From Luteimonas marina (GTDB taxonomy: Bacteria; Pseudomonadota; Gammaproteobacteria; Xanthomonadales; Xanthomonadaceae): DNA of 64,000 bases. Shown here in pieces: positions 1 through 64,000 of the stretch (position 1 is its first letter; every line of letters starts with the position of its first letter). The position numbers were made by a program, and so were the translations under genes. Location of the stretch: positions 248,001 to 312,000 of the forward strand of contig NZ_VOHK01000003.1 in the NCBI RefSeq assembly GCF_007859325.1, in the 5' to 3' direction. Under the pieces are notes generated by a model. The model saw nothing but the letters and a program-made list of their open reading frames with translations. It ran no database searches and was not told the DNA's origin.

Positions 1-989
1 CGTCGCGCCAGCCGTGCGCAGGTCTCGATCGCGGCGAACAGGCTCGACGGGTCGGCGCGACCGCTGCCGGCGAGGTCGAGCGCGGTGCCGTGGTCGACCG
101 CGACGCGCGGCCAGGGCAGGCCGAGGGTCAGGTTCACCGCGCGCTCGAAGCCGCTGTACTTGAGCACCGGCAGGCCCTGGTCGTGGTACATCGCCAGCAC
201 CGCGTCGATCTCGCGCAGCTTCGCGGGCAGGAAGGCGGTGTCGGCCGGCAGCGGTCCGTCGAGGCGCATGCCCTCGCCGCGCAGGCGCGCCAGCAGCGGC
301 TCGATCACCTCGATCTCCTCGCGCCCGAGGTGCCCGGCCTCGCCGGCGTGCGGATTGAGGCCGAGCACGGCGATGCGCGGCGCGGCGATGCCGAAGTCGT
401 CGCACAGCGCGGCATGCAGGATGCGCAGCACGCGTTCGAGCGCATCGGGCGTGATCGCGTCGGCGACCTCGCGCAGCGGCAGGTGGGTGGTGGCGAGGGC
501 GACGCGGACGATGTCGTTGGCGAGCATCATCACCACCTCGCGCCCGGCCCGTGCGGCGAGCAGTTCGGTGGTGCCGGAGTACGGGATGCCGCCGAGGTTG
601 ATCGTGGCCTTGTGCACCGGGCCGGTGACGATGCCGTCGCAGCCGCCTTCGAGGCAGGCATCCGCGGCGCGCGCGAGCGCGGCGGTCACCGCCGCGGCGT
701 TGCGCGGGTCGGGCACGCCCGGCGCGCAGTCGACGGCGTTGGGGATCTCGACCAGGCGCAGCTCGCCCGGCCGTGCTTCGGGCGCGTCGGCGGCGACCAG
801 CCGCAGCGGCAGCCCGAGGCGTTCGGCGGCGGCGGCCAGCGTGCCGCGGTCGCCGAAGGCGACGAGGTCCGCGTCCCATGTGCGCTGCGCGGCGCGCACG
901 CACAATTCGGGGCCGACGCCGGCCGGTTCGCCCGGGACCAGCGCCAGCCGGGGGGGCGGCGTGCTAGTGCTTGCCACTGATCCGGTCAT
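1..989 (-). CDS. pdxA: 4-hydroxythreonine-4-phosphate dehydrogenase PdxA (3' end outside window)
   Basis: NAD-dependent enzyme of pyridoxal 5'-phosphate synthesis that oxidises 4-phosphohydroxy-L-threonine in the cytoplasm. The reverse strand reads about 329 codons from the ATG at 989 and runs off the left edge, so only the last residues are missing (family length about 330). Visible family signatures are an N-terminal PGEPAGVGPEL, GPVHKATIN, the metal-ligand histidine segments TTHLPL and NPHAGE, and the MYHDQGLPVLKY segment. It lies downstream of surA and lptD on the same strand, the order common in gammaproteobacteria. A 139-bp gap holding a degenerate GTCAT repeat separates it from surA. 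Identification is firm; the exact C-terminus is not visible. Confidence 0.95.
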   Translation of the reverse strand, partial: MTGSVASTSTPPPRLALVPGEPAGVGPELCVRAAQRTWDADLVAFGDRGTLAAAAERLGLPLRLVAADAPEARPGELRLVEIPNAVDCAPGVPDPRNAAAVTAALARAADACLEGGCDGIVTGPVHKATINLGGIPYSGTTELLAARAGREVVMMLANDIVRVALATTHLPLREVADAITPDALERVLRILHAALCDDFGIAAPRIAVLGLNPHAGEAGHLGREEIEVIEPLLARLRGEGMRLDGPLPADTAFLPAKLREIDAVLAMYHDQGLPVLKYSGFERAVNLTLGLPWPRVAVDHGTALDLAGSGRADPSSLFAAIETCARLAR

Positions 990-1013
990 TGGATGTTCGG
1001 AGGATGTTCGGAT

Positions 1014-1093
1014 TGTCATCCCGACTTCGGGCTCGGTCCCGGGGCAGGATCAAAGGCAGATCCCCCCGGATCGAGTCCGGGGTCGGGATGACA
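1014..1093. repeat. Degenerate GTCAT-type inverted repeat
   Basis: The ends 1014-1025 (TGTCATCCCGAC) and 1082-1093 form a perfect 12-bp inverted repeat. Inside, each arm has a CCCCGGA/TCCGGGG type apical stem, as in the left arm of the copy near 20.64 kb, but here it is eroded. It fills the gap between surA and pdxA. Confidence 0.7.
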
Positions 1094-1128
1094 GCCGGGG
1101 GATGCCGCTCGCCGGAGCGACAATGGCC

Positions 1129-2424
1129 CTAGCCGCCGACGCGGATGTCGACGTAGGCTTCACCGCGCATTTCGCGCAGGTAACGGTCCCACTCGTCCTC
1201 CAGCTTGCGCTGGCCGATCGATTCGCGGACCTGCGCGCGGCGGTTCTCGTCCTCGACGCTGGTCTGGCGCGTGCCCACGCGCTGCACGATGTGCCAGCCG
1301 GCCTGGGTCTTGAACGGCGCCGATACCTGGCCGTCCTGCAGGTTCGCGACCTGGCCGCCGAACTCGGGCCCGAACTCGTCCTGCGTGAACCAGCCCAGGT
1401 CGCCGCCTTCGGCCTTGCTCACGGTGTCGTCGGAACTCTCGCCGGCGACCGCCTGGAAATCGGCGCCGCCGGCGATGCGGGCGCGCAGGGTGTCGATCCG
1501 GGCCCTGGCCTCGCCGTCGCCGCTGGCGCCTTCGGCCGGGCGGACCAGGATGTGGCGCGCGTGGTACTGGGTGACCGTGCCCGCGCCGCCGGCAGCCTGC
1601 GCGCCGTCGCGGGTCTCGACCAGCTGCAGCAGCTGGAAGCCGCTCGGGCCGCGGATCGGGCCGATGACGTTGCCCGGCTGCATCGAGCGGATCGCGTTCG
1701 CGAACGCGACCGGGATCTCGTCGAGGCTGCGCCAGCCCAGGTCGCCGCCCTCGAGCGCGTTGGGGCTGTCGGAATAGCGCACCGCGGCGGCGGCGAACTG
1801 CATCTCGTTGCGGTCGAGCAGCGACTTGATGCCGTCGATCTTCTGCTGGCCGGTGGCGATCTGCTCCGGCGTCGCGCCTTCCGGCAGCGCCACCAGGATG
1901 TGCGCCAGGTGGTACTGCATGGCGCCGGCCTGCGAGGCCATCGCGGCGTCGACCTCGGCGTCGCTGACGCTGATCCGGCTCTGCGCGAAGCGCTGGCGCA
2001 GGCGCTGGGTCAGGATCTCGTCGCGCAGCGAGCTGCGGAAGTCCTCGATCGACATGCCGTCGCGCGCCAGCTGCTGGCGCAGCTGGTCGGGCGAGAGATT
2101 GTTCTGCTGGGCGATGTTGTTGATCGCGCTGTCGACTTCCGCGTCGCCGACGCGCACGCCGGTTTCCGCGGCGCGGGTGGTCTGCAGCTTGACCAGGATC
2201 AGGCGCTCAAGTACCTGCCGCTCCAGCACGTGCCGCGGCGGCAGCTGGTTCTGGCGGTTCGCGTACTGGGCGACGATGTTCGAGACCGCGCGGTCGAGTT
2301 CGCTCTGCAGGATGACGTCTTCGTCGACCACAGCGGCGATGCGCTCCAGCGGCTGGGCCTGTTGCGCGTGGACGGAAGCCGCGAACAGCAGGGCGGCGCA
2401 CAGGAGGGCGGTGCGGATCTTCAT
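1129..2424 (-). CDS. surA: Periplasmic chaperone / peptidyl-prolyl isomerase SurA
   Basis: Chaperone that escorts unfolded outer-membrane proteins, including LptD, across the periplasm to the BAM complex. The 431-residue product starts with a signal peptide of about 20 residues ending AASVHA. A SurA N-domain follows (about 22-165, with the typical QSELDRAV and LILVKLQ region), then two parvulin domains: one around 170-272 (HILVALPEG...GGDLGW) and one around 285-385 (ARHILVRPAEG...GGDLGWFTQDEF). The ATG at 2424 overlaps the lptD stop codon as ATGA, so the two are probably translationally coupled. The lptD-surA-pdxA order supports the assignment. Confidence 0.97.
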   Translation of the reverse strand: MKIRTALLCAALLFAASVHAQQAQPLERIAAVVDEDVILQSELDRAVSNIVAQYANRQNQLPPRHVLERQVLERLILVKLQTTRAAETGVRVGDAEVDSAINNIAQQNNLSPDQLRQQLARDGMSIEDFRSSLRDEILTQRLRQRFAQSRISVSDAEVDAAMASQAGAMQYHLAHILVALPEGATPEQIATGQQKIDGIKSLLDRNEMQFAAAAVRYSDSPNALEGGDLGWRSLDEIPVAFANAIRSMQPGNVIGPIRGPSGFQLLQLVETRDGAQAAGGAGTVTQYHARHILVRPAEGASGDGEARARIDTLRARIAGGADFQAVAGESSDDTVSKAEGGDLGWFTQDEFGPEFGGQVANLQDGQVSAPFKTQAGWHIVQRVGTRQTSVEDENRRAQVRESIGQRKLEDEWDRYLREMRGEAYVDIRVGG

Positions 2425-4817
2425 GGCAGGAGGTCTGACGTATTGTCGTCGTCGTCGGCACCGCTGCCGAGCTCCGACGGCGGGACGAGGTAGAGGTCGT
2501 CGCGGTGGTATCCGAGGATAGCACGGCGCAGGCGGCTCTGGTTGTCGGGGCCGGCCGAGCCGAGGCCCTTGAGTTCGATCTCGAGCTGGATGGCATCGTT
2601 CATTTCGCCGCGGGTATTGCGCACGTAGCGGCGCGCCACCAGGCGGGCGGCGACGCAGCAGCTTTCCCACTGCACGCCGGCGATCGCTTCCAGCACCTGG
2701 TTGGACTGCAGCGAGTAGTAGTAGCGCCCGACCACGCTCCAGGCGGGGTTGATCGGGTACAGGAAGGACAGGTCGACCTGCTCCAGCAGGTCGGCCTGGG
2801 TGAGCGCGTTGCGGCGGTAGCGGTAGGCGAGGTTGACGATGCCGTCGTCGCCGACCAGGTAGCGCGTGCGCACGGTCGCCAGGTCCTCGCGGCTGGTGGC
2901 CGGGTTCCACTGGTAGGAGGTGCCGATGGTCCAGCGGTCGTTGATCGCGTAGTTGGCATCGACCACCCAGGCCGACTTGCCTTGCTCGATCGGGACCTCG
3001 TTGCCGAGCGTGACGCGCGCGTCCTCGAAGTAGCGGATCTGGCCGACGCTGGCCGAGAGCTTCTCGCGGCCGTCGGACTCGCGGATCAGGCGCGTGGTCA
3101 GCGCCAGCGTGAGCTGGTTGGCGTCGGCCTGGCGATCGCCGCCGGAATAGCGGTTGTCGCGGAACAGCTGGCCCCAGCTGAAGGTCATCGGCCGGGTGTC
3201 GAACAGCGGCATGTTGTCCTGGTCGCGATAGGGCGAGTTCAGGTAGAACAGCCGCGGCTCCAGCGTATGCAGGTAGTCGTCGCCGCGGAAGCGGGTGTTG
3301 CGGTCGAAGAACAGGCCGGCGTCGATGCTGCCGATGGGCTGGCTGCGCGAAGGGGACGCGTCGGGTGCCGTCGGCGAAAGCCGCTGTGCGAGGGCATCGT
3401 CCAGCTGATAACCGGTGTAGCGCCAGGCCAGGGTGGGCGTGACATACCAACTCGCGCCCTCGAGCGGCATGCTGACGTAGGGCTTGAGGTCGAGGCGGCT
3501 GCCTCCAGGTCGTGTCGTCGAATCGATATGCGAGAAACGTACGACTTCGGTGTCGGCGCCGGCGACGAACCAGCGCCCGAACGGCTGCTCCCAGCGGAAG
3601 TAGGCGCGGGGGAGGCGATTGTAGGGCAGCTGCGCTTCACTGAGGGTGTAGTCGGTCAGGTGGCGGTATTCGCCGACCAGGCCGGCATTCCAGTACCGCC
3701 CCCGCCCGTAAATGCCGACGTTGCTGATCAGAGAGAAGACCGATAGTCCCTCGACGCTGCTGCTGGCGTCTTCCAGCCAGCGTGGATCGCTGACCCAGTA
3801 GAGGTTGGCGCGCGCCTGCCAGGTGTGGTCGATGTTCTGCAGACCGTTGTAGCGGAACATGCCGCGGTCGTCCTCGCGGTAATTCTCCGGCCGGATCCGT
3901 GGATCCGCGATTTCCTCCGCCCGCTCGCGCCATACCAGGTCGTCCGACGGCAGCGCCTGCAGCTCGAACCTGCCGCGGCCGCGTTCGGTGAGGTAGCGGA
4001 ACTCGGTGCCCAGCTGCAGCCCGCGCCGGCTCATCCAGCGCGGCGTCACGGTCATGTCGTAGTTCGGGGCGAGGTTGAGGTAGATCGGCTGGCGCCAGTC
4101 GAAGCCGTTGCGCCCGGACATGCTGATGCTGGGGTACAGCAGGCCGGTGCGCCGCCGGTCGTCGATCGGGAAGGCGAGATAGGGCACGTACAGCACCGGC
4201 ACCTTGCCGATGCGCAGGGTGGCGTTGCGGGCGACGCCGGTGCCTTCGTCGGTGTCGACGTCGATGCGCTGCGCGCGCAGTTCCCACCAGCGCTGGCTGG
4301 GCGGGCAGGTGGAATAAGTGGAGCCGAACATCCGCCCCTGCGCGTCCTGCATCTCGATGCGCTCGGCGCCGCCGTTGCCGCGGCGCTCGGTCAGCTGGTA
4401 GCGGACGTTGTCGATGCGGTGCGATTCGGTGTTCTGGTCGCCCTCGAGCCGGTCGGCGACGATGCGCATGCCCGAGTCCTGGTAGCGCACGTTGCCGGTC
4501 GCGGTGTAGGTGCCGGCTTCGGGCGAATACTCGATGTCGTCGGTGCCGAGGAACTGGTCGCCGCGGCGCAGGGTGACGTTGCCGGTGACGTTGTACAGGC
4601 CGCCGTCGATGCCCACGGTCTGGTCGCCCTGGATGTCGGTGGGCAGGCTGTCGCGGCTGGCGGCGTCGCCCTTGGGCGGCTGCGCGTCGGGGAACAGCGG
4701 CACCGCGTCCTCGACCGGGCACAGCGACCAGTCGACCGGGATGTCGTCGTCCGCGTGGGCTGCCAGCGACAGGGCGATGCAGAGCGGCAGTGGCAGCAGG
4801 CGGAGCGCTGGACGCAC
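2421..4817 (-). CDS. lptD: LPS-assembly outer-membrane protein LptD
   Basis: Outer-membrane beta-barrel that inserts lipopolysaccharide into the outer leaflet together with LptE. The 798-residue product has a signal peptide (MRPALRLLPLPL...AAHA), an N-terminal beta-jellyroll (about 50-200) and a long barrel domain rich in alternating aromatic residues. The mature part has exactly four cysteines: one in SLCP, one in STCP and a CC pair in WESCCVA. This matches the two-disulfide pattern of E. coli LptD. I chose the GTG at 4817 because it places a normal signal peptide at the N-terminus. A TTG at 4877 would add 20 residues with an unusual proline-rich leader. The stop overlaps the surA start by four bases. 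Confidence 0.95.
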   Translation of the reverse strand: MRPALRLLPLPLCIALSLAAHADDDIPVDWSLCPVEDAVPLFPDAQPPKGDAASRDSLPTDIQGDQTVGIDGGLYNVTGNVTLRRGDQFLGTDDIEYSPEAGTYTATGNVRYQDSGMRIVADRLEGDQNTESHRIDNVRYQLTERRGNGGAERIEMQDAQGRMFGSTYSTCPPSQRWWELRAQRIDVDTDEGTGVARNATLRIGKVPVLYVPYLAFPIDDRRRTGLLYPSISMSGRNGFDWRQPIYLNLAPNYDMTVTPRWMSRRGLQLGTEFRYLTERGRGRFELQALPSDDLVWRERAEEIADPRIRPENYREDDRGMFRYNGLQNIDHTWQARANLYWVSDPRWLEDASSSVEGLSVFSLISNVGIYGRGRYWNAGLVGEYRHLTDYTLSEAQLPYNRLPRAYFRWEQPFGRWFVAGADTEVVRFSHIDSTTRPGGSRLDLKPYVSMPLEGASWYVTPTLAWRYTGYQLDDALAQRLSPTAPDASPSRSQPIGSIDAGLFFDRNTRFRGDDYLHTLEPRLFYLNSPYRDQDNMPLFDTRPMTFSWGQLFRDNRYSGGDRQADANQLTLALTTRLIRESDGREKLSASVGQIRYFEDARVTLGNEVPIEQGKSAWVVDANYAINDRWTIGTSYQWNPATSREDLATVRTRYLVGDDGIVNLAYRYRRNALTQADLLEQVDLSFLYPINPAWSVVGRYYYSLQSNQVLEAIAGVQWESCCVAARLVARRYVRNTRGEMNDAIQLEIELKGLGSAGPDNQSRLRRAILGYHRDDLYLVPPSELGSGADDDDNTSDLLP

Positions 4818-4928
4818 GCGATGGAATCCCGGTGGCGGAAAGGGCGCTAGCTTGCCGGAAGCACTGTGTAGCGGCAATGCAGGCGCCAGCCGCGGTTCAT
4901 GCTGCAGGCAGCGCCGGCGCGGCGGCGC

Positions 4929-5879
4929 TCAGGGCTGCGAAGAGCCCGCCGCGGCCGATGCGCCGGCCAGCGCGGACACGTGCGCGACCGCGCCCTCGCG
5001 CAGCGCCTGCAGGTCGTAGCCGCCCTCCAGCATCGACACGACGCGGCCGCAGGCATGGCGCGCGGCCAGCCGGCACAGTTCGCCGGTCAGCCAGTCGAAG
5101 TCGCCGGGCCCGAGGTCCAGCCCGGCCAGCGGGTCGCGACGGTCGCCGTCGAAGCCGGCGGAGATGAACACGAGCTGGGGCGCGAACGCGTCCAGCGCCG
5201 GCAGCAGGGTGCCGGCCCAGGCCTGTCTGAACGGCGCGCTGCCCGCGCCCGCCGGCAGCGGCGCGTTGACGAGGTTGCCGACGCCGCGCTCGCTGCCGGC
5301 GCCGGTCCACGGATACAGCGGCGACTGGTGCGAGCTGAGGTAGAGCACGCGCGGGTCGCGCTCGAAGATCGCCTGGGTGCCGTTGCCGTGGTGGACGTCG
5401 AAGTCGACGATCGCCACCCGCGCCAGGCCGAACCTGTCGAGCGCGTGCGCGGCGGCCACGGCGATGTTGTCGAACAGGCAGAAGCCCATCGCGGCGTCGA
5501 TCGTGGCGTGGTGGCCCGGCGGGCGCACGGCGCAGAAGGCGACGTCGGTTTCGCCGTTCATCACCGCCTCGGTCGCGGCGATGCCGGCGCCGACCGCGCG
5601 CAGCGCCGCCTCGGGCGATCCGGGCGAGACGACGGTGTCCGGGTCGAGTCGCGTCGATCCCTGCGGGTGCGGCGCCAGCACCATCGCCAGCAGCGCCGGA
5701 TCGTGCACGCGCAGCAGCTGTCCGCGGGTGGCGCGCGGCGCCTCGATCCACTCCAGCGCCGGGAACGCCTCGTGCACCGCTTCGAGCACCGCCTCGAGCC
5801 GCTCCGGGCATTCCGGATGGCCCGGCCCGGTGTCGTGCTCCAGGCAGGCGGGGTGGGTGTAGCCGAGGATGCGCGCCAT
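4929..5879 (-). CDS. Histone-deacetylase-family amidohydrolase
   Basis: Zinc-dependent arginase/deacetylase-fold enzyme, 316 residues, the usual size for bacterial HDAC-like and acetylpolyamine amidohydrolases. The charge-relay and metal motifs are intact: RPPGHHA (about 130), DFDVHHGNGT (about 168), FISAGFD (about 255) and LEGGYD (about 293). The natural substrate cannot be read from the sequence; acetylated polyamines, lysines or acetoin-related substrates are all possible. One base separates its ATG from the stop of the upstream cobalamin adenosyltransferase, so the two are probably co-transcribed. No metabolic link between them is obvious. Confidence 0.9.
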   Translation of the reverse strand: MARILGYTHPACLEHDTGPGHPECPERLEAVLEAVHEAFPALEWIEAPRATRGQLLRVHDPALLAMVLAPHPQGSTRLDPDTVVSPGSPEAALRAVGAGIAATEAVMNGETDVAFCAVRPPGHHATIDAAMGFCLFDNIAVAAAHALDRFGLARVAIVDFDVHHGNGTQAIFERDPRVLYLSSHQSPLYPWTGAGSERGVGNLVNAPLPAGAGSAPFRQAWAGTLLPALDAFAPQLVFISAGFDGDRRDPLAGLDLGPGDFDWLTGELCRLAARHACGRVVSMLEGGYDLQALREGAVAHVSALAGASAAAGSSQP

Positions 5880-5880
5880 G

Positions 5881-6435
5881 TCAGCGCGAGCGTCGCTCGT
5901 GCCGCCACAGCACCTCGCCGTGCCCGCTGGCGCGGGCCAGCACGCGCGCGAGCACGAACAGCAGGTCGGACAGGCGGTTGAGGTAGCGGACCGCCTGCGG
6001 GCGCACGGCCTCGTGGCGCGACAGCGCGACCGTGTCGCGTTCGGCGCGGCGCACGACGGTGCGGGCGACGTGGCAGCGCGCCGCCGCCTCGCCGCCGCCG
6101 GGCAGGATGAAGTCCTTCAGCGGCGGCAGCGGTTCGTTGTAGCGGTCCAGGTGCGCTTCCAGCCGGTCGATGTCGGCGTCGTCGATCGCGGCATGGCCGG
6201 GGATGCACAACTCGCCGCCGAGGTCGAACAGCTGGTGCTGGATCGCGGTCAGCAGGTCGCGGACGTCATCGGGCAGTTCGGCGGCCAGCAGCAGGCCGAT
6301 CGCGGAATTCGCCTCGTCGACGGTGCCGTAGGCGTTGACCCGCGCCGAATCCTTGGCCACGCGCGTGCCATCGCCCAGGCCGGTCGTGCCGTCGTCGCCG
6401 GTGCGGGTGTAGATCTTCGACAGCCGGTTGCCCAT
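5881..6435 (-). CDS. PduO-type ATP:cob(I)alamin adenosyltransferase
   Basis: Transfers the adenosyl group of ATP to cob(I)alamin, giving coenzyme B12 for adenosylcobalamin-dependent enzymes. The 184-residue product begins with the TRTGDDGTTGLGDGTRV nucleotide-binding segment and contains KDFILPGG and the C-terminal RYLNRLSDLLFVLAR helix, all hallmarks of the PduO/MMAB family rather than CobA/BtuR. It lies between the HDAC-like gene downstream and a membrane protein whose stop is 32 bp upstream. No B12 riboswitch is visible in front of it. Confidence 0.93.
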   Translation of the reverse strand: MGNRLSKIYTRTGDDGTTGLGDGTRVAKDSARVNAYGTVDEANSAIGLLLAAELPDDVRDLLTAIQHQLFDLGGELCIPGHAAIDDADIDRLEAHLDRYNEPLPPLKDFILPGGGEAAARCHVARTVVRRAERDTVALSRHEAVRPQAVRYLNRLSDLLFVLARVLARASGHGEVLWRHERRSR

Positions 6436-6467
6436 GGCCGGGCCTGGTCAGCGCGTCGTGCGCGGGA

Positions 6468-7058
6468 TCAGCGCCGCGCGCCGTCCCGGGCCAGGGCGGC
6501 GTTCGCCGGCAGCAGGCGGGCGACGAGGACGTGGGTGGCCGCCGCGATGCCGACGTACATCGCGGTCACGCGCAGGTAGGGCAGCAGCCAGTCGGTGTAG
6601 TTCTTCCACCAGCCGGCGACGGTGGGTTCGGCCACCGCGCTGCTGGTCCAGTAGAAACCACCCTGCGCGAACAGGTGGCAGACCGCGACCGAAGCCACGA
6701 CGCTCGCCACCAGCAGCCCGAGCGCGCGCCAGCCGATGCCGCCGGCGTGGCGCTGCAGCCACCATCCGCCGGCCCACATCGCCAGGTGCGCCGGCACCAG
6801 CGCCCAGTAGCCGGGCGAGACGCAGTAATGGGTCCAGAAATCAATGCCCTGGCCGCTGATGACGATCCAGTCGACCATCACGGCCAGCGCCATCAGCAGC
6901 GGGAACGCCCAGCGCGTCCAGCGATGCAGGTAGAAGCCGCCGACGAAGAACACCGCCCAGGACGCGTCCGGCACCGCGCCGAAGTGGTGCAGGCGCGTCG
7001 CGACCATCACGGCGGCCAGCAGGGTCAGGATCGCGGCGCGGCTTGCGGCGGTGGTCAT
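6468..7058 (-). CDS. Small multi-pass membrane protein, possibly vitamin-transport related
   Basis: A 196-residue hydrophobic protein with about five predicted membrane spans (roughly 8-27, 35-48, 53-70, 84-100, 110-130 and 160-182) and a short basic tail. The N-terminal pattern with an Arg, a Pro and a gly-phe-tyr segment (FFVGGFYL) resembles DUF6580-type proteins, some of which have been proposed as B12-precursor transport components. That resemblance is from memory and weak. It lies directly upstream of a cobalamin adenosyltransferase, which makes a cobalamin connection plausible but not shown. The ATG at 7058 is divergent from ubiH with about 90 bp between them. Confidence 0.6.
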   Translation of the reverse strand: MTTAASRAAILTLLAAVMVATRLHHFGAVPDASWAVFFVGGFYLHRWTRWAFPLLMALAVMVDWIVISGQGIDFWTHYCVSPGYWALVPAHLAMWAGGWWLQRHAGGIGWRALGLLVASVVASVAVCHLFAQGGFYWTSSAVAEPTVAGWWKNYTDWLLPYLRVTAMYVGIAAATHVLVARLLPANAALARDGARR

Positions 7059-7148
7059 GGTGCGGGGCTCCGGAGGACGGCGCGGAAGAGACCCGCATTC
7101 TAGCGGACGCAGGGGCGGCCTGCCGCCGGCGCCCGCTATCATGGCGCG

Positions 7149-8357
7149 ATGGAAACCGTGCATCCGGTGCTGATCGTCGGTGGCGGACTGGTCGGCGCCA
7201 GTCTCGCGCTCGCGCTCGATCGCGCGGGGATCGCCGCGGCGATGGTCGAGGCCGCGCCGCCCGGCGCGATGCCGGCGGTGTTCGACCAGCGCAACCTCAG
7301 TTTCGCCGACGCGACCGTCAACGCGCTGACCGCGCTCGGCGTGATGCAGCGGCTGCGCGCGCCCGCGGGCGCGATCCGGCGCATCCACGCCAGCCGCAGC
7401 GGCGACTTCGGCCGGGTGCTGCTGGATGCGGCCGACTACGGGCGCGACAGCTTCGGCCAGGTCGTGGTGGCGCGCGATTTCGGCGAAGCGCTGGAAGCCC
7501 GCCTGGCCGAACTCCCGCACCTGGTCCGCCATCGGCCGGCGCGGTTCCTGGGCTTCGGCGAGACCGCCGACGGCGTGCGCCGGGTCCGCATCGACGACGG
7601 CGACGGCGAGCGCGTCCTGCACGCGCGCCTCGTGGTCGCCGCCGACGGCACCGGCAGCCGGGTGCGCGACGCGCTCGGCATCGCGGTCGACGAGCACGAC
7701 TACCGGCAGCGGCTGTTCGTCGCGCGGCTGCGAACGCGGCGTGCGCCCGAGGGCATCGCCTACGAGCGGCTTGGCGACGACGGCCCCACCGCGCTGCTGC
7801 CGCGCGGCGACGGCGCCTGGGGGCTGGTCCACGGCGTCGCCGATGAGGACGCGGATGCGGTGGTGGTGCTGGACGATCGCGCCTTCCTCGACCGCGTGCA
7901 GGCCGCGTTCGGCTGGCGTGCGGGACGTTTCGTCGAAGTCGGCGAACGCAGCGTCTATCCGGCCTTGCGCGCGGTGGCGGCGCGCACCACGGCAACGCGC
8001 GCGGTGCTCGTGGGCAATGCCGCGCAGAGCCTGCATCCGGTGGGCGCGCAGGGCTTCAACCTCGGCCTGCGCGATGCGCTGACGCTGGCCGAACTGGTGG
8101 CGGACGCGGACGATCCGGGCGCGGATGCGCTGCTTGACGCCTACGCCGCGCGCCGGCGCGAGGATCGCGAGCGCACGCTGGCGTTTTCCGACGGGCTGGC
8201 GCGCCTCACCGCCAACCGCGCCTCCGTGCTGCGCCCGCTGCGCAGCCTCGGCCTGCTGGCGGTGGACCGCGTGCCGTCGCTGCAGGCGCTGCTTGCCGGC
8301 GGCGCGATGGGCTTTCGCGGCGACGTGCCCGCGCTGTGCCGGGCGGGTGCCGCATGA
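7149..8357 (+). CDS. ubiH: Ubiquinone-biosynthesis FAD hydroxylase, UbiH type
   Basis: Flavin-dependent aromatic hydroxylase of the UbiH/COQ6 family, which adds ring hydroxyls during ubiquinone synthesis at the inner face of the membrane. The 402-residue product has the dinucleotide-binding GGGLVGASLALAL at the N-terminus, the DG motif VVAADGTGSRVR (about 160) and the second FAD motif GNAAQSLHPVGAQGFNLGLRD (about 290-310). Its TGA overlaps the ATG of a second hydroxylase of the same family, the same pairing as ubiH-visC in enterobacteria. Which ring position each enzyme modifies cannot be fixed from sequence alone. Confidence 0.88.
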   Translation: METVHPVLIVGGGLVGASLALALDRAGIAAAMVEAAPPGAMPAVFDQRNLSFADATVNALTALGVMQRLRAPAGAIRRIHASRSGDFGRVLLDAADYGRDSFGQVVVARDFGEALEARLAELPHLVRHRPARFLGFGETADGVRRVRIDDGDGERVLHARLVVAADGTGSRVRDALGIAVDEHDYRQRLFVARLRTRRAPEGIAYERLGDDGPTALLPRGDGAWGLVHGVADEDADAVVVLDDRAFLDRVQAAFGWRAGRFVEVGERSVYPALRAVAARTTATRAVLVGNAAQSLHPVGAQGFNLGLRDALTLAELVADADDPGADALLDAYAARRREDRERTLAFSDGLARLTANRASVLRPLRSLGLLAVDRVPSLQALLAGGAMGFRGDVPALCRAGAA

Positions 8358-9532
8358 GCCGGCGCGACCTGCACGACGTGGCGGTGGTCGGCGGTGGCGT
8401 GGTCGGCGCCGCCTGCGCGCTGGAGCTGGCGGAACTCGGGCTGGACGTGTGCCTGGTCGAGGCCGCGCGGCCGCCGGCGTGGTCGTCGGCGCAGCCGGAC
8501 CTGCGGGTGTACGCGCTGGCGTCGGACAACGTCGCGCTGCTCGAAACGCTTGGTGCATGGACACCGGTGCGCGAGGCGCGCGCGCAGCCGTACCGGCGGA
8601 TGCGGGTCTGGGACGCGGCCGGCGGCGATCCGATCAGCTTCGACGCCGACGCGCTCGCGCGCACCGAGCTGGGCTGGATCGTCGAACACGGCCTGCTGGT
8701 CGACGCCCTGTGGCAGGCGCTGCCGCGCAGTCGCATCCGCCTGGCCTGCCCGGCGCGCGTCGAGGCGCTGGAGCAGGACGCGGCCGGCGTGCAGCTGCGG
8801 CTCGACGATGGCACCCGCGTCGCCGCGCGCCTCGCCATCGCCGCCGACGGCGCCGCCTCGCCGCTGCGGCGGTTGGCCGGCATCGCGGCCGAGGCCCATG
8901 ACTACGCGCAGCAGGGCATCGTCGGATACGTGCAGGTCGAGCGCCCGCACGAGGCGACCGCCTGGCAGCGTTTCCTGCCGACCGGGCCGCTGGCGCTGCT
9001 GCCGTGGACGGACGGGACCTGCTCGATCGTCTGGACCCTGCCCAACGACGAGGCCGCGCGCGTGCTGGCGCTCGACGACGCCGCGTTCGCGCGCGCCATC
9101 ACCACCGCCTTCGACGCGCGGCTCGGCACACTGCGACCGACGAGCAGGCGCGTCGCCTTCCCGCTGCAGCGCCAGCTCGCCGCCACCCAGCACGCCGGCC
9201 GCGTGCTGGTGATCGGCGACGCCGCGCACGCGGTGCATCCGCTGGCCGGGCAGGGCGTGAACCTCGGCCTGCGCGATGTGTCCGCGCTGCGCGACAGCGT
9301 GCGCGAGGCGCAGCGGCGACGCGTGGCCTGGGATGCGTCGCACCGGCTCGCGCGCTGGGCGCGGGCGCGGCGCAGCGAGAACACGGTCGCCGCTTACGCG
9401 TTCGACGGCATCAACCGCCTGTTCTCGAACGACGCCATCGCGCCGACGCTGCTGCGCGGACACCTGCTCGGCCTCGCCGGCCGGATGCCGCCGCTGGTGG
9501 ACCTGTTCCGGCGGCGCGCCGCCGGCGGCTGA
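8354..9532 (+). CDS. ubiI: Ubiquinone-biosynthesis FAD hydroxylase, UbiI/VisC type
   Basis: Second flavoprotein hydroxylase of the ubiquinone pathway, 392 residues. Motifs are VVGGGVVGAACALEL (about 8-22), AADGAASPLRRLAG (about 155) and GDAAHAVHPLAGQGVNLGLRD (about 290-310). I chose the ATG at 8354, which overlaps the upstream stop as ATGA; the GTG 18 bp upstream would add six residues without improving the fold. It is paralogous to the preceding gene over the full length. It ends six bases before the convergent DUF808 gene, leaving no room for a terminator. UbiI is the best guess, but UbiH and UbiI roles could be swapped. Confidence 0.82.
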   Translation: MSRRDLHDVAVVGGGVVGAACALELAELGLDVCLVEAARPPAWSSAQPDLRVYALASDNVALLETLGAWTPVREARAQPYRRMRVWDAAGGDPISFDADALARTELGWIVEHGLLVDALWQALPRSRIRLACPARVEALEQDAAGVQLRLDDGTRVAARLAIAADGAASPLRRLAGIAAEAHDYAQQGIVGYVQVERPHEATAWQRFLPTGPLALLPWTDGTCSIVWTLPNDEAARVLALDDAAFARAITTAFDARLGTLRPTSRRVAFPLQRQLAATQHAGRVLVIGDAAHAVHPLAGQGVNLGLRDVSALRDSVREAQRRRVAWDASHRLARWARARRSENTVAAYAFDGINRLFSNDAIAPTLLRGHLLGLAGRMPPLVDLFRRRAAGG

Positions 9533-9538
9533 CGGGCG

Positions 9539-10477
<939 letters not shown>

Positions 10478-10552
10478 GCGGGGGCGTCGGTCGGGGGCGG
10501 AGGGCGGCAGATTGTAGGGGCGCGGCCGTCGGTTGGCGTCAAGACGCCGTCG

Positions 10553-10891
10553 TCAGCGCGCCAGCGCCCAGGCGGCGAGGCAGAACGACAGCGCCGCGAC
10601 GGTGGTCGCGACCAGGGTCACGCGCTGGGCCAGCGCCAGCCGGCGCTCCATCCGCTCCGCGCCGAGCTGCAGCGCCTGCATGGCCTGCTGCATGTCGCGG
10701 GCGAGCTTGGCGATGGAGTCGGCGTTCTGGCTCGCGGCATCCTGGAGTTCGACGATCTGGGTGTCGACGACGTCCAGGCGCAGGCGCTGGCTGTCGTCGG
10801 GAAGCGGCGGCGTACGCGTGAACATCGGCCGCGCGAGGCGGATGATCTCCGGCAGGTAGGGAGCGACGACGGTGATCCAGCTGGCGGCCAT
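10553..10891 (-). CDS. Small hypothetical protein with coiled coil and C-terminal membrane helix
   Basis: 112 residues and not a family I recognise. The middle (about 35-85) is a heptad-like amphipathic helix (VVDTQIVELQDAASQ... to AERMERRL), and the last 25 residues form one hydrophobic span (TLVATTVAALSFCLAAWAL). The likely topology is a membrane-anchored coiled coil. The ATG at 10891 is taken because other frames over this stretch give only arginine-rich shadows. A large composite palindrome lies immediately upstream. Confidence 0.6.
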   Translation of the reverse strand: MAASWITVVAPYLPEIIRLARPMFTRTPPLPDDSQRLRLDVVDTQIVELQDAASQNADSIAKLARDMQQAMQALQLGAERMERRLALAQRVTLVATTVAALSFCLAAWALAR

Positions 10892-10916
10892 GTCCGGTTC
10901 CTTGATTCGGGAATTT

Positions 10917-11072
10917 GTGATTGGTGATTGGTGATTCGGGAGAAGCGCAACAGCCTGTCATCCCGAGCGAAGCGAGGGATCTCGCCTTGCCTGGAAGGGA
11001 AGCAGATCCCTCGCTGCGCTCGGGATGACATGGTTTGGCTTTCCGATTCCCGAATCACCAATCACCAATCAC
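10917..11072. repeat. Composite nested palindrome: outer 25-bp arms
   Basis: A perfect 25-bp inverted repeat, 10917-10941 paired with 11048-11072, encloses a complete GTCAT-type element (10956-11030). The arms consist of GTGATTG/GTGATTC short tandem units. An extra GATTCGGGA copy lies just outside at 10904-10912. The right arm covers the stop codon of rlmM. No repeat in the rest of the window has these arms, so it looks like one repeat inserted within another. In rlmM mRNA it would fold into a very long stem. Confidence 0.85.
10956..11030. repeat. GTCAT-type paired-hairpin repeat
   Basis: Arms 10956-10982 and 11004-11030 are inverted copies with one mismatch. Each arm alone folds as ATCCC-GA-GC-GNA-GC-GA-GGGAT: a five-pair outer stem, tandem G-A mismatches, a two-pair inner stem and a three-base loop. 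The only difference between the arms is in that loop (GAA versus GCA). Confidence 0.9.
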
Positions 11073-12127
11073 GCTGTCGCAAAGACCGTGATTTCTTCGC
11101 GATCGTGGTAGAGCTGTTTTGCACGGATTTCGAGCGGCCTGCCGGCGGTGTCGCGGAACAGGTCGAGGCAGAGCCGCGTTTCCTGCCAGCGCTTCTTCAT
11201 CGGCAGCTTGAGGTTGAAGACCGCGTGCCGGCACCAGCCGTCGCGGAACCACTCGCCCATGCGGCGGGCGACGCGCGAGGGTTGTTCGACCATGTCGCAG
11301 ACCATCCAGTCCAGCGGCCGCTGCGGTTGCCAGCGGAAGCCATCGGCGCGCAGGTGCTCGACCAGGCCGGTGTCGAGCACGTGCGGGCGCAGCGGGCCGT
11401 TGTCGATCGCGCTGACGCGCAGGCCGTGGCGGGCGAGGATCCAGGTCCAGCCGCCGGGCGCCGCGCCCAGGTCGGCCGCGGTCATGCCGGGGCGCAGCAG
11501 TTCGCGGCGCTGCGCGTCGTCGAGCAGGCAGGCCAGCGCTTCCTCGAGCTTGAGCGCGGAGCGCGACGGCGCGTCGGCGTGCAGCTTCAGCCGCGGCACG
11601 CCGAGCGGCCATGGTGCGGTGGCGGCGGGGTCCGCGCGCGCGAGCAGGGCATGATCGCCGGCGACGAAGCAGACGTGCAGGCGCGGCAGAAGCGGTTCGT
11701 CGCGCGCGGCGAGCAGGCCGCGCTTGCGCAGGGCCGGGCGCAGCGCGTTGCCGAAGCTGCGCGCCAGCCCCGACAGCGGCTTGCCGGCATCGGAATCGGG
11801 ATGCTCGACCCACAGCGCGCCGAACGGCGGCGCTGCCGCCGGCGTGCCGGTCGCGGCGACGATCGCCTCGAGCATCGGCGTGATCCGGTCGCGCGGATCG
11901 AGGTCGCGCAGTTCCGCGAACAGCGCGACCGACTGGCGCGCGAACACCAGGTCCCGCCAGGGCAGGCGCGCGGACAGCGCGTCGTCGTCGGCGAGGAACA
12001 GTACGTAGCCTTCCCCGCGCGTGGCGCGCGCGTATCCGGCGATGCCCGCGTCCGCGGCGCGATCGCCGAGTTCGGCCGCGAGGTCGGGCTCGAAGCCGGC
12101 GCGGCAATAGCACAGCAGGCCGTTCAT
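11069..12127 (-). CDS. rlmM: 23S rRNA 2'-O-ribose C2498 methyltransferase RlmM
   Basis: SAM-dependent enzyme that methylates the 2'-OH of C2498 in 23S rRNA before ribosome assembly. The 352-residue product has an N-terminal THUMP-like half (MNGLLCYCRAGFEPDLAAEL) and a Rossmann methyltransferase half. The latter shows the SAM motif DLGAAPGGWTWIL (about 219-231), MVCDMVEQP (about 274) and NLKLPMKKRW (about 308), which carries the lysine of the KDKE catalytic set. The stop codon lies inside the right arm of the composite palindrome, so the mRNA 3' end probably folds there. Confidence 0.95.
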   Translation of the reverse strand: MNGLLCYCRAGFEPDLAAELGDRAADAGIAGYARATRGEGYVLFLADDDALSARLPWRDLVFARQSVALFAELRDLDPRDRITPMLEAIVAATGTPAAAPPFGALWVEHPDSDAGKPLSGLARSFGNALRPALRKRGLLAARDEPLLPRLHVCFVAGDHALLARADPAATAPWPLGVPRLKLHADAPSRSALKLEEALACLLDDAQRRELLRPGMTAADLGAAPGGWTWILARHGLRVSAIDNGPLRPHVLDTGLVEHLRADGFRWQPQRPLDWMVCDMVEQPSRVARRMGEWFRDGWCRHAVFNLKLPMKKRWQETRLCLDLFRDTAGRPLEIRAKQLYHDREEITVFATA

Positions 12128-12145
12128 GCGGCAGGCTGCATCCGA

Positions 12146-12228
12146 CCTGTAGGAGCGCCTTCAGGCGCGATGCTTTTGAGTCGGGGCCCGGGAAGCAAGC
12201 GCATCGCGCCTGAAGGCGCTCCTACAGG
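12146..12228. repeat. TTCA-loop REP pair (28-bp perfect inverted repeat)
   Basis: Arms 12146-12173 and 12201-12228 are perfectly complementary over 28 bp. Each arm carries its own GCGCC-TTCA-GGCGC hairpin preceded by GTAGGA, the layout of REP sequences common in pseudomonads and xanthomonads. It lies between rlmM (downstream) and the deaminase gene (upstream), immediately 3' of the deaminase. Confidence 0.9.
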
Positions 12229-12248
12229 ATCTGACGCGGGCAAGGGCA

Positions 12249-12827
12249 TCAGTAGCGCCCGGCGTCGGATTCGCCGTAGCGGCGCAGCACCTCGCGCGCC
12301 GCGTCGCGGTGCAGGTCGCGCACCACCTCGATGCCGCGGCGCTGCAGTTCGCCGACCCAGTCGGCCGGCAGCGGGCCCTCGTCGAACGGCGTGAGCGCTT
12401 CCACGTCCTCCGAGCGCGCGCCGATCAGCAGCCGGTCGATGCCGGCCCAGACGGTGGCGCCGTAGCATTGGCAGCAGGGCTGCGACGAGGTGGCGAGCAC
12501 GAAGCGGCCGATAGGGTTGTCATCGAGGTCGCGGTTCAGGCGCGCGCGCTGCAGCCGCTGCTGCGCCAGCATGTACGCCATCGTCTCGGCGTGCGCGACC
12601 GAGCAGCTCTGCGGCAGCACGCGGTTGACGCCGATCGAGACGATGCGGTCGTCGTCGGCATTGAACACCGCCGCGCCGAACGGCCCGCCGCTGGCGGCCT
12701 CGATGTTGAGCCGCGACAGTTCGATCGCCAGCGCGACCTTGGCCTCGTCGCCGGGATAGGCGCGCGTCGCGTCGACGTGCTCGTGCACCCAGGCCGGAAG
12801 CGTCAGGTGGACCTGCGCGTAGAGCAT
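12249..12827 (-). CDS. Cytidine/guanine-type nucleoside deaminase family protein
   Basis: Zinc-dependent deaminase-fold enzyme, 192 residues. The catalytic H-A-E motif is AHAETMAYM (about 86) and the Cys pair is SQPCCQCYGA (about 119), giving the HAE...PCxxC zinc site of CMP/dCMP and guanine deaminases. The substrate is not readable; the length and the GGPFGAAVF segment resemble guanine/cytosine deaminases and TadA-like proteins, but the arginine-rich TadA tail is missing. The start overlaps the stop of the upstream lipoprotein gene by one base (TGATG), so the two are coupled. Confidence 0.82.
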   Translation of the reverse strand: MLYAQVHLTLPAWVHEHVDATRAYPGDEAKVALAIELSRLNIEAASGGPFGAAVFNADDDRIVSIGVNRVLPQSCSVAHAETMAYMLAQQRLQRARLNRDLDDNPIGRFVLATSSQPCCQCYGATVWAGIDRLLIGARSEDVEALTPFDEGPLPADWVGELQRRGIEVVRDLHRDAAREVLRRYGESDAGRY

Positions 12828-13204
12828 CAGCGATCCGCCTCCAGCGGGCCGGCGGCCGGCTGGCAGCGACCCTGCACGCAGTCGCAGGCCTGGATGTCCC
12901 GCCAGCCGCAGACCGAGGACATCCCCGTGCGCGCGCATTCGGCGCGCACCGCGTCCGGGTCCACCGGGCTGTCCTTGTTGACGCAGGCGGGGAAGTAGCC
13001 GCAGCAGTTGCCGACGTTCTTCACCGCGCAGTCGCCGGCGACCTTGCAGGAGAAATCGGGCGAGTCGGCGCCGATGCGCGCGACGCCCGACACCTGCGGC
13101 GCCGGCGTCGGCCCGGGCGCGGGCGCGGCGTCGGACACCGGTGCGGCGCAGGCCGCGAGCAGCAGCGCGAGCAGCGTGGACGGCAGCAGGGTGGCGATGC
13201 GCAT
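12827..13204 (-). CDS. Cysteine-rich predicted lipoprotein
   Basis: 125 residues. The signal peptide ends in a lipobox (LLAACAAP, cysteine about residue 19), so it is probably lipid-anchored. A Pro/Ala-rich linker and a compact domain with eight cysteines (about 53-115, including NCCGYFPAC and CDCVQGRC) follow, pointing to several disulfides in the periplasm. I do not recognise the family. It lies 11 bp downstream of glnS and is translationally coupled to the deaminase; a functional link between these genes is not evident. Confidence 0.75.
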   Translation of the reverse strand: MRIATLLPSTLLALLLAACAAPVSDAAPAPGPTPAPQVSGVARIGADSPDFSCKVAGDCAVKNVGNCCGYFPACVNKDSPVDPDAVRAECARTGMSSVCGWRDIQACDCVQGRCQPAAGPLEADR

Positions 13205-13215
13205 CCGGTGTCTCC

Positions 13216-14985
<1,770 letters not shown>

Positions 14986-15260
14986 GAAGCGCTTTGGGGG
15001 CAAAACGACAGTGTAGCCGAGCCGGCGCCGGCCTCCCCCGGGCCCTTCCCGGAGGCCTTGTCGAGGCTTCCCGGGCGTTCTTCGGCCCCGGAGATGGCGG
15101 ATAATGTGACGTACGACAGGCTTTGGCGGCATGGAGTTTGCTTCAGCAGTAGAAGGGGCAGGAGAGCCAGGATGTCTGGAGGCAGTCACATCGCCGGGCG
15201 GTTGCCCGTGCCGCGGTTGCGTCGATCCCCGCCGGGTCACCGGCCGGGCCGGCGCCGTGG
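14986..15260. other. Divergent intergenic region glnS / diguanylate cyclase
   Basis: 275 bp between divergent genes, so promoters for both should lie here. A GATAAT hexamer in GGATAATGTGACG near 15.1 kb could be a -10 element for the cyclase, but no convincing -35 accompanies it. No repeat element is present, unlike the 3' ends of genes in this window. Confidence 0.4.
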
Positions 15261-17489
15261 ATGCACGCCGATGGCGACAGCGGGGGGCGTGCCCTGAACT
15301 CCCGCCCGCGCAGCGCCGATGGCGCCCACCACGAGGGACTGATCGCGGTCTGCCTGGCGCTGCTGCTGGGCCTGTTCGCCGTGGCCGTCGCCGGGGTGGT
15401 GCCGCAGGAATCGGGTGTCGCGGTGGCGATCGGCACGCCGGTGGCGACATCGGCCGACGTCGAGGGCCTTCCGCTGCGATCCGCGGAAGGCGGACGCACG
15501 TCGGCGACATTGCTGCGCTTCGACCTGCCCGAGGGCGGTGGGGACGGCTCGCGCTGGGTGGTGCGGGTGGAGCGCAACGCGGTCGAGTCGGTCTGGCTGC
15601 AGCGCGGCCAGTGGCGCAGCCGGCAACTGGGGTTCTTTTCGCCCGACGGGAGCGAAGGCGTGCTGCCGAGCAGTTACGTGTTCCCCCTGCCCGCGGGTTG
15701 GACCGGCCCGGTCGAGGTCGAGCTGCATGCGCTGGGCAGCGTGCGGCGCACCCTGCATCCCCGGGTGATGAGCGAAACCCAGGCAACGCGCCTGGAGCAG
15801 TACGGGGTGGCCGCCAGCGCGATGATCTACGCCAGCCTGTTCACCATCGGCCTGCTGGCGCTGGCGCTGTTCTCGGCCGCGCGCGACCGGCTGTTCCTCG
15901 CGCTGTTCGCCTTCACCCTGGTGGCGCTGCTGACGATGGCGGCGGTCAACGGCCACCTGTACCAGTTGCCCGGGCTGCGCGCGTTCGCGTTCTGGCGGCT
16001 GCAGGGCGTGAGCGCGCTCGCGCTGCTGCTGTGCGCGGCCTGGCTGCAGATGCTGCTGCAGTACGCGGACGCGAACCAGGAGCGCCCGTTGCGCAAGCGC
16101 ATCGTCGACTACGCATCGCTGGGGCTGGTGGCGGTGGCCGCGGTCTGCCTGCTCAACGTGCCGCAGGTGGCCATCGTGCTGCAACACGTGCAGATCGTGC
16201 TGTTCAGCCTGGCCCTGCTGCTGGGCCTGGGGATCCTGGTCGACGCCGCGCGCCGTCGCGTGCTGATGGCGTGGCCGCTGGCGGTGATGGCGGTGCTGAC
16301 CCTGGTCGGCGTGGTGATGGTCGAACTGTCCACGCGCGGCCACCTGCTCGACACCGTGCTGATCCGCTACGGCTACCAGATGGGCAGCGTGGTGGGCGTG
16401 GCGATCCTCTCGGTCGGCCTGATCGGCCGCATCGGCGAATACCGCCACCAGCGCGATCGCGAACTGCTCGCGCGCGCCGACACCGAGCGCCGCATGCAGC
16501 GCGAGGCCGCCCGCTCCGACCTCGTGGCCGAACTGCAGGCGAAACTGCGCATGTTGCCGGTCGGGGACACCCAGTGGACGGCGTTCCGCCTGCTGCTGGA
16601 TCGCCTGATGCCGCTGCTGCCGGTCGAACGCTGCGTAGTCGCGGCCCGGGGCTACCACGGCCACGACCTGCTGGTGGTCGATCCGGTCGAGTGCATGGAG
16701 CCGGTTAAGACGCAGGTCGGCAAGCGCGAGCTGGCGCTGAAGCGGCAGGCCGCCAACGCCATCGCGCTGCAGCAGCCGGTGACGGTGGAGGGGCAGCCGT
16801 CGATCGTCGCGATCGAGGCGGTGGTGCCGCTGCAGATCCGGGCGCCGGCCTGGGGCGTGCTGCTGCTGCAGCGCGCGGGCGCCGACGGCTTCACCACCGA
16901 GGAACTGTCGCTCGCCTCCGATTTCGCGCGGTTGACCCTGCTGCACGTCGACCAGGCGGTGGCGGCGGTGAACCTGCGCCGCTCGGCCGAACTCGACGCA
17001 CTGACCGGCAGCCTCAACCGGCGCACGATCGACCAGTGGCTGGCGCGGACCTTCAGCGAGGGCGCGCGCGAGCAGCAGCCGGCCTCGATCCTGTTCATCG
17101 ACCTCGACCATTTCAAGTCGGTCAACGATCGCCACGGCCACGCCTGCGGCGACTTCTGCCTGCGCAACGTGGCGATGGCGCTGCGCGGCGCGCTGTCCGA
17201 AGGCGACCTGTTCGGCCGCTACGGCGGCGAGGAGTTCATCGCCATCCTGCCCGGCCGCAGCGGCGCGGCCGCGCGCGTGATCGCCGAACAACTGCGCATG
17301 GCGGTGGAGAACCTGCACCTGGACTGGAGCGGCCAGCCGCTGCGGCTGACGGTCAGCGTCGGCGTCGCCACCCGGCTCGAGCACGAGGAAACGCCGGACG
17401 CCGCGCTCGAACGCGCCGATCGCGCGCTGTATTCGGCCAAGGCCCATGGCCGCAACTGCGTGCAGGTGGCGCCGGCGGTCTTCAGCTAG
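15261..17489 (+). CDS. 7TM-DISM diguanylate cyclase (GGDEF)
   Basis: Membrane sensor that makes the second messenger cyclic-di-GMP. Of 742 residues, a first membrane helix (about 26-46) is followed by an extracytoplasmic sensor domain (about 50-175), seven membrane spans (about 183-393), a helical linker, a GAF-like region (about 430-560) and a GGDEF domain (about 575-742). The active-site loop RYGGEEF is intact, so catalysis is expected. The inhibitory I-site RxxD, normally nine residues before GGEEF, reads SEGD. Product inhibition through that site is therefore probably lost. The ligand of the periplasmic domain is unknown. Confidence 0.9.
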
Positions 17490-17608
17490 GCGCGGTTGGG
17501 CGAGGGTAGCCCCGACCTACGGATTCGTTTGCCGGAGTGACAGGGCCGCCCGGGTTGAAGCGCCGCCGGACGGCCGCACATCGGAGGCAGTCCTTCGGAG
17601 CGACGACG

Positions 17609-18259
17609 ATGATCGGAATCGGTGCCTGGAAACAGCGCCTGCCGCAGCCGGGCGAGGCCCTGCCCGGGCGCGCGGAGGAAATGCCGCTGCGCAATCGCCA
17701 CCATGTGCTCGGCGCGCCGCTGCGCGACGCCTTCGAGGGGCTTTCGCGGGTGCAGTTCGGCATGGGCTGCTTCTGGGGCGCGGAGCGCAAGTTCTGGTCG
17801 CTGCCGGGCGTGGCCACGACGGCGGTCGGCTATGCCGGCGGAGCCACGCCCAACCCGACCTATCGCGAGGTCTGCTCCGGCCAGACCGGCCACGCCGAGG
17901 TCGTGCTGGTGGTGTACGACGCCGCGAAGCTGCCGTTTGCGACCCTGCTCAAGGCATTCTGGGAGAACCACGACCCGACCCAGGGCATGCGCCAGGGCAA
18001 CGACGTCGGCACCCAGTACCGCTCCGTCGTCCATTGCGACAGTCAGGACCAGTACGCGCAGGCGCTGCACAGCCGCGACGCGTTCGGGCAACGCCTGCGC
18101 GAGGCGGGCCTCGGCGACATCACCACCGACATCGTGTTCCCGGCGCCGACGTTCTTCTACGCCGAGGATGAGCACCAGCAATACCTGTCGAAGAATCCCG
18201 CGGGCTACTGCGGCCTCGGCGGCACCGGGGTCAGCTGTCCGGTCGGCATCGCCGGCTGA
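17609..18259 (+). CDS. msrA: Peptide methionine-S-sulfoxide reductase MsrA
   Basis: Repairs the S-epimer of methionine sulfoxide in oxidised proteins. The catalytic motif GMGCFWGAE (about 55) is present, with [10 protein letters not shown] and the recycling cysteines near the C-terminus ([15 protein letters not shown]). The 216-residue length and the N-terminal part ([15 protein letters not shown]) match the long MsrA type of proteobacteria. The ATG at 17609 follows a GGAG Shine-Dalgarno at 17597-17600; an upstream GTG at 17537 would add a basic leader with no support. Its function fits the nearby peroxide-defence genes, though it is on the opposite strand. Confidence 0.96.
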
Positions 18260-18294
18260 AGCCGGTAGGGCCGCGCGAATCGGCCGCGGCACCT

Positions 18295-18325
18295 GCAGGC
18301 GCGCCTTCAGGCGTTCCCACAACCG
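18295..18325. repeat. Single TTCA-loop REP arm
   Basis: One arm of the TTCA REP family (GCGCC-TTCA-GGCGT) lies in the 76-bp convergent gap between msrA and the next gene. No second arm is nearby, so this is a solitary or decayed copy. Confidence 0.6.
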
Positions 18326-18335
18326 CATCGGCGCG

Positions 18336-18980
18336 TCAGCGCGTCGCGATCGCGCAGACGTAGACCAGTTCGCAGGCGCCGTTGCCGGTGTCGTCGCGCG
18401 ACAGGGAACTGCGCCAGCGCCAGCCGTCGGGCGCGTCGACCTGCACCAGCCAGCCGTCGATGCGCACCGTGTCGTCCCTGCGGACCGCGCGCAGCGCACG
18501 GGCCACCTCCGGGCTCGACGGGATCATGTGCATGTTGGCGCTGCTGCGGACGATTTCGGGCGGCGGCAGCGGCGGTTCGCCGCGCCATCGGTAGCGGTAC
18601 CAGCGCGAGGACTGGCTGATGTCCAGGCGCGCGAGCACCGCGTCGTCGCGCATGCGCTGCCAGCCGAGCGCGAGGTCGGTCGGCGAGAAGTCGGCTTCGC
18701 GGCCGATGGAATAGTCCTCGCGCGAGAGCACGCGCGCCTCGATGCGAAAGCCCGCCAGCGGCGTCAGCGTGCCGGCCTGCAGGCGGAAGGGCTGCAGGTC
18801 CCGCGGCACGCCGGTCTGCAGCGGGCCGGCGGTGGGATCGGCGGCGGTCGGCAGCGGGCAAGCGATGTCCGCACCGGGAATCGCCGCCGGCGCGGCAGGC
18901 GTGCGCGGCGAGTACGGCGAGAACCACCAGCCGATCGCGCCGAGCAGCAGCCCGGCCAGCGCCAGCGCGCGCAGCGACAT
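18336..18980 (-). CDS. Conserved hypothetical membrane-anchored protein
   Basis: 214 residues with an uncleaved-looking N-terminal hydrophobic segment (about 5-20) and a soluble domain that would face the periplasm. The C-terminal half (NMHMIPSSP, RIDGWLVQVDAPDGWRWRSS, SRDDTGNGACELVYV) recurs in hypothetical proteins of many proteobacteria as I remember them, without a known function. It starts six bases after the stop of rnk, so the two probably share an mRNA. Confidence 0.7.
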   Translation of the reverse strand: MSLRALALAGLLLGAIGWWFSPYSPRTPAAPAAIPGADIACPLPTAADPTAGPLQTGVPRDLQPFRLQAGTLTPLAGFRIEARVLSREDYSIGREADFSPTDLALGWQRMRDDAVLARLDISQSSRWYRYRWRGEPPLPPPEIVRSSANMHMIPSSPEVARALRAVRRDDTVRIDGWLVQVDAPDGWRWRSSLSRDDTGNGACELVYVCAIATR

Positions 18981-18986
18981 GCGGGG

Positions 18987-19394
18987 TCAGTGCCCGCCCG
19001 GGTGGACTTCGGTGACGCGCAGGCGCAGCGTGCGGCCCTGCGGCGTGTTCCAGTCGATCGACTGGCCGACCGCTAGCCCGAGCAGGGCGCTGCCCACCGG
19101 CGCCAGGATCGAGACCTTGCCGGCGCCCGCGTCGGCCTCGTGCGGGAAGACCAGGGTGAGCTGGTGGCGCTCGCCGCTGTTGTCGTCGACGCACTCGACC
19201 CGCGAATGCATGCCGACCACGCCGGCGGGCATGTCGGCGTCGTCGACGATCTCGGCGCGGGCGAGTTCGCCGAGCAGGGCCTCGGCGGTGGCGTCGTGCT
19301 GCCATTGCGGCGCATCGAGCAGGGCTTCCAGGCGCGCGGCGTCGCGGCGCGAAACGACGATCGAAGGCGGCAGGCCGCTGGCTGGGGTGGTCAT
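18987..19394 (-). CDS. rnk: Nucleoside diphosphate kinase regulator Rnk
   Basis: 135-residue protein with a short N-terminal coiled segment and a C-terminal GreA/GreB-type FKBP-like domain (about 55-135; SILAPVGSALLGLAVGQSIDW is diagnostic). Rnk binds RNA polymerase like the Gre factors but lacks the long catalytic coiled coil; in E. coli it also affects nucleoside diphosphate kinase levels. The ATG at 19394 follows AAGGAG, giving a good ribosome-binding site. It lies upstream of the hypothetical gene and downstream of oxyR. Confidence 0.9.
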   Translation of the reverse strand: MTTPASGLPPSIVVSRRDAARLEALLDAPQWQHDATAEALLGELARAEIVDDADMPAGVVGMHSRVECVDDNSGERHQLTLVFPHEADAGAGKVSILAPVGSALLGLAVGQSIDWNTPQGRTLRLRVTEVHPGGH

Positions 19395-19440
19395 GTCGGT
19401 GTCTCCTTGTGAGGGGGCCGCGGCGGCGAGGGCCGCGCCC

Positions 19441-19464
19441 AAAGAAAAACGGACGGCGCGTCCG
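19441..19464 (-). terminator. Possible intrinsic terminator downstream of oxyR
   Basis: On the reverse strand a short CGGAC-GCGCC-GTCCG hairpin (19450-19464) is followed by TTTTTCTTT. The stem is only five pairs and lies 157 bp past the oxyR stop, so it may be only a partial terminator, or act within the rnk leader. Confidence 0.45.
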
Positions 19465-19620
19465 GCGCGTCGCCCGCTTCGTGGTGGGAGCTACCGTAGC
19501 GCTCCGGCCGCGGGGCTTCAAGGGGGCCCGGCCTGGCGCTCCGACGGCAGGCGCGCTTCGGGCGCGGTTGCTTCCGGGGGGAGATGGAGGGCGGCCGAAG
19601 GCCCTTGCGCCGCCAGCCGG

Positions 19621-20574
19621 TCAGAGCATGTCCGGCGGAGGCGCGTGGCGCGCGCGCGCGGTGGCGGCCATGGGGTTGGCCAGCAGCTCCGGGGGCAGGG
19701 CGCGGAACGTCGCCGCCAGCCGGCCGAGGAAGTCCGACATCGCCGAACTGCGCCGCCAGAACATCGCGATCCGCCGGCTCGGCTGCGCGCCGCTGAACGA
19801 CAGCAGGCGGATGTTCGGCGGGTGCGCCACCGGGGGCTGCACCGCCAGCGCCGGCAGCAGGGTGATGCCGACGTTGGCGGCGACCATCTGCCGCAGCGTC
19901 TCCAGGCTGGTGGCGCGGAACTCGGTCTTCTCGTGCGCGCCGGCGAGCTGGCACACGTCCAGCGTCTGCCGGCGCAGGCAGTGGCCGTCCTCGAGCAGCA
20001 GCAGGTTTTCCTGCGCCAGGTCGTCGATGGTCAGCGCGCCGCGCTGCGCCAGCCGGTGCGGCTCCGGCACGGCGAGCAGGAACGGCTCTTCGAACAGGTA
20101 TTCGTGGTGCAACTGGTCGTCGTGCAGCGGCAGGGCGAGGATCGCGGCGTCGAGCCGGCCGTCGCGCAGCCGCGCCAGCAGTTCGTCGCTCTTCTCCTCG
20201 ACCAGCAGCAACTGCAGGTCGGGGAAGCGCTCGCGGATCGGCGGCACCATGTGCGGCAGCAGGTAGGGGCCGAGGGTGGGGAAGATGCCCAGCCGCACCA
20301 CGCCGGCCTCGGGCCGCTGGCTGCGGCGCGCGGCTTCCTTCATCTGCTCGATTTCCGACACCACCCGGCGCGCGCGCTCGACGATCTCCACCCCGATCGG
20401 CGTCAGCATCACCTTGCGCGGCGCGCGCTCGATCAGCGACACGCCGAGTTCATCCTCGAGCTTGCGGACCTGGGTCGACAGCGTCGGCTGGCTGACGAAG
20501 CTGGCCGCGGCCGCGCGGCCGAAATGGCGGTGGTCGGCGACCGCGATCAGGTACTTGAGGTCGCGCAGGTTCAT
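19621..20574 (-). CDS. oxyR: Hydrogen-peroxide-sensing LysR-type regulator OxyR
   Basis: LysR-family activator of peroxide defence. The 317-residue product has an N-terminal winged helix (about 1-60, FGRAAAASFVSQPTLSTQVR) and a regulatory domain. The redox cysteines fall at C199 (DGHC) and C208 (TLDVC), the same numbers as in E. coli OxyR, so disulfide switching should be conserved. It lies downstream of ahpC and ahpF on the same strand, the arrangement known from Xanthomonas, where the three genes are co-regulated. A GTCAT repeat lies between ahpF and oxyR. Confidence 0.96.
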   Translation of the reverse strand: MNLRDLKYLIAVADHRHFGRAAAASFVSQPTLSTQVRKLEDELGVSLIERAPRKVMLTPIGVEIVERARRVVSEIEQMKEAARRSQRPEAGVVRLGIFPTLGPYLLPHMVPPIRERFPDLQLLLVEEKSDELLARLRDGRLDAAILALPLHDDQLHHEYLFEEPFLLAVPEPHRLAQRGALTIDDLAQENLLLLEDGHCLRRQTLDVCQLAGAHEKTEFRATSLETLRQMVAANVGITLLPALAVQPPVAHPPNIRLLSFSGAQPSRRIAMFWRRSSAMSDFLGRLAATFRALPPELLANPMAATARARHAPPPDML

Positions 20575-20632
20575 GCGTCAGGGGCCTTCGCGTAGCGTGT
20601 TCCAGACCCGTTCGCGAATGCCGCGGCCCATG

Positions 20633-20708
20633 GTCATTCCGACCCCGGACCTGATCCGGGGGAGGAATCCCGCCTTGGGGCAGATCTCTCGCTGCGCTCG
20701 AGATGACA
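20633..20708. repeat. Hybrid GTCAT-type repeat with one elongated arm
   Basis: The left module (20633-20668) folds as ATTCC-GA-CCCCGGA-loop-TCCGGGG-GA-GGAAT: the standard frame with a seven-pair apical stem in place of the usual two. The right module read in reverse gives ATCTC-GA-GC-GCA-GC-GA-GAGAT, a pairing combination not seen elsewhere in the window. It lies between ahpF and oxyR. Confidence 0.85.
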
Positions 20709-20725
20709 AGGAGGGAGCCATCGCG

Positions 20726-22315
20726 CTAGGCCGCCTGCGCTTCCACCGGCTCGACCGGCGCCGAGGCGCGGATCAGGTGGTCGAACGCGGCCAGCGCCGC
20801 CTTCGAGCCTTCGCCCATCGCGATCACGATCTGCTTGTACGGCACCGTGGTGCAGTCGCCGGCGGCGAACACGCCCGGCACGCTGGTCTGGCCGCGGTCG
20901 TCGACGAGGATCTCGCCGCGCGGCGACAGCTCGACCGTGCCCTTGAGCCATTCGGTATTGGGCAGCAGGCCGATCTGCACGAACACGCCCTCCAGTTCGA
21001 TCCGGTGCGCATCGCCGCCGGCACGATCCTTGTAGACCAGGCCGGTGACCCGGCTGCCGTCGCCCAGCACTTCGGTGGTCTGCGCCGAGACGACGATACG
21101 GACGTTCTTCAGGCTGCGCAGCTTGCGCTGCAGCACTTCGTCGGCGCGCAGCTTCGCGTCGAACTCGACCAGGGTGACGTGGCCGACGATGCCGGCCAGG
21201 TCGATCGCCGCCTCGACCCCGGAGTTGCCGCCGCCGATCACCGCCACGCGCTTGCCCTTGAACAGCGGGCCGTCGCAGTGCGGGCAGTAGGCCACGCCCT
21301 TGTTGCGGTACCGGTCCTCGCCGGGCACGCCGATCTGCCGCCAGCGCGCGCCGGTGGAGAGGACGATGGTCCTGGACTTCAGCGAGGCGCCGTTCTCCAG
21401 CTTCACCTCGACCAGGCCGTCGGCGCCGGCCGGCACCAGCTGCGTCGCGCGCTGCAGGTCCATCACGTCGACGTCGTACTCGCGCACGTGCTGCTCCAGC
21501 GCCGCGGCGAGCTTCGGCCCTTCCGTGTGCTGCACCGAGATGAAGTTCTCGATCGCCATGGTGTCGAGCACCTGGCCGCCGAAGCGCTCGGCGGCGACGC
21601 CGGTGCGGATGCCCTTGCGCGCGGCGTAGATCGCCGCCGCGGCGCCCGCGGGACCGCCGCCGACCACCAGCACGTCGAATGCGTCCTTGTTCGCGATCTT
21701 CGCCGCCTCGCGCCTGGCCGCGCCGGTGTCGAGCCGGGCGACGATCTGCTCCAGCGTCATCCGGCCCTGGTCGAAGGGCTCGCCGTTGAGGAAGATCGTC
21801 GGCACCGACATGACCTCGCGCGCGTCGACCTCGCCCTGGAACAGCGCGCCGTCGATGGCGACGTGCGAGATGTTGGGGTTGAGCACCGCGGCCAGGTTCA
21901 GCGCCTGCACCACGTCCGGGCAGTTCTGGCACGACAGCGAGTAGTAGGTCTCGAAGCGGAACTCGCCTTCGAGGTTCGCCACCTGCTCGATCAGTTCGGC
22001 GCCGGCCTTGGACGGATGCCCGCCGACCTGCAGCAGCGCCAGCACCAGCGAGGTGAACTCGTGGCCCATCGGCAGGCCGGCGAAGCGGACCTGGATGTCG
22101 TGGCCGGGCGAGGTCAGCGCGAACGAGGGCGTGCGCTCGCCGTCGTCGCGGCGCAGCTCGACGGTGATCCTGTCGGACTGGCTGCGGATGTCTTCCAGCA
22201 GTTCCAGCATCTCCTTCGACTTTTCGCCATCGTCCACGGACGCGAGGATCGCGACCGGGCGCTGCAGTCGTTCGAGATAGGCCTTGAGCTGGGTCTTGAG
22301 GTCGTGGTCGAGCAT
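20726..22315 (-). CDS. ahpF: Alkyl hydroperoxide reductase flavoprotein subunit AhpF
   Basis: NADH-dependent disulfide reductase that regenerates AhpC. Of 529 residues, an N-terminal tandem thioredoxin-like domain (about 1-200) carries the redox centre SCQNCPD (about 130). A thioredoxin-reductase-like module follows, with FAD motif [19 protein letters not shown] (about 216), active-site pair CPHCDG (about 345), NAD motif [12 protein letters not shown] (about 357) and [12 protein letters not shown] (about 483). It follows ahpC after a 185-bp gap with a long inverted repeat and precedes oxyR. All catalytic features are present. Confidence 0.97.
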
Positions 22316-22356
22316 GGGGGCGACTCCTGTGGGGAGGGAGGCGGGGCGTGCACGGA

Positions 22357-22449
22357 AGCGGATCGGAGCCGACGCGGGCCGTGGCTGGCCGGGCGGGAGG
22401 GAGAGGGATGCGCCCGGCGGGCTGGGCCGTGCATCGGCTCCGATCCGCT
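22357..22449. repeat. Inverted repeat between ahpC and ahpF
   Basis: A perfect 16-bp inverted repeat (22357-22372 and 22434-22449, core CGGATCGGAGCCGA) with a 61-base GC-rich loop. It lies in the 185-bp gap between ahpC and ahpF and has no T-tract. It could act as an mRNA hairpin that lowers ahpF relative to ahpC or protects the abundant ahpC mRNA. It belongs to neither of the two repeat families described. Confidence 0.7.
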
Positions 22450-22500
22450 CCCGCGCCGCAAGATGCGGCACGGGGCGGGGAACGGCGGTGGCGCGGTGGA

Positions 22501-23064
22501 TCAGATCTTGCCGACCAGGTCGAGCGACGGCTTGAGCGTCTTCTCGCCTTCCTTCCACTTGGCCGGGCAGACTTCGTTCGGGTGCGCGGCGACGTACTGC
22601 GCGGCCTTGAGCTTGCGCAGGGTCTCGGTGACGTCGCGGGCGATGGCGTTGTCGTGGATCTCGACGGTCTTGACCACGCCTTCCGGGTTGATCACGAAGG
22701 TGCCGCGCAGGGCCAGGCCTTCTTCCTCGATGTGCACGCCGAAGGCGCGGGTCAGCTGGTGGGTCGGGTCGCCGACCAGCGGGAACTGGGCCTTGCCCAC
22801 CGCGGCGGAGGTCTCGTGCCACACCTTGTGCGAGAAGTGGGTGTCGGTGGTGACGATGTAGACCTCGGCGCCCAGCTTCTGGAACTCGGCGTAGTGGTCG
22901 GCGGCGTCCTCGACCTCGGTCGGGCAGTTGAAGGTGAAGGCGGCCGGCATGAAGATCAGGACCGACCACTTGCCCTTCAGGCTGGCGTCGGTGACTTCGA
23001 TGAACTCGCCGTTCTGGTAGGCGGAGGCCTTGAACGGCTGGATTTCGGTGTTGATCAGGGACAT
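22501..23064 (-). CDS. ahpC: Alkyl hydroperoxide reductase peroxidase subunit AhpC
   Basis: Typical 2-Cys peroxiredoxin that reduces H2O2, organic peroxides and peroxynitrite, recycled by AhpF. The 187-residue product has the peroxidatic cysteine in FTFNCPTE (about 47) and the resolving cysteine in NEVCPAKW (about 166). It is the first gene of the ahpC-ahpF-oxyR group. Its promoter region is strikingly AT-rich compared with the rest of the window and contains a good OxyR half-site. Confidence 0.98.
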
Positions 23065-23126
23065 GGAGCACCTCGTTGGAGTGGGAGCGCGGCATTCGAT
23101 CCAGTGATCGGATCGATGGAGAAATG

Positions 23127-23141
23127 ATAGATTGAGACTAT
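23127..23141. promoter_or_regulatory. Candidate OxyR binding site upstream of ahpC
   Basis: ATAG-N7-CTAT at 23127-23141 matches the OxyR dimer half-site consensus (ATAGntnnnanCTAT), with only the central A differing. The second half-site expected seven bases on is degenerate. It lies about 63 bp upstream of the ahpC start codon, next to a TATAAT hexamer. Full occupancy and direction are inferred. Confidence 0.6.
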
Positions 23142-23162
23142 TGATTTGTGAAATCGAATGAA

Positions 23163-23192
23163 ATTATATATTCGATTGATAAAATCGATCAA
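23163..23192 (-). promoter_or_regulatory. Candidate sigma-70 promoter for ahpC
   Basis: On the reverse strand a perfect TATAAT (23168-23163) lies 18 bp after TTGATC (23192-23187, four of six -35 bases). The transcript would start near 23156, with a leader of about 90 bases. The OxyR-like half-site would then lie just downstream of the start. An 8-bp inverted repeat (23152-23159/23170-23177, AATCGAAT) overlaps the -10 and might be a further operator. Confidence 0.45.
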
Positions 23193-23239
23193 AATGGGCG
23201 CATTTCCCCGGTTTCCGGGCCATGAATACGCTTGCAATC

Positions 23240-23433
23240 GATTTTGCGCTGCAGCATATTCAACCCATGCGCTGCAGTCTGGCGCGGTGGCCGGGAAGGC
23301 ATCGGGCTGGGGCAGGGCAGGGTTTCGGACCGCGCGTCGCAGACGCCGATCCAGCCGAGTTCCGTATCCGTTTCCTCCCTCCCACACGTGGTACGGAATC
23401 TTTGAAGGCGGCTTCGGCCGCCTTCATTTTTTT
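23240..23433 (+). ncRNA. Candidate small RNA divergent from ahpC
   Basis: No plus-strand gene ends nearby, yet this stretch finishes with a perfect intrinsic terminator. Upstream are three further stems: CTGCAG arms near 23249-23277, GCGCGGT/ACCGCGC at 23282-23335, and TTCCGTA/TACGGAA at 23360-23398. The loop of the third is pyrimidine-rich (TTTCCTCCCTCCC) and complementary to Shine-Dalgarno sequences, a feature of many regulatory RNAs. The 5' end and promoter are not resolved. It may share the AT-rich region with ahpC and hence OxyR control. No RNA family is recognised with certainty. An open frame from 23222 reads through the terminator, so a protein is unlikely. Confidence 0.5.
23403..23433 (+). 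terminator. Intrinsic terminator with UUCG tetraloop
   Basis: A ten-pair perfect stem (TGAAGGCGGC at 23403-23412 with its complement at 23417-23426), a TTCG loop and seven T residues. It works only in the plus direction and lies 30 bp before prmC, so it ends a transcript starting upstream of prmC rather than any known gene. Confidence 0.9.
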
Positions 23434-23462
23434 GTGCTTCGGGCTTGCCCTACGATGCCGCG

Positions 23463-24305
23463 ATGCCGTCACCGCCGCTCCCCCCGACCGTCCGCAGCCT
23501 GCTCGAGACCGCGCGCCGGCGGGTCGACCCGTCCGAAGCCGAATGGCTGCTCGCGCACGCGTTGGGGCAGCCGCGCAGCTGGCTCTACGCCCACGGCAGC
23601 GACGGCGTGGCCGACGCCGATGCCGCCCGGTTCGAGCACCTGCTCGCCCGGCGCCAGGCGGGCGAGCCCGTCGCCTACCTCTGCGGCCGCCGCGGCTTCT
23701 GGACGCTCGACCTCGCCGTCACCCCCGACACCCTGATCCCGCGCCCGGAGACCGAGCGGCTGGTCGAACTCGCGCTGGCGCGGCTGCCCGCCGACCGCGA
23801 CCTGCAGCTGGCCGACCTGGGCACCGGCAGTGGTGCGATCGCGCTGGCGCTGGCCAGCGAGCGCCCGCGCGCGGCGGTGGTGGCCACCGACGCCAGCGCC
23901 GCCGCGCTCGCGGTCGCGCGCGCCAATGCGCAGGCCGCCGGCCTGGCCAACGTCAGCTTCCACCTCGGCGACTGGTTCGGCGCCGTGCAGGGGCGCCGCT
24001 TCAACCTGGTCGCCAGCAACCCGCCCTACATCGCCGAGGGCGACCCGCACCTGTCGCAGGGCGACCTGCGCCACGAACCGCCGCTGGCGCTGTCCTCGGG
24101 CCGCGACGGCCTCGACGCGATCCGCGCCATCATCGCCGCCGCGCCCGCGCACCTGCGGCCGGGCGGCTGGCTGCTGTTCGAGCACGGCTGGACGCAGGGC
24201 GAGGCGGTGCGTGCGCTGCTGCACGCGGCGGGCTTCGTCGACGTCGCCACCCACCGCGACCTCGAAGACCGCGACCGCGTCACCCTGGGCCGCCTGCCGG
24301 ACTGA
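23463..24305 (+). CDS. prmC: Release factor glutamine N5-methyltransferase PrmC
   Basis: Methylates the GGQ glutamine of release factors RF1 and RF2. The 280-residue product has an N-terminal helical bundle (about 1-75), [23 protein letters not shown], the SAM motif [13 protein letters not shown] (about 119) and the catalytic NPPY ([10 protein letters not shown], about 187). The ATG at 23463 follows directly on the terminator of the preceding transcription unit; a TTG 18 bp upstream is possible but not needed. Transcription must start within about 30 bp or read through that terminator. Confidence 0.95.
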
Positions 24306-24358
24306 AGGGGGATCTGCCGGCTAGACTGTGGACACATCCTCCTGTCCAGGGCGACGCC

Positions 24359-25300
24359 ATGCGCACGCTGTACCCCGAGATCGAACCCTTCGACACCGGC
24401 ACGCTGCAGGTCGACGATCGCCACGCGCTGTATTACGAGCAGTGCGGCAACCCGAAGGGCAAGCCGGTGGTCCTGCTGCACGGCGGTCCGGGCGGCGGCT
24501 GCAACGCCAAGATGCGGCGCTTCCACGATCCGGCGAAGTACCGCATCGTGCTGTTCGACCAGCGCGGTTCCGGCCGCTCCACGCCGCACGCCGACCTCGT
24601 CGACAACACCACCTGGGACCTGGTGGCCGACATCGAGAAGCTGCGCGAGACGCTCGGCATCGAGCGCTGGCAGGTCTTCGGCGGCTCCTGGGGCTCGACC
24701 CTGGCGCTGGCCTACGCCCAGGCGCACCCGCTGCGCGTGACCGAACTGGTGCTGCGCGGCATCTTCATGCTGCGCCACTGGGAGCTGCAGTGGTTCTACC
24801 AGGAAGGCGCGTCGCGATTGTTCCCCGAGCCGTGGGAGCATTACATCGCGGCGATTCCCGAAGACGAGCGCGGCGACCTGGTCAGCGCCTTCCACAGGCG
24901 CCTGACCTCGGACGACGAAGCCACCCGGCTCGCCGCCGCGCGCGCGTGGAGCGTGTGGGAAGGCGCGACCTCGTTCCTGCACGTCGACCAGGACTTCGTC
25001 AGCGGACACGAGGACGCGGCGTTCGCGCTCGCCTTCGCGCGCATCGAGAACCACTATTTCGTCAACAAGGGCTTCTTCGAGGTCGACGACCAGCTGCTGC
25101 GCGACGCCTACCGCATCGCCGGCATCCCCGGGGTGATCGTGCATGGCCGCTACGACGTGGTCTGCCCGGTGCAGAACGCCTGGGACCTGCACAAGGTCTG
25201 GCCCAAGGCGGAACTGGTGATCACGCCGGCCTCCGGGCATTCTGCGTTCGAGGCGGAGAACACCGACGCGCTGGTGCGGGCGACCGACGCGTTTGCGTGA
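24359..25300 (+). CDS. pip: Proline iminopeptidase
   Basis: Alpha/beta-hydrolase of peptidase family S33 that removes N-terminal proline from peptides in the cytoplasm. The 313-residue product has the HGGPGGGC oxyanion segment (about 40), FDQRGSGRSTPHA (about 63), nucleophile motif GGSWGSTLAL (serine about 112), the acid in HGRYDVVCP (about 267) and the base in ASGHSAFE (about 295). This is the standard Xanthomonas-type Pip. It lies 53 bp after prmC on the same strand and may be co-transcribed. Confidence 0.95.
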   Translation: MRTLYPEIEPFDTGTLQVDDRHALYYEQCGNPKGKPVVLLHGGPGGGCNAKMRRFHDPAKYRIVLFDQRGSGRSTPHADLVDNTTWDLVADIEKLRETLGIERWQVFGGSWGSTLALAYAQAHPLRVTELVLRGIFMLRHWELQWFYQEGASRLFPEPWEHYIAAIPEDERGDLVSAFHRRLTSDDEATRLAAARAWSVWEGATSFLHVDQDFVSGHEDAAFALAFARIENHYFVNKGFFEVDDQLLRDAYRIAGIPGVIVHGRYDVVCPVQNAWDLHKVWPKAELVITPASGHSAFEAENTDALVRATDAFA

Positions 25301-25378
25301 GGGGGCGATGCAGGGAACGGCTTGGCGCAGCAGGGCCGCGTAAAGATGAAGAGCGCCGCAAGGGACAACCCAAAGTGT

Positions 25379-25488
25379 CGTCATCCCGGCGAAAGCCGGG
25401 ATCCATTTTGCCGTTGCGGTTGCCTTTGCATGGGCTGCAACAGTCAAAGGCAGAATCAAAATGGATCCCGGCTTTCGCCGGGATGACG
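25379..25488. repeat. GTCAT-type repeat with GAAA-loop arms (32-bp inverted repeat)
   Basis: Arms 25379-25410 and 25457-25488 are perfectly complementary over 32 bp. Each arm is itself a hairpin, ATCCC-GGC-GAAA-GCC-GGGAT, with a GNRA-type loop in place of the GA/GA internal mismatches of the other copies. It fills the convergent gap between the iminopeptidase and the N-formylglutamate amidohydrolase gene. Confidence 0.9.
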
Positions 25489-25549
25489 ACTGAAAACGGG
25501 ATGACGACTGTGGGCCGGATGGCGACTGAAAGCGGGACGACTGAAAAGC
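25480..25549. repeat. Short degenerate tandem repeat
   Basis: Four decaying units of 16-19 bp, each like GGGATGACGACTGAAAAC, start at 25480, 25498, 25517 and 25534. They begin at the last bases of the adjacent GTCAT repeat, as if its end had been copied by slippage. They are too short and diverged for a CRISPR. Confidence 0.7.
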
Positions 25550-25550
25550 G

Positions 25551-26333
25551 TCAACGCGTGGCGAACGCATCCTGGAGCGAGGCGAACAATCGCGCCAGCC
25601 GTTCCGCCCATGCGTCCTGTCCGCGCGCGTCGGCGATCAGGTCCTGGCGGATCTCCAGCTCGACGTGCGGCAGTTCGCGGCGTTCGGCGTGGACCGGGAT
25701 TGCGTAGTCGGTCGCGTCGCTGACCCGGTAGGGCTCGTTGTCGCCGACCACGAGGTCGCCTTCCCCGCGCAGCAGCGCCAGCAGGGCATGCGCGAAGCGC
25801 GGGTCGCGCTGGTACAGCACGCCCGCCTGCCAGGGGCGGTCGTGGCCGTTCATCGACGGCGTGAAGCTGTGCATGGCGACCAGGATCGTCGGCCGACCTT
25901 CGCGCGCGCGGCGGTCGAGTTCGGCTTCGATGCGCGCGTGGTAGGGCGCGAAGATCCCGTCGATGCGGCGACGGCGCTCGCGTTCGTCGAGGTCCGCGTT
26001 GCCGGGGATGACGGTGCCGTCGCTGACGGCCATGATCGAACCGGGCGCGTCCAGCGGCCGGTTGCAGTCGATCACCAGCCGCGAATAGGTCTGCGCGATC
26101 GCGCAGGCGTCGAGTCGTTCGGCCAGCCGCGCCGTGGTGCCGGCGATGCCGATGTCCCAGCCGATGTGGCGGTCGAGTTCGGCCTGCGCCAGGCCGAGCC
26201 GGGCGAGCGCCGCCGGAACCGCCTGGCCGGCGTGGTCGGCGATCAGCAGGAACGGCGAACGCCCGTCGGGCCGCAGCACGGTGAACGGCGCGGGATCGGC
26301 GGGCGAGAGCAGGGGCTCGACGGGCGCCGCCAC
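25551..26333 (-). CDS. N-formylglutamate amidohydrolase family protein
   Basis: 260-residue member of the N-formylglutamate amidohydrolase (HutG-like) family, zinc hydrolases that release formate or related acyl groups. Family features seen are LLIADHAGQAVP (about 30), a DIGI segment, YSRLVIDCNRP (about 83), VAMHSFTP (about 151) and ELEIRQDL (about 226). No other histidine-degradation genes are nearby, so the physiological substrate is open. The start is a GTG at 26333, one base past the stop of the upstream Nudix gene, so the four genes from 28444 down to 25551 look like one operon. Confidence 0.85.
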   Translation of the reverse strand: MAAPVEPLLSPADPAPFTVLRPDGRSPFLLIADHAGQAVPAALARLGLAQAELDRHIGWDIGIAGTTARLAERLDACAIAQTYSRLVIDCNRPLDAPGSIMAVSDGTVIPGNADLDERERRRRIDGIFAPYHARIEAELDRRAREGRPTILVAMHSFTPSMNGHDRPWQAGVLYQRDPRFAHALLALLRGEGDLVVGDNEPYRVSDATDYAIPVHAERRELPHVELEIRQDLIADARGQDAWAERLARLFASLQDAFATR

Positions 26334-26334
26334 G

Positions 26335-26889
26335 TCAGCTGCGCCGCGAGCCGTCCGGGTTGTGGTCGATCATCCACAGTCCGGCCCACAGCTTGAGGTC
26401 GAGTTCGTAGCCCTCGCGATGTTTCTGCATCAGCCATGCGGGCGCCTGGCTGCGCGGCACGGCGTGCACGACGATGTTCTCGTCGTCGACGCCGCCACCG
26501 TCGCCGACGCGCTTCAGGTCCAATGCGCGGGCGAAGGCGATGCGCTCGTTGCTCATGCCCGAGGAGGTCGGGCCGACCAGCAGCACGTCGACGCGCCCGG
26601 CCTCCCAGCCGGTTTCCTCGATCAGTTCGCGCCGCGCCGCCGATTCCAGCGTGTCTTCGTCGTGGTCGTCGCCGACCAGGCCCGCCGGCATCTCGATCGT
26701 GCGCGCGCCCAGCGGCACGCGGTACTGGTCGACGAACAGCACCTCGTCGTCGGGCGTCACCGCGATCACCAGCACCGCCAGGCCGTCGCGCCCGTGCGTG
26801 CGTTCGCACGACTCCCAGTGGCCGCGCCGGACCAGGCGCAGCCATTCGCCCTGGTACAGCAGTTCCGCGTCTTCTGCAGGTGTGTTCAT
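26335..26889 (-). CDS. Nudix hydrolase, ADP-ribose pyrophosphatase-like
   Basis: 184 residues with an intact Nudix box, G-x5-E-x7-REx2EExG, starting at GLVGDDHDED and ending RELIEETGW (about 82-105). The preceding EMPAG and the VDQYRVPLGARTIEMPAGL segment are typical of ADP-sugar pyrophosphatases such as NudF, but exact substrate preference cannot be read. The ATG at 26889 is taken; an ATG at 26919 would add ten residues that overlap the upstream stop. It lies between the exonuclease and the amidohydrolase in a tight minus-strand run. Confidence 0.88.
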   Translation of the reverse strand: MNTPAEDAELLYQGEWLRLVRRGHWESCERTHGRDGLAVLVIAVTPDDEVLFVDQYRVPLGARTIEMPAGLVGDDHDEDTLESAARRELIEETGWEAGRVDVLLVGPTSSGMSNERIAFARALDLKRVGDGGGVDDENIVVHAVPRSQAPAWLMQKHREGYELDLKLWAGLWMIDHNPDGSRRS

Positions 26890-26915
26890 GGCCCGGATGG
26901 TAACCCCGGTGCGTG

Positions 26916-27854
26916 TCATTGCGCCGGCGCGTAGTCCAGCCCCGCGGCGGCATGCAGCCGGCGCCGGGTCAGCGGACCGAAGCGCAGCCGCTCGCACAGC
27001 GACAGCAGCGCGTCGGCATCGACGGCGGTGCGCGCGAATGCGGGCGCGGCGGCGCCGAGCGGGGCCTCGAGCGAAATCGTGGTCAACTGCCGGCACAGCA
27101 GCGCCTGCTCGCGATGCAGGCGCAGCCGCACGGTCGCCTGCGCCGCGCCGCGCAGGCGCAGGAAGGCGACTTCGTCGACGCGCTCGAGCAGCGCGTCGAG
27201 GCTGCCGAAGTGCGACAGCAGCACCGCCGCGGTCTTGGCGCCGATGCCGGGCACGCCCGGGATGTTGTCGACCGCGTCGCCGCACAGCGCGAGGTAGTCG
27301 GCGATCTGCCGCGCCTCGACGCCGTGGCGCGCTTTCACCCCGGCCGCGCCCCAGCGCTGGCCGCGGGCGAAGTCCCACTGCTCGTCGTGCGCGTCGAGCA
27401 GCTGCGACAGGTCCTTGTCGGCCGAGACGATCACGCCGCGGTGTCCGTGCGTGCGGGCGGCGTGCAGGGCGCTGCCGATCAGGTCGTCGGCCTCGTACTC
27501 ACCATGCGCGAGCACGTTCAGCCCCAGCGCTTCGCCCAGCGCCTTGCAGTGCGCGAACTGGCGCTTGAGCTCCTCCGGCGCCGGCGGGCGGTTGGCCTTG
27601 TACGCCGGGTACAGCGCGTTGCGAAAGCAGCTGTCGAGCGCCTCGTCGAAGGCCACGGCGATGTGCCGGGGCCGCTCGCGCTCCAGCAGTTCGAGCAGGA
27701 AGCGGGCGAAGCCGTGCACGGCGTTGGTCGGCTGGCCGTCGGCGTCGCGGAACTCGTCGGGCATCGAATGCCAGGCGCGGAAGACGTACAGGCTGGCGTC
27801 GACCAGGTACAGCGGCGCGCGCGATGGCGCGGCGGGGGTCGTCTCAGCGCTCAC
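26916..27854 (-). CDS. 5'-3' exonuclease, FEN/Xni type
   Basis: 312-residue stand-alone homologue of the polymerase I 5'-nuclease domain, likely a flap or single-strand exonuclease in DNA repair. Metal-binding acidic motifs are LYLVDASLYVFRAWHS (about 16), AVAFDEAL (about 68), EYEADDLIGS (about 117) and SADKDLSQLL (about 140). The helix-hairpin-helix DNA-binding motif is GVPGIGAKTAAVLL (about 190). The GTG at 27854 overlaps the nitroreductase stop as GTGA, so a non-ATG start with coupling is the best reading. Confidence 0.9.
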   Translation of the reverse strand: MSAETTPAAPSRAPLYLVDASLYVFRAWHSMPDEFRDADGQPTNAVHGFARFLLELLERERPRHIAVAFDEALDSCFRNALYPAYKANRPPAPEELKRQFAHCKALGEALGLNVLAHGEYEADDLIGSALHAARTHGHRGVIVSADKDLSQLLDAHDEQWDFARGQRWGAAGVKARHGVEARQIADYLALCGDAVDNIPGVPGIGAKTAAVLLSHFGSLDALLERVDEVAFLRLRGAAQATVRLRLHREQALLCRQLTTISLEAPLGAAAPAFARTAVDADALLSLCERLRFGPLTRRRLHAAAGLDYAPAQ

Positions 27855-28444
27855 AGCGCGAGGTCGGTCAGCAGCGCCGCCGGGTCGGGTCGCTCGCGTT
27901 CCGGCGCTTCCAGCTGCGGCGTGCCGATGTGGATGAAGCCGGCGACGCGCTCGTGCGCGGCGACGCCCAGCAACCGCCGCGCCTGATCGTCGTAGGCGGG
28001 CCAGCCGGTGATCCAGTTCGCGCCGAAGCCCAGCGACTGTGCCGCCTGCAGCAGCGCGAAGCACACGCAGCCGGCGCTCAGCAGGCGCTCCTGTTCGGGG
28101 ATCTGGGCGTCGTCCGGGTCCAGCACCGCGATCACCGCGACCACCAGCGGCGCATGGGTGAAGCGCTGGCGGTCCTTGTCGACGACGGCGCTGCCGGCCG
28201 CCGGATCGCGCTGCAGGGTGAGCGCGGCCAGGGCCTCGCCCAGCCGCGCACGGGCGTCGCCCTGGATGCGCAGGAATCGGAACGGCACGCGCTTGCCGTG
28301 GTCGGGCACGCGCACGGCCGAGCGCAGCATGCGCAGCAGGGTGGCGTCGTCGGGTCCGGGTTCGCCGAGCTGGCGCGCGGGCACCGAGCGACGAAAGTCC
28401 AAGGGGATCAAGGCGCTATCGGGAGTATTTGCGGATGCAGTCAC
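27851..28444 (-). CDS. Nitroreductase family protein (YdjA-like)
   Basis: FMN-dependent oxidoreductase, 197 residues from the GTG at 28444. It begins RRSVPARQL and continues RSAVRVPDHGKRVPFRFLRI, typical of the small YdjA-type nitroreductases, and has GANWITGWPAYDD near the C-terminus. The physiological substrate is unknown. An upstream in-frame start would add 49 residues and run into the divergent DUF1631 gene, so the GTG is preferred. First gene of the nitroreductase-exonuclease-Nudix-amidohydrolase run. Confidence 0.85.
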   Translation of the reverse strand: MTASANTPDSALIPLDFRRSVPARQLGEPGPDDATLLRMLRSAVRVPDHGKRVPFRFLRIQGDARARLGEALAALTLQRDPAAGSAVVDKDRQRFTHAPLVVAVIAVLDPDDAQIPEQERLLSAGCVCFALLQAAQSLGFGANWITGWPAYDDQARRLLGVAAHERVAGFIHIGTPQLEAPERERPDPAALLTDLAL

Positions 28445-28509
28445 AGACCTGTAGCCGGTTGCAGGGAATGATGTGAAGGCGATTCGACCTTGCGCATTGT
28501 CCCCCCAAA

Positions 28510-30942
28510 ATGACGCTCCGTGCCGTTCCGACAGGTTTGCAGCCGGGCCGGGCCAGTGCCCTGCACGCGCCCGCACGCGTACTTGAATCATTGAAACATG
28601 AGGCCGTGACCGGACTCGGCGGCGTGCTGTCGGGCTTCTGGAGCGGGATCGAGGAGCAGGTGCGGCTGGCCGCGCTCGCCGGGCACGACTACATTGCCGT
28701 GCAGGAGGACCGCGTCGCGGTGATGGCGCTCAGCCATCGCGCGCTGGAGCTGGCCACGCGCTTCCGCGAATCGATCGAGAAGGAGTTCGCGCGCTGGGAG
28801 GCTCCCGCCGACGCGCCGCAGCGCGAGCGCTCGCTGACGCTGATGTCGGAGTCCGAGCTGGAGATCCACCTCGCCGGCCAGCAGATCACCGAACTGCTCG
28901 ACCACCAGTTCCTGCATCCGCTGGCGCAGCTCGACGAGCGCCTGCGCCAGCTGTCGGCCGCGCTCGGCAACACCCGGCGGCGGCCGAATCCGCTGCGCCC
29001 GGAAGTGCCGGTCACCGCGTTCGTCGCGCTGTTCGCCGCCGACGACCTGACCAGCGGCCTGCGCTCGATGGTGTTCCAGCAGTTCGACAAGCGCCTGCCG
29101 AAGGTGCTGGGCGAGCTGTACGACAAGACCAACGCCATCCTCGACGCGGCGTCCTTCAGCGCCAGCGCGCCCGCGCGCGCGCATGCGGGCGGGTCCGCAT
29201 CGGCGGGTCGCGCGCCGGTCGCGCGCGGCGGCGAGGCGGACGGCGAATGGGTACCCGATGGTGGCACCGTGCCGCACCTGGCCGGATCGGGCGCGGGTGA
29301 CGGCGTGCCGCAGGCCCGCGACGAAGGCGCGCGCGCCGGCGCGGAAGCGATCAACGACGCCGGCGAAACCGCCGCGACCGGCCGCGTGCGCGAGCAGGTG
29401 GTCGCCGAAGCGCTCGCCAGTGGCCGTCCGCTGCGCTACCGCGACCTCGTCCGCGACCAGCTGCGCGCCTGGCGCGCGCGCGAACCGGGCGAGGCGCAGG
29501 TTTCGGGCGACGGCGGACAGGCGGCGGACATGCCGGAAGCCGGTGTCGCGGCGGATGCGGCGCCCGGCACCGGCGGGCACGTCCTCGACACGGCCGAACT
29601 GCTCAATCTCGCCTCGCTGCTGCAGGGCGACGACCCGGCGCCGTTCGAGAAGGTCCTGGCCGGCGAGGATGCGCGGCCGCTGGCCGACGCGATCCGGCAC
29701 GCGCTGCTCAGCGGCGTGCGCCAGATCGGCTTCGATCCGGCCAACACCCGTTTCAGCAGCGACGAGGAGGACGCGATCGACCTGATCGGCATCCTGTTCC
29801 AGTCGCTGTTCGACGCCAACGACCTGGTCGGCGACGCGCGCCAGATGTACGGCAAGCTCGTGGTCCCCTACCTCAAGGTCGCGCTGACCGACGACTCGCT
29901 GTTCAACCGCCGCAGCCACCCGGCGCGGCGGCTGCTCGACGCGGTGACCGAAGCCTGCGACGGCAACGTCGGCAGGACGCCGCAGGATCAGGAGACGCTC
30001 AACCAGGCCGGGCACGCGGTCGACCGCGTGGTCGGCGAATACCAGGACGACCAGGCGATCTTTGAGCTTGCCGCCGCGGAGCTGCGCGACCACCTCGACC
30101 AGCAGCGCCGCCGCGCCGAACTGACCGAGAAGCGGGCCGCCGAGGCGATCCACGGGCGCGAGCGCCTGCAGCAGGCCCGGCGCAGCGCCGCGGGCCTGGT
30201 GGCGTCGCGGCTGGCCGACCGGCAGATGACCGCCGCGGTCGCGCATTTCCTCGACCGTCACTGGCGCCACCACCTCACCCAGACCTGGTTGCGCGACGGC
30301 CCCGATTCGCAGCGTCACCTGTCGGCGATCAACGTCGGCGACGCGATGGTGCAGGTCGACGCCGACGCGGCCGAGGTGCGCGGCGCGGTCGTCGCCAAGC
30401 AGCTCCTCGCACTGCAGGTGCCGCTCGGCGAGTGCTACACCAGCTGCGGCATGGAGGCCACCGCGGCGCGCGACGCGATGGCGCGGATCATCTCCGCGCT
30501 GGCGCTGCCCGATACGCCGCGCACGGTGCACCAGCCGCAGGGCGAGGCCGCGGAAGCGGTTGATGACGGCGACGACGACGGCGTGCTCCGCGTCGCCGGC
30601 GGCAAGGCCGCGCTGGCGTTCGACCCGGCGATCGCGGCGCGCATGCGTCGCCTGCGCGTCGGCCAGGGGCTGCGGCTGGTCGACGAGGAGGGCCACGAAG
30701 GCGCGGGGCGGATCGCCTGGATCAGCCCGCTGACCGGGCGCTTCCTGATCGTCAACCGTCGCGGCGTGCGCAAGACGGTGGTGTCGCCCGAGGAACTGGC
30801 GGTGATGGTCGCCGAAGGACGCGCGCAGGTGCGCTCGGTGGATGCGCCGTTCGACGAGGCGATGAAGCAGCTGTGGCAGCGGATCAACGCCGGCCCGGAC
30901 GACGCGCCGGCCGCCGGCAGGGCCGCCTCCTCGGGCGGCTGA
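28510..30942 (+). CDS. DUF1631 family protein
   Basis: 810 residues, the full size of DUF1631 proteins, sometimes annotated as thymidine phosphorylase-like without biochemical support. The N-terminal half is helical (LSGFWSGIEEQVRLAALAG, ALSHRALELATRFRE). A disordered Ala/Gly-rich linker lies at about 217-310. The C-terminal part (about 690-780: LRVGQGLRLVDEEGHEG, AWISPLTGRFLIVNRRG) looks like a small beta-barrel. I see no catalytic motif. A role in cyclic-di-GMP or surface signalling is only a guess. It is divergent from the nitroreductase with a 65-bp gap. Confidence 0.8.
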   Translation: MTLRAVPTGLQPGRASALHAPARVLESLKHEAVTGLGGVLSGFWSGIEEQVRLAALAGHDYIAVQEDRVAVMALSHRALELATRFRESIEKEFARWEAPADAPQRERSLTLMSESELEIHLAGQQITELLDHQFLHPLAQLDERLRQLSAALGNTRRRPNPLRPEVPVTAFVALFAADDLTSGLRSMVFQQFDKRLPKVLGELYDKTNAILDAASFSASAPARAHAGGSASAGRAPVARGGEADGEWVPDGGTVPHLAGSGAGDGVPQARDEGARAGAEAINDAGETAATGRVREQVVAEALASGRPLRYRDLVRDQLRAWRAREPGEAQVSGDGGQAADMPEAGVAADAAPGTGGHVLDTAELLNLASLLQGDDPAPFEKVLAGEDARPLADAIRHALLSGVRQIGFDPANTRFSSDEEDAIDLIGILFQSLFDANDLVGDARQMYGKLVVPYLKVALTDDSLFNRRSHPARRLLDAVTEACDGNVGRTPQDQETLNQAGHAVDRVVGEYQDDQAIFELAAAELRDHLDQQRRRAELTEKRAAEAIHGRERLQQARRSAAGLVASRLADRQMTAAVAHFLDRHWRHHLTQTWLRDGPDSQRHLSAINVGDAMVQVDADAAEVRGAVVAKQLLALQVPLGECYTSCGMEATAARDAMARIISALALPDTPRTVHQPQGEAAEAVDDGDDDGVLRVAGGKAALAFDPAIAARMRRLRVGQGLRLVDEEGHEGAGRIAWISPLTGRFLIVNRRGVRKTVVSPEELAVMVAEGRAQVRSVDAPFDEAMKQLWQRINAGPDDAPAAGRAASSGG

Positions 30943-31054
30943 CCTGCGCGGCGCCCGGGCCGCGCAGTTGGTATCACCTGTTCCATTGCCGCCCAGCCAT
31001 GCGCCGGCCATGCCGATTCGCTACGATGGCGCGGACTTGTCCGGGGAGCGGTGC

Positions 31055-32152
31055 ATGGCGGTGATCATCGGTGTCGCGCGGGAAACCGCGCAGGGCGAAC
31101 GGCGCGTCGCGCTGACCCCGGAAACGGCGAAGAAGCTGGTGGCCGCCGGCGCCACGGTCCGCGTGCAGCGGGGGCTGGGCGATCTCGCGCATTTCCCCGA
31201 CCAGGCCTACGCCGACGCCGGCGTGCAGCTGGCGGACGGCGACGTGCTGGCCGATGCGGACGTGGTGCTGTGCGTGCAGCCGCCGCCCGCCGACGCGATC
31301 GCGCGCCTCAAGCCGGGCGCGGTGCTGGTCGGCGCGCTGCAGCCGCAGGCCGACGAGGCGCGCGCCGACGCGATCCGCGGCAACGGCATCGTCGCCTTCC
31401 CGCTCGAGCGCCTGCCGCGCACCACGCGCGCGCAGGCGATGGACATCCTCAGCTCGCAGGCCGGCATCGCCGGCTACAAGGCGGTGCTGATCGCGGCGCA
31501 GCTGGCGCCGCGCTATTTTCCGATGCTGACCACGGCCGCCGGCACCATCCGCCCGTCGAAGGTGCTGATCGTCGGCGCCGGCGTCGCCGGATTGCAGGCG
31601 GTGGCGACCGCCAGGCGCCTCGGCGCGCAGGTGGAATGCTTCGACGTGCGCCCGGAAACGCGCGAGCAGATCGAATCGCTCGGCGGCAAGTTTCTCGACC
31701 TCGGCGTCAGCGCCGCGGGCGAGGGTGGCTACGCGCGCCAGCTCACCGACGAAGAGCGCGCGCTGCAGCAGCAGCGGCTGGCCGACCACCTCAAGGGCAT
31801 CGACGTCATCGTCTGCACCGCCGCGGTGCCGGGACGGCCGGCGCCGAAGATCGTCAGCGCGGCGATGGTCGCGGGCATGAAGCCCGGCAGCGTGATCGTC
31901 GACCTCGCCGCCGAGACCGGGGGCAACTGCGAGCTCACGCAACCCGGCGAAACCGTCGCATCCGGCAACGACGTGGTCGTCGCCGGGCCGCTGAACCTCG
32001 CCAGCCAGGGCGCGCTGCACGCCAGCGAGATGTACGCGCGCAACCTCTACAACTTCGTCTCGCTGCTGCTCAGGGACGGCGCGCTCGCGTTCGACTGGGA
32101 CGACGAACTGCTGGCGAAGACGGTGTGGCCGGAGCGCGCGGCGGCGGCCTGA
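31055..32152 (+). CDS. pntAa: NAD(P) transhydrogenase alpha subunit, soluble NAD-binding part
   Basis: Domain I of the proton-translocating transhydrogenase that makes NADPH from NADH using the proton gradient. The 365-residue product matches the two-piece alpha subunit type (PntAa plus PntAb). Seen are GVARETAQGERRVALTP at the start, the conserved KAVLIAAQLAPRYFPMLTTAAGT segment (about 140-162), the dinucleotide motif VLIVGAGVAGLQAVATA (about 170-186) and DLAAETGGNCE (about 286). The ATG at 31055 follows GGGGAG. The membrane subunits begin 1.8 kb further on, beyond three opposing genes. Confidence 0.95.
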   Translation: MAVIIGVARETAQGERRVALTPETAKKLVAAGATVRVQRGLGDLAHFPDQAYADAGVQLADGDVLADADVVLCVQPPPADAIARLKPGAVLVGALQPQADEARADAIRGNGIVAFPLERLPRTTRAQAMDILSSQAGIAGYKAVLIAAQLAPRYFPMLTTAAGTIRPSKVLIVGAGVAGLQAVATARRLGAQVECFDVRPETREQIESLGGKFLDLGVSAAGEGGYARQLTDEERALQQQRLADHLKGIDVIVCTAAVPGRPAPKIVSAAMVAGMKPGSVIVDLAAETGGNCELTQPGETVASGNDVVVAGPLNLASQGALHASEMYARNLYNFVSLLLRDGALAFDWDDELLAKTVWPERAAAA

Positions 32153-32200
32153 GCCGAGGGGCGGCAGTATCGTTTCCCAGCCCTGTCATATTCCCCGAAC

Positions 32201-32292
32201 CCTGTCATTTCGACCGCAGGGAGAAATCTGCGGCCTCCGCGCGATATCGGAGCTGGTTGCGGGAGATTTCTCCCTGCGGTCGAAATGACAGG
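32201..32292. repeat. GTCAT-type paired-hairpin repeat
   Basis: Arms 32201-32229 and 32264-32292 form a perfect 29-bp inverted repeat. Each arm folds as ATTTC-GA-CC-GCA-GG-GA-GAAAT, the same frame as the copy at 10.96 kb but with changed, still pairing, bases in both stems. A partial CCTGTCAT copy lies just before it at 32181. It fills the convergent gap between pntAa and the DUF3106 gene. Confidence 0.92.
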
Positions 32293-32367
32293 GGCCGGGG
32301 CGCTGTACGGAATGGCGGACTCGGAGTGCCGGGCAGGCGCTTCCGTGCACTTCGTCGCGCGCGGCCT

Positions 32368-32796
32368 TTATCGCGAACGCGGCGGATCCTTCGCCGGATG
32401 CGCCTCCACCCACGCCTTGCGCTGTTCCGGCGTCATCGCCTTCCAGCGTTCGAGCATCGCCTTGCGCTCGGCCTCGGGCAGTGGCCGGATGTGTTCGAAC
32501 AGGGCGCGCGCCTGTTCGCGCTTTTCCGGCGGCATGTCCTGCCAGCGCTTCATGCCGTGGCGGGCGTGGCTGCGCTGCTCCGGGGTCATGGTCCGCCAGC
32601 GTTCGGCGTGTTCGAGCAGGTGCCGGCGCTTTTCCGGCGAGCTGTTGTTCCAGCGTTCGCGCACGGGCGCGAGCAGCAGTTCGCGCTGCGCGGGCGTCAG
32701 CTGTTCCCACGCCGGCAGCGGCGCGGGCGACTGCGCCATCGCGGCGAGCGGCGCGGCGGCGAGGAGGAGGGCAAGCAGGAAGGGGCGGGGCGACAT
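32368..32796 (-). CDS. DUF3106 secreted protein
   Basis: 142 residues with a cleavable signal peptide (LLAAAPLAAMAQ) and a mature part of about five tandem helical units, each roughly 21 residues and carrying W..L/M-(T/S/P)PE(Q/K)R (for example TMTPEQRSHARH, DMPPEKREQARA, AMTPEQRKAWVE). This is the DUF3106 pattern, a periplasmic all-helical protein of unknown function. Some such helical Thr-Pro-Glu-Gln-Arg proteins resemble metal or stress-sensing periplasmic proteins of the CpxP/CnrX kind, but that is an analogy. It is last in a sigma / membrane protein / DUF3106 cassette. Confidence 0.8.
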   Translation of the reverse strand: MSPRPFLLALLLAAAPLAAMAQSPAPLPAWEQLTPAQRELLLAPVRERWNNSSPEKRRHLLEHAERWRTMTPEQRSHARHGMKRWQDMPPEKREQARALFEHIRPLPEAERKAMLERWKAMTPEQRKAWVEAHPAKDPPRSR

Positions 32797-32799
32797 GGC

Positions 32800-33177
32800 T
32801 TACTCCATCGCGAGCAGGTCGGCGTCGCCGGAGGCGAGCCAGACGTAGAAATCGGGGTTCTGGTCGAGGTCGTCGAGCGCGTCCTCGATGCCTGCACCTG
32901 CAGCGACTGCCGCGATCGCCGGGTCGACGGGCGCGGGCGGTGCCTCGCCGGACATGCGCAGGCCGAAGCCGAGGCCGACCGCGACCACCAGCAGCGAGGC
33001 GAACGCCGCCGCCGGCAGCGGCCAGCGCAGGCCGCGCGCGGGCCTGACCGACAGCGCGGCGTGGCGGCGACGGTGCAACTGCGCCATGGTCGCGGCGGAC
33101 ACGTGCGCCAGCGCGTCGGCGTGCGTCGCGCGCATCGCCTGGTCGAAGCGGTCGTTGCCCGGGTCGTGGGTGGTCAT
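32800..33177 (-). CDS. Single-pass membrane protein, likely anti-sigma factor
   Basis: 125 residues: a cytoplasmic N-terminal part (about 1-50, with conserved-looking FDQAMRATHADALAHVSAAT), one membrane helix (about 57-75) and a periplasmic tail ending in acidic residues. I recognise no named domain. The ATG at 33177 overlaps the stop of the ECF sigma gene as ATGA, the usual arrangement of a sigma factor and its membrane anti-sigma partner, so that role is inferred from position and topology. Confidence 0.65.
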   Translation of the reverse strand: MTTHDPGNDRFDQAMRATHADALAHVSAATMAQLHRRRHAALSVRPARGLRWPLPAAAFASLLVVAVGLGFGLRMSGEAPPAPVDPAIAAVAAGAGIEDALDDLDQNPDFYVWLASGDADLLAME

Positions 33178-33728
33178 CGGAATTCCTCCAGCTGCTTCTG
33201 CAGGGCCTCGCGCGCGCGGAACAGGTGGGTTTTCACCGATCCCTCGCCGCAGCCCATGATCTTCGCGGTCGCCTCGACATCCAGTTCCTCCAGCACCCGC
33301 AGGGTGAACGCCTCGCGCTGCCGTGCCGGAAGCCCGCGCAGCGCGGCCGCCAGCCGGCTCCAGGCCTCGCGGCCGTCGTGGGCGCGCGAGGGATCGGGCG
33401 TGGCCTCGTCGGCCCAGTCGATCTCCTCGCCGTCCGGGTCGCGCGCATCGGTCAGCCACTTCAGGCGGAACGTGCGCCGGCGCTGCACGTCGATGATCCG
33501 GCTGCGCAGCACCGACCAGAACAGCGGCGTCCATTCCGCGGCGGGCCGGTCGCGGTAGCCGAGCATCTTCGTCATCGCGTCCTGCACCGCGTCCAGCGCG
33601 TCGTCGCGGTGGCGCAGGCCCAGTTCGGCGAAGCGGAAGGCCCGGGTCGAGACGCCGGAGAGGAATTCCTCCAGCGTCGCCGGCGGCTCCGGGCGCGTCG
33701 TGGCATCGGCTTGGGCGGCGGCGTCCAT
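33174..33728 (-). CDS. ECF-type RNA polymerase sigma factor
   Basis: Sigma-70 family regulator with region 2 (about 30-95, FAELGLRHRDDALDAVQDAMTKML) and region 4 (about 125-180, LPARQREAFTLRVLEELDVEATAKIMGCGEGSVKTHLFRAREAL). 184 residues from the ATG at 33728; upstream ATGs at 33812 and 33794 are in frame but only add disordered sequence. It is first in the sigma / anti-sigma-like / DUF3106 cassette that interrupts the pnt genes. The signal sensed is unknown; the pairing suggests envelope stress. Confidence 0.88.
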   Translation of the reverse strand: MDAAAQADATTRPEPPATLEEFLSGVSTRAFRFAELGLRHRDDALDAVQDAMTKMLGYRDRPAAEWTPLFWSVLRSRIIDVQRRRTFRLKWLTDARDPDGEEIDWADEATPDPSRAHDGREAWSRLAAALRGLPARQREAFTLRVLEELDVEATAKIMGCGEGSVKTHLFRAREALQKQLEEFR

Positions 33729-33947
33729 GGGCGCCAGCGTACCCGCACCGATCCGCAGCGACGCAAACCGGTCTTCGCCGAGCGCCTGCCTCATGTCGAT
33801 TCCGCCATCCATCCGTATCGTTGCAGCCGCAACTCCCGACCGGGTCCGGGGAGGTCAACGCCCGGCGACGCGAACGGTTGACCGGCCCGCGCCGGGTTCA
33901 GCCCCGGTTATGATGCGGGCCTCACGCAGTGCAGCCGGGAGTGGGGG

Positions 33948-34247
33948 ATGATCGACGGGTTCGTGGCCTTGTACATCTTCATGCTGGCGGCGATCGCCGG
34001 CCACGTGATCATTTCGCGGGTGCCGGTGATCCTGCACACGCCGCTGATGTCGGGCAGCAACTTCATCCACGGCATCGTGCTGATCGGGGCGATGGTGGTG
34101 CTCGGGCATGCCGACACCACGCTGGAGAAGGCGATCGGCTTCGTCGCGGTGTTCCTCGGCGCCGGCAACGCCGCCGGCGGTTACGTGGTGACCGAGCGCA
34201 TGCTGGAGATGTTCAAGTCGTCCAAGAAGCCGGAGACGAAGGCATGA
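33948..34247 (+). CDS. pntAb: NAD(P) transhydrogenase alpha subunit, membrane part
   Basis: 99-residue membrane subunit with three predicted helices (about 5-22, 37-55 and 60-80). The motif RVPVILHTPLMSGSNFIHGI is typical of the PntA C-terminal membrane domain. It forms the proton channel together with PntB. A start preceded by GTGGGGG gives a modest ribosome-binding site. The stop overlaps the pntB ATG as ATGA. Confidence 0.94.
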   Translation: MIDGFVALYIFMLAAIAGHVIISRVPVILHTPLMSGSNFIHGIVLIGAMVVLGHADTTLEKAIGFVAVFLGAGNAAGGYVVTERMLEMFKSSKKPETKA

Positions 34248-35653
34248 GCCCGGCCCTGGCGCAGTTCCTCGATCTCGCGATCAAGGCCAGCTACCTGGTC
34301 GCGGCCACGCTGTTCCTGCTCGGCCTGCAGCGCATGGCCTCGCCGATGACCGCGCGCAGCGGCATCCGCTGGGCGGGCCTGGGCATGGTGATCGCCACGG
34401 TGGCGACGTTCTTCCTGCCGGGCCTGCACAACATCGCGCTGATCCTGGTGGCGACGCTGCTGGGCACGGTGTCGGCCTGGGTCTGGGGCAAGAAGGTGGC
34501 GATCACCGACATGCCGCAGATGGTGGCGCTGTTCAACGGCATGGGCGGCGGCTCGGCGGCGGCGATCGGCGCGGTGGAACTGCTGCGCTGGTCGGCGGCG
34601 GGGCAGGCCTCGGGCCCGGTGCCGCTGGTGCTGGCGGTGCTGGGCTCGCTGATCGGCTCGGTGGCGCTGTCGGGTTCGGTGATCGCCTGGGCCAAGCTCG
34701 ACGGGCGCATGGACAAGCGCTACACCTTCCCGGGGCAGCAGGCGTTCAACTTCTTGGTGTTCGCCGCGGCCGTGGTGCTGGGCGGCGTGGTGATCTGGTC
34801 GCTGGGCATGCCTGCGATCGTCGCCTTCTTCCTGGTGGCGCTGGCGCTGGGCATCCTGATGACGCTGCCGATCGGCGGCGCCGACATGCCGGTGGTGATC
34901 TCGCTGTACAACGCCTTCACCGGTCTGGCGGTCGCGTTCGAGGGCTACGTGCTCGGCAACGAGGCGCTGATCATCGCCGGCATGATGGTCGGCGCGGCCG
35001 GCATCCTGCTCACGCGGCTGATGGCCAAGGCGATGAACCGGCCGATCAGCAACGTGCTGTTCTCCAACTTCGGCGGGGCGAGCGGCGAGGCGCAGGAGAT
35101 CACCGGTGCGCAGAAGCCGATCGAGGCCGGCGACGTGGCGGCGATGATGGCCTTCGCCGAGCGCGTGGTGATCGTGCCCGGCTACGGCATGGCGGTGGCG
35201 CAGGCGCAGCACAAGATCTGGGAGCTGACGCAGCGGCTGATCGAGCGCGGGGTGAAGGTGAAGTTCGCGATCCACCCGGTGGCCGGCCGCATGCCCGGGC
35301 ACATGAACGTGCTGCTGGCCGAGGCCGGCGTGCCCTACGATCTGATCGCGGACATGGACGACATCAACCCCGAGTTCGCCAATACCGACGTTTCGCTGGT
35401 GATCGGCGCCAACGACGTGGTGAATCCGGTGGCCAAGACCGACCCGGCTTCGCCGATCTACGGCATGCCGATCCTGGACGTGGTGAACTCGAAGAACACC
35501 ATCGTCATCAAGCGCGGCAGGGGCACCGGCTTTGCCGGCATCGAGAACGCGCTGTTCTACGCCGACAACACGCGCATGCTCTACGGCGACGGCGCGGAGA
35601 TGGCGAGCGCCCTGGTCAGCGAACTCAAGGCGCTCGACGGCGGCGGGCACTGA
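34244..35653 (+). CDS. pntB: NAD(P) transhydrogenase beta subunit PntB
   Basis: 469-residue subunit with about nine membrane helices (about 8-260) and a soluble NADP(H)-binding domain III (about 290-469). Family sequences seen are FFLPGLHNIALILVATLLGT, GGADMPVVISLYNAFTG (about 210), the NADP motif VIVPGYGMAVAQAQH (about 309) and FAIHPVAGRMPGHMNVLLAEA (about 340). It works with PntAa and PntAb in the inner membrane. An 18-bp convergent gap separates it from the next gene. Confidence 0.96.
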   Translation: MSPALAQFLDLAIKASYLVAATLFLLGLQRMASPMTARSGIRWAGLGMVIATVATFFLPGLHNIALILVATLLGTVSAWVWGKKVAITDMPQMVALFNGMGGGSAAAIGAVELLRWSAAGQASGPVPLVLAVLGSLIGSVALSGSVIAWAKLDGRMDKRYTFPGQQAFNFLVFAAAVVLGGVVIWSLGMPAIVAFFLVALALGILMTLPIGGADMPVVISLYNAFTGLAVAFEGYVLGNEALIIAGMMVGAAGILLTRLMAKAMNRPISNVLFSNFGGASGEAQEITGAQKPIEAGDVAAMMAFAERVVIVPGYGMAVAQAQHKIWELTQRLIERGVKVKFAIHPVAGRMPGHMNVLLAEAGVPYDLIADMDDINPEFANTDVSLVIGANDVVNPVAKTDPASPIYGMPILDVVNSKNTIVIKRGRGTGFAGIENALFYADNTRMLYGDGAEMASALVSELKALDGGGH

Positions 35654-35671
35654 GCCCGCCGCGCCGCGCGG

Positions 35672-36085
35672 TCAGCGCGAGGCGAGGGCGGCCACCACCA
35701 GCGCCGCCGCCATCCAGGCCAGGTCGGTGGCGGTGTTGGACAGCCGCATCAGCAGCCAGGCGAAGTCCGGGCCGAGCTTGAGCATCGAGTCCCACGGCAG
35801 CAGGCCCATGTGGCGGCCCAGCCAAGCGGCGACGATGCCCCAGTTGGCGGCGAGGATCGCCAGCAGCGTCGCCAGCACGCCGCACAGCGCGCGCCCGAAG
35901 CCGGGCCGCAGGCGCGCCAGGCGGACGATCAGGGCGGCGTCCGCGGCCGCGACCAGCGCCATCCAGCTGCTCTGCGAATCGAGCGCCATCGCCACCAGCA
36001 CCCAGGCCGCGGCGATGCCGAGGCTGCCCAGCAGCAGCAGGCCCGCGGCGAGCGCGAGGGAGGCGGGGCGGCGCTGTTGCGTCAT
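35672..36085 (-). CDS. Hypothetical small membrane protein
   Basis: 137 residues with four predicted membrane helices (about 10-34, 40-55, 65-88 and 115-135), N-terminus short and basic. I do not recognise a family. It is convergent to pntB (18 bp) and divergent from sufT (97 bp), so it is probably a single-gene unit. Confidence 0.6.
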   Translation of the reverse strand: MTQQRRPASLALAAGLLLLGSLGIAAAWVLVAMALDSQSSWMALVAAADAALIVRLARLRPGFGRALCGVLATLLAILAANWGIVAAWLGRHMGLLPWDSMLKLGPDFAWLLMRLSNTATDLAWMAAALVVAALASR

Positions 36086-36182
36086 GCGGAAGGCATCGTT
36101 GCGGACGGCCGCTCAGGATACCGGGCGCGCGGCGATACAATGAGCGGCTTGCACGACGGGCCTTCGCCCCCATCCTTCCCGC

Positions 36183-36734
36183 ATGTATTCCCGCAGCAGC
36201 GAACCGGTGCGCTTCGAGCGCGATTGCGAGGCCGTCCTCGTCCCGCAGGGCGAGGGCGTCACCCTGCCCGCGGGCAGTGTCGGCTACATCACCCAGGCGC
36301 TGGGCGGCAGCTGGACGGTGTTCGTCGAGGGCAACCTGTTCCGCATCGCGGGCAAGGACGCCGACGCCATCGGCAAGGAGCCGCCGGAGCCGCTGGAGCT
36401 GCCCGACGGCGCCGATGACGCCGCGGTGGAACAACTGGTCTGGAAGCAGCTGCGGACCTGCTTCGACCCGGAAATCCCCATCAACGTGGTCGATCTCGGC
36501 CTGGTCTACGAGGCCCAGGTCCGCTCGCTCGGCGACGGCCGCCGCGCGGTCGACGTGCAGATGACCCTCACCGCGCCCGGCTGCGGCATGGGCGAGATCC
36601 TGCTCGAGGACGTGCGCAGCAAGCTCGAGCTGATCCCGACGGTCGACGAGGCCGACGTCGAGCTGGTGTTCGATCCGCCGTGGAACCAGACCATGATGTC
36701 CGAGGCCGCGCGCCTCGAGACGGGCATGCTGTAG
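36183..36734 (+). CDS. sufT: Iron-sulfur cluster assembly factor SufT
   Basis: 183-residue SufT protein: an N-terminal extension with a small beta-rich region (about 1-70) and a MIP18/DUF59 domain (about 80-183). The DPEIPINVVDLGLVYE (about 98) and LTAPGCGMGEILLEDV (about 130) segments are signatures; the single exposed cysteine in PGCGMG is the conserved reactive one. SufT assists Fe-S cluster maturation. No suf operon is in the window. Confidence 0.92.
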   Translation: MYSRSSEPVRFERDCEAVLVPQGEGVTLPAGSVGYITQALGGSWTVFVEGNLFRIAGKDADAIGKEPPEPLELPDGADDAAVEQLVWKQLRTCFDPEIPINVVDLGLVYEAQVRSLGDGRRAVDVQMTLTAPGCGMGEILLEDVRSKLELIPTVDEADVELVFDPPWNQTMMSEAARLETGML

Positions 36735-36761
36735 GGCAACAGACAGCGGTAGACATGTTGG

Positions 36762-36783
36762 AATCGTGAGAGAAATCACGATT
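36762..36783. promoter_or_regulatory. Candidate Clp/CRP binding site upstream of the S8 protease
   Basis: A 22-bp perfect palindrome with arms AATCGTGA and TCACGATT around a six-base centre. Geometry equals the CRP/Clp consensus TGTGA-N6-TCACA with only the outer base changed (CGTGA-N6-TCACG). It lies about 205 bp before the protease start. Clp is a known activator of extracellular enzymes in Xanthomonas and Lysobacter, so a role here is plausible; it also lies only 28 bp after sufT and might be a weak hairpin instead. Confidence 0.55.
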
Positions 36784-36987
36784 TCACATGCAACTGATTC
36801 CCAAAGTCCCGTTGCGACCCGATTCAGCTGTCGTGTAGCGTCAGTTTGCGGACGGTTGTGTCAGTTCGCATTCATGTCGAATGACGCGAGACACAGGGAT
36901 GTTCCACGCCTCAAGACCCCCTTCGGTCCCGTGCCGGCCGGCTTCTCGCCGCCCTGGCGGCTGTTCTCTGTTTCGGGGGTAGTGTCG

Positions 36988-39360
36988 ATGTCCGATCTTT
37001 CCAATCGCCGCATTCGCCTGCATGCACTGGCGGCTGCGACTGCCGTTGCGCTGTCCGCCGCGGTCGCGGTGCCGGCCTTCGCCGGCCGTGCCGATCTCGA
37101 CGGCCTGCAGTCAGACACCTCGTTCGACCAGTTCATCGTCAAGTACAAGGCCGGCGCGCCGGAACATGCCGACGCCGCACTGCGCGCGCGTGGCCTCGAC
37201 AGCGCCGCATCGGCCCTGGTCGGCGCCTCGCCGTCGCTGCGGGCGGCGGGCGTGCGCGACGGCATGCTGCGCCTCGCGCACCAGCGCCGCCTGGCGGTCG
37301 GCGCCGACGTGGTCCGCGTCAGCCGCAAGCTCGATCGCGTCGACGCCGAGACCCTGATGCGCCAGATCGCGGCCGATCCCAACGTCGAGTACGTCGAGGT
37401 CGACCAGATCATGCAGCCGCTGCTGACCCCGAACGATCCGCACTACGCCACCTACCTGTGGGGCCTGAAGGACGGCGTCGCCGGGATCCGGGCCAACCAG
37501 GCCTGGGATACAACCAACGGCGCCGGCACCGTGGTGGCCGTGCTCGACACCGGCATCGTCAGCCACAGCGACCTCAACGCCAACGTGATCGCGGGCTACG
37601 ACTTCATCAGCAACACCACCGTCGCCGGCGACGGCAACGGCCGCGATTCCGACCCGAGCGACCCGGGCGACTATTACGGCGGTGATCCGTCGAGCTGGCA
37701 CGGGACCCACGTCGCCGGCACCATCGCCGCGGTAGGCAACAACGGCGCCGGCGTGATCGGCGTGGCCTACGGCGCGAAGATCTCGCCGGTGCGCGTGCTC
37801 GGCCGCGGTGGCGGCTACACCTCCGACATCGTCGACGGCATCACCTGGGCCTCGGGCGGCACCGTCAGCGGCGTGCCCGCGAACGCCAACCCGGCCGAGG
37901 TCATCAACATGAGCCTGGGCGGCAGCGGCAGTTGTTCGAGCACCTACCAGAACGCGATCAACGCCGCGGTCGGCCGCGGCACCACGGTGGTGGTGGCGGC
38001 GGGCAACAGCAATGCCAACGCCTCGAGCTTCACCCCGGCCAGCTGCAACAACGTGATCAACGTGGCGGCGATCGGCAACACCGGCAACCGCGCCAGCTAT
38101 TCCAACTACGGCAGCAGCATCGACGTGGCCGCGCCCGGCGGCGACAGCGGCAGCTGCGCGACCCTGATCGTGTCCACCGGCAACGCCGGCAGCCAGGGGC
38201 CGACGACCGAGAACTACCTGTGCATGGCCGGCACCTCGATGGCGGCGCCGCACGTGGCCGGCGTGGTCGCGCTGATGCAGGCGGCGGCATCGACGCCGCT
38301 GACGCCGGCGCAGGTCGAGAGCACGCTCAAGAGCACGCTGCGCGCGTTCCCCTCGACCCAGAGCCCCGCGATCGGCGGCGGTATCGTCAACGCGGCGGCT
38401 GCGGTGGCTGCGGTGGCCGGCGGTGGCGGCGGCAACACCGCCCCGGTCGCCGGGTTCACCGCATCGGCCAGCGGCCTGACCGTGCAGTTCACCGATACCT
38501 CCACCGACAGCGACGGCACGATCGCCTCGCGCAGCTGGAATTTCGGCGACGGCACCACGTCGACGGCGACCAATCCGAGCAAGACGTATTCGTCCGCGGG
38601 CACCTACAGCGTCACCTTGACCGTGACCGACGACGACGGCGCGACCAACACCCGCACCCAGTCGGTGACCGTGAGCAGCGGCGGCGGTGGCGGCAGCGTG
38701 CTGCAGAACGGCGTGCCGGTGACCGGCATCTCCGGCGCTTCCGGCAGCACGCAGTCCTGGACGATCAACGTGCCGGCCGGCGCCAGCAACCTGGTGATCG
38801 CCACCTCGGGCGGCAGCGGCGACGCCGACCTGTACGTGCGCTTCGGTTCCGCACCGACCACATCGGCCTACGACTGCCGCCCGTACCGCAGCGGCAACGC
38901 CGAGTCCTGCTCGTTCGCGTCGCCGCAGGCGGGCACCTACCACGTGATGCTGCGCGGCTATTCGGCGTTCTCCGGGGTCACGCTCACCGGCTCGTACAGC
39001 GCCGGCGGCGGTGGTGGCACGCAGACCTACAGCAACGGCACCGACTACCCGATCAACGACAACAGCACGGTCGAAAGCCCGATGACGGTGTCCGGACGCA
39101 GCGGCAACGCGCCGAACAACACGCCGGTGGCGATCGACATCCGCCACACCTACCGCGCCGACCTGAAGGTCGACCTGGTGGCGCCGGACGGCAGCGTGTA
39201 CGTGCTGCACAACCGCACCGGCGGCAGCGCCGACAACATCATCGGCACCTACACGGTGAACCTGTCCAGCGAGCCGCGCAACGGCACGTGGCGCCTGCGC
39301 GTCAACGACAACTGGGCCGGCGACACCGGCTACATCAACAGCTGGAGCATCACCTTCTGA
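36988..39360 (+). CDS. Secreted subtilisin-like serine protease with PKD, PPC and P domains
   Basis: 790-residue extracellular S8 protease. Order: signal peptide (about 1-32), I9-like propeptide (about 45-145), catalytic domain (about 150-470), PKD domain (about 487-563), PPC domain (about 590-660) and a P/proprotein-convertase domain (about 680-790). The catalytic triad is D187 (VLDTGI), H238 (HGTHVAG) and S417 (GTSMAAPH). Glycine-rich linkers (GGGGG) join the modules. The ATG at 36988 follows GGGGGT and starts a twin-basic signal sequence. Secretion is likely through Sec then type II. A 253-bp upstream region holds a candidate Clp site. The tail closely resembles that of the next protease. 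Confidence 0.95.
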   Translation: MSDLSNRRIRLHALAAATAVALSAAVAVPAFAGRADLDGLQSDTSFDQFIVKYKAGAPEHADAALRARGLDSAASALVGASPSLRAAGVRDGMLRLAHQRRLAVGADVVRVSRKLDRVDAETLMRQIAADPNVEYVEVDQIMQPLLTPNDPHYATYLWGLKDGVAGIRANQAWDTTNGAGTVVAVLDTGIVSHSDLNANVIAGYDFISNTTVAGDGNGRDSDPSDPGDYYGGDPSSWHGTHVAGTIAAVGNNGAGVIGVAYGAKISPVRVLGRGGGYTSDIVDGITWASGGTVSGVPANANPAEVINMSLGGSGSCSSTYQNAINAAVGRGTTVVVAAGNSNANASSFTPASCNNVINVAAIGNTGNRASYSNYGSSIDVAAPGGDSGSCATLIVSTGNAGSQGPTTENYLCMAGTSMAAPHVAGVVALMQAAASTPLTPAQVESTLKSTLRAFPSTQSPAIGGGIVNAAAAVAAVAGGGGGNTAPVAGFTASASGLTVQFTDTSTDSDGTIASRSWNFGDGTTSTATNPSKTYSSAGTYSVTLTVTDDDGATNTRTQSVTVSSGGGGGSVLQNGVPVTGISGASGSTQSWTINVPAGASNLVIATSGGSGDADLYVRFGSAPTTSAYDCRPYRSGNAESCSFASPQAGTYHVMLRGYSAFSGVTLTGSYSAGGGGGTQTYSNGTDYPINDNSTVESPMTVSGRSGNAPNNTPVAIDIRHTYRADLKVDLVAPDGSVYVLHNRTGGSADNIIGTYTVNLSSEPRNGTWRLRVNDNWAGDTGYINSWSITF

Positions 39361-39401
39361 TGCGACACGCAGGCGCCACCGCAAGGCGATGAAGTGGAAG
39401 G

Positions 39402-39438
39402 GGCGGCACCCGGGCGACCGGCGTGCCGCCTTTCTTTT
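39402..39438 (+). terminator. Intrinsic terminator after the S8 protease
   Basis: An eight-pair GGCGGCAC stem (39402-39409 with 39423-39430) and a 13-base loop are followed by TTTCTTTT. It lies 42 bp after the stop, separating the two protease transcripts. Confidence 0.8.
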
Positions 39439-39462
39439 CGAAGGCGAAAGCCGATTGGATGA

Positions 39463-41802
<2,340 letters not shown>

Positions 41803-41834
41803 GGGGATGGCCATCCGGGTTTCATGCATGTTTC

Positions 41835-41860
41835 GACCCCGGCTTGCCGGGGTCTTTTTT
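41835..41860 (+). terminator. Intrinsic terminator after the lysyl-endopeptidase-like gene
   Basis: An eight-pair GACCCCGG stem (41835-41842 with 41847-41854), a CTTG loop and six T residues, 33 bp after the stop codon. Confidence 0.9.
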
Positions 41861-42224
41861 CATGCCAATGGTGGGGGACGATCTCGGTCGTTTGCTTCGA
41901 TGTGGCCTTTTGCAAGCGCCGGCTTTGCGGGGCAGTTCCTGCCTTCGCAGTTGTTTGTGGATGCGGAGGATTTCGTTGGGTGCGCTTTGGGTTGGAAGCA
42001 AAAGCTTCCGCCTTCGGCGGGTTCATTTCTTTTGATAAGCGTCAAAAGAAACGAACCAAAGAAAAACGCTTTCCCCGACAAGGCGAATCCGCGAACGGGG
42101 AGTGTGAGGGGATTTTCCGACACGGCATCCATGCCGTGGCGGAAAACGCCGCACATCCCTGTGCGGCGCCCTGCGGGTCTGGAGACTGTGCGGGCTTTCA
42201 AGGAAACCGCTGGAAGACTCCAGC

Positions 42225-42290
42225 CTGTCATTCCGAACGCAGTGAGGAATCTCGAATAGCGCAGATTTCTCGCTACGCTCGAAATGACAG
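42225..42290. repeat. GTCAT-type repeat whose two arms pair differently
   Basis: The left arm folds as ATTCC-GA-AC-GCA-GT-GA-GGAAT, and the right arm, read in reverse, as ATTTC-GA-GC-GTA-GC-GA-GAAAT. The arms differ from each other, yet each keeps its own full pairing. Spacer ten bases. Confidence 0.92.
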
Positions 42291-42302
42291 TGCTTGGCCG
42301 TT

Positions 42303-42371
42303 GTGGGAGCGGCTTCAGCCGCGACCGGGAGTTCCCTGGCGCCGGCCAGTCGCGTCTGAAGGCACTTCTAC
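42303..42371. repeat. TTCA-loop REP pair, diverged
   Basis: Left arm 42303-42324 has GCGGC-TTCA-GCCGC; the right arm 42350-42371 is a diverged inverted copy (five mismatches of 22) with a weaker hairpin. Confidence 0.75.
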
Positions 42372-42578
42372 AGGTTGCGGAATATGGTTCGGCAGCCGCG
42401 ATGCATGGAGGCCCGCCGTTTTTCGGCACGACAGGGATGCCCTGTCGAAAAATCCCGTCGAGCTTGCCGGTGCCGTCCCACCGGCATCGAACCGGACAAT
42501 CGCCCGGGGTATCCTTCCTTCCCCGCCGGGCGAACCGCACGCAGCGCGCCGGGCCGCACAGGACGACAGGCTTCCCCC

Positions 42579-43334
42579 ATGACCACAGAACTCCCGCTCG
42601 CCGTCATCGGCGGTACCGGCCTCTACGCCCTGGCCGAACTGCAGGACATCGAAACCCACCAGCCCGTCACGAAGTACGGTGCGCCCTCCGGCCCGATCCG
42701 CGTCGGCACACTGGCCGGCCAGCGCGTCGCCTTCCTTGCGCGCCACGGCGAGGGGCATTCGGTGCCGCCGCACAAGGTCAACTACCGCGCCAACCTCGCC
42801 GCGCTGCAGGCGCTGGGCGCGACGCGGGTGCTGGCGCTCAACACCGTCGGCGGCATCAGCGAACGTTTCGGTCCGCGCGTGCTCGCCTGCCCGGACCAGT
42901 TGATCGACTACACCTGGGGACGCATCTCGACGATCTGCGAGGAAGCCGGCAGCGAAGTGCTGCACGCCGACTTCGGCGATCCCTACACGCCGGCGCTGCG
43001 CCGCAGCGTGATCGAGGCGGCGAAGGTGTCGGGCGTCACACTTGTCGAGGACGGCTGCTATGGCGCCACCCAGGGACCACGGCTGGAGACGAAGGCGGAG
43101 ATCGCGCGCATGCGTCGTGACGGCTGCGATCTCGTCGGCATGACCGGCATGCCCGAAGCCGGCCTCGCGCGCGAACTGGGCCTTGAATACGCGTGCCTGG
43201 CGATCGTCGCCAACTGGGCGGCGGGCGCGGGACCGGATCCGGACGAGGTGATCACGCTCGACGACGTGCTGGCGAACGTCGCCGCCGCGTCCTCGGGCGT
43301 GCCGAAGATCGTCTCGGCGCTGCTGGCCGGGTGA
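42579..43334 (+). CDS. mtnP: S-methyl-5'-thioadenosine/thioinosine phosphorylase
   Basis: Purine nucleoside phosphorylase family enzyme of methionine salvage. 251 residues; seen are AVIGGTGLY (about 8), [21 protein letters not shown] (about 53), LNTVGGIS (about 86) and [14 protein letters not shown] (about 160), the MTAP/MTIP signatures. In Pseudomonas the related enzyme prefers methylthioinosine; substrate preference here is not resolved. The ATG at 42579 follows a weak GACAGG site. Other salvage genes are not adjacent. Confidence 0.9.
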
Positions 43335-43432
43335 TTGCATCGACCGGGCTTGCTTTGCATACTCGACGGGTCCGGCCGGACGCCTTGCACGGCCGGCCGG
43401 GCGCCACCAGCCATCACGAGGTTCGACGAGTC

Positions 43433-43639
43433 ATGCAATACGGCACAGTGAAGTGGTTCAACGACGCCAAGGGGTTCGGGTTCATTGCACCGGAAGACGG
43501 CAGCGCCGATGTCTTCGTGCACTATTCCGCGATCGACTCCAAGGGCTTCCGCAGCCTGCAGGAAGGCCAGCGCGTCCAGTACGAAGTCACCCAGGGTCCG
43601 AAGGGTGCGCAGGCGGCAGGGGTGCAGCCGGTCGCCTGA
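43433..43639 (+). CDS. Cold-shock domain protein (CspA family)
   Basis: 68-residue single cold-shock domain: [18 protein letters not shown] (RNP1 KGFGFI), then DVFVHYSAI (RNP2 VFVHY). RNA/ssDNA-binding chaperone of translation and cold adaptation. The 98-bp stretch from mtnP could hold a leader; a strong terminator follows the gene. Confidence 0.96.
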
Positions 43640-43663
43640 TGGTGTCGGCGACGATCTATTCCG

Positions 43664-43687
43664 GCCCCGCCCTGGCGGGGCTTTTTT
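43664..43687 (+). terminator. Intrinsic terminator of the cold-shock gene
   Basis: A seven-pair stem GCCCCGC/GCGGGGC (43664-43670 with 43675-43681), a CCTG loop, then six T residues (43682-43687). Confidence 0.9.
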
Positions 43688-43698
43688 CTGGCTCCTCG

Positions 43699-43783
43699 AA
43701 ACTGTCATTTCGACCGCAGGGAGAAATCCCGTCTCCGGCGCAAGGGAAGGGGGGATTTCTCCCTGCGGTCGAAATGACAGTTT
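43699..43783. repeat. GTCAT-type paired-hairpin repeat (32-bp perfect)
   Basis: Arms 43699-43730 and 43752-43783 pair perfectly over 32 bp. Each arm is ATTTC-GA-CC-GCA-GG-GA-GAAAT, the same as the 32.2-kb copy. It lies just past the cold-shock gene terminator. Confidence 0.93.
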
Positions 43784-43838
43784 TGCCGTATTGCGCCCTC
43801 ACTTGGGAGCCTCCCCTTTTTTCCTGGTGGCGGGCAGC

Positions 43839-45095
43839 ATGACCCACCGGCGCATCGCCATCGTCGGCTACGGCAGCGCGGGCCAGTGCGCGGCGGTGCT
43901 GCTGTCGCGCGACGGGCATGCGGTCGAGGTGTTCGAGCGCGTGCCGGTGCCCGGCCCGGTCGGCGCCGGGTTCCTGCTGCAGCCCAGCGGCCTGCAGGTG
44001 CTGTGGCGCATGGGCCTGCTGCCGCAGGTGCTGCGCCATGGCGCGGTGGTCGAACGCTTGTTCGGCGATACGCCGTGCGGGCGCGCGGTGATGGACATGC
44101 GCTACGCCGGGCTCGATCCGCGCCTGGCCGGCATCGGGCTGCAGCGCGGCGCATTGTTTTCGATCCTGTCCGATGCGTGGGACGGGCATCGCGAGGTGCG
44201 CGCGGGCACGCGCATCGTCGAACTGGCCGACGACGGACGCATGCTGCTCGACGAGGCCGGCGGACGGCACGGTCCCTACGACCTCGTCGTGGTCGCCGAC
44301 GGCGCCGGGTCGCTGCTGCGCGCGAAGGTCGGCCGCATCCGGCTCGACCAGCCGTATCCCTGGGGCGCGCTGTGGTGCCTGCTGCCGGCGGCGGACTGGC
44401 CGCACCTGCGCGAACTGCGCCAGCGCTACGTCGCCGCGCGCAAGATGATCGGCCTGCTGCCGGTGGGCACGCGGCCGGGCGACGACACGCCGAGGTTGAG
44501 CTTCTTCTGGAGCCTGCCGGTCGCCACGTTCGACGCCTGGCGCGAAGGTGGCCTCGATGCCTGGAAGGCGGAGGTGCTGTCGCTGTGGCCGGAGATCGCG
44601 CCGTTGCTGGATGGGATCGCCGCACCGGAGCATCTCGCGCGCGCCGGCTATCGCGATGCGGTGGTCGCACACTGGCACCGCGGCCATGCCGTGCTGATCG
44701 GCGACGCCGCGCATGCGATGAGCCCGCAGCTGGGGCAGGGCGTGAACATGGCGCTGATGGATGCGGCGGCGCTGGCCGATGCACTGCGCATGCACCGGCC
44801 GCTGCCCGATGCGCTGGACGCGTTCCAGCGGGCGCGCCGCCGCCATGTCGCGATCTACCAGCTGTGGAGCCGCTGGCTCACGCCGATGTTCCAGTCCGAC
44901 CTCGACACCGTGGCGAGGCTGCGCGACATCGCGCTGCGGCCGGCGGGCCGGCTTCCGTTCGGCAGAACGCATATGCTGCAGGTGCTGAGCGGCACGCAGC
45001 ACGGCCTGTTCGGCCGGATCGCGCTCGACGAGGCCTTCGTCGGCGCGCTGGCGGACGGCGTGTGCGGCCGCAGTGACGGGAGGGAGGCGCGATGA
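43839..45095 (+). CDS. FAD-dependent monooxygenase
   Basis: 418-residue flavoprotein of the UbiH/PHBH-type family: VGYGSAGQCAAVLLSRDG (about 8-25), DG motif VVVADGAGSLLRAK (about 150), GDAAHAMSPQLGQGVNMALMDA (about 290-311). The substrate is unknown. The ATG at 43839 lies after the GTCAT repeat. Its stop overlaps the start of the AidB-like gene as ATGA, so both proteins are probably made together. An aromatic or lipid substrate handed on to the acyl-CoA dehydrogenase is possible but unproven. Confidence 0.85.
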   Translation: MTHRRIAIVGYGSAGQCAAVLLSRDGHAVEVFERVPVPGPVGAGFLLQPSGLQVLWRMGLLPQVLRHGAVVERLFGDTPCGRAVMDMRYAGLDPRLAGIGLQRGALFSILSDAWDGHREVRAGTRIVELADDGRMLLDEAGGRHGPYDLVVVADGAGSLLRAKVGRIRLDQPYPWGALWCLLPAADWPHLRELRQRYVAARKMIGLLPVGTRPGDDTPRLSFFWSLPVATFDAWREGGLDAWKAEVLSLWPEIAPLLDGIAAPEHLARAGYRDAVVAHWHRGHAVLIGDAAHAMSPQLGQGVNMALMDAAALADALRMHRPLPDALDAFQRARRRHVAIYQLWSRWLTPMFQSDLDTVARLRDIALRPAGRLPFGRTHMLQVLSGTQHGLFGRIALDEAFVGALADGVCGRSDGREAR

Positions 45096-46717
45096 CCGGA
45101 TCCGGAACCCATGCGGTCGACAACCAGCCGCCGGAGTTCGCGCCGCACGACCTGTGGCGCGACGACATCGCGCTGCGCGAGGCGCTGGCGAGAGAGGGCG
45201 GCGGCGCCTTCGCCGACCGGATCGCCGCCTACGGCACGCTGGCGGGCGGGGACCTACTCGCGGCTTCGTTCGACGCGCACCGCGACCGCCCGCGGCTGCG
45301 CACGCACGACCGCTTCGGCCATCGCATCGACACGGTCGAATTCCATCCGAACTACCACGCCATCATGCAGGCCGCGATCGAAGACGGCGTCGCCGGCCTG
45401 TCCTGGGCCGAACCGTCGCCCGGCGCGCACGTCGCGCGCGCGGCGCTGAGCTACCTGCACTACCAGGCGGAGCCGGGCAGCAGCTGCCCGCTGACGATGA
45501 CCCACGCCGCGGTGCCCGTGCTGGCGCGCGAACCCGCGCTGCACGACTGGGTGGCGAAGGTCGCCGCCTGCCGCTACGACCCGCGCGACCTGCCGATGGC
45601 GGACAAGGCCGGCGTCACTCTCGGCATGGGCATGACCGAGAAGCAGGGCGGCAGCGACGTGCGCGCGAACACCACCACGGCCGAGCCGCTGCCGGGCGGC
45701 GACGGCTATGTGCTGCGCGGTCACAAGTGGTTCTTCTCCGCGCCGATGAGCGACGCCTTCCTGGTGCTGGCGCAGGCGCCCGGCGGGCTGACCTGCTTCC
45801 TGATGCCGCGACGCCTGCCCGACGGCGCGCTCAACGGTTTCCGGCTGATGCGGCTCAAGGACAAGCTCGGCGACTGGAGCAACGCCTCGTCCGAGATCGA
45901 ATTCGACGCCGCGCGTGCGCATCGCATTGGCGACGAGGGACGCGGCGTGGCGACCATCATCGAGATGGTGATGCTGACCCGGCTCGACTGCATGCTCGGT
46001 TCGGCCGGGCTGATGCGCATGGCGCTGTCGCAGGCGCTGCACCACTGCCGGCACCGGCAAGCGTTCGGCAAGGCGCTGCTCGACCAGCCGCTGATGCGCA
46101 ACGTGCTGGCCGATCTCGCGATCGAGGCCGAAGCCGCGATCGCGCTGGCCATGCGCGTCGCGCGCGCGGTGGATGCGGCGCCGCGCGATCCGGCGCAGGC
46201 GGCGCTGGCGCGCATCGCCACCGCGATCGGCAAGTTCTGGATCTGCCGGCGCGCGCCGGCCTTCGTCAACGAAGCGCAGGAATGCCTGGGCGGCAACGGT
46301 TACGTCGAGGAATCGCTGCTGCCGCGGCTGTACCGGCAGGCGCCGCTGAACTCGATCTGGGAAGGCAGCGGCAACATCCAGTGTCTCGACGTGCTGCGCG
46401 CGCTGTCGCGCGAGCCGGACAGCGTGGCGGCACTGCTGGCCGAACTCGATGCCGCCGCCGGCCGCGACGGCGATTTCGATGCCGCGCTCGCCGTCCTGCG
46501 CGGGACCTTGTCCGCAAATCCGTCCGAGGCCGGTGCGCGGCACCTGGTCGATCGCATGGCGCTGCTGCTGCAGGCCTCGGTGCTGCTGCGCGCCGGCAGC
46601 GCCGTCGCCGGCGCGTTCTGCCGCAGCCGCCTCGGCGGCGCCCACGGTGCAGTGTTCGGCACCTTGCCGGCGGACATCGCTTTCGACGCGCTCATCGCGC
46701 GCGCGACCGGCGACTGA
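45092..46717 (+). CDS. AidB-like acyl-CoA dehydrogenase
   Basis: 541 residues, the same length as E. coli AidB, whose role in the adaptive response to DNA alkylation and isovaleryl-CoA oxidation is debated. Seen are the AidB-type N-terminus (NQPPEFAPHDLWRDDIALRE), GMGMTEKQGGSDVRANTTTAEP (about 187-208), HKWFFSAPMSDAFLVLAQA and the C-terminal RQAPLNSIWEGSGNIQCLDVLRAL (about 412). FAD-binding is expected. It is translationally coupled to the flavin monooxygenase upstream. No ada gene is in the window. Confidence 0.88.
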   Translation: MTGSGTHAVDNQPPEFAPHDLWRDDIALREALAREGGGAFADRIAAYGTLAGGDLLAASFDAHRDRPRLRTHDRFGHRIDTVEFHPNYHAIMQAAIEDGVAGLSWAEPSPGAHVARAALSYLHYQAEPGSSCPLTMTHAAVPVLAREPALHDWVAKVAACRYDPRDLPMADKAGVTLGMGMTEKQGGSDVRANTTTAEPLPGGDGYVLRGHKWFFSAPMSDAFLVLAQAPGGLTCFLMPRRLPDGALNGFRLMRLKDKLGDWSNASSEIEFDAARAHRIGDEGRGVATIIEMVMLTRLDCMLGSAGLMRMALSQALHHCRHRQAFGKALLDQPLMRNVLADLAIEAEAAIALAMRVARAVDAAPRDPAQAALARIATAIGKFWICRRAPAFVNEAQECLGGNGYVEESLLPRLYRQAPLNSIWEGSGNIQCLDVLRALSREPDSVAALLAELDAAAGRDGDFDAALAVLRGTLSANPSEAGARHLVDRMALLLQASVLLRAGSAVAGAFCRSRLGGAHGAVFGTLPADIAFDALIARATGD

Positions 46718-46762
46718 TCCGGTGGCGTGAGGCCACGCATCCGGTAGCGCGATGCCGGCCCG

Positions 46763-46838
46763 TGTCATCCCGAGCGCAGCGAGGGATCTGCTTTTGAAGT
46801 CAACCGGACGGAGATCCCTCGCTGCGCTCGGGATGACA
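46763..46838. repeat. GTCAT-type paired-hairpin repeat
   Basis: A perfect 27-bp inverted repeat (46763-46789/46812-46838). Each arm is ATCCC-GA-GC-GCA-GC-GA-GGGAT. It lies in the convergent gap between the AidB-like gene and the secreted hydrolase. Confidence 0.93.
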
Positions 46839-46985
46839 GTGAGGATCGAACGCCGCAGGGGGCTCGAACGTCGCGCCATCGTCGGGCGTCGGTGCAGGCG
46901 TGCGGCCATGCAAGCGGCACTGCGCCGACAAAAGAAGCCGGCCGCAGGCAGGATGCACGCGGCCGGCAGTGCGTTGGTGGTGGAC

Positions 46986-47942
46986 CTACTTCTCCAGGAA
47001 GTCCAGCAGGTCCTGGTTGAGCCGGTCCTTGTGGGTGTCGGCCAGGCCGTGCGGGGCGCCCGGATAGACGATCAGTTCCGCACCGTCGACCAGCGCCGCG
47101 GCGGCGCGCGCCGAGGTGTCGACCGGCACGATCTGGTCGTCGCTGCCGTGGACCACCAGCGTCGGCACGTCGAACTTCTTCAGGTCCTCGCGGAAGTCGG
47201 TGGCCGAGAACGCCGCGATCGAGTCGTAGGTGTTCTTGTGGCCGGCCTGCATGCCCTGCACCCAGAACGACTGGACCAGCGCCTGGTTGGGCGTCGCGCC
47301 GGGACGGTTGAAGCCGAAGAACGGACCGGACGCGATGTCGAGGTACAGCTGCGAACGGTTCTCGAGCGAGGCCTTGCGCAGGCCGTCGAAGACCTCGATC
47401 GGCAGGCCGCCGGGGTTGTCGTCGGTCTGCAGCATCAGCGGCGGCACCGCGGCCACCAGCACCGCCTTCTTCACCCGCGCCGTGCCGTGGCGGCCGATGT
47501 AGCGCGCCACCTCGCCGCCACCGGTGGAGAAGCCGACCACGGTGACGTCGTTGAGGTCCAGCGCATCGATCACGGCGGCGAGGTCGTCGGCGTAGTGGTC
47601 CATGTCGTTGCCGTCCCAGGGCTGGCTGGAGCGGCCGTGGCCGCGGCGGTCGTGGGCGACCACGCGATAGCCCCGCGAGGCCAGGAAGAACATCTGCGAT
47701 TCCCAGCTGTCCGAGTTCAGCGGCCAGCCGTGGCTGAAGGTGACCACCGGGCCGTCCTTCGGGCCCCAGTCCTTGTAGTAGAGGCGCACGCCGTCGGCGG
47801 TGACGACGTGGTCGCCGTCGACGGTGGCGGTGCGGGCGGCGGACTGCGCGGTGGCCGCGGGCTGCGCGGCGTGGGCGGCGAAGCCGGCCTGCAGGGCGAG
47901 GGCCAGCAGGCTGGCGGAGAAGGTGCGGGTCATGGCGTTCAT
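46986..47942 (-). CDS. Secreted alpha/beta hydrolase, chloroperoxidase-like
   Basis: 318 residues with a signal peptide (about 1-25, ending AAHA) and a cofactor-free haloperoxidase-type alpha/beta hydrolase: [12 protein letters not shown] (about 69), DRRGHGRSS (about 98), nucleophile GFSTGGGE (serine about 138), acid in HGSDDQIVP (about 264) and base near APHGLADTH (about 295). Likely an exported esterase or perhydrolase. The ATG at 47942 has GAGG nine bases upstream, better than the ATG three codons later. It follows ohr on the same strand and may be co-regulated. Confidence 0.85.
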
Positions 47943-47996
47943 GGCGTTGCCTCGTTGGATGAAGGAAGGTGGAAGGAAGTAGGGCGCGGTAAGACG

Positions 47997-48425
47997 TCAG
48001 TCGGCGACCACGAGCGTCACGTCGATGTTTCCGCGCGTGGCGTTGGAGTAGGGGCAGACCTGGTGGGCGGCGTCGACCAGCGACTGCAGCGTGTCGCGCG
48101 GCACGCCGGGGGCGGCGATGGTCAGTTCGGCCTCGATGCCGAAGCCGGCGGGGATCTGGCCGATGCCGACCTTGCCGGTGACCGTGGTGGTCGCCGGCAG
48201 CGCGACCTTCTGCCTGCCGGCCACGAACTTCAGCGCGCCGAGGAAGCAGGCCGAGTAGCCGGCGGCGAACAGTTGCTCGGGGTTGGTGCCGGGGCCGCCG
48301 GCGCCGCCGAGTTCGCGCGGGGTGGAGAGCTGCACGTCGAGCACGCCGTCGGAGGAGGCGGCCCGGCCTTCGCGGCCGCCCGTGGCGGTGGCGGTGGCGG
48401 CGTAGAGGATCTTGTCGATGGACAT
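47997..48425 (-). CDS. ohr: Organic hydroperoxide reductase Ohr
   Basis: 142-residue Ohr/OsmC-fold thiol peroxidase for organic hydroperoxides. The reactive cysteines are present: peroxidatic in YSACFLGAL (about 60) and resolving in [13 protein letters not shown] (about 124). The start TLY-AT region ([13 protein letters not shown]) is typical of Ohr rather than OsmC. The usual MarR-type repressor OhrR is absent here; an AraC-family gene is divergent instead (122 bp). Confidence 0.96.
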
Positions 48426-48495
48426 GGCGGTGGTTCCTGTCTGGGGTGGGTGGCCGGAACGGGCGTCGTCCGGTGATGCGTACTTTGGGCGCCCG

Positions 48496-48547
48496 GATGG
48501 AATGATTGGTGATATAAAATCCTGAAAACTTGATCAGGAGTACGGGC
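48496..48547. promoter_or_regulatory. AT-rich divergent control region ohr / AraC regulator
   Basis: An AT-rich patch with TATAAAAT (48513-48520) and an imperfect inverted repeat CCTGA-N8-TCAGG (48521-48525/48534-48538) that overlaps the regulator's Shine-Dalgarno (CAGGAG). Possible operator; -35 elements are not clear. Confidence 0.4.
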
Positions 48548-49375
48548 ATGGCCGACCGGCTGGCCGCGCTGATGGCGCATTTCCCGGTGACCGCCGAGGT
48601 GTTCCACGCCGGCGCCCTGTGCGGCGTCAACACCCTGGAGGCCGGCGACGGACCGGGCCAGCTGCACCTCGTGCGCAGCGGCACGGTCGAGGTCTTCCAC
48701 GGCCGCGAATCGCTGCGCATCGAACGCCCCAGCCTGCTGCTGTACCCGCGCCCGCTGACGCATCGCTTCGTCAGCGATGCCGAACGCGGCGCGGACATGG
48801 CCTGCGCCAACCTGCACTTCGAGGGCGGGGCGAACAATCCGATCGCGTCGGCGCTGCCGGACGTGGTCTGTCTGCCGCTGGATGCGATCGCCGGCGCCGA
48901 GCCGGTGCTGGCACTGCTGTTCGAGGAGGCCTTTGAGCAACGCTGCGGCCGCGCGGCGCTGGTCAGCCGCCTGTTCGAGGTGGTGATGATCCAGATCCTG
49001 CGCCAGCTGATGGAAAGCGGCGAGGTGAAGGGCGGCCTGCTCTCCGGGCTTTCGCATCCGCGCCTGCGCAACGCGCTGGTGGCGATGCACGAGGCGCCGG
49101 CGAAGGACTGGACGCTGGAGGAACTGGCGAGCGTCGCCGGCATGTCGCGCAGCGTGTTCGCCACCGGCTTCCGCGAAGCGGTTGGGGCCACGCCGGGCCA
49201 GTACCTGCAGGGCTGGCGCATCGGCCTGGCGCAGCAGGCGCTGCGGCGCGGGCGGCCGCTGAAGATCGTGGCCCCGGAGGTCGGCTACGGCAGCGAGGCG
49301 GCGCTGTCGCGCGCGTTCAAGGCGCAGACCGGGCGTTCGCCGCGCGAGTGGCGGCGTGACACCGAGGTGGCCTGA
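48548..49375 (+). CDS. AraC-family regulator with cupin-like N-domain
   Basis: 275 residues: N-terminal cupin-type sensing domain (about 10-170, ESLRIERPSLLLYPRPLTHRF) and a C-terminal double helix-turn-helix (about 185-275, LEELASVAGMSRSVFATGFREAVGATPGQYL, VGYGSEAALSRAFKAQTGRSPREWRR). The ATG at 48548 follows CAGGAG. Divergent placement suggests it controls ohr and the hydrolase gene. It belongs to the cupin_6 type of AraC proteins often next to oxidoreductase or hydrolase genes; the inducer is unknown. Confidence 0.85.
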   Translation: MADRLAALMAHFPVTAEVFHAGALCGVNTLEAGDGPGQLHLVRSGTVEVFHGRESLRIERPSLLLYPRPLTHRFVSDAERGADMACANLHFEGGANNPIASALPDVVCLPLDAIAGAEPVLALLFEEAFEQRCGRAALVSRLFEVVMIQILRQLMESGEVKGGLLSGLSHPRLRNALVAMHEAPAKDWTLEELASVAGMSRSVFATGFREAVGATPGQYLQGWRIGLAQQALRRGRPLKIVAPEVGYGSEAALSRAFKAQTGRSPREWRRDTEVA

Positions 49376-49390
49376 GCCGCGGCGCCGGAC

Positions 49391-51178
49391 TCAGTCGATG
49401 AACTGCAGCCGCGCCAGTTCGGCGTAGAGGCCGCCCTGGGCCAGCAGTTCGTCGTGGGTGCCCTGGGCGACGATGCGGCCCTGGTCCATCACCACGATGC
49501 GGTCGGCCTTGAGGATGGTGGCGAGGCGATGCGCGATGACCAGGGTGGTGCGGCCTTCCATCAGGTGTTCGAGCGCGGTCTGCACCGCGCGTTCGCTCTG
49601 CGCGTCGAGCGCGGAGGTGGCTTCGTCGAGCAGCAGCAGCGGCGCGTCCTTGAGCAGGGCGCGGGCGATGGCGATGCGCTGCTGCTGGCCGCCGGACAAG
49701 CGCGCGCCGCGCTCGCCGAGCTGTTCGTCGTAGCCGGCGGGCAGGGCGGCGATGAAGTCGTGCGCCTCGGCCGAGCGTGCTGCGGCCTCGATGGCGTCGT
49801 CGCCGGCGTCGAGCCGACCGTAGCGGATGTTGTCGCGCGCGCTAGCGGCGAAGATCGCCGGCTGCTGCGGCACCAGCGCGATCGCCTCACGCAGCTCCAC
49901 CGGGTCGAGCCGGCGCACGTCGACGCCGTCGACCGACACCTGCCCGGCCTGCGGATCGTGGAAGCGCAGCAGCACCGAGAACACCGTGCTCTTGCCGGCG
50001 CCGGACGGACCGACCAGGGCCACGGTTTCGCCCGGCGCGACGCGCAGGCTGAACTCGTGCAGCGCCGGCGCATCGGGGCGCGAGGGGTAGTGGAACGACA
50101 CCGCGTCGAAGCGCAGTTCGCCGCGCAGCGGCCGCGGCAGCGTCGCCGGATGTTCCGGTGCGGCGATGCCGTTGTGTTCGTCCAGCAGTTCGCCGATCCG
50201 GCCCATGCCGCCGGCCGCGCGCTGCAGTTCGTTCCACACTTCCGCCAGCGCGCCCACCGATCCGGCGCCGAGCAGGGCGTAGAGCACGAACTGGCCGAGC
50301 GTGCCGGCGCTCATGTCGCCGCGGATCACGTCGTGCGCGCCCGACCACAGCACCAGGATGATGGCGCCGAAGATCAGCGAGATCGCGACCGCGGTGACCA
50401 GCGACTGCACGCCGATGCGGCGGCGCGCGGTGGCGACCGACAGCGCGACCGCGTCGGCGAAGCGGCCGCGCTCGTAGCCTTCGCGCGCGTGCGCCTGCAC
50501 GGTGCGGATCGCGCCGAGCGCTTCGGCGGCCAGCGCGTTGGCGTCGGCCACGCGGTCCTGGCTCTGGCGCGAGATCTTCTGCAGCCGGCGCCCGCCCACC
50601 ACCAGCGGCAGCACGAACAGCGGGATGCCGACCAGCGCCCACACCGCCAGCTTCGGGCTGGTCACCACCAGCATCACCACGCTGCCGAGCACGGTTACCA
50701 CGCTGCGCAGCGCGACCGACATGGTCGTGCCGATCACGCTGCGCAGCAGTTCGGTGTCGGCGCTGAGCCGCGACACCAGTTCGCCGCTGCGGCTGCGCTC
50801 GAAGAAGGCCTGGTCGAGGCCGACGAGGTGGCCGTAGAGCCGGTTGCGCAGGTCGGCGACCACGCGTTCGCCCAGCAGCGAGACGAAGAAGAAGCGGGCG
50901 GCGGTGGCGAAGGCCAGCGCCAGCGCGACCAGCAGCACCATGGCGAAGGTCGCGTCGATGTTGCTGCCGCTGCTGAAGCCGCGGTCGATGACGTGGCGCA
51001 CCGCGACCGGCAGCGCCAGGGTGGCGGCGGACGAGGCCGCCAGCGCCGCCAGCCAGGCGCCGAACAGGCCCTTGTGGCGCAGGACGAAGGGCCACAGCGT
51101 GCGCAATGAGCCGATCGGGGCCCTGGCGTCGGGCGCGGTGTCGCGGGCGCCTGTGCGCCGGTCGTGGGAGAACGCCAT
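49391..51178 (-). CDS. ABC exporter, MsbA/multidrug type (fused permease and ATPase)
   Basis: 595-residue half-transporter: six membrane helices (about 35-320) and an ATPase domain (about 340-595) with Walker A GPSGAGKST (about 388), Q-loop LVPQQPAIF, signature LSGGQQQRIAIARALL (about 490), Walker B LLLLDEATSALD and H-loop VIAHRL. Lipid or drug export is the family role; the substrate is not readable. It lies next to yigZ, overlapping its stop codon by one base (TGATG), and is convergent to the AraC gene. Confidence 0.92.
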   Translation of the reverse strand: MAFSHDRRTGARDTAPDARAPIGSLRTLWPFVLRHKGLFGAWLAALAASSAATLALPVAVRHVIDRGFSSGSNIDATFAMVLLVALALAFATAARFFFVSLLGERVVADLRNRLYGHLVGLDQAFFERSRSGELVSRLSADTELLRSVIGTTMSVALRSVVTVLGSVVMLVVTSPKLAVWALVGIPLFVLPLVVGGRRLQKISRQSQDRVADANALAAEALGAIRTVQAHAREGYERGRFADAVALSVATARRRIGVQSLVTAVAISLIFGAIILVLWSGAHDVIRGDMSAGTLGQFVLYALLGAGSVGALAEVWNELQRAAGGMGRIGELLDEHNGIAAPEHPATLPRPLRGELRFDAVSFHYPSRPDAPALHEFSLRVAPGETVALVGPSGAGKSTVFSVLLRFHDPQAGQVSVDGVDVRRLDPVELREAIALVPQQPAIFAASARDNIRYGRLDAGDDAIEAAARSAEAHDFIAALPAGYDEQLGERGARLSGGQQQRIAIARALLKDAPLLLLDEATSALDAQSERAVQTALEHLMEGRTTLVIAHRLATILKADRIVVMDQGRIVAQGTHDELLAQGGLYAELARLQFID

Positions 51179-51768
51179 CAGCCTTCGTCGTCGAAACGTG
51201 CCCGGTCACGGGTGGCGTCACGCAGCCGGGTTTTCAAGTCGGCGACGGCGCCGGCGGGCAGTTCCAGCACGATCCGCGCGCCGTCGGCGTCGAAGCTTTC
51301 CCCGCGCTTGTCGGCCGCGAACGCGGGCAGCAGGTGGTGCAGGGTGGACAGGTCGCCGAAGGCGACGTGGACGGCGACGGTGGCGGTTTCGACCAGCGGC
51401 AGGCGCGGCGCCAGCCGCAGGCACTCGGCCGCGGCGCCGCCGTAGGCGCGCACCAGGCCGCCGGCGCCGAGCTTGATGCCGCCGAACCAGCGCGTGACCA
51501 CCACCACGATGCGGTCGTATCCCTGGCCGTCGATCGCGGCCAGGATCGGGCGGCCTGCGGTGCCGGCCGGCTCGCCGTCGTCGCTGCTGCGATAGTCGCC
51601 GCCCAGGCGCCAGGCCCAGCAGTTGTGGGTGGCGTCGGCGACCGAGGCCTGTTTCACGAACGCGGCGGCGTCCTCGACCGATGCGATCGGCGCGGCGCTG
51701 GCGAGGAAGCGGCTGTGCCTGACGTCGATCTCGTGGCGCGCGGGCGCAGCCAGCGTGTCCAGGCTCAT
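51178..51768 (-). CDS. YigZ/IMPACT family protein
   Basis: 196-residue protein with the UPF0029/IMPACT N-terminal fold (about 14-125; KQASVADATHNCWAWRL, SDDGEPAGTAGRPIL, VTRWFGGIKLGAGGLVRAYG) and a C-terminal DUF1949-like ferredoxin-fold part. Function unsettled; in E. coli YigZ lies near translation-related genes. Its start overlaps the stop of the upstream gene as ATGA and its stop overlaps the ABC transporter start. Confidence 0.9.
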   Translation of the reverse strand: MSLDTLAAPARHEIDVRHSRFLASAAPIASVEDAAAFVKQASVADATHNCWAWRLGGDYRSSDDGEPAGTAGRPILAAIDGQGYDRIVVVVTRWFGGIKLGAGGLVRAYGGAAAECLRLAPRLPLVETATVAVHVAFGDLSTLHHLLPAFAADKRGESFDADGARIVLELPAGAVADLKTRLRDATRDRARFDDEG

Positions 51769-52847
51769 TCGCCGAGCAGCGGGCGCAGGTCGTCGGGCAC
51801 CGCCGCCTGCGGATGCCGGCGCACGAATTCGCGCAGGCTGGCGCGGGCTTCGTCCGGCGCGCCGGTGTCGCGCAGTTCGCGGATGCGCTGCAGCCAGGCC
51901 TCGCGCACCTGCGGCGAGTCCGCCGAGGCCGGGGGGCTGTCGTCGAGCGGCTGGTCGGCGAGCATGTCGATCTCCTGCGCCGGTTCGACCCGCGCGCCGA
52001 GCGCGACCGGCGCCGAGGGCACGGCGACCGACATGGCGGCGTCGCGACGGGCGGACGCGGTCGGGACGGCGGGCTGCATGCGTTCGCGCTGGCCGGCGGC
52101 CTCGTCGCTGCGCAGCGCGCGCGCAGTGGCGGTGCCGGAGAGGGCGGACGGGTCCGGGACGAACGCCGGTTCGGCGCTGGCGGCGGCCGGCGGCGCGGGC
52201 GGTGCCGGGGGCGGCGGAGGCGGCGCGTCGAACACGACGTCCGCGGATTCGGCGAGCTTGGCTGCCGCCGCCGGAGGCTCCCGCGGCGGCGGTGCATCCG
52301 CGACCTGCGGCGCCACGGGCGGGATCGCGGCGGCGGCGGGCGCTTCCTCCCGGGCGGCATCGCTGCGCCCGGCCTCCACCGCGGCCTTGCGCTGCTCGCG
52401 TTCGGCGACGGGCGGCGCCGGCAATGCCCGGGCCGGTACGGGGGCGGGGGCCGCATCCGCGGCGCGATCCGCCGCGGCGGCGGCAGGCGCCTGTTCGACG
52501 GGATCGATGGCGTCCGGCGCGGGCTGGGCGACGCTGTACGCGGGCAGTTCGGCCTCCGCCGGCGCCGACAGCACCTGCGTGTCGGGCTGCGGCCGCAGCT
52601 GCCAGGCGACGCCTACCGCGACCGCCAGCGAGGCGGCGATGCCCAGCCCGACCGGCCAGCGCGGCCGGCGGCGCCGGCGCGGCGCGGATGCGGTTCCACC
52701 CCGGCTCGCACCCGCATCGCCGCGTGCCGCCGCGAGGATCGCCGCATCCAGCGCCGCCGACGGACCCGCATGCGCGTCCAGCCGCGACAGCTTCTGCGCG
52801 AGATCGCGTTCTTCCTGCGTCAGCGGTTCGTGCTCGCGCATGTTCAT
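51765..52847 (-). CDS. Proline/alanine-rich membrane protein, likely anti-sigma factor
   Basis: 360 residues: a cytoplasmic N-terminal part (about 1-70), one membrane helix (about 72-88), a very long disordered Pro/Ala-rich periplasmic stretch (about 95-290) and a helical C-terminal domain (about 310-360, WLQRIRELRDTGAPDEARASLREFVRRHPQA) that looks TPR-like. The start overlaps the ECF sigma stop as ATGA, so an anti-sigma role is inferred. Family not recognised. Confidence 0.65.
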   Translation of the reverse strand: MNMREHEPLTQEERDLAQKLSRLDAHAGPSAALDAAILAAARGDAGASRGGTASAPRRRRRPRWPVGLGIAASLAVAVGVAWQLRPQPDTQVLSAPAEAELPAYSVAQPAPDAIDPVEQAPAAAAADRAADAAPAPVPARALPAPPVAEREQRKAAVEAGRSDAAREEAPAAAAIPPVAPQVADAPPPREPPAAAAKLAESADVVFDAPPPPPPAPPAPPAAASAEPAFVPDPSALSGTATARALRSDEAAGQRERMQPAVPTASARRDAAMSVAVPSAPVALGARVEPAQEIDMLADQPLDDSPPASADSPQVREAWLQRIRELRDTGAPDEARASLREFVRRHPQAAVPDDLRPLLGE

Positions 52848-53530
52848 GATCCCGCCACCGGTCCCAGCTGCGCGCGCAGCTTGTCCATCGCGTAGCGCAG
52901 GCGCGACTTCACGGTTTCCCGGCCCACGCCGGTCACCTCGCCGATCTCCTCCAGCGTCAGCTCCTGCTCCAGCCGCAGCAGGATCACCTCGCGCTGTTCG
53001 GACGGCAGGTCGGCCAGCGCCAGCTGCAGCTGGCGGCGCTGCTCGAACTCCGACAGCTGCCGCTCGGGCGTGTCCGGGTCCGGCACGCGTTCGGTCCGCT
53101 CGTCGGCGTCGGCCGGCGCCGGCGGACGGTGCTGCAGGGCGCGCCAGTGGTCGGCCAGGCGGTTGTGTGCGATCCGGTACAGCCAGGTCGCGAAGGCGGC
53201 CTCGGGCGTCCACGTGGCGCGCGCGGCGATCAGCTTCTGCCAGATGTCCTGGAACAGTTCGTCGGCCAGCGCACCGTCGCGCAGCTGCCGCAGCAGGAAG
53301 CGGTACAGGCGCTGGCGATGGCGGCCGTAGAGCGCTTCGAACGCGGCCACGTCGCCGCCGGCATAGGCCAGCATCAGCGCTTCGTCGCTGGGTTCGGGCG
53401 GGCTGGCGGGGACGGCCTCGTTCACCGGCAGCAGGGTAAGCCCTGCCCCGGCCGGAGTGAAGCCGGCGGCGCGCGTGCGCCGGCGCCGCGACGGTCGCGG
53501 CCATTGCGCGATGGGGATCGACATGTGCAT
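52844..53530 (-). CDS. ECF-type RNA polymerase sigma factor
   Basis: Sigma-70 family regulator. Region 2 (about 65-130: DVAAFEALYGRHRQRLYRFLLRQ, LADELFQDIWQKLI) and region 4 (about 170-220: LPSEQREVILLRLEQELTLEEIGEVTGVGRETVKSRLRYAMDKL) are intact. The start is uncertain: ATG at 53530 (228 residues) or 53524, or GTG at 53425, each adding only an unstructured leader. Paired with a membrane protein downstream, as in the cassette at 33 kb. Its targets and signal are unknown. Confidence 0.85.
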   Translation of the reverse strand: MHMSIPIAQWPRPSRRRRTRAAGFTPAGAGLTLLPVNEAVPASPPEPSDEALMLAYAGGDVAAFEALYGRHRQRLYRFLLRQLRDGALADELFQDIWQKLIAARATWTPEAAFATWLYRIAHNRLADHWRALQHRPPAPADADERTERVPDPDTPERQLSEFEQRRQLQLALADLPSEQREVILLRLEQELTLEEIGEVTGVGRETVKSRLRYAMDKLRAQLGPVAGS

Positions 53531-53612
53531 GCCAACGTCCGGAGGGCGGCACCGGGGTTGCCGGAGCGGTCGCTGATTCCCGTTATGCTCCCTGAATGGA
53601 GGTGGCGTACCC

Positions 53613-56537
53613 GTGAATGTCCCCGCAGTGGAGGCGACCGCATCGGACCCCGGGGACAACGCCGGGCTCTCCGGCCTTGCGCAACTGCTGGCGCGCACGC
53701 TGCCGACCGGATCGACGGTGGCGGTGGGCTGGGACGATCCGCTGCTGGGGATGACGGTGTCGCTGAGCGGCGCGGCCACGGCCGCGCACGGGGCCGCCGT
53801 CGAGGGCATGCTCGCCGGCCGGCCGCCGGGCGAGGACGGATACGACGTCAGCGCGGCCTGGGCCGTGGACGACACCCGTGTCGCGCTGGTCGCGCAACCG
53901 GGCCGGCAACTGCCCAATGCATTGCGCGAGGGCTGGGTCGCGCTGGCGCGCAGCACCATTGACGCGACCTTCGCCAGCGCCCGCGCGCAGTTGCGCATCC
54001 AGGGCCTGCGCAAGTCCGAACGCCTGCGCCAGGCGCTGTACGAGATCGCCGACGTGTCCGGCGCGGGCCTGGACATGCGCGAGATGCTGGCGCGGATCCA
54101 TGCCATCGTCGGCACGCTGATGCCGGCGGAGAATTTCTACATCGTGCGCTACGACGACGTGCGCGACACCATCCGCTTCCTCTATTTTGTCGACGAGCGC
54201 GATCCGTGGACGGCCGATCCCGACGAGGAGATCCCGGTCGCGCAGATGCCCAACAGCCTGACGGTGGCGATGCTGCGCCACGGCCAGCCGATGCTCGGCC
54301 CGTCCGCGCAGGTGCGGCGAAGGCTCGGCGTCACCAAGGACCCGGCGCACGGACCCGACAGCGCCGACTGGCTGGGCGTACCGATGCGCCGCGACGGCTA
54401 CGTCAGCGGCGCGATCGTGGTGCAGAGCTACGACCAGCCGCAGCGCTACACCCACGAGGACCGCGCCCTGCTGGAATTCGTATCCCAGCACATCCTCACC
54501 GCGCTCGACCGCAAGTCGGCGCAGGACGAACTGGAGCGGCGCGTCGAGGAGCGCACCCGCGAGCTGCAGCACGCCAACTGGGTGCTCGAGGCCGAGATCG
54601 TCGAGCGCGAGCGCGCCGAGCGCCTGCAGCGCGCGCTGTTCCGCATCAGCGAGCTGTCGATCACCGCCGGCAGCATCGAGCGCTTCTACGCCGACGTGCA
54701 CGCCATCATCGACGAGTTGCTCGACGCGAAGAATTTCTACATCGCGCTGCTGTCCGAGGACGGCAGCCGGCTCGAGTTCCCGTACTCGGTCGACGAGCGC
54801 GACCCGGTGCGCAAGCCGCGGCGCCTGGGCATGGGCCTGACCGAGTACGTCATCCGCAACGGCCAGGCGCTGCTGGTGGACCGGCACGGCATGGGCCAGC
54901 TCGTGGACGCGGGCCAGGTCCGCAGCCACGGCTCGCTGGCGCACTGCTGGCTGGGCGTGCCGCTGACCCGCGACGGCGCGGCGACCGGCGTCATCGCGGT
55001 GCAGAGCTACGGCGCCGATGTCATCTTCAGCCCCGCCGACCAGGAACTGCTGACCTTCGTCGCGCACCACATCGACGGCGCGCTCGCCCGCAAGCGTGCG
55101 CAGGAGTACCTCAAGGCGACCCACGCCGACCTGGAGTTCCGGGTCGAGGCGCGCACGCGCGAACTCGAGCAGGCCAACCGCGAACTGCGCGCGCAGATCG
55201 GCGAGCGCGTGCGCGCCCAGCAGCGGCTGACCCACCAGGCGCGCCACGACCACCTCACCGGCCTGCCCAACCGCGTGTTCCTGCTCGATCGCCTCGACAG
55301 CATGATGCTGCAGATGTTCGAGCCGGGGCGGCTGCCGTTCGCGGTGCTGTTCCTCGACCTCGACCGCTTCAAGCTGATCAACGACTCGATGGGGCACGCC
55401 GCCGGCGACGCGATGCTGATCGAGGTCGGCCGCCGCATCCGCGCCGCGATCGGCGTCGAGGACGTGGTCGCTCGGCTGGGCGGCGACGAGTTCGCGATCG
55501 TGCTCGAGTCGGTGGCCGACGGCGATGCCGCCGGGGAAGTGGCGTCGCTGGTGCTCAGGAAGCTCGGGCGCTCGATGTGGGTCGCCGGGCGGGAACTGTT
55601 TCCCTCGGCCAGCATCGGCATCGCGCTGTGGCAGCCGCGCTACCGCCACGCCGACGAACTGCTGCGCGACGCCGACGCCGCGATGTACCGCGCCAAGGCG
55701 CGCGGCCGCGATCGCAGCGAGCGCTTCGACGAGGAGATGCGCGCCGAGGCGATGCGCCTGCTCGACCTCGAGGCCGACCTGCGCCGCGCGATCCAGCGCG
55801 ACGCGTTCGAACCGTACTTCCAGCCGATCGTGCGCTTGTCCGACGGCGCGGTGGTCGGGCACGAGGCGCTGCTGCGCTGGCGGCACGAACTGCACGGCTC
55901 GCTGCCGCCGTCGGAGTTCATCCGCGTCTGCGAGGACAGCGGCCTGATCGAGCAGGTCGACTGGCTGCTGTACCGCAAGGTGGTCGCGTGGATGGGGCGC
56001 AGCCCGGAGGGCTACGTCTCGATCAACGTGTCGCCGCGGCACTTCCACGCCGAGGACTTCGCCGAACGGCTGCTGCGCATCGCCGACGACGCGGGCGTCG
56101 ATCCCAGGCGGCTGCGGATCGAGATCACCGAAGGCGCGCTGCTCGACGACGCGCCGCGCGCGGCGCGCATCCTCAATACCCTGCGCGGCCACGGCGTGCT
56201 GGCGCTGCTCGACGATTTCGGCACCGGCTTCTCGGCGCTGTCCTACCTGCATCGCTTCCCGATCCAGGCGCTGAAGATCGACCAGAGCTTCGTCGCCGGG
56301 CTGGTCGGCGAGACCCACGCCGAGAGCCTGGCGCTGGTGCGCGCGATCCTGGCGCTGGCGGGCACGCTCGGCATCGACACCATCGGCGAGGGCGTCGAGA
56401 CCGAACAGCAGCGGCAACTGCTGGCCGATCTCGGCTGCGCCTACGGGCAGGGCTACCTGTTCGGTCGTCCCGCGCCTCCGGTGGAGGGACGCGGCGCGGG
56501 ACGCCGGCCTTCGCGCGTCAGCGGGAAATCGAGCTGA
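53613..56537 (+). CDS. Dual GAF, GGDEF and EAL cyclic-di-GMP signalling protein
   Basis: 974-residue soluble signalling protein: N-terminal region without membrane helices (about 1-120), GAF-like module 1 (about 140-300), coiled coil, GAF-like module 2 (about 345-490) resembling the first (both have NFYI...VDERDP), coiled coil, GGDEF (about 540-705) and EAL (about 715-955). GGDEF at 623-627 is intact, but the I-site position lacks Arg (GVED). EAL residues look complete (EALLRW, NVSPRHF, EITEG, DDFGTGFSAL, KIDQSF, EGVE, YGQGY), so phosphodiesterase activity is likely and cyclase activity possible. Start GTG at 53613 after GGAGGT. It overlaps the next, convergent gene by 20 bp. Confidence 0.92.
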   Translation: MNVPAVEATASDPGDNAGLSGLAQLLARTLPTGSTVAVGWDDPLLGMTVSLSGAATAAHGAAVEGMLAGRPPGEDGYDVSAAWAVDDTRVALVAQPGRQLPNALREGWVALARSTIDATFASARAQLRIQGLRKSERLRQALYEIADVSGAGLDMREMLARIHAIVGTLMPAENFYIVRYDDVRDTIRFLYFVDERDPWTADPDEEIPVAQMPNSLTVAMLRHGQPMLGPSAQVRRRLGVTKDPAHGPDSADWLGVPMRRDGYVSGAIVVQSYDQPQRYTHEDRALLEFVSQHILTALDRKSAQDELERRVEERTRELQHANWVLEAEIVERERAERLQRALFRISELSITAGSIERFYADVHAIIDELLDAKNFYIALLSEDGSRLEFPYSVDERDPVRKPRRLGMGLTEYVIRNGQALLVDRHGMGQLVDAGQVRSHGSLAHCWLGVPLTRDGAATGVIAVQSYGADVIFSPADQELLTFVAHHIDGALARKRAQEYLKATHADLEFRVEARTRELEQANRELRAQIGERVRAQQRLTHQARHDHLTGLPNRVFLLDRLDSMMLQMFEPGRLPFAVLFLDLDRFKLINDSMGHAAGDAMLIEVGRRIRAAIGVEDVVARLGGDEFAIVLESVADGDAAGEVASLVLRKLGRSMWVAGRELFPSASIGIALWQPRYRHADELLRDADAAMYRAKARGRDRSERFDEEMRAEAMRLLDLEADLRRAIQRDAFEPYFQPIVRLSDGAVVGHEALLRWRHELHGSLPPSEFIRVCEDSGLIEQVDWLLYRKVVAWMGRSPEGYVSINVSPRHFHAEDFAERLLRIADDAGVDPRRLRIEITEGALLDDAPRAARILNTLRGHGVLALLDDFGTGFSALSYLHRFPIQALKIDQSFVAGLVGETHAESLALVRAILALAGTLGIDTIGEGVETEQQRQLLADLGCAYGQGYLFGRPAPPVEGRGAGRRPSRVSGKSS

Positions 56538-58269
56538 GCTGCGGCTCGTCGACGGATTCGCCGTCGGCGACCAGTGTCCGTGAGGCCTCGATCAATTCAG
56601 CGAACTCCGCGCGCAGTTTCCACGGATCGCTGCCCCGGGTCGCGCGCGCGCCGGCCGCGATCGCCGACAAGTCCCATTGCTCCAGGTGCTTGCCGCCGCG
56701 CAATGCATCCGCCCAGGCCGCCACCGTCGCGGCGAAGCGCATCGATTCACCCGGCTGCCGCGCGATCGCGCTGCGCAGTACCGGAGTCTCGATCAGCCGG
56801 CTCGTGCTCTCGCCGGGCCGCTTGTAGCGCAGCCGCAGGTGCGCCAGTTCGTCCGGGGTCCGCGCGTCCGGCGCCTGCGCCGTGCCGTAGCGCAGCGGTG
56901 GCAGGCGCTGTGCGCCGGAGCCGGCGAGGGTGATCTCGTACAGCGCGGTGACCTCGTGGCCGGCGCCGATGTCGCCGGCGTCGACGCGATCGTTGGCGAA
57001 ATCCTCGCGCGCGAGCATGCGGTTCTCGTAGCCGATCAGGCGGTACTCGCTGACCAGCGCCGGATTGAACTCGACCTGGATCTTCACGTCTTGCGCAATG
57101 GTGAGCAGGGTCGAGGACATCTCCTCGACCAGCACCTTGCGCGCCTCCTGCAGCGTGTCGATGTAGGCGTGGTTGCCGTCGCCGGCGTCGGCCAGCCGCT
57201 CGGCGAGGTGGTCGTTGTAGTTGCCGGTGCCGAAGCCGAGCGTGGTCAGCGCGATGCCGGACTTGCGCTGGTCGGCGACCATCGTCTCCAGCGAGCCGCC
57301 GTCGACCGTGCCGACGTTGAAGTCGCCGTCGGTGGCGAGGATCACGCGGTTGACGCCGTCCTTGACGAAGGCGCGTTTCGCCATCGCATAGGCCAGGCGG
57401 ATGCCGTCGCCGCCGTTGGTGCTGCCGCCGGCTTCGAGGCGGTTCAACGCCGCAAGGATCTCGTCCTTGCGGTCGCCCGGCGTCGGCGGCAGCACCAGGC
57501 CCGCGGAGCCGGCGTAGACGACGATGCTGACGCGGTCCTGCGCGCGCAGTTGTTGCGTCAGCTCGGAGAACGCCTGCTTGAGCAGCGGCAGCTTGTCGGG
57601 CGAGTTCATCGAACCCGAGGTGTCGAGCAGGAACACCAGGTTGGCCGGCGGCAGCTCGGCCTTGGCCACGTCGAAGCCCTTGATGCCGACCATCAGCAGG
57701 TGCCGCTGCGCGTTCCACGGCGCCGGCGCGACCTCGACCGTGGCGCGGAACGGCGTGTCCAGCGACGCCGGGCCGGGATGGCCGTAGTCGAAGTAGTTGA
57801 TGAACTCCTCGGCGCGCACCGCGTCCGCCGGCGGGCGCACGCCCTGGCGGATCATGCGGCGGACGTTGCTGTAGCTGCCGGTGTCGACGTCGATGGAGAA
57901 GGTGGACACCGGCTGCTCGGCGACGCGCTGCACGGGGTTGTCGCTGCGCTCGGCGTAGTTTTCGGTGTTCGCCGGTTGCGTGTATGCGGGCGGCGGCGCG
58001 GCCATGTCGTAGGCGATCGTGGCCGGCGCCGGCGCGTAGGCCATGCGCGTTTCCTGCGCGCGCATGCGCGCGGCGGCAAGCGCCTTCGCGGGCGCGGCAC
58101 CGCCGAGGGTGTCGAGGATTTGCGGTTCGGCGGGCGGCGGCGGGGCGGGCGGCGACACCCGGTCGTGGACGGTGCTCGCGGCCTGCGCCTCGCGTTCGCT
58201 CGGGGCGCTGGTGCAGGCGGACAGGACGATGGCGGCGAACAGGGCAGAGGCGAGGGCATGGCGTTGCAT
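56518..58269 (-). CDS. von Willebrand factor A domain lipoprotein (YfbK-like)
   Basis: 583-residue predicted lipoprotein: lipobox LSACTSA (cysteine about 19), a disordered segment (about 25-130), a YfbK-type N-terminal domain ([19 protein letters not shown], about 148) and a VWA domain (about 210-400) with an intact MIDAS start DTSGSMNS (about 219) and [11 protein letters not shown]-terminal DUF3520-like domain follows. It is probably a periplasmic metal-dependent protein-binding module. The convergent partner's coding end overlaps this stop by 20 bp; the start is divergent from miaA with 90 bp. Confidence 0.88.
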
Positions 58270-58359
58270 GGCGGGACTCCCGTGATGGTCGACGGGATTG
58301 AACGCGCGAGCTTCGGCAACGGGGTTGGGGCGGGGGCCAACCGTGCCGATAATGCCGCG

Positions 58360-59340
58360 ATGCCCGCCGACACCCGCCCGCCCGCCATCGCCCTCATGGG
58401 CCCCACCGCCTCGGGCAAGACCGCGCTGGCGCTGGACTGGGCCGAGCGTTTCGGCGGCGAGATCATCAGCGTCGATTCGGCGCTGGTCTACCGCGGCCTC
58501 GACATCGGTTCGGCCAAGCCGGATGCGGACGAGCGCGCACGCGCACCGCACCACCTGCTCGATCTGCGCGATCCCTGGGACAGCTACTCGGCCGCGGAAT
58601 TCGCGCGTGACGCGCGGCGCGCCATCGACGCCATCGTCGCGCGCGGCCGCCTGCCGATCCTCGCCGGCGGCACCGGACTCTACTTCCAGGCCCTGCTGCG
58701 CGGGCTGTCGCCGATGCCGGCGGCCGACGCCGACATGCGCGCCGGCATCGCCGCGCAGGCGCGCGAACGCGGCTGGCCGGCCATGCATGCGGAGCTGGCC
58801 GCGATCGACCCGGCCGCCGCGGCGAGGATCAAGCCCGGCGATCCGCAGCGCATCCAGCGCGCGCTGGAGGTGTTCCGGCTCAGCGGCCGCCCGATCAGCG
58901 ACTGGCAGCGCGAACCGCCGGCCGCGCCGCGCCTGCCGGTGAAGGTGCTCAAGATCGTCGTTGCGCCGCGCGATCGCGGCGTCCTGCACGCGCGTATCGC
59001 CGCGCGCTTCGACGCGATGCTCGCTGCCGGCTTCCTCGACGAGGTGCGCGCGCTGCGTGCGCTGCCGGCGCTGCAGGCGCATCCGGCGCCGCAGGATTTG
59101 CCGGCGATCCGCGCCGTCGGCTACCGCCAGGCCTGGGAACACCTCGACGGGGGCAGCGATGCCGCCGGATTCCGCGACCGCGCGATCTTCGCCACCCGCC
59201 AGCTCGCCAAGCGCCAGCTCACCTGGCTGCGCGGCGAGCTCGATGCGCAATGGTTCGATCCGGGCGAGGGGGGCGGTGCCGGGATCGAGGGGGCTGTCCG
59301 GCGCTTTCTCCGCGGTCGGGCGTTGGCAGGTGGCGCCTGA
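58360..59340 (+). CDS. miaA: tRNA dimethylallyltransferase MiaA
   Basis: Adds dimethylallyl to A37 of tRNAs reading codons beginning with U. 326 residues; P-loop [12 protein letters not shown] (about 14), [19 protein letters not shown] (about 37), the [12 protein letters not shown] segment, [13 protein letters not shown] (about 101) and AVGYRQAW (about 253). It is first in the miaA-hfq-hflX-hflK-hflC run typical of gammaproteobacteria. The stop lies inside a REP pair. Confidence 0.97.
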
Positions 59341-59384
59341 AGGCGCTCCTGCGGCGGATTTCCCGTAGAAGCGCCTTCAGGCGC
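59333..59384. repeat. TTCA-loop REP pair over the miaA stop codon
   Basis: Arms 59333-59352 and 59365-59384 pair with two mismatches of 20. Both carry GCGCC-TTCA-GGCGC hairpins. The left arm includes the last codons of miaA. Confidence 0.85.
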
Positions 59385-59579
59385 GCCCCCGCCCGCCACC
59401 CCCGGGAACCCCGGCACGATTCCGCGACGCGGCGCACAAAACCGCCCCGCGAACGCGTACGGGTTGTGTACCATCGGTACGTCGCCGCCGCATGGGGAAC
59501 ACGCGGGTCGGGCGATGCGGCCGGGGAACGCCCGCGGGCGCCGGTTCGGACACAACAATAACCAAGCTGGGGAAACACC

Positions 59580-59855
59580 ATGTCCAAGGGGCAATCCTTG
59601 CAGGATCCTTTCCTGAATGCGCTGCGGCGCGAACGCGTACCGGTCTCCATCTACCTGGTCAACGGCATCAAGCTGCAGGGCGTCATCGAATCCTTCGACC
59701 AGTTCGTCGTCCTGCTGCGCAACACCGTCAGCCAGATGGTCTACAAGCACGCCATTTCCACCGTGGTGCCGGCGCGCAACGTGCGCGTGGGGCCGGGCGG
59801 GGGCGTGGTCCAGGCGGCCGAGGGCGCCGAGGACATGACGGCCGAAACCGCCTGA
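59580..59855 (+). CDS. hfq: RNA chaperone Hfq
   Basis: 91-residue Sm-like hexameric RNA chaperone for small-RNA/mRNA pairing. Sm1 (about 6-46, [28 protein letters not shown]) and Sm2 (about 48-66, [10 protein letters not shown]) motifs are intact, followed by a short acidic tail. The 239-bp gap before it holds a REP pair and a possible promoter, so it is probably transcribed both from miaA and on its own. Partner of any small RNA in this genome, including the candidate near ahpC. Confidence 0.98.
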
Positions 59856-59863
59856 GCGGCCCG

Positions 59864-59887
59864 GTCCGGGCGCAGCAGGCCCCGGAC
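59864..59887 (+). other. Intercistronic hairpin hfq-hflX
   Basis: A seven-pair stem GTCCGGG/CCCGGAC (59864-59870 with 59881-59887) with a ten-base loop and no T-tract. Possible mRNA stability or processing element rather than a terminator. Confidence 0.5.
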
Positions 59888-59947
59888 GGTTGAAGATCGG
59901 GCCGGCGGCCTCCATGTCTGATGGCCTGAGCCGCCGCCCGAGTCGAG

Positions 59948-61309
<1,362 letters not shown>

Positions 61310-61317
61310 ACTATCGG

Positions 61318-61344
61318 GCCGCGTCGCCGGAAACGGCGCGCGGC
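61318..61344 (+). other. Long GAAA-loop hairpin between hflX and hflK
   Basis: GCCGCG-T-CGCCG-GAAA-CGGCG-CGCGGC: eleven pairs with one bulged T and a GNRA loop, with no following T-run. It lies in the 57-bp gap and may uncouple hflKC expression from hflX or protect an RNA end. Confidence 0.65.
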
Positions 61345-61366
61345 GGAACCCCAGACTGGAGCAGGC

Positions 61367-62506
61367 ATGGCCTGGAACATTCCCGGCAAGAACAACGACG
61401 ACCAGCCACCGGAGCGCAAGCGACCGGAGGGCAACGGCCGCAACCCGTGGCCGCCCAAGCGCCGTCGCGGCAGCGGTGGCCTCGGCGACATCGGCGACCG
61501 CCTGCGCGATGCGTTCGGTGGTGGCGGTGGCGGCGGCAACCCGCTGCGCTGGATCGCGATCGCGCTGGCGCTGTGGCTGGTGTTCAACTGCTTCGTGCTG
61601 ATCGGCGAACAGCAGCGCGGCGTGGTGCTGCGCTTCGGCGAGATCGCGCGGATCATGCAGCCCGGCCCGAACTTCAAGCTGCCCTGGCCGGTCGAGAGCG
61701 TGGTCAAGGTCGACGCCACCTCGGTCCGCACCTTCAGCAACTCCATGCCGGTGCTGACCCGCGACGAGAACATCGTGACCGTGTCGTTCAACGTGCAGTA
61801 CCGGGTCAGCGACCCGGAGCTGTTCCTGTTCGGCACCCGCGATGCGGTGCGCGTGCTGGAGCAGGTCTCGCAGAGCGCGGTGCGCGAACAGATCGGCCGC
61901 GCCGACCTCGACACCGCGCTCAACGCCCGCGGCCCGCTGTCGGTGGCTGCCTCGACGGCGCTGCAGGCCTCGCTCGAGGCCTATCGCACCGGCCTCGTGG
62001 TCACCGAGCTGAACCTGCAGGACGCGCGTCCGCCGGAAGAGGTCAAGCCGGCCTTCGACGAGGTCAACAGCGCCCAGCAGACCAACGAGCGCCTGGTCAA
62101 CGAGGCCCGCGCCTACGCCGCCAAGGTGGTCCCGGAAGCGCGCGGCGACGCGCAACGCCTGCGCACCACCGCCGAGGGCTACAAGACCGCGTCCGTGGCC
62201 CGCGCCACCGGTGACGCGCAGCGCTTCACGCTGCTGGTCGACGAATATCGCAACGCGCCCGACGTGACCCGCAAGCGCCTGTGGCTGGAAACCGTGCAGC
62301 AGGTGCTGGCCGACAACCGCAAGATCGTGGGCGGCGACGGCCGCCAGCTGATCTACGTGCCGATGACGCAGTCCGGCAGTTCGGGCAGCGCCTCGCAGCC
62401 GCCGGTGCTGCCGCAGGAGATCGTGTCGCCGCCGGTCACCGCGACGCCGGACCCGGCCCTGCCGCGGCCGGCGCGCGCGACCCGCGCCGAAGGAGGCAAC
62501 CGATGA
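61367..62506 (+). CDS. hflK: FtsH regulator HflK
   Basis: 379-residue SPFH-domain membrane protein that forms a cage with HflC around the protease FtsH. The cytoplasmic N-terminus is Arg/Pro/Gly-rich (about 1-58) and a single membrane helix (about 60-80) follows. The SPFH domain contains EQQRGVVLRFGEIARIMQPGPNFKLPWP (about 82-108) and ends with a coiled coil. The C-terminal tail is Pro/Ser-rich. The stop overlaps the hflC start as ATGA. Confidence 0.97.
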   Translation: MAWNIPGKNNDDQPPERKRPEGNGRNPWPPKRRRGSGGLGDIGDRLRDAFGGGGGGGNPLRWIAIALALWLVFNCFVLIGEQQRGVVLRFGEIARIMQPGPNFKLPWPVESVVKVDATSVRTFSNSMPVLTRDENIVTVSFNVQYRVSDPELFLFGTRDAVRVLEQVSQSAVREQIGRADLDTALNARGPLSVAASTALQASLEAYRTGLVVTELNLQDARPPEEVKPAFDEVNSAQQTNERLVNEARAYAAKVVPEARGDAQRLRTTAEGYKTASVARATGDAQRFTLLVDEYRNAPDVTRKRLWLETVQQVLADNRKIVGGDGRQLIYVPMTQSGSSGSASQPPVLPQEIVSPPVTATPDPALPRPARATRAEGGNR

Positions 62507-63366
62507 GATTCAACCTGATCATCCCCGTGGTGCTGCTGGTGCTGCTGGGCCTGCTCGGCTCGGTCTACGTCGTGCGCGAGGGGCAGGTGGCGCTGGTGCT
62601 CAACCTGGGCCGCGTCGCCCGCACCGACATCGGCCCGGGCCTGCACTTCAAGGTCCCGCTGATCGAGACCGCGCGTGTGTTCGACCGCCGCTTCTACGCC
62701 GCCGAGTTCTCGCCCGAGCGCTACCTCACCTCAGAGCGCAAGGACGTGAGCGTCGACTTCGTCGCGATCGGCCTGATCAACAACGTCGGCGACTTCTACC
62801 GCGCCACCGGCGGGCAGATGGACGTGGCCAACGACCGCCTCGCGCCGATCATCAAGGACTCGCTGCGCAACGAGATCAACGCGCGCACGCTGACCGAACT
62901 GGTGTCGGGCGACCGCGCCGAGATCATCGCCAAGCAGCTCGAGGGCATCAACGAGGCCGCGAAGACGCTGGGCATGCGCGTGATCGACATCCGCCTCAAG
63001 CAGATCGACCTGCCCACCGACAGCGACGTCATCGCCCAGGTCTACGACCGCATGCGCGCCGAACGCCGCCAGGTGGCCAGCCGGCTGCGCGCCGAGGGCG
63101 AGGAGCAGGCGCGCATCATCCGCGCCGAGGCCGACCGCGAGCGCACCGTGCTGGTGGCCGAGGCCGAACGCGACGCGCAGAAGCTGCGCGGCGAGGGCGA
63201 TGCCGAGGCGACCCGCATCTACGGCCAGGCCGCACAGCGCGACCCCGCCTTCTACGCCTTCCAGCGCAGCCTGGAGGCCTACCGCAACGCGTTTGCCGAC
63301 GGCGACGGCGTGATCGTGCTCGAGCGCAACGATCCCTTCCTGCAGTACCTGCGCAACGATCGCTGA
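62503..63366 (+). CDS. hflC: FtsH regulator HflC
   Basis: 287-residue partner of HflK with an N-terminal membrane helix (about 5-22), SPFH domain (about 20-190, VVREGQVALVLNLGRVARTDIGPGLHFKVPLIE) and a coiled coil rich in Arg/Glu/Ala (about 190-245). Last residues FLQYLRNDR. Translation is coupled to hflK through a 4-bp overlap. Confidence 0.97.
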   Translation: MRFNLIIPVVLLVLLGLLGSVYVVREGQVALVLNLGRVARTDIGPGLHFKVPLIETARVFDRRFYAAEFSPERYLTSERKDVSVDFVAIGLINNVGDFYRATGGQMDVANDRLAPIIKDSLRNEINARTLTELVSGDRAEIIAKQLEGINEAAKTLGMRVIDIRLKQIDLPTDSDVIAQVYDRMRAERRQVASRLRAEGEEQARIIRAEADRERTVLVAEAERDAQKLRGEGDAEATRIYGQAAQRDPAFYAFQRSLEAYRNAFADGDGVIVLERNDPFLQYLRNDR

Positions 63367-63430
63367 CGCGTTCGTTTCCTGCCTTCCCCGCGAGCGGGGA
63401 GGGCTTCAACTTCCCCGGCGAGGCGCACGC

Positions 63431-63619
63431 ATGAACGACCTCTGGGCCGCCCTGTGCCTTGTCGCCGTCCTCGAAGGGCTGGTGCTGTTCGTCGCCCCGG
63501 GCGGCTGGAAGCGCGCTGCGGAACAGCTGCAGGCGCTGCCCGAGCGCCAGCTGCGGACGATCGGCGGGATCGTGCTCGTCATCGGTCTGGTTGCCCTGTA
63601 CTTCGTGCGCGGCGGGTAA
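63431..63619 (+). CDS. DUF2065 small membrane protein (YjeT-like)
   Basis: 62 residues with two membrane helices (about 3-20 and 43-58). The family (DUF2065/YjeT) is a regular neighbour between hflC and purA, and its function is unknown. An 11-pair GC-rich hairpin near 63382-63403 precedes it without a T-tract. Confidence 0.88.
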   Translation: MNDLWAALCLVAVLEGLVLFVAPGGWKRAAEQLQALPERQLRTIGGIVLVIGLVALYFVRGG

Positions 63620-63664
63620 GAGCCTGTTCACGGTCCTTGTACCAGGGGCAAACCTCACCGAAGA

Positions 63665-63692
63665 CGTCATCCCGGCTTTCGCCGGGATGACG
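63665..63692. repeat. Solitary GAAA/TTTC-type GTCAT hairpin
   Basis: CGTCATCCCGGC, a TTTC loop and the reverse complement: a perfect 12-pair stem, the same sequence as each arm of the 25.4-kb repeat, here as a single arm. Confidence 0.9.
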
Positions 63693-63776
63693 GAGGCTCC
63701 TGCTCTTGCTCCGCAGCCTTCGTGGCGCCCCACGGCCGCGGGGTGGCCTCCGTCGCCCGAAACCCGGATAATGCGC

Positions 63777-63823
63777 AAAAGCCGGGTGGGCCGATCCAGC
63801 AGGATCGCGCCTCCCGGCTTTTT
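63777..63823 (+). terminator. Branched intrinsic terminator before purA
   Basis: An outer stem AAAAGCCGGG/CCCGGCTTTT (63777-63786 with 63813-63822) encloses an inner six-pair hairpin CGATCC-AGCA-GGATCG (63792-63807), and a T-run follows. It can act in both directions by its A/T ends. It would end the hfl transcript and separate it from purA. Confidence 0.7.
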
Positions 63824-63943
63824 CCGTGTCTGGCCCCGGCGTGGCGGCGCGCTCCCCGATGGAGCAAACCGTGCAATCGCGACGAGGCCCGATCCGGCCC
63901 ATCCAGCGGCCCCGATGGCCGCATGCAAGAGGAGTGACCTGCC

Positions 63944-64000
63944 ATGGGTCAGTCAGTGGTGGTTCTCGGCGCCCAGTGGGGCGACGAAGGCAAGGGCAAG
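63944..64000 (+). CDS. purA: Adenylosuccinate synthetase PurA (N-terminus only)
   Basis: The first 19 codons read MGQSVVVLGAQWGDEGKGK, the highly conserved GTP-binding N-terminus of PurA, which couples IMP and aspartate to adenylosuccinate in AMP synthesis. The start follows GAGGAG with good spacing. The remainder lies outside the window. The position after hflC and DUF2065 is the usual one. Confidence 0.95.
   Translation, partial: MGQSVVVLGAQWGDEGKGK

Follow-up and report, generated by a model that had tools for sequence, protein, structure and literature searches.

The closest described systems are the REPs with a CGTC tag and those with a GTAG tag. In the parts of the 2013 survey of the CGTC-tagged REP superfamily drawn on here (Di Nocera 2013, PMC3733652), members carry a CGTC, often TGTC, tag followed by A-T as the first two pairs, with stems of 8–9 bp, loops of 4–5 nt and mostly CCA tails. 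They occur as head-to-head dimers in several phyla and "apparently lack a dedicated transposase", and what moves them was left open in those pages. GTAG REPs, REPINs and RAYTs, as presented in the sections cited of PMC3116915, PMC6006769 and PMC8266576, also involve inverted pairs of small tagged hairpins, and in the last of these sources the E. coli transposase TnpAREP requires a bulged mismatch and cleaves next to REP hairpins, at CT. The modules analysed here share the tag, the A-T start and the head-to-head arrangement of the CGTC REPs but differ in the hairpin itself, which consists of 5 bp, a tandem GA and 2 bp around a 3-nt loop, and is then followed by CT.

Modules in the window and in the Luteimonas marina genome

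In the window (the whole stretch of 64,000 nucleotides that was analysed) the string GTCATYYCGA appears at 14 sites, which form seven inverted pairs, against an expectation of 0.47 (100 shuffles of the window, mean 0.47, largest 3). The nine GTCAT loci listed by a first-pass annotation of this DNA are all present. Its proposal of one common module type stands for 11 arms that share the GA/GA mismatch (type A), whose alignment gives the consensus TGTC-ATYYC-GA-NC-GNA-GN-GA-GRRAT-C, and does not extend to the other arms in the window, which differ in kind.

Type A dimers lie at 10957..11029 (outer pair CC/GG, inner GC/GC), at 32204..32289 (TT/AA with CC/GG) and at 46764..46837 (a homodimer, CC/GG with GC/GC); a further homodimer lies at 43704..43778 (TT/AA with CC/GG). 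The heterodimer at 42227..42288 combines a left arm with TC/GA and AC/GT and a right arm, at 42288, with TT/AA and GC/GC, so that the arms are unlike each other, yet each is self-complementary. At 20633..20707 a left arm of type B (outer TC/GA, GA/GA kept, longer inner stem) faces a type A right arm (CT/AG, at 20707). The outer pairs at all these places, and the three inner pairs GC/GC, CC/GG and AC/GT, are those the annotation had described. The longer inner stem is also seen in the arms at 1015 and 1092, both degenerate, which make up a type B dimer at 1014..1093. The remaining two loci are perfect hairpins without GA/GA and have the CGTC-1 shape (type C): a dimer at 25377..25490 with a perfect 8-bp stem and a GAAA loop, and a single double-foot CGTC hairpin at 63666..63691 with the tag on both ends. 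No strand is assigned to any of the nine features. A 25-nt perfect outer inverted repeat, rich in GATTGGT (10917-10941 and 11048-11072), encloses the dimer at 10957, and a separate family of GTAG-like REP inverted pairs is found at 12146-12228 and 59333-59384.

Throughout the genome, a loose search for head-to-head pairs, with only GTCAT, AT and the length prescribed, returned 174 dimers, and none in the reversed-pattern control. A model built from the 11 type A arms matched at least 150 genome copies. The dimer at 43704 and its spacer are 93–94% similar to two other places in the genome.

Compensatory change and the tandem GA

Two sets of arms were compared with shuffles, GTCAT and the end AT being fixed in all the scans that fed them. 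The own-genome set rests on 50 listed of the 174 dimers (100 arms, 36 distinct), among which one resembling a chance match (C1:544332) was retained; 167 of the 180 pairs form in the distinct arms (shuffle maximum 144). The cross-phylum set, taken from 80 listed of at least 117 scanned stretches, comprises 115 distinct arms; its 88 dimers come from other organisms and are spread over 80 contigs. Here 93.8% of cells pair, compared with 76.7% after shuffling, two of the seven pairs being fixed by the search pattern. The covariation value is 0.536 (0.209 shuffled, at most 0.184 with slid partners) and 175 cells are changed on both sides (51.7 shuffled). Two other measures did not exceed the shuffles in these arms: pairs showing at least one double change (5 against 4.6) and distinct pair types (14 against 12.8). 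There are five variable pairs; four of them are the column pairs with the highest mutual information, and the fifth (12/16) ranks ninth. Kinship among arms inflates such covariation counts; when a single arm stands for each locus, 376 of 400 pairs still form (shuffles reach 301 at most). The compensatory change within modules that had been claimed from the window is thus found in own-genome and cross-phylum arms, in excess of both shuffles and slid controls.

A closer look at dimers with unlike arms bears on the further claim that selection acts on more than a long inverted repeat. The 20 own-genome heterodimers offer 30 differing pair sites, 17 of which still pair within both hairpins but have lost the two matches between the arms, and the same holds for 86 of 131 differing sites in 70 cross-phylum heterodimers. 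Since these sites mostly keep the hairpins over inter-arm matching, it is the single hairpin that is conserved as a unit, in line with the claim, and the covariation has the same meaning: each hairpin, rather than the long inverted repeat, is kept.

The GA/GA mismatch, said never to change, is present in all 11 type A arms of the window and is near-invariant, not invariant, genome-wide: of the 100 listed own-genome arms, 94 retain the one G·A pair and 93 the other, and A to G accounts for eight of the 13 exceptions. Each pair is kept in 106 of the 115 distinct cross-phylum arms, for which GA was demanded in one arm of the dimer; in the partner arms, free of that requirement, the GA/GA rate is 92%. 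The mismatch is therefore strongly conserved, and the free variation that would have spoken against a folded element was not seen. Tandem G·A pairs are generally known in a sheared geometry, which the annotation suggested for these modules. One dimer joins an arm with a perfect stem, in which GA pairs with TC (L065:2672-2695), to a tandem-GA arm, a hint that the two classes are related.

Distribution, empty sites and the folded strand

By record title, the dimer-bearing contigs among the listed stretches span about 14 bacterial phyla, and one titled Nanoarchaeota may be contamination. Among 250 sampled genomes of the order only the L. marina genome is rich. The other 249 hold 0–4 dimers each (62 with any; reversed control 0–2), and those listed look like chance matches in other sequence. 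Dimers occur in seven of 52 genomes within the genus, with forward counts of 165, 39, 29, 14, 11, 6 and 1, and 45 carry none. A stricter pattern was matched in 17 stretches of viral contigs. A 13.8-kb contig of a viral collection (L251) has 10 strand matches, that is, five dimers. With blastn, a weak test for 25-base modules, the window dimer gave one weak match among plasmids and phages, to a plasmid, and the L063 dimer gave none in E. coli.

Comparison with related genomes had been proposed as a check of the hairpins. At six orthologous sites aligned with congeners, all 27 comparisons came out without a module, one of these comparisons (G323 at L026) involving a run of N; the composite query held eight sites, of which L011 gave no syntenic pair among the matches listed and L021 was left out. 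At the window site 43704 the dimer is absent from five of five congeners in an alignment read by eye. Seven sites and 32 comparisons in alignable congeners are thus without a dimer, and the congeners include two that have dimers elsewhere. Presence differs between close relatives, as is expected of REPs and REPINs, in a comparison of species rather than strains. The extra DNA at 43704 amounts to about 120–135 bp with respect to the congeners, not 75; the exact insertion edges were not seen in these comparisons because the intergenic DNA of the congeners is too diverged.

These sites weigh on the proposal that the modules are a structured RNA element that is retained because it acts on transcripts, as a terminator, an mRNA stabiliser or a processing hairpin. 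The within-hairpin covariation of the cross-phylum arms would fit such an element, as would the bias of dimers to gene 3' ends and the better folding of the RNA sense strand, by 1.1–1.9 kcal/mol over the antisense. Against it, dimer sites are not common to congeners, no Rfam family reaches the gathering threshold in the window, and the modules fold with an energy that is ordinary in comparison with shuffles. Whichever strand of a head-to-head dimer is transcribed, the RNA would contain one sense and one antisense module, so that dimers carry both senses. Upstream of the 43704 dimer stands another hairpin, terminator-like and with a T run, which the five relatives without the dimer also possess. 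The difference between strands is small for DNA (−1.9 vs −1.7, −2.6 vs −2.0, −3.5 vs −3.3 and −1.6 vs −1.5 kcal/mol). From the annotated "folded RNA or DNA hairpin" the hairpin is thus upheld by covariation and the structured RNA is unlikely. A DNA hairpin fits better, and an RNA effect may be added beside its DNA role.

Flanks, proposed mobilisation and relation to known repeats

At 26 own-genome dimers Y and T stand in front of the tag, the base at −1 being T in 51 of the 52 flanks; it is T or C in 164 of 175 cross-phylum flanks, where GTC was fixed by the search pattern. On the other side, of 176 cross-phylum arms, 166 are followed by C at +1 and 139 by T at +2. No target site duplication, a mark of a MITE of a DDE transposase, was detected at the 26 dimers (four-base matches at offsets 0–5 only, best 1, shuffles' mean best 1.07). 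Convergent gene pairs surround 12 of 23 intergenic dimers, as against 9 of 50 window gaps, and four of 27 dimers fall inside an open reading frame of the crude caller, one of them (43704) being intergenic by alignment; for these flank and gene-position counts loci were picked by model score and genes came from a crude script. Placement at convergent gene ends is a REP habit in the text cited of PMC3733652.

The repeats could be copied as passengers inside larger DNA transposons or MITEs. In a Clostridiales MAG (G293, L208-L227) the dimers lie within a larger repeat whose ends resemble CAGACTGTGTGAAAAA. All 20 stretches fetched for its 26 dimers contain one or both of these ends, several of the stretches being cut by contig ends. 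In L. marina, the other of the two genomes covered by this check, the flanks of 26 dimers are unlike right up to YTGTC, which makes passenger copying very improbable as an explanation.

A more specific proposal is that the dimers are REPINs driven by a RAYT, spread by the single Y1 transposase gene of the genome. This gene, the only Y1_Tnp match (L001:1141-1929, minus strand), has a type A dimer (L001:1029-1096) about 45 bp past its stop codon, and L181 has a Y1 domain with a dimer some 120 bp away. The homologues tell otherwise. None of 29 homologue loci in other genomes of the order (L033-L061, flanks up to 1.5 kb) has a type A dimer, and a lone arm was seen only at L060, some 500 bp off. 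At 28 of these loci, examined by eye with L059 left out, the end repeats are GGGTCAG or its complement in 20, a variant in three and none in five. These GGGGWSAS-type ends resemble those of the TIRYT, or TnpAY1 subclass 2.1, group (passages cited of PMC6006769 and PMC3733652), in which the L. marina protein is placed on the strength of the ends of its homologues and not of a tree; they are not the GTCAT module. The L. marina protein reads HIELNP where homologues have YIELNP, with His in place of the Tyr of all 27 motif-bearing homologues (two of the 29 loci gave no motif), so the catalytic tyrosine is lost and the protein is probably inactive.

The carrier genomes agree with this. The 51 considered are those of 50 of the 80 listed loci plus L. 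marina, all chosen for carrying a dimer (51 of 51 by design) and several being MAGs. No Y1_Tnp match was found in 11 of the 51, including ones with 164 and 66 dimers, though some are incomplete MAGs. Around the best Y1 locus of 29 carriers any module lies within about 1.5 kb in three, one of them a dimer (0.82 dimers expected), and across 50 genomes the Y1 count is uncorrelated with dimer density (rho −0.05, p 0.71). No cognate gene flanked by the same repeat was found, though the L. marina gene adjoins a dimer, and a RAYT is a decidedly unlikely mover. Nor did the neighbourhoods of the 88 cross-phylum dimers (156 near open reading frames) contain a homologous cluster near a dimer in more than two loci; no mobiliser emerged from the Y1 genes of carriers or from these frames. 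In the parts cited of PMC6006769, the automatic search used GTAG and GTGG tags, plus manual inspection, and no REPs are reported for subclasses 2.1 and 2.3. The present results extend this negative to the tandem-GA class.

The preferred reading, to which we give a probability of about 0.7, is a dispersed REP/REPIN-like DNA repeat with a TGTC tag and a tandem-G·A stem, whose folded single strand would be recognised and copied by an enzyme, perhaps other than a Y1/RAYT transposase. Its observed basis is the structure-preserving covariation, a tag and GA/GA that hardly vary, the many copies, their patchy distribution and empty orthologous sites, from which we infer that dimers are mobilised. On the other side of the balance are the searches that yielded no mobiliser, the unseen insertion edges, the size of the extra DNA at 43704, the ordinary stability of the hairpins and a strand difference that is small in DNA while RNA favours the sense strand. 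The unit would be the tandem-G·A hairpin YTGTC-AT-NNN-GA-NN-(three-base loop, often GNA)-N'N'-GA-N'N'N'-AT-CT, two of which, head to head with a short spacer, constitute the dimer studied. The enzyme may recognise the tag and the mismatch-bearing hairpin beside the C-T dinucleotide. A wider proposal, of pan-bacterial dimers of this class spread within genomes by a non-Y1 single-strand DNA mobiliser and passing between phyla, is tentative and falls somewhat short of even odds. For the hunt for the enzyme the class offers genome pairs, with many phyla, congeners ranging from 165 copies to none, and carriers without a Y1 match.

No description of a tandem-GA TGTC class was found in the open literature, of which figures and supplements, outside the search, may hold one, nor in the parts cited of PMC12306157; literal module strings gave, among the matches listed, titles on other subjects. 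With respect to the GTAG REPs, the modules have another tag and no RAYT link was found for them here. They resemble E. coli REPs, as described in the text consulted, in having stem mismatches, and P. aeruginosa GTAG-24 (PMC3733652, section cited) in the unpaired GA at the fifth stem position. As short tagged palindromes that are extragenic, of high copy number and arranged in inverted pairs, counted as dimers, they belong with REPs and REPINs in the broad sense. Their tag is that of CGTC families 1–4 (CGTC or TGTC), the stem and loop of these families (8–9 bp, 4–5 nt) being found in type C of the window and not in type A. We read the TGTC-tagged tandem-GA repeat as related to the CGTC REPs, and its strongly covarying hairpin is most plausibly a novel form of REP-type DNA.
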